A DNA stretch of 34,386 nt from Halobacteriales archaeon QS_8_69_73. Lineage in GTDB: Archaea; Halobacteriota; Halobacteria; Halobacteriales; Haloarculaceae. The notes below the pieces were generated by a model. It was not told the origin of the DNA, did no database searches, and was given only the letters and a program-made list of their open reading frames with translations. The position numbers and the translations under genes are program-made. Shown piece by piece: positions 1-34,386 of this stretch (positions are counted from its first letter, which is position 1; each line of letters begins with the position of its first letter). The stretch lies in assembly GCA_003022945.1 (NCBI GenBank), contig PXRZ01000077.1:1-34386 (forward strand), read 5' to 3'.

Positions 1-132
1 CATCAGCTCCTCCTCGCCGACGTAGACGACGTCGTTCATCCGGGCCTCGAGGTCGACGGCGGTCACGACCGGACCGCTGACGCTCTCGATGACTCCCTCA
101 CTCGTGGTTTCGGTGTCGGTTGCCTGACTCAT
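1..132 (-). CDS. atpA: A-type ATP synthase subunit A, N-terminal fragment
   Basis: Only the first 44 codons lie in the window; the gene continues past the left edge. It starts with ATG at 132, and the peptide begins [13 protein letters not shown], then [16 protein letters not shown] and [12 protein letters not shown], the N-terminal beta-barrel of the catalytic A subunit of archaeal ATP synthases. The nucleotide-binding part is outside the window. The start is 2 nt after the stop of atpF, consistent with one operon on the minus strand, in the order H-I-K-E-C-F-A known from haloarchaea. The assignment rests on the N-terminus plus the operon order and is very likely. Confidence 0.93.
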
Positions 133-134
133 GG

Positions 135-455
135 TTACTCGTCCATCAGATCGATGCCGATGGCGCGTTTGATCTGCTCGCGGAGGTTGCCCGAACCGGT
201 GCCGCCACCCAGCGTGACGACGACCGGCTCGACGCTCGTTTCGACGCGCTGTCGGACTGTACGGGACAGCGTCTCGACGTCGTCGTCGTGCATCACGACG
301 ATTCCGACGGTCTCGTCGTCCAGCACCGTCTCGACGGCGTCGTCGAGTCGGTCGTCCTTTTCGTCGTCCGGCACGTTCTCGAACCGGCGGACGCCGGCCA
401 GCCGGAAGCCGGCCGTGAAGTCCGAACTACCGACGACGGCTATCTCCTGGCTCAT
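135..455 (-). CDS. atpF: A-type ATP synthase subunit F
   Basis: This 106-residue protein starts [20 protein letters not shown] and contains the acidic middle ([16 protein letters not shown]) and the [20 protein letters not shown] tail typical of the small F subunit of the central stalk. In the complex F sits with D on the rotor and modulates coupling between ATP turnover and ion flow. Its length matches the family. The ATG at 455 overlaps the stop of atpC by 4 nt (ATGA), which indicates translational coupling. The long competing frame across the same bases is a GC-driven shadow. Confidence 0.95.
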
Positions 456-1513
456 GTTATCACCAGTTCCTCTTCGATTTCCTCGACGTCCAACCCCGCC
501 TCGCGGCCGCGGGCGACCGCACGGACGTTCTCGACCTCCCGCTCCTTGGCGAGAACGTACGAGAGCACCGGACACACCGACATCGGGTAGCGGTTCGAGA
601 GCTTCGCCGAGTACTCCAGCAGCGCCGCGTCCAGGGCGTGCTCGAACCCCATGAGGGCGTCGGCCTCGGCCAGTTCGTCCAGCGCCGCCGACAGCTCCTC
701 GCCGTAGCTGCTCTCGCGGATGCGCTCGACCAGCTGGTCGACGTTGGCCGCCAGCTGACGGAGCTCCTCGGCTCGGAACAGCCCCCCGCCCTCGATGTGG
801 TACTCGCCGGGGTCGATGTCGGCGCCGCTCCGGGCGATCCTGAGGGCGTTGCGGAGGTTCCGGAAGTCGATCTCGGCCTCCAGGAACTCCCGGTACAGTG
901 CCCGCGGGGAGTCCGGCTCCGGGGTCCCGATGTCGTCCATCAGGTGGGCGTAGAACGCACGGTCGACGGCGTTTTCCAGCGGTACCAGCACGTCCTCGCT
1001 CTCGAAGTCCGGCATGGCGGCCTCCAGCGGGTCGCCGAAGATGGTGTTCGAAAGCGTCTCGACCACCTCCTCCATACGGCCGGCCTCGACCAGCCGGTCG
1101 AGCAGCCGATCGGAGAACTCGCCGGTCCGGATGAGGTCGTCGTCGACGTCCGAGGCGTCGGCGTCGGTGTACACCCCCCGGATGACCGTCTTGACGTTCC
1201 AGGCGTCGAACTTCCGGAGGTAGTTGGCGATGTAGCCGTACAGCGACCCCTCGGCCCACGTCAGCAGATCGTCGAAGCGTTTCGCGAGGTTGCGGTTCAG
1301 CGCGTACTCGACGAGGTCGACCCCCGAGTGCCGCGTCCCGAGGGCGTTCATCTCCGTCTCGTACTCGGTTTCCTCCATGAACCGGGCGATCTCGCCGGGG
1401 TCCATTCGGACTAGCTTCCGGTAGTCGTCCTCGTCGAAGAGCCGAGCCTTCTGGGCCCGGACCCGGGCGGTTACGTACTCGTAGTTCGGGCTTCGTTCGG
1501 TGTTGGCGCTCAT
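452..1513 (-). CDS. atpC: A-type ATP synthase subunit C
   Basis: A 353-residue protein starting MSANTERSPNYEYVTARVRA, followed by the all-helical body of the C/d-type subunit. Visible segments are YANYLRKFDAWNVKTVIRG-like helices around residues 90-115 and EAEIDFRNLRNALRIARSG near residue 215. Subunit C forms the socket that links the central stalk to the membrane c-ring. The length is normal for haloarchaea and there is no sign of damage, unlike the neighbouring atpE. It overlaps atpF by 4 nt downstream and atpE by 4 nt upstream, so the genes are tightly coupled. Confidence 0.95.
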   Translation of the reverse strand: MSANTERSPNYEYVTARVRAQKARLFDEDDYRKLVRMDPGEIARFMEETEYETEMNALGTRHSGVDLVEYALNRNLAKRFDDLLTWAEGSLYGYIANYLRKFDAWNVKTVIRGVYTDADASDVDDDLIRTGEFSDRLLDRLVEAGRMEEVVETLSNTIFGDPLEAAMPDFESEDVLVPLENAVDRAFYAHLMDDIGTPEPDSPRALYREFLEAEIDFRNLRNALRIARSGADIDPGEYHIEGGGLFRAEELRQLAANVDQLVERIRESSYGEELSAALDELAEADALMGFEHALDAALLEYSAKLSNRYPMSVCPVLSYVLAKEREVENVRAVARGREAGLDVEEIEEELVIT

Positions 1514-2007
1514 TCTTCGAAGAGGCGCGTGCTGATCTCGCGCAGGTTCTCCTCCCAGACGTCCTCGAGCACCGAGTCGAAGGTGTTGTTCACCCGGACG
1601 CGGGACTCGTCGGACTCGACGGCGACGCCGCCGAGACAGTCGACGGAATCGCCGACCGCGTATCCCTCGAAGTCGCCGACGACCGTCTCCAGCAGGTCGG
1701 CGTCGTCCTCGTGGCCGTGGACCCGGACCGTCTCCTCGGCGGGGAACTCCTCGGCGGCGGCCGCCAGCAGCGTCCGGGTCAGCTCCTCGCGCTCGTCGCC
1801 CTCGAGTTTCGCGCCGGACAGCTCCTGTTCGCGCTCCTGCTCGATCCGGCGTTCGGCCTCCTCGCGGGCCTCCCGGTGGATGCGCTCGGCGTCGGCCTCG
1901 GCGTCCGCGACGATCTCCTCGGCGCGGCTCTCGCCGTCGGTTCGGATCTCTTCTGCACGCGCGCGGGCTTCCTCCCGGATGTCTTCTACGACTGTCTCAA
2001 GACTCAT
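1510..2007 (-). CDS. atpE: A-type ATP synthase subunit E with internal deletion
   Basis: The protein is 165 residues. The N-terminal coiled coil (MSLETVVEDIREEARARAEE, rich in Glu/Arg/Ala) and the C-terminal domain (GGVAVESDESRVRVNNTFDS, VLEDVWEENLREISTRLFEE) are clearly subunit E of the peripheral stalk. Haloarchaeal homologues are about 194 residues as I recall them. Here SGAKLE joins directly to GDEREELTRTLL, so about 28-29 residues that normally link coiled coil and head (an Arg/Glu-rich helix) are missing, in frame. The junction lies at about 1799-1806 and carries CTCGAG, a likely microhomology. Such a loss would shorten the stator unless subunit H compensates. A local assembly deletion is the main alternative. 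Confidence 0.9.
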   Translation of the reverse strand: MSLETVVEDIREEARARAEEIRTDGESRAEEIVADAEADAERIHREAREEAERRIEQEREQELSGAKLEGDEREELTRTLLAAAAEEFPAEETVRVHGHEDDADLLETVVGDFEGYAVGDSVDCLGGVAVESDESRVRVNNTFDSVLEDVWEENLREISTRLFEE

Positions 2008-2028
2008 GATGGGGGGAGTGGGGTGACG

Positions 2029-2277
2029 CTAAACCAGGAAAATGGTGACGAACGCGATGATGATCAGCGTCTCGGGCAGCGCCGTAAAGATGAGTCCAGG
2101 GACGAACATGTCGTCGTCCTCGGCGACGGCACCGATGGCCGCCGACCCGATGCCACGCTGGGCGTAGCCGGTGCCCAACGCGCCGAGCCCGACGGCGAGG
2201 GCCGCCGCGGCCGGCCCCGAGATTCCACCGCTACTGTCCTGCAGTACCACGCTGGCGAGTTCGAGTGTTTCCATCAT
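2029..2277 (-). CDS. atpK: A-type ATP synthase proteolipid subunit K (c)
   Basis: An 82-residue (or 81, since two ATGs follow each other) very hydrophobic protein: a short N-terminus, a Gly/Ala-rich helix at about 21-40, a polar loop with EDDD at 53-56, and a second helix at 57-82. The ion-binding carboxylate is Glu69 within FTALPETLIII. This is the single-hairpin c-ring subunit that translocates ions. It lies between atpE and atpI, separated from atpI by 160 nt that contain a TATA-like box, so it may have its own promoter for higher expression, as c-rings need many copies. Confidence 0.95.
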   Translation of the reverse strand: MMETLELASVVLQDSSGGISGPAAAALAVGLGALGTGYAQRGIGSAAIGAVAEDDDMFVPGLIFTALPETLIIIAFVTIFLV

Positions 2278-2332
2278 AGTTTGTAGGTCCCGTTAGCTGC
2301 GTTCCGGACGGTTCGAACTGCTTTCCTAGTAG

Positions 2333-2340
2333 CTATAAAA
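2333..2340 (-). promoter_or_regulatory. TATA-like box upstream of atpK
   Basis: The minus strand reads TTTTATAG here, an AT-rich island in GC-rich DNA. It lies 56-60 nt upstream of the atpK start, so a transcript would begin around 2305-2310 with a short leader. It sits in the 160 nt gap between atpI and atpK, which holds no gene. An internal operon promoter is inferred, not shown. Confidence 0.45.
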
Positions 2341-2437
2341 CTTCTCAAATACGACGACCGAGAGGACCGATTACGGGCGGTACAGGCTGATAGGTGTGCC
2401 ACAGCGGCGGGCGGGCGGACGCCGGAGAGCGCTACTC

Positions 2438-4639
2438 TTACTCTTCGGCGGTGAACTGCCGCTCGTGGCCGAACGGCGAGTAGTCGTCGCCGCCGGCCTC
2501 GTAGAACTTCGAGAAGAACTCGAAGTACTCGAGCCGGATGCTCTGAATGCCGGCGGAGGTGATGCCGAGGATCATCACCACGATGTGGCCGACGACGAGT
2601 ACCACGATGCCCGCCAGCAGCGCGCCGGCGCCGCCGTGGATCAGCCCGGGGAACATCACCTCCTCGGCCCCGGCGGGCGCCTTGGCTTTGGTGAGCAGGA
2701 AGTGGAACCCCTCGGCGTCCCGGTAGGCGCCGAAGAACAGCAGGTTGACCGCGAAGGCCATCCCCGCCTTGGCCAGCAGCACCGCCGCGATACGCAGATA
2801 CGACAGGACGTGCGCCAACACCTGGTGGATCTCGACGAGCTCGTAGGTCGGCCCGAGCGCCAGCAGCGCGATACCGACCGCGGTCATCGCGACGCCGACG
2901 TAGCCGACGGTCGGCGAGAAGCCACTGAAGCCGAGCGCGAAGGCCGCCCCCTCGCCGCTGCTGAACACCTCGAAGATGAGGGCGGGCTTCGTCTCCCGGC
3001 CGATGGTGCTGAACACGAACAGCCACAGGCCGTTCAGCGCCAGTAGCCAGCCGCCGACCTCCTCCAGCGCCGCCCGGAGGCCGTGGAAGCTGTACTCCTC
3101 GACGAACTCGAAGGTCCACGCGAGGTTGAGATGGAAGACGCCGAACAGCGCCGTGATGACGAACCACGCCTCCGCCCACTCGGTGCTGTCCGGCGACAGC
3201 CCCTTCTCGATGATCGGACTGCCGTAGACGGTCTCGACGACCGGCAGCGTGTCGAGGTGAAGTCCGAACACCTCCCCGTAGAGGACACCGAAGACCAGCG
3301 TCACGATCCCGGCCGCCGCGGTGATCTTCCCGAGGTTGTCGAAGGTCTCGGAGTCGAAGTTCCGCATCAGGTAGTAGCCGATACCGGCGTAGACGGCGCC
3401 GTAGCCGATGTCCCCGATCATGAAGCCGAACATGAGCGGGAAGGTGAGGAAGACGACGAACGTCGGGTCGATCTCGGTGTACTTCGGCTTGCCGACCGCT
3501 TGGGTCAGCAGCTGGAACGGCCGGACCCCGGCGGGGTTGTCCTGCTCGACCGGCGGCTCGGTATTGCCCATCGGGCGGTCGTCGGTCGCGTAGCCGCCGT
3601 CGGAGCGGACCTCACCGGCGCCGTCGGTCGCGGCGACGGGGTCGCCGACGCCCGGCTCGGGGGCCTCCCGCCCGGTCTCGCCGCTTCCGCCGAGGGAGCC
3701 GTCGCGGTAGTCGGCCCGCTCCAGCTCCTCGACCTCGACGTGGTCGCCGACCGACGACCCCAGCGCCTCCGCGAGGTCGGTGAACCGCTCGCTCGGAATC
3801 CACCCCTCCGAGACGAAGGCGTTGTCCGTCGTCGCGAAGCTCAGCGGCGCCTCCCGCTTCTGAGCCTCGATGGAGAGCTGCTCCTCGGCGGCCAGCAGGA
3901 AGTCCGCGACCTCCTCTTTCAGCTCGTCGAGCTCGTTCTCGACGGTCTCGAGCTCCGACTCGAGCTCGTCGCGGCGCGAGCGCAGCTCCTCGACGTACGC
4001 CTCGGGGCTCGTCGCCCCGCCGGCGTCGTCGAGCTCCGGCACTTCGTACGCGGCGAACGGCGTCCCGACCAGCATGTCCTCGAGATCGACCGCGGGCGCG
4101 ACGAACATCGCGACGTACTCGTCGGCCTCGAACAGCTCGAAGGCGTCGACGGCGTCGGCGTCGGCGAGTGCCGCCCGCAGCTCGTCGGCGTCGCCCTCGC
4201 CGACGGCCGTCGACAGCGACTCGTAGCCCGACAGCAGGTCGATGTCGATGCCGAGCTCGACGAACGGGCGGGCCGTCTCGATCCGTTCGTCGACCGTCCG
4301 CAGCTCCTCTTCCAGCGCCGAGCGGCGGTCGTCGAGTTCGTTGACCGCCGTCCGGATGCGCTCGATCTCCTCGTCGAGTTCGTCGTCTTCGAGAATGCGG
4401 ACGCGGCCGGCGTCGTCGGCGTCGACCCCGAGGGTGCTTTCCAGCGCCCGGACGGTGACGAGCTTCTGAGAGACCTCCTCGGCGCCCTCGGCCGTATCGC
4501 CGGGCTCGAACCCCTCCCAGGAGCCGTCGTAGTCGGTGACGTGCAGCAGATTCAGGTCGTGGACCGTCTCGATGGCCTCGTCCATCACGCGCTTGGATCC
4601 CGTCACCGAGACCCGGCTCATCCGCTCAGGTCTGAGCAT
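2438..4639 (-). CDS. atpI: A-type ATP synthase subunit I (a-type stator)
   Basis: A 733-residue protein. Residues 1-305 form the cytoplasmic arm with two coiled-coil stretches (about 84-125 and 214-260). Residues 310-375 are a Gly/Asp/Glu-rich linker. From about 390 to 695 there are seven or eight membrane segments. The conserved Arg needed for ion passage is R616 in HVLSYLRIAAVLLAK. The start MLRPERMSRV overlaps atpH by 14 nt. With the c-ring (atpK) it forms the ion path, and the arm binds the E/H peripheral stalks. The length is within the usual range. The low-complexity linker is longer than I would expect and is the only unusual part. Confidence 0.95.
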   Translation of the reverse strand: MLRPERMSRVSVTGSKRVMDEAIETVHDLNLLHVTDYDGSWEGFEPGDTAEGAEEVSQKLVTVRALESTLGVDADDAGRVRILEDDELDEEIERIRTAVNELDDRRSALEEELRTVDERIETARPFVELGIDIDLLSGYESLSTAVGEGDADELRAALADADAVDAFELFEADEYVAMFVAPAVDLEDMLVGTPFAAYEVPELDDAGGATSPEAYVEELRSRRDELESELETVENELDELKEEVADFLLAAEEQLSIEAQKREAPLSFATTDNAFVSEGWIPSERFTDLAEALGSSVGDHVEVEELERADYRDGSLGGSGETGREAPEPGVGDPVAATDGAGEVRSDGGYATDDRPMGNTEPPVEQDNPAGVRPFQLLTQAVGKPKYTEIDPTFVVFLTFPLMFGFMIGDIGYGAVYAGIGYYLMRNFDSETFDNLGKITAAAGIVTLVFGVLYGEVFGLHLDTLPVVETVYGSPIIEKGLSPDSTEWAEAWFVITALFGVFHLNLAWTFEFVEEYSFHGLRAALEEVGGWLLALNGLWLFVFSTIGRETKPALIFEVFSSGEGAAFALGFSGFSPTVGYVGVAMTAVGIALLALGPTYELVEIHQVLAHVLSYLRIAAVLLAKAGMAFAVNLLFFGAYRDAEGFHFLLTKAKAPAGAEEVMFPGLIHGGAGALLAGIVVLVVGHIVVMILGITSAGIQSIRLEYFEFFSKFYEAGGDDYSPFGHERQFTAEE

Positions 4640-4958
4640 CCACCGCCTCCGTGAACAGCTCGACGACGTGGTCGATGGTCTCCTCGCGGTGCTCCTCGGC
4701 GCGGGCCTCCAGCGTCTCCCGTTCCTGGCGGCCCTCCTCGAGGATGGCCTCCCGCTCGGCGTCGATCTCCTCGCGGGCCTCGGCGAGCCGCTCGTCGACC
4801 AGCTCGTCGGCCTCCTCGCGGGCCTCCTGACGGATGCGGTCGGCCTCCTCGCGGGCCTCGGCGACGTGCTCCTCGCGGGCCGTCTTCGCGTCGGCGACGA
4901 TCTCGTCGGCCTCGCGTTCGGCCTCCTTGACTCGTTCGAGAACCTCCGGCCTGGCCAT
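4626..4958 (-). CDS. atpH: A-type ATP synthase subunit H (peripheral stalk)
   Basis: A 110-residue protein, almost entirely a Glu/Ala/Arg heptad coiled coil (MARPEVLERVKEAEREADE onward), ending in a short FTEAVDAQT tail. This is the H (AhaH-like) subunit that pairs with subunit E to form the peripheral stalk. It is the first gene of the operon. The coiled coil has an approximate 11-residue periodicity, as expected for the right-handed stalk. It is intact, in contrast to its partner AtpE. Confidence 0.9.
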   Translation of the reverse strand: MARPEVLERVKEAEREADEIVADAKTAREEHVAEAREEADRIRQEAREEADELVDERLAEAREEIDAEREAILEEGRQERETLEARAEEHREETIDHVVELFTEAVDAQT

Positions 4959-4987
4959 GATTATATCGTCCTAATCTTTGGAAAGCG

Positions 4988-4996
4988 GCTATTTGG
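4988..4996 (-). promoter_or_regulatory. Possible TATA box of the ATP synthase operon
   Basis: The minus strand reads CCAAATAGC about 30-38 nt upstream of the atpH ATG, in a small AT-rich patch (4959-5000). The position would give a leader of only a few nucleotides. The match to a TATA box is weak. Confidence 0.35.
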
Positions 4997-5095
4997 TAGT
5001 TGCGGAAGCGACCGCGGCCACGTTTAATCAATCGAGAGCTGGCCGATCGGCCGACGTCGGACGGGAGTTCGAACGGGGCCGACCGCTCGCGCGGC

Positions 5096-5251
5096 GAGGC
5101 CGAGCGAGCGGAGCGAAGGAGGCCTCGGAAAGAAGCGAGCGGGCGGAGCGACGGGAGGAGTGACGACACGGGAGCGTAGCGAGGCCGAGCGCGCGCAGCG
5201 AGAGCGGCCTCGAAAAGCAGCGAGCGGGAGAAGTGACGACACGCGAGCGTG
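5096..5251. repeat. Two-copy imperfect tandem repeat
   Basis: Copy 1 (5096-5180) and copy 2 (5181-5251) both begin GAGGCCGAGCG, contain an inverted GGCCTC that pairs with the opening GAGGCC, continue with AAGCAGCGAGCGGG-like bases, and end with GTGACGACACG followed by GAGCGT. Copy 2 is about 14 nt shorter. Each copy can fold into a hairpin through GAGGCC/GGCCTC. Confidence 0.75.
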
Positions 5252-5286
5252 ATTCGAGCGACGGCTCCGCGAGCCGTCGTTCGAAT
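5252..5286. repeat. Long inverted repeat (hairpin)
   Basis: The arms 5252-5267 and 5271-5286 are 16 nt each and complementary except for one G-T pair. The loop is CGC. This is the longest stem in the region and lies directly after the tandem repeat. Confidence 0.85.
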
Positions 5287-5340
5287 CGTATCCTCGGACT
5301 CCGTTCTGCGGTGTCCTCGCGCGGCACCGTCGCGCGGGTT

Positions 5341-5527
5341 GCCGGCAGCGCCGGCACTCAGTTCCGTGGTCGTTCGAACGGCGCGAAGCGCCTTCCGTGA
5401 GTGAGCGGGACCTCCGGTCCCGCGAGCGACGAGGGAACTCTGTTCTCTCGGTATGACGAGAGAGCGTCGCTCTCTCGGACCGCGGCGTCGCCGCCACGCC
5501 AGCGGCCTGAGGGATCTTCGATCCCTC
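5341..5527. repeat. Array of short perfect hairpins, site A
   Basis: Within 190 nt there are five perfect inverted repeats, nearly all with 3-nt loops: 5341-5355 (GCCGGC arms), 5380-5392 (GGCGC arms), 5405-5423 (GCGGGACC arms, 8 bp), 5457-5477 (CGAGAGAGC arms, 9 bp) and 5509-5527 (GAGGGATC arms, 8 bp). They are separated by GA/GC-rich spacers. The same style recurs at 10524-10611 and 14117-14226. Confidence 0.8.
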
Positions 5528-5684
5528 TCCGCTCGCGCCGTCCCACCGGATCGAACGCTCGGCCCCTTCGGGTCCACCCGGCGGTGGCCCGTCGGAGACG
5601 CTCCGTTCGCGTCCGACGCGGCCGGGCCGTCGGGCGTTCGGAAAGAACTGCCCGCGTGGGAACGCATATGCCGGCCCGACGGTT

Positions 5685-6210
5685 ATGACGGGAGAGATGC
5701 CGTACAGGGACCCGGAGACGGTCGAGCTGTCGGCGTGAGCGCCACGTCGTGGAGTTGCTCGAAGGGTACCGGGTGGCCGGGCTCCCGGTCGTCCACGTCA
5801 GACACGAGACCGTCGAGGCGGGGTCGCCGTTCCACCCGAACCGGCCGGGCGTCGCGTTCAAGCCCGCGGCGGCGCCAGCCGACGACGAGCCCGTCGTCAC
5901 CGAGCGCGGCGGCGGCGCCTTCCTTGGGTCGGACCTCGAGAGCCGCCTCCAGGCAGCCGGCGTCGAACGCCCCGTCCTGGTCGGGTTCACGACCGACCGC
6001 CGCGTCTCGACGGCGGCCCGGATCGCCTCGGCGCTCGGCTTCGATCCCTACGTCGTCGACGACGCGACGGTCGCGTTCGACCGCGAGCTCGACGGCACGC
6101 GTTACGTCGCGGAGCAGACCCACCGGGTCGCGCTGGCGCAACTGTCCGGCGCCGCCGCGACGGTCGTCGAGGCGGCGACGCTGCTGGCGGCCCTCGAGCG
6201 GCGGACGTAG
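5685..6210 (+). pseudogene. Isochorismatase-like cysteine hydrolase, broken
   Basis: From about 5737 to 6210 the frame reads RERHVVELLEGYR, GLPVVHVRHETVEAGSPFHP, VERPVLVGFTTDRRVSTAARI, and DDATVAFDRELDG. This is the second half of an isochorismatase-family hydrolase, although the usual catalytic Cys after the GxxTxxxV strand is replaced by Asp (TTDRRVS). The first part, with the VVVDMQ strand and catalytic Asp, is absent. An ATG at 5685 opens MTGEMPYRDPETVELSA in another frame and hits TGA at 5736-5738. The simplest reading is one gene that lost an internal block around 5733-5737, shifting the frame. A short product from GTG 5749 (153 aa) would lack the active site. Confidence 0.7.
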
Positions 6211-6291
6211 CCCGTTTCCCGCGTCCGACTCGGGATGCGGCCGACGCGGACGGGCCCGCGCGTGATCAGATACTGAAACTCCTCGGAAGCT

Positions 6292-6299
6292 CAAATACG
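6292..6299 (+). promoter_or_regulatory. TATA-like box of the sensor kinase gene
   Basis: CAAATACG lies 22-29 nt upstream of the ATG at 6321, the position expected for a leaderless haloarchaeal transcript. It supports the chosen start. Confidence 0.4.
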
Positions 6300-6320
6300 A
6301 CCCCCTCATGATGTATTACG

Positions 6321-7671
6321 ATGAAGGGTACAATCTCCGACGTTTCCGTTCTGTGCGTCGACGACGACGCGGAGCTGGTGTCGCTGCTCGCGGGCGGCCT
6401 CGAGCGGGAAAGCGACCGTCTCGACGTGACGACCGCCACCAACGTCGACGCCGCCCTCGAGACGTACCGTGCGACCGGCGTTGACTGCATCGTCAGTGAC
6501 TATCACATGCCGGCCCGGACCGGTGTCGAGCTCCTCGAGGTGGTCCGGGCCCGCGACCCGAAGCTCCCGTTCGTCATGTACACCCGGACCGGCAGCGAGG
6601 CCGTCGCCAGCGAGAGCATCCGCGCCGGCGTCACCGACTACGTCGTCCGGCGGGCGACCGACGAACAGTACGGGCTGCTGACGGAGCGGATCCTCACGCA
6701 CGTCGACAGCCGCCGGAGCGAGCGGCGAGCGAGCCGGACGAACCGGACGCTCCGGGCGCTGAGCGCCGCGGCCGACGAAGTCCTGTTCATGTTCTCGGCC
6801 GACTGGTCGGAGCTGCAGTTCATCAACGACGCCTACGAGACGGTGTTCGGCGGCTCCGTCGACCGCCTGCGGGCGGCGCCGAAGTCGTTCCTGACGCACG
6901 TTTATCCCGAGGACGTCGACCGGGTGACCGACGCCATGGAGCGGGTGTCGGGTGGCCATCCCCAGCAGATGGAGTTCCGGATCGACCGCTCGGCCGACAT
7001 TCGCATCTGGGTGGAGTCGCGGTGCAAGCCGGTCCGCGACGATTCGGGCGACATCGAGGCCGTCGCCGGGTTCACGCGGGAGGTGACCGAGCGGAAACAC
7101 CGCGAACAGGAGCTGGAGGACCGCAACGAGACGCTCGATCAGTTCGCCGCGACCGTCGCCCACGACCTCCGGAATCCGCTCGCGGTCGCCGACGCGAAGC
7201 TGAAGCTGGCGCGAGCCGAGACCGACAATGAGCACATCGACGACGGCATCGAGGCCGTCGACCGGATGAGCCGACTCATCGACGAACTGCTCGCCCTCGC
7301 AAAGGAGGGCATCGCCATCGACGAGCGCAGCCGGGTCGACCTCCGGGAGGTCGTCGAGGCCAGCATCGAAGACGTCATCATGACCGACGCCACCTGCACC
7401 GTCGAGGACACCGCACGGATTTCCTGTGACCCCCCGCGGCTCCGGGAGGTGCTCACGAACCTCTTCCGCAACTCCATCGACCACGCCGGCGGCTCCGTCG
7501 ACGTCACCGTCGGGCTGCTGGACGACGGCTTCTACCTCGAGGACGACGGCACCGGCATCCCTGTTCATCATCGAACAGATCGTCGACGCACACGACTGGA
7601 CCATCGAGGCCGTCGCCGGTGCCGACGGCGGCGCCCGGTTCGAGGTCACCGGCGTCGACCTTGCGGTCTGA
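6321..7671 (+). pseudogene. Response-regulator/PAS histidine kinase, frameshifted in the ATPase domain
   Basis: Residues 1-125 are a receiver domain (VLCVDDDAE acidic pocket, phospho-acceptor Asp in CIVSDYHMP, Thr in MYTRTGS). Residues 140-265 are a PAS domain ending FTREVTERK. Then comes HisKA with the H-box VAHDLRNPL at about residue 280, followed by the HATPase N-box NLFRNSIDH and the G1 box LEDDGTGIP. At 7559-7561 the frame breaks. The expected lid and G2 segment (about 20-25 residues) are gone, and the tail LFIIEQIVDAHDWTIEAVAG continues in the next frame to the stop at 7671. Without a shift the first frame runs on as nonsense to 7745. The ATP lid is lost, so kinase activity is unlikely. 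The family is common in haloarchaea, and its signal is unknown. Confidence 0.85.
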
Positions 7672-7737
7672 CCCGTCGTACGGTGCCGTCGCTTTCGGTC
7701 CAAACCGACGACGGGAAAAGCGATACCGGAGTGCCGC

Positions 7738-8127
7738 TCAGATGACGCGGTTCTGGAGGTAGTCGAGGTGCTTGGCGTTGTAGACGATCCTGACGGTGTC
7801 GGCGGCGGGACTGCCGATGCAGGTCAGGCGGACGCCCCTCTCCTCGACCTCCTCGTCGGAGAGGATCTGCTGCATGTCCATGTCGATTTCGCCCTCCCGG
7901 ACGATGGCCGCGCAGTTCGCACACGCGCCCGCCCGGCAGGAGAAGGGCCAGTCGTACCCCTGGGCCTCGGCGGCCTCGAGGATGTACTCGCCCTCGGCGA
8001 CGTCGAGGGAGCCGTAGTCCTCGTCGTCGAGGCCGGCGTCGGCCGCCGTCTCGAAGAGGTCGTCGTCGTCCATCGACCAGCCGTGGTCGTCGAGCACTTC
8101 GTAGTTGAGATATTCTACCGTGGGCAT
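7738..8127 (-). CDS. fdx: Halophilic plant-type 2Fe-2S ferredoxin
   Basis: A 129-residue protein. The cluster ligands are C64, C69, C72 ([10 protein letters not shown]) and C103 (LTCIGS), the CxxxxCxxC...C pattern of plant-type ferredoxins. An acidic N-terminal extension with a DDDD run (residues 20-23) is the known halophilic addition to the fold. It is the main electron carrier for haloarchaeal pyruvate and 2-oxoglutarate oxidoreductases and other redox enzymes in the cytoplasm. The start is ATG at 8127; the TTG one codon earlier is less likely. The gene is intact and stands alone, convergent with the broken kinase. Confidence 0.96.
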
Positions 8128-8197
8128 CAACGTAACGTTGGGACGCTGGCCGTTTGAAGGTTGCTGTTGGCACCGAGGCTGTGCCGCCGTCGGTGCC

Positions 8198-8656
8198 TCA
8201 AATGAACGACAGCAGCCGGAACACGACGAACGCGCCGACCGTGGCGATGGCGGGGACGACGTTCTGCATCGGGATGACGCGGCCGATAGTTTCGGGGTCG
8301 AAGAGGTCGGAGGCGGCGGGGATGTCCCCGACGTTCTCCTCGCCGATGTGCGGGGAGGAGCCGCCGCTGGCGTCGCCGACGGTCGCGGCGCCGTCGGCGG
8401 TCAGGGCGCTGACGGAGACGCTCGGCGGGTCGCCGACGACGGCCTCGCGGGCGGTTGCGGTCCGGGTGGCCCGCCCTCAGCCGAGGCCGACGATGCTCAT
8501 CGTCGCGATGATGATGAAACTGGCGGGGATGCCGATGGCCGCCAGCGCGGTGGTGGCAGTCGCGTCGCTCATGATCGCCGTCTCGACGGCGATGGCGGTG
8601 AGGCCGCGACGCATGCTGAAGTTCCGGTCGCCCGGTCGCATCGAACCGGGCGGCAT
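8198..8656 (-). pseudogene. PiT-type phosphate permease, C-terminal remnant with in-frame stop
   Basis: On the minus strand the frame reads a hydrophobic stretch (ALAAIGIPASFIIIATMSIV), then GLG, a TGA at 8477-8479, then GRATRTATAREAVVGD, a Gly/Asp-rich loop, [20 protein letters not shown] and a last membrane helix ending VFRLLSFI. From memory of haloarchaeal inorganic phosphate transporters the segment should read GLGWGRATR, so the TGA replaces a Trp codon by one base change. The N-terminal half of the permease is absent upstream: the frame closes with TAG near 8720 and no helices precede it. The family call rests on the C-terminal pattern and is moderate; the broken state is clear. Confidence 0.6.
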
Positions 8657-8852
8657 ACCACGGTGGCAAGTCGCCGTCTGGCGGGGATCGGCGTGACGCC
8701 GGCCGTCGTCGGGCTAATACTCGTCTCCGTCGCCGTCGGCAGTCCCTAACGACATCCGCACTCACCGACCCGGCAGCGAGAGTCACGAAGTCCGGCGGTT
8801 CGCGGGGAGACCTCGGTCCGGACGTCTTCGACCCGATCGGCCCACATCGGGG

Positions 8853-8864
8853 CTATGCTTTTTG
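8853..8864 (+). promoter_or_regulatory. TATA-like box of hisA
   Basis: The AT-rich run ATGCTTTTTGTG stands 25-36 nt upstream of the hisA ATG at 8889, consistent with leaderless transcription. The 230 nt between the permease remnant and hisA show no other feature. Confidence 0.4.
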
Positions 8865-8888
8865 TGCCGTCCCGCCGCCGACTCCACC

Positions 8889-9529
8889 ATGTTTCCGACC
8901 TTCGAGGTCGTCCCGGCGGTCGACATGCAGGACGGCGAAGTGGTCCAGCTGGTCGGCGGCGAGCGGGACACCGGCCGGCGGTACGGCGACCCGGTCGCGG
9001 CCGCCGAGCGGTGGGTCGACGCCGGTGCCGAGACGCTGCATCTCGTCGACCTCGACGGCGCCTTCGAGGGCGACCGCGCGGCGACGCCCGCCGGCTGCTG
9101 GAGGCCGGCGTCGACCGGGTCATCCTCGGCACCGCCGCCGTCGAGAACCCCGCCATCGTCGACGCGGTGACCGGGGAGTTCCCCGACGGCGTGATGGTGA
9201 GTCTCGACGCCAGCGACGGCGAGGTGGTCGTCCAGGGGTGGACGGAAGGCACCGGTCTCGACCCCGCCGAGGCCGCCGCCCGCTACGAGGCGGCCGGCGC
9301 CGCGGCGGTACTGTTCACCGACGTCGACGTCGAGGGCCGCATGGACGGCGTCCGCCGGGAGACTGTCGAGCGCGTCGTCGACGCCGTCGACGTCCCCGTC
9401 GTCGCCTCGGGCGGCGTCGCCTCTCTCGCGGACCTCCGGGCGCTGCGGGAGACCGGCGCCGCCGCCGCCGTCGTCGGGACGGCGCTGTACGAGGGGGCAT
9501 TCACCCTCGCGGAGGCGAACGACGTTTGA
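8889..9529 (+). pseudogene. hisA: HisA (phosphoribosylformimino-AICAR isomerase), internal deletion with frameshift
   Basis: The first frame from ATG 8889 gives MFPTFEVVPAVDMQDGEVVQ, with catalytic Asp12, through LVDLDGAFEGDRA at 9080. The sequence then jumps, in another frame, to DARRLLEAGVDRVILGTAAV and continues normally to SGGVASLADLRAL and the stop at 9529. The usual piece between them, with the second half-barrel strand PVQLGGGIR, is missing. About 76 or 79 nt are gone (the length is 1 modulo 3), with the junction at 9081-9083. HisA catalyses the fourth step of histidine synthesis in a TIM barrel; this copy would give a truncated barrel. A sequencing or assembly deletion could equally explain it. 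Confidence 0.92.
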
Positions 9530-9687
9530 TGAGCTATCGGGCTCGCTCGTACGCCGAGACGACCCGGGCCAGCAGCCTTTCTCTGGTGCTCGGCGGGACC
9601 GCCGGCGCGACCGGCCCGGTCGGCGCCGCCGCGGTCGGGAGCCGGCCCCGGGCGCTCGCGGCCGCACCCCCCGGTGCGGGGGAATGA
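9529..9687 (+). CDS. Possible small ORF after hisA
   Basis: The ATG overlaps the hisA stop (ATGA), and 52 codons follow, starting MSYRARSYAETTRASS and then a Gly/Ala/Pro-rich run. I recognise no family, and a frame of this length arises easily in such GC-rich DNA. The overlap with the hisA stop is the only point in favour. Confidence 0.2.
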   Translation: MSYRARSYAETTRASSLSLVLGGTAGATGPVGAAAVGSRPRALAAAPPGAGE

Positions 9688-9711
9688 AAGGTCGAGTCGG
9701 ACGACGTCGGA

Positions 9712-9885
9712 CTACACCGCTCGCTCGAGGTCGTCGGCTAGTTCGGGGTAGCGCTCCTCCAGCTTGTTGCGGAGCAGTACGAACCCGACGACGGACAGCA
9801 CCGTCACCGCCGCGGCGCCGTAGGGGCCGAGCCGCTTGATACTCAGTCTCCAGGCCGACCATGCCAGACTGACCAACTCGAGCAT
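9712..9885 (-). CDS. Small single-span membrane protein
   Basis: A 57-residue protein starting [20 protein letters not shown], with one clear membrane helix (about residues 22-39, [17 protein letters not shown]) and an acidic, charged tail ([16 protein letters not shown]). It lies between hisA and hisB on the opposite strand. The minus-strand T-run at 9909-9914 fits a TATA-like element about 27 nt upstream of the ATG. The function is unknown. Helix plus acidic tail is a coherent protein rather than a shadow. A longer frame extending upstream would cover hisB and is rejected. Confidence 0.65.
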
Positions 9886-9959
9886 ACCGCCCGATATGTC
9901 GGCCAGACAGAAAAAACCGGGTGGAATGCGCCCCTCGCCGGACGCCGAGCGCCGCAACC

Positions 9960-9968
9960 GGCTTAAAC
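9960..9968 (+). promoter_or_regulatory. TATA-like box of hisB
   Basis: GGCTTAAAC lies 21-29 nt upstream of the ATG at 9989 and is the only AT-rich element there. It supports that start for hisB and an independent transcript from hisA. Confidence 0.45.
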
Positions 9969-9988
9969 GAGCGCGAGAACGCCTACCC

Positions 9989-10502
9989 ATGACGGACCGG
10001 ACGGCGGCGGTCAGACGCGAGACGGCCGAAACGGAAGTCGAGGTGACGCTGGGGCTCGACGGCGACGGTGACGGCACCGTCGACACCGGGGTCGGCTTCT
10101 TCGACCACATGCTCGAGGCCGTCGCCACCCACGGGCTGTTCGACCTGACGGTTCGCTGCGACGGCGACCTGGAGATCGACGACCACCACACCGTCGAGGA
10201 CGTCGGCATCGCCCTCGGCGAGGCGCTGGCGGAGGCGCTGGACGACGGACGCGGCATCGTCCGCTACGCCCGACGGCGGCTTCTCCCAGCCCTCGGTGGG
10301 CGAGTTCACGAGCGACATGGCCAGACACTTCGCGGAGTCGCTGGCGACGAACGCCGGGCTGACGCTACACATCGCCGTCGAGGGCGACAACGCCCACCAC
10401 GAGGTCGAGGCGCTGTTCAAGGCGCTCGCGCGGGCCCTCGACGACGCCACGCGGATCGACGACCGACGCGGCGATACGCCGAGCACGAAGGGCGAACTAT
10501 GA
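9989..10502 (+). pseudogene. hisB: HisB (imidazoleglycerol-phosphate dehydratase), internal deletion with frameshift
   Basis: The first frame runs from ATG 9989 through [33 protein letters not shown], the metal-binding [17 protein letters not shown] and GIVRYA at 10270. In another frame the protein resumes with [39 protein letters not shown] and a normal end at 10502. The piece between (usually the RRVPLDEA strand and the DVSGRPY segment) is missing: about 71 or 74 nt, 2 modulo 3. Both metal-binding His motifs survive, but on different frames. HisB makes imidazole-acetol phosphate in histidine synthesis. With hisA also broken, the pathway would be dead if the sequence is right. Confidence 0.92.
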
Positions 10503-10910
10503 CATCCTCTCCGGCGTAAACAGCGAGGGAGTTCGTCCCTCGGACAGTCGGCCGGAGCCCGACGACAGCGTGGCGTCGGAGACGCCACGAGCAGACGGCA
10601 CAAGCGCCGTCGACGCCCGGGGGTTCCCGGCGCTCGGGGTCGGACTGGGCCCCGACGCCGACGGAGGCACAATTCCGCCGCGTCAGCGTACTCCGGTTCG
10701 TGATCGGTACTTCGGATCCTTCGTGTAATGTGGGGCATCGGGCGCCCCGGCAGAGACGCGGTACCCGCTCGCACAGCGCTCGACACGTCCGCCGTGTCGG
10801 GCTCAAGGAAGCCCGTCCAGGAACTCGCGAGGGCGTCGATCTCCCGTCGACGTACCGCGGTGAAACGAATCCGGAACAGTAGCGATACAAGAGTGGAACC
10901 GAAGCCGGAC
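10503..10910. other. Gene-free region left of the TRAP operon
   Basis: About 400 nt with no credible gene. The first 113 nt are the hairpin-rich repeat shared with 14110-14230. The rest (10616-10910) is mixed, with GC falling gradually toward the TRAP operon. The TRAP operon converges on hisB here, so transcripts from both sides should end in this stretch, and the hairpins could act in termination. Confidence 0.6.
10541..10615 (+). repeat. Hairpin-rich direct repeat, left copy
   Basis: Bases 10541-10568 match 14110-14137 at 26 of 28 positions. Bases 10557-10615 match 14171-14230 with only three substitutions and one 1-nt gap over about 60 nt. The copy contains perfect hairpins at 10571-10587 (TGGCGTC arms, loop GGA) and 10594-10611 (GACGGC arms), and a 7-bp one just before it at 10524-10542 (CGAGGGA arms). 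It is in direct orientation to the right copy. Confidence 0.85.
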
Positions 10911-12203
10911 TCAGGCGACGGTGTACCAGAGCATGACGCTGAGCCAGACCACCACCAGTCCGACCCAGTGCCATTTCGCTGCCTTCGCCACCTCCATATA
11001 ATTGATATTCGAGATTCCACTAATGATGTATAGGTTCAGGCCGTAGGGGGGCGTGATGAACCCGATCGATGCGCCCATCATGAAGATGATCCCCCATTCG
11101 ACGGGCGACCATCCGAGGGCGGCCGCCGCCCCGGCCAGTATCGGGGCCGTGAGCAGGAGATTCGGGGTCGCATCCAACAGTGATCCGGCCAGCAGCATGA
11201 TCACGGTCATGACGAGAACGATCAATGCGGGATGTCCCAACGAGATGATACCGTCGGAGATCACCTCTTGAAGACCGAGATCGGAGAGACTCTGCTGGAT
11301 CAGAATCGAGGTAACGACCATCGGGAGGATGATCCCGATCAGCAGGATCGATGAGTAGCAGGCGCGGACGATCTGATCGACCGACGTGATCTGTCGGGAC
11401 CCGATCGCTGCAACCAGAATATACACCACCGCAACGGCGGCCGATTCGCTCGGAGTGAAGATTCCCAGGAAGATACCGCCGAAGAGGAGGACGATCGTCC
11501 CGAGACCTACCTTCGCGTACCACGTCCTGATGAGGATCTGTTTGATGTCGACACCGAAATCATCGGTAACACCGTAGTCATTCCGATAGGAGATGAACGT
11601 ATTGATCGCCAACAGCGCGAGTAGCATCGCCAGTCCGGGGATAGCTCCCGCCAAGAACAGTTCGAAAATCGAGACACCGAAGGCCGCACCGTAGATGATC
11701 AGGAGAATGCTCGGGGGAATGATCGCACCCAAGACGCCGCCAGAGGCGATCGTTGCGGCGGCGTAATCGTCCTCGTACCCCTCCTCACAGAGCGGCGAAT
11801 AAAGCGCAGAGCCCACGGAAGCCGTCGTCGCTGCGTTGGAGCCGGTGATCGCGGAGAAGATTCCGGCAGTACCGACCGCCGTGTTGCCCGTCACACCGGG
11901 GATCCAGCCGATGATCTCCCGGGTGAATTCGATGAGATTGTCGGCGATTCCAGCCTCACGTATCAGGTCCCCCACCAGAATGAAGAGCGGAATCGCGGTG
12001 AACGAGAAGCTCTGCAGGACATCGTAGTGGTTCTGGGACATATTGATCAACGGGAAGCTGTCGAACCCGACGTGATAGCCGAGGGCCCACAGCCCGAAGA
12101 CCAGATAAATCGGTATACCCAATACGAAGGCGATGACCGACAGGAGCGTGATTCCGATCAGGAAGTTCGTCGGGGTTACCAACAAGGGTGAAAGCGAGTT
12201 CAT
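10911..12203 (-). CDS. dctM: TRAP transporter large permease subunit
   Basis: A 430-residue, extremely hydrophobic protein with about 12 predicted membrane helices. It carries family landmarks such as FTAIPLFILVGDLIREAG, GTAGIFSAITGSNAATTASV, GGVLGAIIPPSILLIIYG and a C-terminal GASIGFITPPYGLNLYII. DctM forms the channel-like transport unit of tripartite ATP-independent periplasmic transporters, driven by an ion gradient (Na+ in known cases). It is the last gene of dctP-Q-M, overlapping dctQ by 4 nt. The GC content is visibly lower than in the surrounding genes. Substrate is unknown. Confidence 0.95.
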   Translation of the reverse strand: MNSLSPLLVTPTNFLIGITLLSVIAFVLGIPIYLVFGLWALGYHVGFDSFPLINMSQNHYDVLQSFSFTAIPLFILVGDLIREAGIADNLIEFTREIIGWIPGVTGNTAVGTAGIFSAITGSNAATTASVGSALYSPLCEEGYEDDYAAATIASGGVLGAIIPPSILLIIYGAAFGVSIFELFLAGAIPGLAMLLALLAINTFISYRNDYGVTDDFGVDIKQILIRTWYAKVGLGTIVLLFGGIFLGIFTPSESAAVAVVYILVAAIGSRQITSVDQIVRACYSSILLIGIILPMVVTSILIQQSLSDLGLQEVISDGIISLGHPALIVLVMTVIMLLAGSLLDATPNLLLTAPILAGAAAALGWSPVEWGIIFMMGASIGFITPPYGLNLYIISGISNINYMEVAKAAKWHWVGLVVVWLSVMLWYTVA

Positions 12204-12727
12204 TTCGAGATATCCGAGGTCGGCGTGATGTCTTCGCCGTTATCGTACCTTCGTCTGATCCGGAGTATCTGCTGGGTTGCTCTGAGTACGATCAGGGTCA
12301 TTCCGACCGGGATAGCCAGATACGCCGTCCACTGTGGAATCGGCGTTCCAAGGACCGGTCGCCCGGTAGCCAGACGTCGCCGAACCAGTTCGATCGAATA
12401 GTAACCGACGATCGCGGCAAACGACACCCACGTCACGAAATCGATGTACCGCAGAACGTAGTTCGCCCTGTTCGAAAGGTTGTTTCTGGCCAGTGAAAAC
12501 CGGAAATGCGATTCGTGGCGGATCGCCCAAGCCGCCGCCACCCAGACCATCCACGTGAACAAAAAGAGTGTCCCGTTCAGTGTGAACGACGGAGGGTTCT
12601 CGAACGTCACCCGTTGGACCACAGTATAAAAGATCAAGAGGGTGTACAGCGCGATCAGTACGATCGCGACGTATCCTTCGAAGTTTCTTTCGAGCTTCGC
12701 CAGCGTCTTGTTGTTAGAGGTTGACAT
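12200..12727 (-). CDS. dctQ: TRAP transporter small permease subunit
   Basis: The start chosen is ATG 12727, giving 175 residues that begin MSTSNNKTLAKLERNFEG. The longer frame upstream would enter dctP and is rejected. Four membrane helices are visible: YVAIVLIALYTLLIFY, the TLFLFTWMVWVAAAW segment, VSFAAIVGYYSIELV, and TAYLAIPVGMTLIVL. This is the DctQ family pattern, with the WMVWVAAAWAIR signature. The stop overlaps the dctM start (ATGA), and dctP ends 22 nt upstream. In the complex DctQ helps the binding protein dock to DctM. Base composition matches the rest of the operon. Confidence 0.9.
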   Translation of the reverse strand: MSTSNNKTLAKLERNFEGYVAIVLIALYTLLIFYTVVQRVTFENPPSFTLNGTLFLFTWMVWVAAAWAIRHESHFRFSLARNNLSNRANYVLRYIDFVTWVSFAAIVGYYSIELVRRRLATGRPVLGTPIPQWTAYLAIPVGMTLIVLRATQQILRIRRRYDNGEDITPTSDISK

Positions 12728-12749
12728 TTTAGTACGTAGTTTTCCGGTA

Positions 12750-14006
12750 TTACATCTCGGAGAGATACTCGTCCCACCACGCATCGACGGTGAAGTCGCT
12801 GTGACTGGATGGAACGGAATTCTCCCGAGCCGTGTCGGCGAGAAACTCGTGGAACGCCTCACCGTCGACGCCGATCTGATTCGCCGAATCGATGATGTTC
12901 GAGTACAGGTCTAAGTTATCTTCATACCCGATGGCATCCTCCCACTGTTGCATCTGGTCGTCATCCAGGTAATTGTACTCCAGATCGTGTTCGACGGTGC
13001 ACGAAGACTCGGGAGGATCATCGGTGTACAGCCCGAGGCGTTGCTGGTGAATTTCCTCCACGTTCATCCGAACGAGGTCCTCGTACACGGACTTCGATAC
13101 GTCCGCGAGCAGCGAGAGATTCTCATCGGAGAGGCTCTTGAGCCACTCGACGTTAGCCCACTTCGTGTCGTTATGGATCGTCCACTTGTTGATGATGCTT
13201 GAACTGAGTGCCTCGGCGTTGTTTCCTCCGTACGCACAGAGCGGCGAGGCAGCAGCTTCGGCTCCATCGACCGTTCCGGTACGGAGCCCCTGGAGCGCGT
13301 CGGCCCACGCCAAAGAGACCGGGTTCATGCCGAGTTCGTCGAGCGCGATCCCGGAGACCTGGCTTGCGGTCCGCCGACAGTCCATATCTTCTACATCCTC
13401 CGGGAGCTGATGTGTGTAATCGGTGCTTTCGGCCCGGTCGATACCGATGTGGATCGCTCGGAGTGCGGGTGCATGGTACCAAAGCGGAACGACACCGTAC
13501 TCCCGGGCGAGGGGAACCCAGAACTGTTCGTAGGTCTCCGCCTGCGTTAGGGTGTGTGCCAACGAAATCTCGCTCGGGAACGTGTACGGAATCATCCAAA
13601 TGTCGTTCACCGGGAAGCTCGCACTCGAATTACCGATCGAGGCACTACCGATCTCGACGGTCCGGTTCCGGACGCTCTCCGGACACTCCAGTTCACCGCA
13701 AATCTGCCCTTCGGCGACGTTTTCGACCTGGATACGCCCGTCGCTTTGCTCTTCGATTCGGCGTTCGAACTCCCAGTGGCCGGAGGGCTGTGCGCCTTCC
13801 CAGCCACTTCCGGGAGGCGACATCACGCCACCGATGGTGAACTGCAGTTCAGCATCATCACTACCGCCGTTACCGTTGCCGCCGTCACCGTTCCCACCGT
13901 CACCGTTCCCGCTTTCGGCACATCCAGCAACGGTGATGGCTCCGGCAGCACCGGCGGCTCCCTTGAGAACCGTACGTCTGGACGATAGTGTGCGGTCCGT
14001 TGTCAC
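12750..14006 (-). CDS. dctP: TRAP transporter substrate-binding lipoprotein
   Basis: A 418-residue protein with a twin-arginine signal (R10-R11 in SSRRTVLKGAAGAAGA) and a lipobox ending at C29 (VAGC). A Gly/Asn/Asp spacer tethers the domain outside the cell. The DctP fold follows: SIGNSSASFPVNDIWMIPY, HAPALRAIHIGIDRA, and MNPVSLAWADALQGLRTGTV DGAEA, where DctP proteins usually have a short TGTVDGxE motif. The start is GTG 14006; an ATG two bases upstream is out of frame. A TATA-like box at 14031-14038 fits a leaderless transcript. The ligand cannot be read from sequence. The TAT signal shows adaptation to haloarchaeal export, so any transfer is not very recent. Confidence 0.93.
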   Translation of the reverse strand: MTTDRTLSSRRTVLKGAAGAAGAITVAGCAESGNGDGGNGDGGNGNGGSDDAELQFTIGGVMSPPGSGWEGAQPSGHWEFERRIEEQSDGRIQVENVAEGQICGELECPESVRNRTVEIGSASIGNSSASFPVNDIWMIPYTFPSEISLAHTLTQAETYEQFWVPLAREYGVVPLWYHAPALRAIHIGIDRAESTDYTHQLPEDVEDMDCRRTASQVSGIALDELGMNPVSLAWADALQGLRTGTVDGAEAAASPLCAYGGNNAEALSSSIINKWTIHNDTKWANVEWLKSLSDENLSLLADVSKSVYEDLVRMNVEEIHQQRLGLYTDDPPESSCTVEHDLEYNYLDDDQMQQWEDAIGYEDNLDLYSNIIDSANQIGVDGEAFHEFLADTARENSVPSSHSDFTVDAWWDEYLSEM

Positions 14007-14030
14007 ATAAATTAATATCTGGCCGTATGA

Positions 14031-14038
14031 GATAAATT
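14031..14038 (-). promoter_or_regulatory. TATA-like box of the TRAP operon
   Basis: On the minus strand AATTTATC stands 25-32 nt upstream of the GTG start at 14006. The surrounding 14007-14060 is the most AT-rich patch of the window. Placement supports the GTG start and a leaderless transcript. Confidence 0.6.
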
Positions 14039-14109
14039 TTCCCCATATATACTACGCTCAAGAAAAGTATGGCGTCCTCCGCGCGGTAAACGGAAGGGCG
14101 GAGCTCACT

Positions 14110-14230
14110 CGGACAGTCGGACGAAGCCCGACGACAGGGAGGGACTACGTCCCTCAGGCAGTCGGGCAGTGCCCGACGACAGCGTGGCGTCGGGGACGCA
14201 ACGAGCAGACGGCGCGAAGCGCCGTCGACG
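14110..14230 (+). repeat. Hairpin-rich direct repeat, right copy
   Basis: Contains 14110-14137 and 14171-14230, both homologous to the left copy (10541-10615), with an extra 33 nt between the two blocks holding one more hairpin. Perfect stems: 14139-14155 (GAGGGAC arms, loop TAC), 14161-14177 (GTCGGGC arms, loop AGT), 14187-14199 (GCGTC arms) and 14208-14226 (GACGGCGC arms, loop GAA). The extra block looks like an internal duplication of GCCCGACGACAG. No gene lies in 14007-14310. Confidence 0.85.
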
Positions 14231-14310
14231 GTAGGATTCTTTCGCTATGAAAAGTAGAACCGCGAGCCGGCGGGCGAGTCCGGCACCGGCCAGTGGTCTG
14301 GCGCCGCCGG

Positions 14311-14526
14311 TCAGATGTTCAGGAAGACGATGACGCCGAACAGCGCGACCACGACGCCGATACCGCGGGTGAGTTTGACCTTCCACTCGGCGGGTTCGAC
14401 CTCGTTCCACGAGCGCTTGCTGCCGACGGAGTCGAGCTGCTCCTCAAAGCGGGCGATTTTGTAGGGCCACACCGCGTTGACCAGGCCGAACGCCACGACG
14501 AAGGCTCCGAGAACGTGGCTGACCAT
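14311..14526 (-). CDS. Small membrane protein, DUF6199-like
   Basis: A 71-residue protein with two membrane helices (residues 3-18, HVLGAFVVAFGLVNAV, and 52-70, TRGIGVVVALFGVIVFLN) around a conserved-looking loop: WPYKIARFEEQLDSVGSKRS followed by WNEVEPAEWKVKL. The loop pattern resembles the DUF6199 family of short archaeal and bacterial membrane proteins. The function is unknown. A TATA-like ATTATGAG (14549-14556) lies about 28 nt upstream. It is read on the same strand as the thiolase further upstream, with 116 nt between them. Confidence 0.7.
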   Translation of the reverse strand: MVSHVLGAFVVAFGLVNAVWPYKIARFEEQLDSVGSKRSWNEVEPAEWKVKLTRGIGVVVALFGVIVFLNI

Positions 14527-14642
14527 GACCGACGGACACGAGCGCTCTCATAATGAGTTTTTCGCGGATGGTCGGACGCGCCCTCTCGGACCGTCGCCGC
14601 GAGACGGTGCCGCCGGAGCCGGCGGCCACGGAACGCTGGCCG

Positions 14643-15797
14643 TCAGTTCGCGTGGAACTCGATCGCGGCGCCCTGCCCGAAGCCGACGCACTCCGTCGCG
14701 AGGCCGCGTTCGGCGTCGTCGCGCTTGTTCATCTCGTGGATGAGCGTGACGGGCAGTCGCGCGCCGGAGGCGCCCAGCGGATGGCCGATGGCGATGGCGC
14801 CGCCGTTGATGTTGTATATCTCGTCGTCGAAGCCGAGCTCCTGCTGGCAGTGGTAACACTGCGAGGCGAACGCTTCGTTGAGCTCGACGAGATCGTAGTC
14901 GTCGGCGGTCGTGCCCGAGCGCTCGAAGAGACTCCGGCAGGCCGGAACTGGCCCGGTGCCCATCATTTCGGGCTCGACGCCGGCGACGGCGTTGTTACCG
15001 ATCGTGGCCAGTTCTTCGAAGCCGTGCTCTTCGGCAAAGGCCCGCGAGGTGACCAGCAGTGCCGCGGCGCCGTCGGTCGTCTGGGAGGCGTTGCCCGGCG
15101 TGACGGTGCCGTCGGCTTTGAACACGCTCGGCAGCTCGGCGAGCTTCTCCTCGGTCGTTCCGGGCCGGAGGCCCTCGTCGTCCTCGACGATGATCTCCTC
15201 GCCGTCGTCGTCGTGGCCCCGGATGGGGACGATCTCGTCGTCGAAGCGGCCCTCCTCGGTGGCGGCGCAGGCGCGTTGCTGGGAGCGGGCGGCGTAGGCG
15301 TCCTGCTGCTCCCGGGAGACGTCGTACCGTTCTGCGACCTCCTCGGCGGTGATGCCCATCTGCAGCGCCGCGATGTTGTGGTGGTCATTGAGCCCGGGGT
15401 GGATCTCGTTGTTCCCGCCCATCTTCACCCGCGACATCGACTCGACGCCGCCGGCGATGATGCAGTCCCGCTGGCCGGCGCGAACCGCGTCGGCGGCGTT
15501 GATGACGGCCTCCGCCGAGGAGGCACACCAGCGGTTGATGGTCGTCGCCGGCGTCGCCTCGCCGAGTTCGCTCATCAGCGCGACGACGCGGGCCATATTG
15601 TTGCCCTGCTCGCTGCGCTGCTGGGCACAGCCCCATTTGAGGTCGTCGACCTCGGCGCCGGTGAGGCCCGTTTCGCCGAGTATCTCGTCGATCAGGGGAA
15701 TCGAGAGATCCTCCGGACGGACCTCCGAGAAGACGCCGTCTTCCTTGCCGAACGGGGTCCGGTACGCTCGCACGACGACCGGCGTGGAATCGCTCAT
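14643..15797 (-). CDS. Thiolase (acetyl-CoA C-acyltransferase)
   Basis: A 384-residue thiolase. The nucleophile is C91 in NRWCASSAEAV, the catalytic His is H339 in GGAIAIGHPLGASGARL, and the second Cys is C370 in ATECVGFGQGAA. The N-terminal VVVRAYRTPFGKEDGVFSEV is typical. The enzyme cleaves 3-ketoacyl-CoA (beta-oxidation) or condenses two acyl-CoAs. The INRWCAS form is shared by haloarchaeal FadA-like enzymes, so a degradative role is more likely, but no other fatty-acid gene is in the window. The gene is complete, with a TATA-like GGATTAACG (minus strand, 15824-15832) about 30 nt upstream. Confidence 0.93.
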   Translation of the reverse strand: MSDSTPVVVRAYRTPFGKEDGVFSEVRPEDLSIPLIDEILGETGLTGAEVDDLKWGCAQQRSEQGNNMARVVALMSELGEATPATTINRWCASSAEAVINAADAVRAGQRDCIIAGGVESMSRVKMGGNNEIHPGLNDHHNIAALQMGITAEEVAERYDVSREQQDAYAARSQQRACAATEEGRFDDEIVPIRGHDDDGEEIIVEDDEGLRPGTTEEKLAELPSVFKADGTVTPGNASQTTDGAAALLVTSRAFAEEHGFEELATIGNNAVAGVEPEMMGTGPVPACRSLFERSGTTADDYDLVELNEAFASQCYHCQQELGFDDEIYNINGGAIAIGHPLGASGARLPVTLIHEMNKRDDAERGLATECVGFGQGAAIEFHAN

Positions 15798-15823
15798 ACG
15801 GCTCCGGGGTTCGGGCCCCTACT

Positions 15824-15832
15824 ACGTTAATC
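15824..15832 (-). promoter_or_regulatory. TATA-like box of the thiolase gene
   Basis: Minus strand GGATTAACG, 27-35 nt upstream of the ATG at 15797, fits leaderless transcription. Confidence 0.4.
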
Positions 15833-15955
15833 CTGTCTCGCCGGTCCGCTTCAGCCGTCACGCCGGCTGGACTACGTGTCCACATCGTTAGCCTTCCCCG
15901 ACGAAGGCATCCGGCCGTCGGCCGGTCGATATCGGGAAGAATACGCCTTTCGACG

Positions 15956-15964
15956 GGCTTATAC
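15956..15964 (+). promoter_or_regulatory. TATA-like box of the AAA ATPase gene
   Basis: GGCTTATAC is centred about 29 nt before the ATG at 15990. This decides between several in-frame starts: the upstream ones (15876, 15978) would leave the box inside or too close to the coding region. Confidence 0.55.
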
Positions 15965-15989
15965 CGGCTGCCCGGTAATGTATCGGGGA

Positions 15990-17336
15990 ATGAGCAGTCC
16001 CGAGCTTGAGGTCGTCGAGTTTCTGCTGACTGCGGCCATCTACACGGAGAACCGTGAACTGGACGAGCGGGATCTGCCGCCGCGGTACCGGCGGGTGTTC
16101 TGGGAGGACGGCGAGGTCGAGCGGCCGCTGACGACGACGAACTCGACGGCCGCCGCCGCGACCGGCATCGAGCGCCCCTGGGAGGCGGTCTCGGGGCTGA
16201 TGTTCACCGACCGGGACGACTTCTCCGGGAAGATCGAGTTCACCGACCGGGAGATGGCCGAGTCGTGGCTGTTGGACCGCATCTCGACCGACCGCCTGTC
16301 GGGCAACCCGACGCTGGCGTTCGTCTTCGAGGAGGAGGCCGACGACGTCGTCTACGAGGCCGCCCGCGAGCAGAACCGCCCCATCCACGCCGACCGGGTG
16401 TGGATCGACTCGCTGCTGGAGGAGATGTTCGACGAGGACGAAGAGGAGATGCTCGACCTCGTGGAGGTCCGCGCCCCCGAGGAGATCGAGATGACGCTGG
16501 AGGATCTCGTGCTGACCGACGACCAGGAAAACGAGATCCACAAGGTGGTCAAGGCCATCGAACACCGCGACTACCTGGCGGAGATCGGCCTCCGGGAGAT
16601 CGGCAAGCTGCTGTTCGTCGGCCCGCCGGGCACCGGCAAGACGTCGGTCGCGCGCGCCCTCGCTCGGGACCTGGACCTGCCGTTCGTCGAGGTGAAGCTG
16701 TCGATGATCACCAGCCAGTACCTCGGCGAGACGGCCAAAAACGTCGACAAGACGTTCCGGGTCGCAAAGCGGCTCTCGCCGTGTATCCTCTTCATGGACG
16801 AGTTCGACTTCGTCGCCAAAACGCGCTCGTCGGACGAACACGCCGCCATCAAGCGCGCCGTCAACACGCTGTTGAAGAGCATCGACGAGGTGTCGCTCAT
16901 CCAGGACGACGTCCTGCTCATCGGCGCGACCAACCACCCCGACCAGCTGGACGCCGCCGCCTGGCGACGGTTCGACGAGATCGTCAACTTCCCGAAGCCG
17001 GATCTGGGGATGCGTGCGGACATCCTCGGCATCGTCACCCGCCGGATGGACGTCGAGAACTTTGACCCCGTCGAGCTGGCGGAGGCGACCGAGGGGCTCA
17101 CCGGCAGCGACCTCCGGCTCGTGCTCCGGGAGGCCGTCCTCGACGCCCTGACCGAGGACCGAACGACGCTCACGCAGGCGGACCTCATCGACGCCATCGA
17201 GGACTTCGAGGAGCGGGACAACCTCAAGAACATGGACATGATCGAGGGCGACGCCGACGCGCTGGTGGCCGGCGACGAGGCGGCCTCCGACGGGGGCCAC
17301 GCCCACGATCACGATCACGACCACGACCACGACTGA
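15990..17336 (+). CDS. AAA ATPase with a His-Asp C-terminal tail
   Basis: The protein is 448 residues from ATG 15990 (MSSPELEVVEFLLTAAIYTE). Residues 1-170 are an N-terminal domain of unknown role. An AAA module follows, with Walker A GPPGTGKT (211-218), Walker B ILFMDEFDF (about 266-272), and sensor-1 GATNHPDQLD. The tail is a run of alternating His and Asp (DHDHDHDHD), a plausible metal-binding or simply halophilic acidic end. The AAA part resembles the single-module, proteasomal-ATPase-like proteins that are widespread in haloarchaea; the biological partner is unknown. The MBL hydrolase starts 39 nt downstream with its own TATA-like box. Confidence 0.85.
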   Translation: MSSPELEVVEFLLTAAIYTENRELDERDLPPRYRRVFWEDGEVERPLTTTNSTAAAATGIERPWEAVSGLMFTDRDDFSGKIEFTDREMAESWLLDRISTDRLSGNPTLAFVFEEEADDVVYEAAREQNRPIHADRVWIDSLLEEMFDEDEEEMLDLVEVRAPEEIEMTLEDLVLTDDQENEIHKVVKAIEHRDYLAEIGLREIGKLLFVGPPGTGKTSVARALARDLDLPFVEVKLSMITSQYLGETAKNVDKTFRVAKRLSPCILFMDEFDFVAKTRSSDEHAAIKRAVNTLLKSIDEVSLIQDDVLLIGATNHPDQLDAAAWRRFDEIVNFPKPDLGMRADILGIVTRRMDVENFDPVELAEATEGLTGSDLRLVLREAVLDALTEDRTTLTQADLIDAIEDFEERDNLKNMDMIEGDADALVAGDEAASDGGHAHDHDHDHDHD

Positions 17337-17342
17337 CCGAGG

Positions 17343-17350
17343 GGTTTAGG
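17343..17350 (+). promoter_or_regulatory. TATA-like box of the MBL hydrolase gene
   Basis: GGTTTAGG lies 26-33 nt upstream of ATG 17376 and favours that start over the GTG at 17370. Confidence 0.4.
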
Positions 17351-17375
17351 CCGCCGCCACCCGTGAATCGTGACG

Positions 17376-18200
17376 ATGGAGGTCACGCTGCTGGGAACCG
17401 GCGACACGACGGGAACGCCGACGCCGAACTGCGGCTGTGACACCTGCCGGACGGCCGTCGAGCGCGGCGTCGAACGGTCCCGCTTTTCGGTCCACGTCCA
17501 CAACGAGCGGACCGGCGGGTCGCTGCTCGTCGACGCCAGCCCCGACTTCCGCCGGCAGTTCCTCGCACACGATGTCGCACTGCCGGATGCGGTCTGCATC
17601 AGCCACATCCACTTCGACCACCTGGACGGCCTCGGCAACGCCTACCGGCTGCTCGACCGTCTGCCGGTGTTCGCGCCGGACGAGACCGACCCCGAGACCG
17701 GCGAGAGCGTCGCCGAGACCGTCGCCGACGGCTACGACTACCTCGACGCCGTGACCGTCCGGCCGACGGCGCCGTTCGAGGCCGTCGAGACCTGCGGGTT
17801 CGAGGTGACGTTCGTACCGGTCGAACACCCGCCGCTGGTCTGCTACGGCCTGCGGATCGAAGAGCCCGAAACCGGCGCGACGCTGGCGCTGTCCGGTGAC
17901 ACCAGCTACGCCATCCCGGACCGCTCGCGGGACGTCCTCCGGGGAGCGGACCTGCTTTTGATCGACGGCATCGTCCCCGCCAAGCACTGCGAGTACCACC
18001 CCCTCGGCGGCGCACACCCCGACGAGGCGGGCACATACCGGACGTTCGGCACCAAACACATGACCATCGAGGGCGCCCGCGCGCTGGCGGCGGACCTGTC
18101 GCCGGCCGATCACCGACTGGTCCACCTGTCGCATTTCATCCCGGCCGGGGAGGCCTTCGACGATGACATGGCCGTCGACGGCGAGCGGTTCTCGCTGTAG
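17376..18200 (+). CDS. MBL-fold metal-dependent hydrolase, PhnP-like
   Basis: A 274-residue protein starting MEVTLLGTGDTTGTPTPNCG. The metal site motif is H77-x-H79-x-D81-H82 (SHIHFDH). A later Asp sits in LALSGDTSYAIPD, and the closing His is in HLSHFIPAGE. The N-terminal NCGCDTCRTA with LLVDASPDFRRQ is the pattern of the PhnP-like branch, cyclic phosphodiesterases of phosphonate and related metabolism, with a Cys-rich loop that may bind zinc. No phosphonate gene is nearby, so the substrate is open. The start is ATG 17376, with GTG 17370 as the alternative. It converges with the DUF5787 gene. Confidence 0.85.
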   Translation: MEVTLLGTGDTTGTPTPNCGCDTCRTAVERGVERSRFSVHVHNERTGGSLLVDASPDFRRQFLAHDVALPDAVCISHIHFDHLDGLGNAYRLLDRLPVFAPDETDPETGESVAETVADGYDYLDAVTVRPTAPFEAVETCGFEVTFVPVEHPPLVCYGLRIEEPETGATLALSGDTSYAIPDRSRDVLRGADLLLIDGIVPAKHCEYHPLGGAHPDEAGTYRTFGTKHMTIEGARALAADLSPADHRLVHLSHFIPAGEAFDDDMAVDGERFSL

Positions 18201-18204
18201 GCGG

Positions 18205-19182
18205 TCACTCGCCGGTGTCGCCGGCGAAGCGGTCCAGCCCCGTCTGCCGGCGACCGGCGCCGGCGGGGTCGGGGTCCCACTCGGTCCGCTCGGCGCGTGC
18301 CGCCTCGGGGTCGGCCGCCGGCGGGTCGGCCGACTCGTACCCGCCGCAGTCCGGGCCGCACTCCCGGGCCGGGTCGACGAACCGGCCCTTCCACGCGCAG
18401 TACGGCAGCGCGTCGTCCGGCCGGAACGGCGGGCCTTCGGCCTCGACGCGCTCGCAGGCCGGCAGTGACGACGGCCGCCACCCCTTGCCGTAGGCCCGCT
18501 CGGCGACCCGTCGCCGCAGGCGGGCCTTCTCGTCGGCGTCGACCGGCTCGACGTCGACGCGGGTAGGCCGTTCTTCCAGCACCGCCAGCCCGGGGTCGTC
18601 GGTCGGCAGCGGCGCCGCCGCCCGGACGACCTCGACGTCGCCGGTCTCGGGGTCGAACCGCCAGACGCCGACCGGCTCCGGTAGCCGGTTGAGGTGGGCG
18701 CCGGTGACGTACGACGCCGTCACCAGCACCACCTCGTCGAACAGGCCCAAGGAGACGTCCTTCCGGAGCTGGAGCCGCAGGTCGCCCGGCCGGTCGAGGT
18801 CGGGCTTGTTCTCGAAGGCGCGCAGGCCGTCAAACCAGTTGGGATACCGGACGGCCTGCCGGACGTACCGGCGGCCGTTGCGGCGCTCGACCTCGAGGAA
18901 GCCGGCCTCGACGGCGCGGTCGACGACCGACCGGGCCCGCTCCGGCGGCAGGTCGACGACGTCCCGCCAGTGCCGCGCCCGGCCGACGCCGACGTCGCCC
19001 TCGACGACCGCCGGCGGAACGGTCTCGGCGGCCATGGCGACCCGCTCGTCGAAGGCCGGCCCCGGACGAACCTCGACGACGTCGACCACGCGGGAGTGGG
19101 AGCCGAGCTGGCGGGCGACGACGCCGTCGCTGTCGGCCTCGATGGCGGCACACACCGCGAGCTCGAAGGCGAACTCACGCAC
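18205..19182 (-). CDS. DUF5787 family protein, possible PD-(D/E)XK nuclease
   Basis: A 325-residue protein starting at GTG 19182 ([20 protein letters not shown]). I recognise it as the haloarchaeal DUF5787 family. Visible parts: an N-terminal alpha/beta segment with RVVDVVEVRPG (residues about 31-41), a winged-helix-like stretch (LPPERARSVVDRAVEAGFLE), then AFENKPDL followed by LQLRKDVSLGLFDEVVLVT. The order Asp, E-x-K, then a helix with QL and a VVLVT strand resembles PD-(D/E)XK nucleases. Four cysteines near the C-terminus (AC, YC, ECGPDC) could hold a metal or Fe-S cluster as in Cas4/AddB-type nucleases. Nuclease activity is inference. Its 5' end overlaps the HAD gene by 8 nt. Confidence 0.7.
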   Translation of the reverse strand: MREFAFELAVCAAIEADSDGVVARQLGSHSRVVDVVEVRPGPAFDERVAMAAETVPPAVVEGDVGVGRARHWRDVVDLPPERARSVVDRAVEAGFLEVERRNGRRYVRQAVRYPNWFDGLRAFENKPDLDRPGDLRLQLRKDVSLGLFDEVVLVTASYVTGAHLNRLPEPVGVWRFDPETGDVEVVRAAAPLPTDDPGLAVLEERPTRVDVEPVDADEKARLRRRVAERAYGKGWRPSSLPACERVEAEGPPFRPDDALPYCAWKGRFVDPARECGPDCGGYESADPPAADPEAARAERTEWDPDPAGAGRRQTGLDRFAGDTGE

Positions 19183-19936
19183 GACTCCGGGTAGGGGACG
19201 CTCGGTGAAAAAGCGGTCGACCCCCGGCGAATAATAGCTCGGCCGAAATCCGCTCGTGTAACCGCTGCGTCAGGTCGAGCGTCGGCCCGACCTCCCGGAG
19301 GTCGGAGACGACGGCGTCGGGGGCGCCCGCGAAGTCGTCCCAGGGGACCGTCCCGCGGTCGAGCCAGACGCCGGTCATGCCGGCGTGGCTCGCGCCGAGG
19401 ACGTCGTAGAACAGCGCGCTGACGTGGGCGATGCGGTCGATCGGCGTCCCGGTCCGGGCGGCGGCGTGGCGGTACAGTTCGGTCGCCGGCTTGAACGTCT
19501 CGACCTCGTCGGCGCTGATGATGTCCGCGAGGTGCCCGCCGATGCCGGCGTGGTCGACCATCGACGTCAGCATCTCGGGGTTGCCGTTCGAGAGGACGTA
19601 CACGTCGACGCCGGCCTCTTTGAGTGCGCGAAGGCCCGCCTCGACGTCCTCGAAGACGGCCAGTTCGTGGTACGTCTTGAGCACGGCCTCGCGCTCGCTC
19701 TCCGGCAGGTCGACGCCGTGAGCGGCGAGGGCGTGCTCCAGCGCCGCCCGGTTCAGCGCGTAGAAGGTGTCGTAGGCGTCGATTTCGTCGGCGACGGTCG
19801 TGTACAGCAATGACCGGGAGCGCCAGTGATTCGAGACCGGTTCGGGGTCGTCGACGACGTCGGAAAGGGCCGATTCGACGGCGGCGACGTCGACGAGCGT
19901 GCTGTAGGAGTCGATGGTGACTGTCTCGGGGGGCAT
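19175..19936 (-). CDS. HAD-superfamily hydrolase, haloacid dehalogenase type II-like
   Basis: A 253-residue protein from ATG 19936, starting [20 protein letters not shown] with nucleophile D9. Next come [20 protein letters not shown] (motif II Ser), [16 protein letters not shown] (motif III Lys) and [17 protein letters not shown], where motif IV acidic residues are expected; here it reads [10 protein letters not shown]. This order fits L-2-haloacid dehalogenases, but many such archaeal proteins act on phosphate esters, so the substrate is unknown. The last ~25 residues ([19 protein letters not shown]) do not look like the family and run through the putative promoter of the DUF5787 gene, so the true stop may have been lost. 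Confidence 0.85.
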
Positions 19937-20098
19937 ACGACGGGGTTGGGCCGCCAGCGGCTTATCGGTGGGGACGGGTCCGCTCCCGTCGGCGGCGGGT
20001 CCGCGAGGCGGCGAGGCGACGGCCTCGCGGCGGCGCGACGACACGGAAAAAGCGGAAGCGTTATCACCGCCACGGCAGGATTTACACGTCATTACTAC

Positions 20099-21322
20099 AT
20101 GACGACGAATCACCGACAACCGGAGGTGAACATCGGACTGGTGGGCCACGTCGACCACGGGAAGACGACGCTGGTGCGGGCGCTCTCGGGCGAATGGACC
20201 GACCAGCACTCCGAGGAGATGAAACGCGGCATCTCCATCCGCCTCGGGTACGCCGACGCGACGTTCCGGGAGTGTCCGGACGTCGAGGAGCCGGAGCGGT
20301 ACACCGTCGACGAGGAGTGTCCGGACGGCTCCGAGAGCGAGCATCTCCGGACGGTGTCGTTCGTCGACGCGCCCGGCCACGAGACGCTGATGGCAACGAT
20401 GCTGTCCGGCGCCGCCATCATGGACGGCGCGGTGCTGGTGGTCGGCGCCGACGAGCCGGTGCCGCAGGCACAGACCGAAGAGCACCTGATGGCGCTGGAC
20501 ATCATCGGCATCGACAACATCGTGATCGCCCAGAACAAGGTCGACCTCGTCGACCGCGAGCAGGCGATCCGCAACCACGAGCAGATTCAGGAGTTCGTCG
20601 AGGGGACCGTCGCCGAGGGGGCACCGGTCGTGCCGACGTCGGCCCAGCAGGGGGTCAACACGGATCTGCTCATCGGGACCGTCGAGGAGGAGATCCCGAC
20701 CCCCGACAGGGACCCCGACGCCGACGCGCGACTGCAGGTCGCCCGGTCGTTCGACATCAACCGCCCGGGAACGACGTACGGCGACCTCACCGGCGGCGTC
20801 CTGGGCGGGTCGCTGTCGCGGGGCCGGCTCCACGAGGGCGACGAGATCGAGATCCGGCCCGGCCGGGAGATCGAGGAGGGCGGTTCCTCGGAGTACCACC
20901 CCGTCGAGACGACGGTCCGGTCGCTGCAGGCCGGCGACGGCTTCGTCGACGAGGTGACGCCGGGCGGGCTGCTCGGCGTCGGCACCGGCCTGGACCCCTC
21001 GCTGACGAAGGGCGACGCGCTGGCCGGCCAGGTCGCGGGCCCGCCGGGGAGCCTCCCGCCGACCCGGGAAGCGTTCACCATGGACGTGGAGCTGTTCGAC
21101 CGCATCGTCGGCGAGGGCGACGTCGAGGCCATCTCGACCGGCGAGCCGCTGATGCTGACGGTCGGCACCGCGACGACGGTCGGCGCCGTCACCAGCGCCC
21201 GCGACGGCGAGTGCGAGGTGAACCTCAAGCGGCCGGTCTGTGCGGAGTCGGACGCCAAGATCGCCATCAACCGCCGGGTCGGGGCGCGCTGGCGGCTCAT
21301 CGGCGTCGGGACACTGGAATGA
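20099..21322 (+). CDS. eif2g: Translation initiation factor aIF2 subunit gamma
   Basis: A 407-residue GTPase. G1 is GHVDHGKT (16-23), the switch region holds [14 protein letters not shown]3 is VDAPGHE, G4 is NKVD, and the EF-Tu-like domains 2 and 3 follow ([17 protein letters not shown] and [20 protein letters not shown]). Together with the alpha and beta subunits it delivers initiator Met-tRNA to the small ribosomal subunit. A pair of Cys (RECPDVE and DEECPDG) are remnants of the zinc knuckle. Start ATG 20099. It leads a plus-strand run and overlaps the PIN gene by 4 nt. Complete and undamaged. Confidence 0.97.
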
Positions 21323-21693
21323 GCGTCGTGTTCGACACGAACGCGCTGATGGCGCCCGTCGAGGTCGACGTCCGGGTGTTCGAGGAGCTGGACCGGCTGC
21401 TCGGGGAGTACGACCCGGTCGTCCCGCGGGCGGTGCTGGCGGAACTGGCGGAGCTGGCCGGCGGCAACGGCGAGGCGGCGACGGCCGCGAGCGTCGGACT
21501 GGACCTCGCGCGCCGGGAGTGCGACATCATCGAGCACGACGCCGACTACGCCGACGACGCGGTAGTGGAACTCGGCCGCACGGCCGACTACGCGGTCACC
21601 AGCGACATGCCGCTCAGAGAGCGGCTGCTGGCGGCGGACGTTCCCGTAATTAGTTTACGCAACGGAACCAAACTCGGACTCACCCAACCATAG
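21319..21693 (+). CDS. PIN-domain protein (FCF1/VapC9-like)
   Basis: A 124-residue protein starting [20 protein letters not shown]. The acidic PIN centre is visible as Asp6 in the DTNALM motif, Glu in [12 protein letters not shown], an Asp pair in ADDAVVELG and Asp in [16 protein letters not shown] domains are Mg-dependent ribonucleases. This type is fixed next to aIF2-gamma in euryarchaea and is likelier a ribosome- or rRNA-processing endonuclease than a toxin, since there is no antitoxin gene beside it. The overlap with aIF2-gamma (ATGA) and the 1-nt gap to rpoE1 support one operon. Confidence 0.9.
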
Positions 21694-21694
21694 C

Positions 21695-22264
21695 ATGTAC
21701 AAACGGGCACGACTCACGGATACGGTCGAGGTACCGCCGGAGCACCTCGCGGAGGTGTCGCCGGGGCTTGTCAAGCGACTGCTGCAGGACAAACTCGAGG
21801 GACAGATGGACGAGGACATCGGTAGCGTCGTCTCGGTGACGGAGGTCCACGACATCGGCGACGGGGCGGTACTGCCGAACCGACCGGGCGTCTACTACGA
21901 GGCGGAGTTCGACGCGGTCACCTTCGACCCACAGATGCAGGAGGTCGTCGACGGCGAGGTCGTCGAGGTGGTCAACTTCGGCGCCTTCGTCGGTATCGGC
22001 CCGGTCGACGGGCTGCTGCACGTCTCGCAGATCTCCGACGAGTACCTCGCCTACGACGAGGAAAACCAGCAGCTGGCCTCCCGGGACTCCAACCGCGTAT
22101 TGAGCGTCGGCGACGCCGTCCGGGCTCGCATCGTCACCAAGAGCATCGACGAGCGGAACCCCCGGGACTCGAAGATCGGGCTCACCGCCAAACAGCCCGG
22201 CCTCGGCAAGCACGGCTGGCTCGAGACGGAACGACGGCGCCGCGAGGCGCAGGCGGGTGATTAG
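21695..22264 (+). CDS. rpoE1: RNA polymerase subunit E' (Rpb7-like)
   Basis: A 189-residue protein. The N-terminal tip domain starts MYKRARLTDTVEVPPEHLAE. From about residue 82 an S1/OB domain follows, with EVVNFGAFVGIGPVDGLLHV, QISDEYLAYD and SKIGLTAKQPGLGKHGW at its end. It forms the stalk of archaeal RNA polymerase with RpoF, helps open the promoter and binds emerging RNA. Its stop is directly followed by the spt4 ATG, the conserved euryarchaeal order. Confidence 0.96.
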   Translation: MYKRARLTDTVEVPPEHLAEVSPGLVKRLLQDKLEGQMDEDIGSVVSVTEVHDIGDGAVLPNRPGVYYEAEFDAVTFDPQMQEVVDGEVVEVVNFGAFVGIGPVDGLLHVSQISDEYLAYDEENQQLASRDSNRVLSVGDAVRARIVTKSIDERNPRDSKIGLTAKQPGLGKHGWLETERRRREAQAGD

Positions 22265-22462
22265 ATGGCCGACCGACTCGTCTGCCGCGACTGTCACCGT
22301 GTGCTCGAGGTCAACGACGACGAGCAGTGTCCGGCCTGTGGGTCGAACTCGCTGAGCGAGGACTGGGCCGGCTACGTCGTCATCGCCCACCCCGAATCGA
22401 GCGAGATCGCCGAGGAGATGGAGGTCGCCGAGCCGGGCCGCTACGCGCTGAAGGTCCGGTAG
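22265..22462 (+). CDS. spt4: Transcription elongation factor Spt4 (RpoE'')
   Basis: A 65-residue zinc protein with C7-x2-C10 (VCRDC) and C22-x2-C25 (QCPACG), and the C-terminal DWAGYVVIAHPESSEIAEEM that packs against Spt5. Spt4 with Spt5 closes the RNA polymerase clamp and raises processivity. It starts on the base after the rpoE1 stop, and the next gene begins 1 nt after its own stop, so these genes are co-translated. Confidence 0.96.
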   Translation: MADRLVCRDCHRVLEVNDDEQCPACGSNSLSEDWAGYVVIAHPESSEIAEEMEVAEPGRYALKVR

Positions 22463-22463
22463 G

Positions 22464-22961
22464 ATGGCCGGCGCCGACCCCGACCCCGAGGTCGTCGCCG
22501 AACTCCCCGACGCCCTCCGAGGGGAGCTGAAGAAGCCACTGGGGCCGGTGTACACCGACGCCGAGACGCTGCTGGCGGACGCCGACGGCCCCATTGTCGC
22601 CGTCGGCGACATCGTCACCTACCACCTGCTGGAGGCCGACGCCCGACCCGACGCCGCCCTGGTGGACGGCCGAACGGAGCGAGAGCGCGTCGACCGCGAG
22701 GTCCGCGAGGCGGTCGCCGGGTTCGACGACCGTCTCGAGGCCGTGAACCCGGCGGCGACCCTCTCGACGACGCTGCTCGAGGCGCTCGGCGAGGCCGTCC
22801 GCCGTCCCGGCTCGGTCGTCGTCGCCGTCGACGGCGAGGAGGACCTCGCCGCGCTGCCGGCGGTGCTCGTCGCCCCCGACGGCGCCGCCGTCGTCTACGG
22901 CCAGCCCGGCGAGGGAATGGTCGGCGACTACGACCGGCTGACGGCCGTTCTCGGGGTCTGA
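22464..22961 (+). CDS. GTP-dependent dephospho-CoA kinase
   Basis: A 165-residue protein of the DUF359 family, known in Thermococcus as the archaeal GTP-dependent dephospho-CoA kinase, the last step of coenzyme A synthesis. Landmarks: KPLGPVYTDAETLLADADGP, IVAVGDIVTYHLLEAD, then the Asp/Arg-rich VDGRTERERVDREVREAV, and VVVAVDGEEDLAALPAVLVA near the end. In other haloarchaea I expect S24e directly downstream; here it is almost 2.9 kb away. The gene itself is intact. Confidence 0.9.
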   Translation: MAGADPDPEVVAELPDALRGELKKPLGPVYTDAETLLADADGPIVAVGDIVTYHLLEADARPDAALVDGRTERERVDREVREAVAGFDDRLEAVNPAATLSTTLLEALGEAVRRPGSVVVAVDGEEDLAALPAVLVAPDGAAVVYGQPGEGMVGDYDRLTAVLGV

Positions 22962-23097
22962 GCCGCCGCGGGCGTGTCCCGGTCCGGCCCGCCGACGTAC
23001 AGTTTCGTCCACTCGTGACCAGATATGTGTGGTCGTTCTTACGTTAATTTCAGTAGGAACGGTTTTGTACGATGGTACCGGGGATCCGAATTGTACT

Positions 23098-25219
23098 ATG
23101 TTCGATTACGACGAAGACGGTGTGTCGCGGCGGTCGATACTGCGGTCGGCGGCGGCCGGGACGGCCGGGATGTCGCTGGTCGGGTCGGCGAGCGGCCAGG
23201 AGGTCGTCCCGGACGACCCGGCGCCGGGCCCGAACGTGACGTTCTTCGGCTACGACTGCGACCCGGACCGCGATGAGTTCTACACCGAGGTGTCCCGGGA
23301 GCCGACGCACGACTTCGGCGAGAGCGAGGTGATCGAACTCGACAGCGGCCGGGACGGCGAGAAGATACAGCTGGCGGTCACATGGCCGGCGCCGCTCGAC
23401 GACGCCGAACCGAGCGACGACTACCCGGTCATCCTGCGGGCGACGCCGTACGTCAGCGACCTGCGGGGCTACACGGTCCGGGACTGCATCCGGACCCGGC
23501 GGCTGGCGGAGAACTACATCCAGCAGGGATACGCCGTCGCCGCGGTGGCCGTCCGCGGGACGGGCGGCTCCGGCGGCTGCATGGAACTCATGGGCCCCAA
23601 CGAGCAGGCCGACATCGACCAGGCGGTGACGCGGCTCGGCAAGGACTCCAGGTCCAACGGTAACGTCGCCATCATCGGCCGTTCCTACGACGGGACGACG
23701 CCGTGGATGCCGGCCCGGAAGGGCAACCCGTACCTGGCGACGGTGGTGCCGTTCAGCGGCGTCCCGGACATCCACGAGCTGATGTACAAGCGCGGCTCTC
23801 CCGAGACCCGTGGCTACGCGATTCTCAACGGGCTGTACTACATCATCTCGCTGGCCGAACACGGCCCGAACTCCGGGACGGGCCTGCGGACGTACCTCTC
23901 GCGGGCGTCCTGTCCGGACAACCTACGACGGCAGCGTCCTGATGGTCCACGGCCTAGTCGACTGGAACGTCGACCCCTCGCAGGTGTACCCCTGGACGAA
24001 GTCCCTGCGGGCGGCCGGCATCAAGACCCACGTCTACTTCGGACAGTTCGACCACCGCTACCCCGACGACGGCCGCATCAAGAACGACGACGACGAGCTG
24101 ACGGCGGCGTTCAACCCCGACTGGGCGGACTTCCTGCTGAAGTGGTTCGAAAGCGAGCTGAAGGGTCGTGACCCCGCGGCGATCGACGACGTGATTCCGG
24201 ACGAGACGGACGATTCGACCCCGACGGACCCCTTCGCGGCGCGGGTCAACGCCCAGAGCTCGGACGGCAACTGGTATACGGCCGACGAGTGGCCGCCCGA
24301 GGAGGCCGAGCCGACGAAGCTGTACTTCGGGACGGACGGCGACCTGCGAACGGAGCCGAGCGAGGAGACCGGCCAGGAGACCGTCTACGTCGACCCCACC
24401 CAGTCGTACAACCCACAGCCCGGCTGTGACGCCTGCGTCACCGTCGAGTCCGAGCCGTTCGACGAGGACCTCCGCTTTGCGGGCGAACCGGTCGTGGAGG
24501 TCGCCGTGACGCCCACCGGCCCGACCAACCACCTCACGGCGCACGTCTACGCGGTCGACGAGAACGGCGACACCGACCGGCTCGGCTGGGGTCAGGTCGA
24601 CCTCCGGTACGCCCAGGACCGCGACGACGCCGGCACGGTCGTCCCCGGCGAGGAACTCGACGTCCGGCTGCCCGTCGAGCCGCTCGACGCGGCCGTCGAG
24701 ACGGGTCAGCGGCTCGCGGTCGTCCTCAGCCAGGGCACCGCGGCCGGCCGGGTCGAGTCGCCGACGCCAACGCCGGTCGAAGTCGAGACCGGCGGCGACA
24801 ACGGCCTGGTGCTGCGCGCCTGGGGCGCTGACCTGCCGTCGCCGGAGACGGTTCTCGCCGGCACCCGCTCGACGGGCGCCTCCGCCTATACCGCCGGTCA
24901 GACCAGCCGCCAGCTGGTCGAGGTCAGCACGCCCGAGACCGGCGCGGTCGAGGACGTCGTCCCTGCCTCCTGGATGGTCTCCGTCGAGGACAATCCCGAC
25001 GTCACCGAGGTCCGCGAAGAGGACGGCGTCAAGCGTGTCGTCTTCGCCGAGAAGGCGGCCGCCGGCGAGACGACCATCTACGAGTACTTCGCCGAGGTTC
25101 CGACGAGCGCCGACGGGACTGGCTACTACCAGTTCGGCCCGGCGGAGATTCTGCTCGAGGAGCGGACCGAGGTCCCCGGCACCGGCGGCGAGGCGTTCGT
25201 CGTCGGCGCCGAGACCTGA
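23098..25219 (+). pseudogene. Secreted CocE/Xaa-Pro peptidase-type hydrolase, internal deletion with frameshift
   Basis: The first frame starts at ATG 23098 with a twin-arginine signal (R11-R12 in VSRRSILRSAAAGTAG). An alpha/beta-hydrolase follows, with the nucleophile Ser at about 196 in IIGRSYDGTTPW. At about 23921, after RASCPDN, the protein resumes in another frame with TYDGSVLMVHGLVDWNVDPS and GQFDHRYPDDGRIKN, giving the acid and His of the triad, and then the C-terminal jelly-roll (GEELDVRLPVEPLDAAVETG) to 25219. A block whose length is 2 modulo 3 is missing between them. The CocE/X-prolyl dipeptidase family cuts N-terminal dipeptides or esters. Intact, it would be an extracellular peptidase. 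Unshifted, the first frame runs to 24171. Confidence 0.85.
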
Positions 25220-25332
25220 GCCGGCCGCTCCGCCGTCGGGTTCGGCTCGATCGTTACCCCTGCGAGACGTATCGCGTCGTACCGTCGGCTGGCCTGTTCG
25301 ACGAAATTCACGCGTGCTCCAGTCGAATGAAG

Positions 25333-25340
25333 ATTTTTAC
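25333..25340 (+). promoter_or_regulatory. TATA-like box of the small membrane protein
   Basis: ATTTTTAC stands 23-30 nt upstream of ATG 25363. It would lie inside the coding region if ATG 25327 were used, so it argues for the later start. Confidence 0.5.
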
Positions 25341-25362
25341 TGTTCGGGATTTAGCCCGAGTC

Positions 25363-25608
25363 ATGCAACTGAGACTCCGGGGTGAGATAGAATCCGCGTT
25401 CAGATACACGTTCGCCACCACGATGGTATTCCTGTTCGCATTCGATATAAGTGAGGTGTACCTCGATCCGCTCGTCACCTACAACACGTTCGTATATGAG
25501 GTATTGGTCGAGACTCTCATCGTCGTCGTGAGTATCTACGTATGGTCCGTCGTCCTCGGGAATGCGTACAATCTGACGGCGTCTTCGCGGCGCCCGGAGG
25601 GTGGGTGA
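25363..25608 (+). CDS. Small two-span membrane protein, unknown
   Basis: From ATG 25363 the product is 81 residues: a short basic N-terminus (MQLRLRGEIESAFRYTF), two hydrophobic helices (TTMVFLFAFDISEVYL and VYEVLVETLIVVVSIYVWSV) and a short charged tail. An in-frame ATG at 25327 would add 12 residues, but the TATA-like box fits the later start. I recognise no family. GC is lower than in the ribosomal cluster around it, so it may have come in with the CocE gene. The 240 nt between it and S24e hold nothing I can identify. Confidence 0.55.
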   Translation: MQLRLRGEIESAFRYTFATTMVFLFAFDISEVYLDPLVTYNTFVYEVLVETLIVVVSIYVWSVVLGNAYNLTASSRRPEGG

Positions 25609-25848
25609 AATCGCCGGCCGGACGGCTCGATATCCCGCAGAGCCACCCGTCGGGTGTCGCCGGAACCTGGGACCGGTGCCTTCGTGATGAGATGGAGCGG
25701 TACGGCCGACGCCCTACCGGCCCGAGAGTAGTCCGCTCCGGGGTGACCGTGACCGAGGGCGACGCCGTCGTCGGCGCCGAGACCCGGCCGAACCGCTCGC
25801 TTCGAAATTCTTTTCAGTGTTTCGCGGGAACCAGCGGGTAACGTAACC

Positions 25849-26139
25849 ATGGACGTCGAAATCATCGAGGAGGACGAGAACCCGATGCTGCACCGGACGG
25901 ACGTCCGGTTTCAGCTGACCCACGAGGAGGCGACGCCGTCCCGGCTGTCGGTGCGAGACTCGCTGGCCGCGACTATGAACAAGGACGCCGACGAGGTCGT
26001 CGTCCACGAGCTCGACACCAAATACGGGATGCGGAAGACGATCGGCTACGCGAAGGTCTACGACAGCGCCGAGGACGCGATGGACGTCGAGCAGGAGCAC
26101 ATGCTCGATGGCAGATGCGGCTACACCGAATTCGAGTAG
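25849..26139 (+). CDS. rps24e: Ribosomal protein S24e fused to the end of S27ae
   Basis: Residues 1-86 are S24e (MDVEIIEEDENPMLHRTDVR, ATPSRLSVRDSLAA, LDTKYGMRKTIGYAKVYDS). After EQEHMLDG the last residues are RCGYTEFE, which is the C-terminal end of S27ae, the zinc-finger ribosomal protein normally encoded next. The normal S24e tail and the start and first three cysteines of S27ae are therefore missing, probably by a deletion joined at 26108-26120, where ATGGCA may be the old S27ae start. S24e and S27ae both belong to the small subunit. Loss of S27ae would be hard to tolerate, so another copy or an assembly error should be suspected. Confidence 0.9.
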   Translation: MDVEIIEEDENPMLHRTDVRFQLTHEEATPSRLSVRDSLAATMNKDADEVVVHELDTKYGMRKTIGYAKVYDSAEDAMDVEQEHMLDGRCGYTEFE

Positions 26140-26143
26140 GGCC

Positions 26144-27745
26144 GTGACCCGCGTGCTCGGTCTCGAGGGGACCGCCTGGTGCGCCAGCGCGGCCGTCTTC
26201 GACGCCGAGACCGACGACGTTCTCGTCGAGTCCGACGCCTACACGCCGCCGAGCGGCGGCATCAACCCGCGCGAGGCCGCCGAGCACATGCGCGAGGCGG
26301 TGCCGGCCGTCCTTGAGACGACGCTCACGACCGTCCGCAAGCGGTACGGCGACCCGGCGACCGAACTGGACGCCGTCGCCTTCTCCCGCGGACCGGGGCT
26401 GGGGCCGTGTCTCCGGGTGGTCGCGACCGCCGCCCGGGCGCTGGCCGGCTCGCTGGAGCTGCCGCTGGTCGGCGCCAACCACATGATCGCCCACCTGGAG
26501 ATCGGTCGCCGCCGGTCGGGGTTCGAGACACCGGTCTGTCTGAACGCCTCCGGCGCCAACGCCCACGTCCTCGGCTACCACGACGGCCGTTACCGGGTGC
26601 TCGGCGAGACGATGGACACCGGCGTCGGCAACGCCATCGACAAGTTCACCCGCCACCTCGGCTGGTCGCATCCCGGCGGCCCGAAGGTCGAACGGCGGGC
26701 CCGCGACGGCGACTACGTCGAACTACCGTACGTCGTCAAGGGGATGGATTTCTCGTTCGCCGGCATCACCTCCGCCGCGAAGCAGGCCGTCGACGACGGA
26801 ACGTCCGTCGCGGACGTCTGTCGCAGTCTCGAGGAGACGATGTTCGGGATGCTGACGGAGGTCGGCGAGCGGGCGCTGTCGCTGACCGGCGCCGACGAGC
26901 TCGTACTGGGCGGCGGCGTCGGACAGAACGACCGCCTTCGCGGGATGCTGGCGACGATGTGCGAGGCCCGCGGCGCCGACTTTCACGCCCCCGAGCCACG
27001 GTTCCTCCGGGACAACGCCGGCATGATCGCGGTGCTCGGCGCGCGGATGTACGAGGCCGGCGACACGCTCGCGACCGCCGACTCCGCGGTGCGGCCGGAC
27101 TACCGCCCCGACCAGGTGCCGGTGACGTGGCGGGACGGCGGCTCCGTCGCCGCGCCCGTCGCCGACGACGAGCGGGCCCGCGGCGCCGAGGCCGTCGTCG
27201 ACCTGGAGCCGCCGACGGCGACGAAGCGCCGGCTCGCGAAGGCCTACCGCCGCGAGGAGCTGGGCGAGCGGCTCCGGCGCCGACGGACGCGCGCGGAGGC
27301 CCGACTGACCAGCGAGGCCCGACGGCTCGGCGTGCCGACGCCCGTTATCCGCGACGTGGACCCGCCGGAGGGGCGACTCACCCTCGAGTACGTCGGCGCG
27401 GCGGACCTGCGGGACGCGCTGACCGAACCGCGGGTCCAGGCGGTCGGCCGCCATCTCGCGCGCTGTCACGAGGGCGGCTTCGTCCACGGCGACCCGACGC
27501 CGCGCAACGTCCGGGTCGGAGGCAGCGACGACCGGGTCTACCTCATCGACTTCGGCCTGGGCTACTACACGGACGACGTCGAGGACTACGCGATGGACCT
27601 CCACGTCTTCGAGGGCGCGCTGGGCGGGACGGCCGACGACACGGCGGCGCTCTTGGACGCCTTCGAAGCGGCCTATCACGAGGCGGGCGAGGCGCAGGTC
27701 GTAGCGCAGCTGCGGGAGATAGAGGGGCGCGGCCGGTACCGGTAA
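26144..27745 (+). CDS. Kae1-Bud32 fusion, tRNA t6A synthesis
   Basis: A 533-residue protein from GTG 26144 (VTRVLGLEGTAWCASAAVFD). The upstream ATG 26108 lies in the S24e/S27ae junction and is not the natural start. The Kae1 part (1-325) has the metal-binding H113 and H117 (NHMIAHLE) and LVLGGGVGQNDRLRGML. The Bud32 kinase part (about 335-533) has HGDPTPRN with catalytic D450 and LIDFGLG with D469. Kae1 transfers threonylcarbamoyl to A37 of tRNAs, and Bud32 is the ATPase of the KEOPS complex. The fusion is normal for haloarchaea, and the place after S24e/S27ae is the conserved one. Confidence 0.95.
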   Translation: MTRVLGLEGTAWCASAAVFDAETDDVLVESDAYTPPSGGINPREAAEHMREAVPAVLETTLTTVRKRYGDPATELDAVAFSRGPGLGPCLRVVATAARALAGSLELPLVGANHMIAHLEIGRRRSGFETPVCLNASGANAHVLGYHDGRYRVLGETMDTGVGNAIDKFTRHLGWSHPGGPKVERRARDGDYVELPYVVKGMDFSFAGITSAAKQAVDDGTSVADVCRSLEETMFGMLTEVGERALSLTGADELVLGGGVGQNDRLRGMLATMCEARGADFHAPEPRFLRDNAGMIAVLGARMYEAGDTLATADSAVRPDYRPDQVPVTWRDGGSVAAPVADDERARGAEAVVDLEPPTATKRRLAKAYRREELGERLRRRRTRAEARLTSEARRLGVPTPVIRDVDPPEGRLTLEYVGAADLRDALTEPRVQAVGRHLARCHEGGFVHGDPTPRNVRVGGSDDRVYLIDFGLGYYTDDVEDYAMDLHVFEGALGGTADDTAALLDAFEAAYHEAGEAQVVAQLREIEGRGRYR

Positions 27746-28099
27746 TGTGGCTCGGCAACGTTGGCGCCGTCCTGGTCGGTGTATGCGAGTGGCCAGCCAC
27801 CGAAAGCCCTCACGGCGCTCACCCTTTCGATGTCTCGATACCCAACCCCGTACCCGAACACGGCCCGACCGCTCGATGGTGTTCGAATACTGACCATCCG
27901 GTGGGTCCGTTTCTACCGGCTGACCGGCCGAACCCTGGCGGACTGAACCGGCGAGAGTGCCGAGGACTTTCTATATTCCTGAATCCCCATGACACCGCCG
28001 ACCGCCCGGAGCGTGTCTTCGAAAATGCTGGTGTCCGACGGTGGAATACCAGGCCCTGCAATCGGAACAGTGGAAGGTATCCGACCATGTCGGCTTCAT

Positions 28100-28119
28100 C
28101 CCACCCCTGACCGGGTGGG
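28100..28119 (+). repeat. GC-rich hairpin upstream of the DUF5808 gene
   Basis: Arms CCCACCC (28100-28106) and GGGTGGG (28113-28119) pair perfectly around a 6-nt loop. TTCTCG follows. A second small stem lies at 28081-28093. It could be a terminator for transcripts coming from Kae1-Bud32 or an end structure of a lost element. Confidence 0.55.
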
Positions 28120-28135
28120 TTCTCGCTTCGCATCA

Positions 28136-28143
28136 TCTATAAG
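28136..28143 (+). promoter_or_regulatory. TATA-like box of the DUF5808 gene
   Basis: TCTATAAG is centred 28 nt before the ATG at 28168, a strong match to leaderless haloarchaeal promoters. Confidence 0.6.
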
Positions 28144-28167
28144 TCCCGCCCCACCGTACGGCCGCAT

Positions 28168-28443
28168 ATGTCCGATAAGCCGCAGTCCGGCGAGCTGTTC
28201 GGTATCCCGTACAACTTCCAGAAGCCCTCGCTCGGGCGGATGATGTCCTCGTACTGGCAGCCCGACGAGGGAATGTTGGTCGAGAAGCCGTTCGGCGTCG
28301 GCTACACGCTCAACCTGGCCAACTGGCGCTCCTGGATCGTTCTCGGGGTCGCCGGGGCGCTGTTCTACCAGCAGCAGCAGTCCAGCGAGGAGTTCGACGA
28401 GGAAAGCGACGACGACCCGGTCGAGGTCGTCGTCGACGACTAG
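28168..28443 (+). CDS. DUF5808 family membrane protein
   Basis: A 91-residue protein starting MSDKPQSGELFGIPYNFQKP. The segment SLGRMMSSYWQPDEGMLVEK and the GYTLNLANW region mark the DUF5808 family of short haloarchaeal proteins. One membrane helix (about 54-67, SWIVLGVAGALFYQ) is followed by a Gln run and a strongly acidic tail (EEFDEESDDDPVE). Function is unknown. The acidic tail probably faces the cytoplasm. A hairpin follows the stop at once. Confidence 0.85.
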   Translation: MSDKPQSGELFGIPYNFQKPSLGRMMSSYWQPDEGMLVEKPFGVGYTLNLANWRSWIVLGVAGALFYQQQQSSEEFDEESDDDPVEVVVDD

Positions 28444-28472
28444 CGAGAGTCCGAGCGAAGCGAGGACTCTCG
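28444..28472 (+). terminator. Hairpin directly after the DUF5808 stop codon
   Basis: Nine-base arms CGAGAGTCC (28444-28452) and GGACTCTCG (28464-28472) are perfectly complementary around the loop GAGCGAAGCGA. There is no T-run, so it is at best terminator-like. It may also be one unit of the hairpin family seen at 5341-5527 and around the TRAP operon. Confidence 0.45.
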
Positions 28473-28536
28473 GAGAGGCGAGCGGCGAGGGACGAGCCGG
28501 ACCCGGCTTCCCGACCGCGCTCGAGCGCCGACAAGT

Positions 28537-28544
28537 CTCTATAC
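28537..28544 (+). promoter_or_regulatory. TATA-like box of the cupin gene
   Basis: TCTATACC-like bases lie about 27 nt upstream of the ATG at 28567. Confidence 0.45.
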
Positions 28545-28566
28545 CGTTCAGCACGGACCCGCTCAC

Positions 28567-28928
28567 ATGGAGAAGGTAAGCCTCGGGGAGGCGTTCGCGT
28601 CGTTCGACGAGCCGTGGAGTCCGCGGCTGGCGGGCGAACTCGACGGACAGGCGGTGAAACTCGCCAGGGCGGAGGGGAGTTCGTCCGGCACAGCCACGAA
28701 GACGCCGACGAACTGTTCTTCGTGCGGTCCGGCGAACTCCGCGTCGAGTTCCGCGAGGAGTCAGACGTGACGCTCCGAAAGGGGGAGTTCCTCGTCGTCC
28801 CGCGGGGCGTCGAATACCGGCCGGTCGCCGAGGAGCGAACGGAGGTACTGCTGTTCGAGCCGCGCGGGACGACCGACACCGGCGACGCCGAGACCGACCG
28901 GACGGCGGACGTCGAGCGACCGGAGTAA
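28567..28928 (+). pseudogene. Small cupin protein with a one-base frameshift
   Basis: Frame 1 begins MEKVSLGEAFASFDEPWSPR and continues GELDGQAVKLARAEG. The frame then changes and reads GEFVRHSHEDADELFFVRSG, ELRVEFREE, DVTLRKGEFLVVPRGVEYRP and ends at 28928. The cupin motifs (HSHEDADE, with metal-binding His, His and Glu, and the later GEFLVVPRGVEYRP, where the usual final His is Tyr) are split between the frames. The run of four G at 28674-28677 would restore the frame with a fifth G, so one base is missing. A homopolymer sequencing error is the first thing to suspect. A family member of about 120 residues would be complete. Substrate is unknown. Confidence 0.88.
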
Positions 28929-28950
28929 CCGCGGGCCGCGCGTATCGGAC

Positions 28951-28958
28951 CTTTTAGT
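28951..28958 (+). promoter_or_regulatory. TATA-like box of hisS
   Basis: CTTTTAGT lies 25-32 nt upstream of the ATG at 28983 and supports that start and a leaderless mRNA. Confidence 0.55.
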
Positions 28959-28982
28959 GCGGCCGGCCCCGAACCGACGCGC

Positions 28983-30281
28983 ATGTACGACGGTCTGAAG
29001 GGGTTCCGCGATTTCTACCCCGGCGAGATGTCGGCCCGGCGGGAGGTCATCGACACGCTGGAGGAGACGGCCCGGCGGTACGGCTTCCGCGAGGTCGGCA
29101 CGCCCGCCATGGAGCGGACGCGGATGTACGTCGACAAGTCCGGCGAGGAGATCGTCGAGGAACTGTACGCCTTCGAGGACAGGGGCGACCGGGAGGTGTC
29201 GCTGACGCCGGAGCTGACGCCGACGGTCGCCCGGATGGTCGTCGCCCGCCAGGGGGCGCTCGCGCGGCCGATCAAGTGGTTCTCGACGCGACCGTTCTGG
29301 CGGTACGAGCAGGTCCAGCAGGGTCGCTTCCGGGAGTTCTACCAGACGAACGTCGACATCTTCGGGTCGGCGGAGCCGGAGGCCGACGCCGAGATTCTCT
29401 CCTTTGCGGCCGGCGCGCTGACGGCGCTGGGGCTGACGGGCGATGACTTCGAGTTCCGCGTCTCCCATCGGGACATCCTCGGGGGGCTGCTCGAGTCGCT
29501 GGACGGCGACGTCGACGTCGAGGCGGCCATCCGAGCGGTCGATAAAAGCGAGAAGATCGACGACGAGGCATACCACGACCTGCTGGTCGAGGCGGGGCTG
29601 GACCCCGCCGAGGCGGAGGCCGTCAACGACGTGCTGGCGGCGGACGACCTCGACGAGCTGGTCGCCTTCGCCGGCACCGACCGCGTCGAGAGCGCCGTCG
29701 AGAACCTCCAGGCGGTGCTCGCCGCCGCCGAGGACTTCGGCGCCGGCGACTACTGCGAGGTGTCGCTGTCGACGGCTCGGGGGCTGGACTACTACACCGG
29801 CGTCGTCTTCGAGTGCTTCGACTCGACGGGGGAGGTGTCGCGGTCGGTCTTCGGCGGCGGCCGCTACGACGACCTCATCGAATCTTTCGGCGGCGAGCCG
29901 ACGCCGGCCGTCGGCGTCGCACCAGGACTGGCGCCGCTGTCGCTGCTCTGTCAGCGGGCCGGCGTCTGGCCCGAGGAGGCGACGACGACCGACTACTACG
30001 TGCTGACGGTCGGCGACACGCGGGCGGAGGCCGCCGAGATCACCCGTCGGTTGCGCGAACTGGGTCACGTCGTCGAGACGGACCTCACGACCCGCGGCTT
30101 CGGGGACCAACTGTCGTACGCCGACGGCATCGACGCCGAGACGGTCGTCGTGGTCGGCGAGCAGGACCTCGCCGACGACGCGGTCACGGTCAAGGACATG
30201 GAATCGGGCAACCAGACGCAGGTTCCCCTCTCGGAGTTCCCCCCGGAGTCGGGCCGGCCGACTTACGATGACTACGCCTGA
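28983..30281 (+). CDS. hisS: Histidyl-tRNA synthetase
   Basis: A 432-residue class II synthetase. Motif 1 lies in the N-terminus (MYDGLKGFRDFYPGEMSARR), motif 2 covers about 100-127 (STRPFWRYEQVQQGRFREFY), the histidine loop is RGLDYYTG (266-273), and motif 3 is in GGGRYDDLIESFGG with TPAVGVAPGL. The C-terminal anticodon-binding domain covers about 338-420. It charges tRNA-His in the cytoplasm. The gene is complete and close to the family length. Confidence 0.97.
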   Translation: MYDGLKGFRDFYPGEMSARREVIDTLEETARRYGFREVGTPAMERTRMYVDKSGEEIVEELYAFEDRGDREVSLTPELTPTVARMVVARQGALARPIKWFSTRPFWRYEQVQQGRFREFYQTNVDIFGSAEPEADAEILSFAAGALTALGLTGDDFEFRVSHRDILGGLLESLDGDVDVEAAIRAVDKSEKIDDEAYHDLLVEAGLDPAEAEAVNDVLAADDLDELVAFAGTDRVESAVENLQAVLAAAEDFGAGDYCEVSLSTARGLDYYTGVVFECFDSTGEVSRSVFGGGRYDDLIESFGGEPTPAVGVAPGLAPLSLLCQRAGVWPEEATTTDYYVLTVGDTRAEAAEITRRLRELGHVVETDLTTRGFGDQLSYADGIDAETVVVVGEQDLADDAVTVKDMESGNQTQVPLSEFPPESGRPTYDDYA

Positions 30282-30310
30282 TACGGACTGGTGTCCGTCA
30301 TTTCCACAGG

Positions 30311-30317
30311 ATATTTA
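30311..30317 (+). promoter_or_regulatory. TATA-like box of the small acidic protein
   Basis: ATATTTA is centred about 31 nt before ATG 30345. It falls inside the longer frame that opens at 30291, so the later ATG is preferred. Confidence 0.55.
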
Positions 30318-30344
30318 CCGGTGCTGGGAGTTCTTCCGGACGAA

Positions 30345-30590
30345 ATGACGGTTCTGTCACCCGAGGACGAGGGCAAGTTCCTGATGGACGCCGAAGCCGA
30401 GCAGATCGGCATCGTCACCGAGGTCGACCCCGAGGAGCAGGTCGCCTACGTCGACCCCGACCCCAACGTCTCGGAGGCGATACTCCAGGGGCTCGGGTTC
30501 GGCGACGCCGACAGCGACGACATCGAGGTGCCGGCCGGGGCCGTCGAGACGGTGACGGACTCCGAGATTCGGGTCGCGCGGGACCTGTGA
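30345..30590 (+). CDS. Small acidic haloarchaeal protein, PRC-barrel-like
   Basis: An 81-residue very acidic protein starting MTVLSPEDEGKFLMDAEAEQ, then IGIVTEVDPEEQVAYVDPDP and PAGAVETVTDSEIRVARDL. The pattern of a short strand, IGIVTEV, and a V-x-P-A-G-A-V-E end recalls PRC-barrel proteins, which bind RNA or protein, though the match is only by eye. It sits between hisS and truA with its own TATA-like box. The start is ATG 30345; the frame opening at 30291 would include the promoter. Confidence 0.7.
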   Translation: MTVLSPEDEGKFLMDAEAEQIGIVTEVDPEEQVAYVDPDPNVSEAILQGLGFGDADSDDIEVPAGAVETVTDSEIRVARDL

Positions 30591-30618
30591 TAAGCTGCCC
30601 CGGGGGGTAGCCCGCGGT

Positions 30619-31419
30619 ATGCGCGCCTTCCGGCTGGCCTACGACGGCACCGGCTACCGCGGCTTCCAGCGCCAGCCCCACGGCGAGACAGTCGAGGACG
30701 CCCTCCTCGCGGCGCTCGGCGCGCTGGACGTCGCCGACGGGCCGCCGCCGGGGTACGCGGCCGCGGGCCGGACGGACGCCGGCGTCTCCGCGCGGGCGCA
30801 GACGGTCGCCTTCGAGGCGCCCGACTGGCTCCAGCCGCGGGCGCTCAACGCCGAGCTCCCGGCCGATGTGCGGGCGTGGGCCGCCGCCGACGTCGCCGCG
30901 GACTTCCACGCTACTCACGACGCTGTCTCGCGGCGCTACCGGTACTTCCTGTTCGCGCCGGAGGCCGACGACGGGCGGGCCGCCGAGGCCTGCCGGCGGC
31001 TGTCCAGCCGCAACGATTTCCACAACCTCACGCCGGACGAGACCGGCACCGTCCGGGAGCTGACGGCGACCGCCGAGCGGGACGGACCGTTTTTCGTCGT
31101 CGACTGCCGGGCGGGCGGCTTCGCCCGCCAGCTGGTCCGGCGGCTGGTGTCGGTCGTCGGGGCCGTCGCTCGGGGGCGCCGCGACCCCGGATTCGTAGGC
31201 CGCGTGCTGGCCGCCGAGCCGCTCGACGGCCCCGATGGCGTCGCCCCGGTGGCGCCGGAGCCATTGGTACTGGTCGGGGTTCGATACCCGTCGGTCGAGT
31301 TCGACGTCGACGCCGAGGCCGCCGAGAGTGCCCGCGAGGTCTTCGGCGAGCGGCGGCGGCGACAGCTAGCCGGCGCGCGGGTGGCGGGAACGCTGTCGAC
31401 GGCCGGGGAGGACCGGTGA
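30619..31419 (+). CDS. truA: tRNA pseudouridine(38-40) synthase TruA
   Basis: A 266-residue protein starting MRAFRLAYDGTGYRGFQRQP. The catalytic Asp is D53 in GRTDAGVSA. Further signatures are LNAELPADVRAWAAADV, RRYRYFLFAPE, NDFHNLTPDETGTVREL and FARQLVRRLVSVVGAVARG. It isomerises uridines 38-40 in the anticodon arm of tRNAs. The length matches archaeal TruA. The PepF gene follows 37 nt downstream with a separate TATA-like box. Confidence 0.96.
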   Translation: MRAFRLAYDGTGYRGFQRQPHGETVEDALLAALGALDVADGPPPGYAAAGRTDAGVSARAQTVAFEAPDWLQPRALNAELPADVRAWAAADVAADFHATHDAVSRRYRYFLFAPEADDGRAAEACRRLSSRNDFHNLTPDETGTVRELTATAERDGPFFVVDCRAGGFARQLVRRLVSVVGAVARGRRDPGFVGRVLAAEPLDGPDGVAPVAPEPLVLVGVRYPSVEFDVDAEAAESAREVFGERRRRQLAGARVAGTLSTAGEDR

Positions 31420-31424
31420 CGACG

Positions 31425-31431
31425 GGTTTAG
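31425..31431 (+). promoter_or_regulatory. TATA-like box of pepF
   Basis: GGTTTAG is centred about 29 nt before ATG 31457, inside the short gap after truA. Confidence 0.45.
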
Positions 31432-31456
31432 GGACTCCGCGGTCGTACCGTGGGTC

Positions 31457-33247
31457 ATGAGTTCGGTTCCCGAGCGGAGCGACGTCGCCGAGGAGTACAC
31501 CTGGGACCTGACGGACCTGTTCGCCGACGACGAGGAGTGGGAGGCGGCCTACGCCGAGGTCGAGGAGCGACTCGAGGACCTGTCGGCCTACGAGGGCCGG
31601 GTCACCGAGGACGCCGAGACGCTGCAAGCGGTGCTGGAGCTGCGGGAGTCGATCATGCGTGACGTGGCGAACGTGGCGGCCTACGCCCGGATGCGGCGAG
31701 ACGAGGACACGACGGACCAGCGGTACCAGGCGCTGACGGCCCGGGCGCAGTCGTTGTCGGCGGACGCCTCCAGTGCGGCCAGCTTTGTCGAGCCGGAGCT
31801 GCAGTCGGTCGACCGCGACCGGATCGACGAACTCGTCGACGCCAGTCCGGACCTCGCGGAGTACGATCACTACTTCGACGACGTCCTGCGGATGAAAGAG
31901 CACACCCGGTCGGCGGAGGTGGAGGCGCTGCTGGCGGACCTCGGTGAGGTGACCGGCGCTGCCGGCGAGGTGTACAACATGCTGACCAACGCCGACATCG
32001 AGTTCCCGTCGGTCGACGTCGACGGCGAGCCGCGGCGGGTCACGCTGTCGAACTTCACGACGCTGCAGAAACACCCCGACCGGGACGTCCGCCGGCAGGT
32101 GTACGAGGCGTTCTACGACGAGTGGGCCGAGTACCGCAACACCGTCGGGACGGCCTACGAGAACAGCGTCACCGCCGACCGGAAGCTGGCGCGGGCGCGC
32201 AACTACGAGACGGCCCGGGAAGCGGCGATGGACGGGCCGAACGTCCCCGTCGGGGTGTACGACACGCTGGTCGACACGGTCGAGGCGAACCTGGACGTCC
32301 TGCACCGCCACGCCGAGCTGAAGCGGGACCGTCTCGGCGTCGACGAGCTGCGAATGTGGGACCTCTACGCGCCGCTGTCGGGCGAGGAGGGGCCGGACCT
32401 CGATTACGACCGCGCGAAGGAACACGTCGTCGAGGCGATCGCACCGCTGGGAGAGGCCTACCGCGACCGGACGGTCGAGGGCCTCGAATCGCGGTGGGTC
32501 GACGTCTACGAGACGGCCAACAAACAGTCCGGCGCCTACAGCAGCGGCACCTACGACAGCCAGCCGTACATCCTGATGAACTACCAGGACGACGTCGCCT
32601 CGATGTACACGCTGGCCCACGAACTGGGCCACTCGATGCACTCGGAGCTGACGAGCGAGGCCCAGCCACACGTCTACTCCGGCTACGAGATATTCGTCGC
32701 GGAGGTGGCCTCGACGGTCAACGAGGCACTTTTGACCCACCACCTGCTGGAGACGGTCGACGACGAGTCGTTCCGGCGGGCCGTCCTCGACGAGTACCTC
32801 GAGCGGTTCCGGTCGACGCTGTTCCGGCAGACCATGTTCGCCTCCTTCGAGCACCGGGCCCACGAGCTATCGGCCGACGGCGAGGCGCTGACGCCGGACC
32901 GACTCGACGAGCTGTACCGCGGTATGAAGGCCGACTACTACGAGCCGGCGGTCGTCGACGACCGCATCGCCCGCGAGTGGATGCGCATCCCGCACTTCTA
33001 CCGGGCGTACTACGTCTACCAGTACGCGACGGGCATCAGCGCGGCCGTCGCGGTCGTCGACCGCATCCTCGAGGAGGGCGAGCCCGCGGCGGCCGACTAC
33101 CGGGAGTTCCTCCGGTCGGGATCGCGGGCCTACCCGCTGGAGCTGCTGGAGACGGCCGGCATCGACATGTCGACGCCGGAGCCGGTCGAGGCCGCCATCG
33201 GGACGTACGACGAGATGGTCGGAGAGTACGAGTCGCTGGGCGAGTAG
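31457..33247 (+). CDS. pepF: Oligoendopeptidase F (M3 family)
   Basis: A 596-residue cytoplasmic zinc metallopeptidase. The metal site is H388-E389-x-x-H392 (AHELGHSMH), with E416 in EIFVAEVAST as third ligand. Other M3B marks are YEAFYDEWAEYRN and the late HFYRAYYVYQYATGISAA. It cuts short peptides, typically proteasome and protease products. A proteasome ATPase gene follows, so peptide turnover is a plausible shared theme, although each gene has its own TATA-like box. Complete, no damage seen. Confidence 0.96.
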   Translation: MSSVPERSDVAEEYTWDLTDLFADDEEWEAAYAEVEERLEDLSAYEGRVTEDAETLQAVLELRESIMRDVANVAAYARMRRDEDTTDQRYQALTARAQSLSADASSAASFVEPELQSVDRDRIDELVDASPDLAEYDHYFDDVLRMKEHTRSAEVEALLADLGEVTGAAGEVYNMLTNADIEFPSVDVDGEPRRVTLSNFTTLQKHPDRDVRRQVYEAFYDEWAEYRNTVGTAYENSVTADRKLARARNYETAREAAMDGPNVPVGVYDTLVDTVEANLDVLHRHAELKRDRLGVDELRMWDLYAPLSGEEGPDLDYDRAKEHVVEAIAPLGEAYRDRTVEGLESRWVDVYETANKQSGAYSSGTYDSQPYILMNYQDDVASMYTLAHELGHSMHSELTSEAQPHVYSGYEIFVAEVASTVNEALLTHHLLETVDDESFRRAVLDEYLERFRSTLFRQTMFASFEHRAHELSADGEALTPDRLDELYRGMKADYYEPAVVDDRIAREWMRIPHFYRAYYVYQYATGISAAVAVVDRILEEGEPAAADYREFLRSGSRAYPLELLETAGIDMSTPEPVEAAIGTYDEMVGEYESLGE

Positions 33248-33345
33248 CGCGGTCTCTCCGCCGGTTCCGCCGGCTCGTCGAGGTCACGATTCGACCGCCG
33301 ACGGCGCCGTCCACGCGGCGCGAGGGTTTCCCGCACCCAAAGCCA

Positions 33346-33352
33346 CTTTTAA
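33346..33352 (+). promoter_or_regulatory. TATA-like box of the PAN gene
   Basis: CTTTTAA is centred about 30 nt before ATG 33379, the clearest leaderless promoter match in the window. Confidence 0.6.
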
Positions 33353-33378
33353 TCTCCAGCGCCTACGATCGGTAGTTC

Positions 33379-34386
33379 ATGTCGCATAGCCCCTCCCTTC
33401 CTGACCGTCCCACGCTTGAATTAGATCCGGAGATGTCCGAGTCCGAACGGCTGAACGCGCTCCGCGAACACTACCTTGAGGTGTCGCAGGTCCACGAGGA
33501 GCTGACCGATCAGCTCGACGCGGCCCGCGATCGCCAGTCGGAGCTCCGTAGCGAGGTCGACGACCTACAGGAGGAAAACGAGGCGCTGAAGACGTCGTCG
33601 CTGTATCTCGCCACCGTCGAGGAGCTGACCGACGACCAGGTGCTGTTGAAGCAGCACGGCAACAACCAGGAGGTGCTGACCGAGGTCTCCCCGCGGCTGT
33701 ACGACCGACTCGAGGCCGGCGACCGGGTGGCGATCAACGACTCCTTCGCCATCCAGACGGTGCTGGACGCCGAGACGGACGCCCGGGCGCAGGCGATGGA
33801 GGTCTCCGCCGAGCCCGACATCGAGTACGGCGACATCGGGGGGCTGGAGAGCCAGATCCAAGAGGTCCGGGAGGCCGTCGAGGACCCGCTGACCAACCCC
33901 GGGAAGTTCGAGACGGTCGGCGTCGAGCCGCCGACGGGCGTGCTGCTGTACGGTCCGCCGGGGACGGGCAAGACGATGATGGCCAAGGCCGTCGCCAACC
34001 AGACCGACGCCACCTTCATCAAGATGGCCGGCTCGGAGCTGGTCCAGAAGTTCATCGGCGAGGGCGCACGCCTGGTGCGCGACCTGTTCGAGCTGGCCGC
34101 CGAACGCGAACCGGCCATCCTCTTCATCGACGAGATCGACGCCATCGCCTCCAAGCGGACGGAGTCGAAGACCTCCGGCGACGCCGAGGTCCAGCGGACG
34201 ATGATGCAGCTGCTGTCGGAGATGGACGGCTTCGACCAGCGGGGCGACGTCTCCATCATCGCGGCGACCAACCGCTTCGACATGCTCGACCGGGCCATCC
34301 TCCGGCCGGGCCGCTTCGACCGCCTCATCGAGGTGCCCGACCCCGACGCCGAGGGCCGGGAGAAGATCCTCGACATCCACACCGCC
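33379..34386 (+). CDS. pan: Proteasome-activating nucleotidase (PAN), 5' part
   Basis: From ATG 33379 336 codons run open to the right edge; about 70 more are expected outside. Residues 18-75 form the N-terminal coiled coil, then an OB domain ([20 protein letters not shown]). The AAA module has Walker A GPPGTGKT (192-199), the pore loop in [19 protein letters not shown], Walker B ILFIDEID with D251, and the arginine-finger segment [14 protein letters not shown] unfolds substrates and feeds them to the 20S proteasome; the C-terminal HbYX motif that opens the gate is outside the window. Haloarchaea often have two PAN genes, and which one this is cannot be decided here. Confidence 0.95.

Follow-up and report, generated by a model that had tools for sequence, protein, structure and literature searches.

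The window (the whole stretch of DNA analysed, 34,386 nucleotides) is one complete contig, C75, of a haloarchaeal draft genome (G000) that comprises 2,633,186 bases in 79 contigs and is rated 76.3% complete. Among the matches listed for its histidyl-tRNA synthetase, the relatives that carry a name are all haloarchaea. Its closest relative among the genomes compared is G010, with a DNA identity of about 94% over long stretches. Alignment of the window to contigs C24 and C28 of G010 shows that seven window genes each lack one internal block, of 68 to 155 nt (Table 1). These losses had been proposed in an initial annotation of the window, and the junctions lie within a few bases of the positions given there. 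The frame effects are also as it described them: five frameshifts, an in-frame loss in atpE, and a fusion. The fusion results from the 155-nt loss, which takes the end of rps24e together with most of rps27ae and joins the remnants. An eighth loss, absent from the initial annotation, lies in a DUF359-family gene. At all of these sites G010 has open genes of the expected families.

Table 1. Junctions of missing blocks, sized against G010, and the contig-end overlap of the window
Feature	Position in window	Strand	Missing block	Remarks
atpE (A-type ATP synthase subunit E), flush join	1799..1801	-	84 nt, in frame	slide 1; Pfam vATP-synt_E
Isochorismatase-family gene, flush join	5736..5737	+	71 nt, frameshift	Pfam PF00857 on G010 gene
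Receiver/PAS/HisKA/HATPase kinase gene, flush join	7560..7562	+	68 nt, frameshift	Pfam on G010 gene
hisA, flush join	9078..9082	+	76 nt, frameshift	slide 3; His_biosynth on G010 gene
hisB, flush join	10270..10271	+	74 nt, frameshift	IGPD
DUF359-family gene	22921..22922	+	60 nt, in frame	eighth loss
CocE/S15 peptidase gene, flush join	23922..23923	+	104 nt, frameshift	Peptidase_S15 on G010 gene
rps24e/rps27ae, flush join	26109..26110	+	155 nt	Ribosomal_S24e, Ribosomal_S27 on G010 genes
Contig-end overlap	1..99	.		1-99 identical to end of C16; 1-85 identical to end of C19

Several other features of the window were noted. A difference of 65–69 nt at 28497–28510 lies in diverged sequence and was left out of the count. 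In a cupin-like gene (28567–28926) the reading frame changes near 28670, where the window differs from G010 by a small indel; this break is of a different kind from the flush joins. At 30272–30277, G010 carries about 510 more bases between hisS and the next gene. Sequence matching this extra stretch occurs elsewhere in the draft (C44:48377 and C21:19116), which suggests a dispersed element in G010 rather than a loss from the window. A DctP–DctQ–DctM (TRAP) transporter operon at 10615–14075 has a G+C content of 0.58 compared with 0.69, and is flanked by two copies of a dispersed repeat of 80 bases (10520–10599 and 14134–14213, 88% identical). The operon is absent from the compared region of G010, where the sequences on its two sides map to a single overlapping site, and to judge from this arrangement it looks like an insertion between the repeat copies. 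The GC-rich repeat (10495–10600 and 14065–14213) is itself dispersed. It accounts for 25 of the 28 match rows listed, 23 of them on contigs of the draft beyond the self-match of the pair, and copies are found in G010 too.

Beyond the window, 755 kb of the draft (29%, window included) was compared with 1,205 kb of G010, giving an alignment of 387 kb in 22 chains. An indel was counted only if both of its 40-base flanks were at least 85% identical. The 181 candidate gaps comprised 47 excluded as complex, 93 losses in the draft and 41 losses in G010; after the flank rule, 69 and 20 of these losses remained, respectively. Of the eight window losses, this count leaves out those in hisA and the DUF359-family gene; it takes in one loss from contig C16, at a G010 gene that the atpE of the window covers as well. 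Clean losses of 60–160 bp number 44 in the draft and 3 in G010 over the same 387 kb (binomial p 2.5e-10). Smaller counts were obtained at 20–30 bp (4 versus 1), at 30–60 bp (11 versus 4) and at 160–300 bp (3 versus 1, the three in the draft being of 202–209 bp). Losses longer than 300 bp, 7 in the draft versus 11 in G010, are balanced, as expected from natural gain and loss. Most of the excess falls in a single size class, and in one of the two genomes, and the largest of the 59 clean losses of 20–160 bp in the draft is 155 bp.

These figures correspond to a density of about 114 losses per Mb aligned; extrapolation to the whole draft gives about 300. It had been argued from the window that so many losses point to a common cause, and their number is indeed far above chance. 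The comparison with the closest relative and the count beyond the window, both suggested at the time, show the losses to be widespread in the sampled part of the draft.

The junctions themselves carry little homology. Short shared words had been pointed out at some of them, but the eight window junctions slide by 0–3 bases only, which is not beyond chance. Among the 59 losses of 20–160 bp, slide is zero in 35 (0.59, compared with 0.50 for random blocks). The mean slide of 1.34, compared with 0.88 (sd 0.14) at random, is raised by five losses that slide 7–11 bases; these five may be real deletions. The microhomology test that had been proposed thus reveals no general junction repeats. With respect to length modulo 3, the 44 losses divide 15/14/15 and are frame-blind. 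The possibility that the lost blocks are unusual in base composition was considered and dropped, their GC content being 0.708 compared with 0.709 in random blocks. The junction data argue against microhomology repair, repeat slippage or an overlap-merging assembler as a general cause.

One reading of the losses is that they are real deletions, reflecting a tendency, throughout the lineage, to lose short blocks that lie between microhomologies. The five of 59 losses with 7–11 nt of homology are what such a process would leave, but the blunt majority is not, and a tendency of the lineage sits badly with only 3 losses in the closest relative against 44. Nor is it easily squared with a density of this order when several indispensable genes are among those hit, as set out below. 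We regard this explanation as highly improbable.

To identify the genes affected, one candidate G010 reading frame was chosen per block by codon composition for the 44 losses. Outside the window there are 38 loss sites, 30 of which were covered by 29 scanned proteins, with hisA as a thirtieth; an NCBIfam match at 1e-10 was absent for 8 of the 29 scanned proteins. The genes broken outside the window include those for ribosomal protein uL16, seryl-tRNA synthetase (SerRS), GatE, the replication factor C large subunit (RfcL), UvrA and LeuC, as well as a tRNA dimethyltransferase, a fumarase/aspartase-family enzyme and an F420 ligase. If real, the losses in uL16, SerRS, GatE, RfcL, UvrA and LeuC, and those in AtpE, HisA, HisB and S24e/S27ae within the window, are lethal. 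That no cell survives the joint loss of uL16, SerRS and ATP synthase subunit E is well established.

The broken genes nevertheless evolve as coding sequence on both sides of the junctions, which again speaks against real deletion between microhomologies. In the seven broken window genes, substitutions relative to G010 fall at third codon positions in 73 of 116 cases upstream of the junctions and in 85 of 139 downstream, counted in the original frame. The corresponding figure for four intact control genes is 116 of 164; a further control gene, at 26143, was misaligned and is excluded from it. In hisB the substitutions at codon positions 1, 2 and 3 number 4, 0 and 12. The codon count of S24e was not used, this gene being misaligned across the loss. 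The substitution pattern indicates that the broken window genes are still under selection on both sides of the junctions.

The same pattern bears on the idea that the genes are decaying as pseudogenes in a population that is reduced, host-dependent or dying. The small size of the draft and its rating of 76% complete might be expected of such a population, but each broken gene has only 0–2 single-base gaps relative to G010, and both the third-position excess downstream of the junctions and the distribution in hisB speak against decay. Decay therefore appears extremely improbable. The most exotic possibility, and the one given least credence here, is a living haloarchaeal population whose essential genes carry hundreds of tolerated deletions, short, blunt and indifferent to frame, with rescue by intact copies in co-resident strains or by repair of a novel kind at the level of RNA or protein.

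Other genomes of the genus retain the missing sequence where it could be aligned. For hisB, arithmetic on match coordinates gives exactly 74 more bases in 18 of the 18 genomes with a real match; 19 were searched, and the nineteenth, G011, gave a match of 45 bases only. By the same arithmetic the near-closed genome G005, which is in 2 contigs, retains about 84 nt in atpE, 74 in hisB, 105 in the peptidase gene and 162 in S24e/S27ae, while G008 (near-closed, 1 contig) keeps 84, 74 and 216 nt in atpE, hisB and S24e/S27ae, respectively. For hisA, gapped matches suggest 62 extra nucleotides in G005 and 82 in G008. The G010 count, hisB in 18 of 18 genomes, and the further relatives where aligned all confine the loss to one assembly. 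In another genome, G018, two contigs (C125 and C221) both cover the atpE region and match the window differently, possibly reflecting two strains in one bin.

Contig ends of the draft share exact sequence. Exact repeats within the 755 kb sample reach 99 bases at most, and both repeats of this length lie at contig ends, one of them including the start of the window (Table 1). Since exact repeats reach 101 bases in the G010 sample, the 99-base limit in the draft alone is only suggestive. The overlaps resemble those expected of a de Bruijn assembly (k = 100), some of them being of 85 bases, not 99. A k of 100 is the default maximum of IDBA-UD, and can be used in other assemblers too.

The draft holds the atpE region in a second version, on the 3,099-bp contig C16. 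This version is 95–97% identical to G010, and is either a strain variant or bin contamination. In the atpE of C16 the 84-nt block missing from the window is present, while another 73 nt, found in the window, are missing. The stretch C16:1373–1457 equals window 1716–1800, exactly 85 bases, and this match is bounded on one side by the C16 junction and on the other, within the one-base slide, by the window junction. A third contig, C19, overlaps the end of C16 and the end of the window by exactly 85 bases each. A junction thus coincides with a contig end at atpE, the one window junction for which this could be shown. From these coincidences we read the window atpE junction as a contig end, and the source material as probably containing two strains. 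When two G010 regions were used as queries for second copies of the missing blocks in the draft, the best 40 candidates for each yielded only the atpE of C16. Among the matches listed, the others over missing blocks are about 70–74% identical, and are probably related genes.

The arrangement at atpE could also be explained by collapse of reads or of the assembly graph without scaffolding, whereby stretches identical between co-resident strains are kept in the contig of one strain only. That C16 carries the atpE block, and that an exact 85-base share is bounded by both junctions, is what this predicts. The flanks of the losses should then be unusually similar to G010, which they are not: the first mismatch beside the junctions lies at a median of 21 bases, compared with 20 at random sites (40 of the 44 losses used). 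Because flank similarity is no greater than that of random sites, shared stretches as a cause of contig breaks find support at atpE alone.

A further signature is provided by runs of N. The 755 kb sample of the draft contains 12 such runs, of 19–204 bases. Six could be placed on G010; of the others, one has non-matching flanks and five lack G010 sequence in the sample. The six placed runs, of 204, 59, 19, 46, 86 and 157 N, correspond to true distances of 347, 300, 160, 203, 171 and 307 bp, so that the N counts are too small by 143, 241, 141, 157, 85 and 150 bp, respectively. With an estimator about 150 bp too low, most real gaps shorter than about 150 bp would be read as zero or less. The smallest true distance across an N run, 160 bp, adjoins the largest unmarked loss in the class, 155 bp, the losses of 202–209 bp being exceptions. 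In the reciprocal check, none of the flanks of the six N runs in the G010 sample was found in the sample of the draft.

The size limit and the shortfall in the N runs point to gap estimates based on read pairs, and this makes collapse without scaffolding very unlikely as the whole explanation. Such collapse may be the reason for the contig breaks, and hence part of the best explanation. The shortfall, together with the contig-end overlap, is also left unexplained by microhomology-mediated deletion. The contig boundary at the atpE of C16 and the shortfall in the N runs point to scaffolding as the source of the losses. We consider it almost certain, on the sequence comparisons described here, that the missing blocks are dropped scaffold gaps, an assembly error, and not losses in the cell. 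Both causes offered at first, a systematic assembly or read-collapse error and a lineage-wide tendency to microhomology deletion, can be revisited in this light: the assembly error is retained with strong support, likely in the form of dropped scaffold gaps rather than read collapse, and the deletion tendency is set aside on the counts in the two genomes, the blunt junctions and the hitting of needed genes.

Dropping of scaffold gaps would proceed in several steps. Contigs would have broken at branches or where coverage was thin, in source material that would hold closely related strains, as the second version of the atpE locus illustrates. Read pairs would then have linked the right neighbours, since order and orientation agree with G010. 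The size of each gap would have been estimated about 150 bp too short, as seen for the six N runs. Where the estimate was positive, a run of N would be written; where it was zero or negative, the two contigs would be set end to end and as much as about 155 bp of sequence would vanish unmarked, as the size limit suggests. The genes themselves would be intact in the cell.

The result is a warning, not a discovery: a draft can hold about one unmarked loss of 60–160 bp per 9 kb (44 in 387 kb). Since the losses are unmarked, such a draft is not a safe basis for calling genes absent, decayed to pseudogenes or fused, and damage of this kind may account for part of its low completeness score. Signs that need no reads are available for any scaffolded draft, namely one-sided losses of 60–160 bp relative to a near relative, blunt junctions, and a size limit of the losses that meets the shortest N gap.

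A naive estimate of gap size from read pairs is reportedly too short where a gap is spanned only by long fragments, a bias ascribed to Sahlin et al. 2012; here the shortfall is about 150 bp, as measured on six gaps only. Metagenomes of Atacama salt crusts (sites Qs, Qh and Sw) are described as sequenced in HiSeq 100-base pairs from fragments of 600–1000 bp and assembled with IDBA_UD (PMC5532433). Local assembly errors are suspected to be especially prominent in IDBA-UD assemblies, according to Chen et al. 2020 (PMC7111523), and the errors described there are likewise unsupported joins that damage protein-coding genes. The errors treated in section 9 of that text are N gaps, N placed where sequences in fact overlap, and consensus that no reads support; the section does not describe contigs joined flush at the cost of a block, with an upper size that follows from the gap estimate. 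Microhomology-mediated deletion, as a known process, shares with the present losses clean junctions with a missing middle, and differs in that here there is no general microhomology, essentially one genome is affected, and essential genes are hit.
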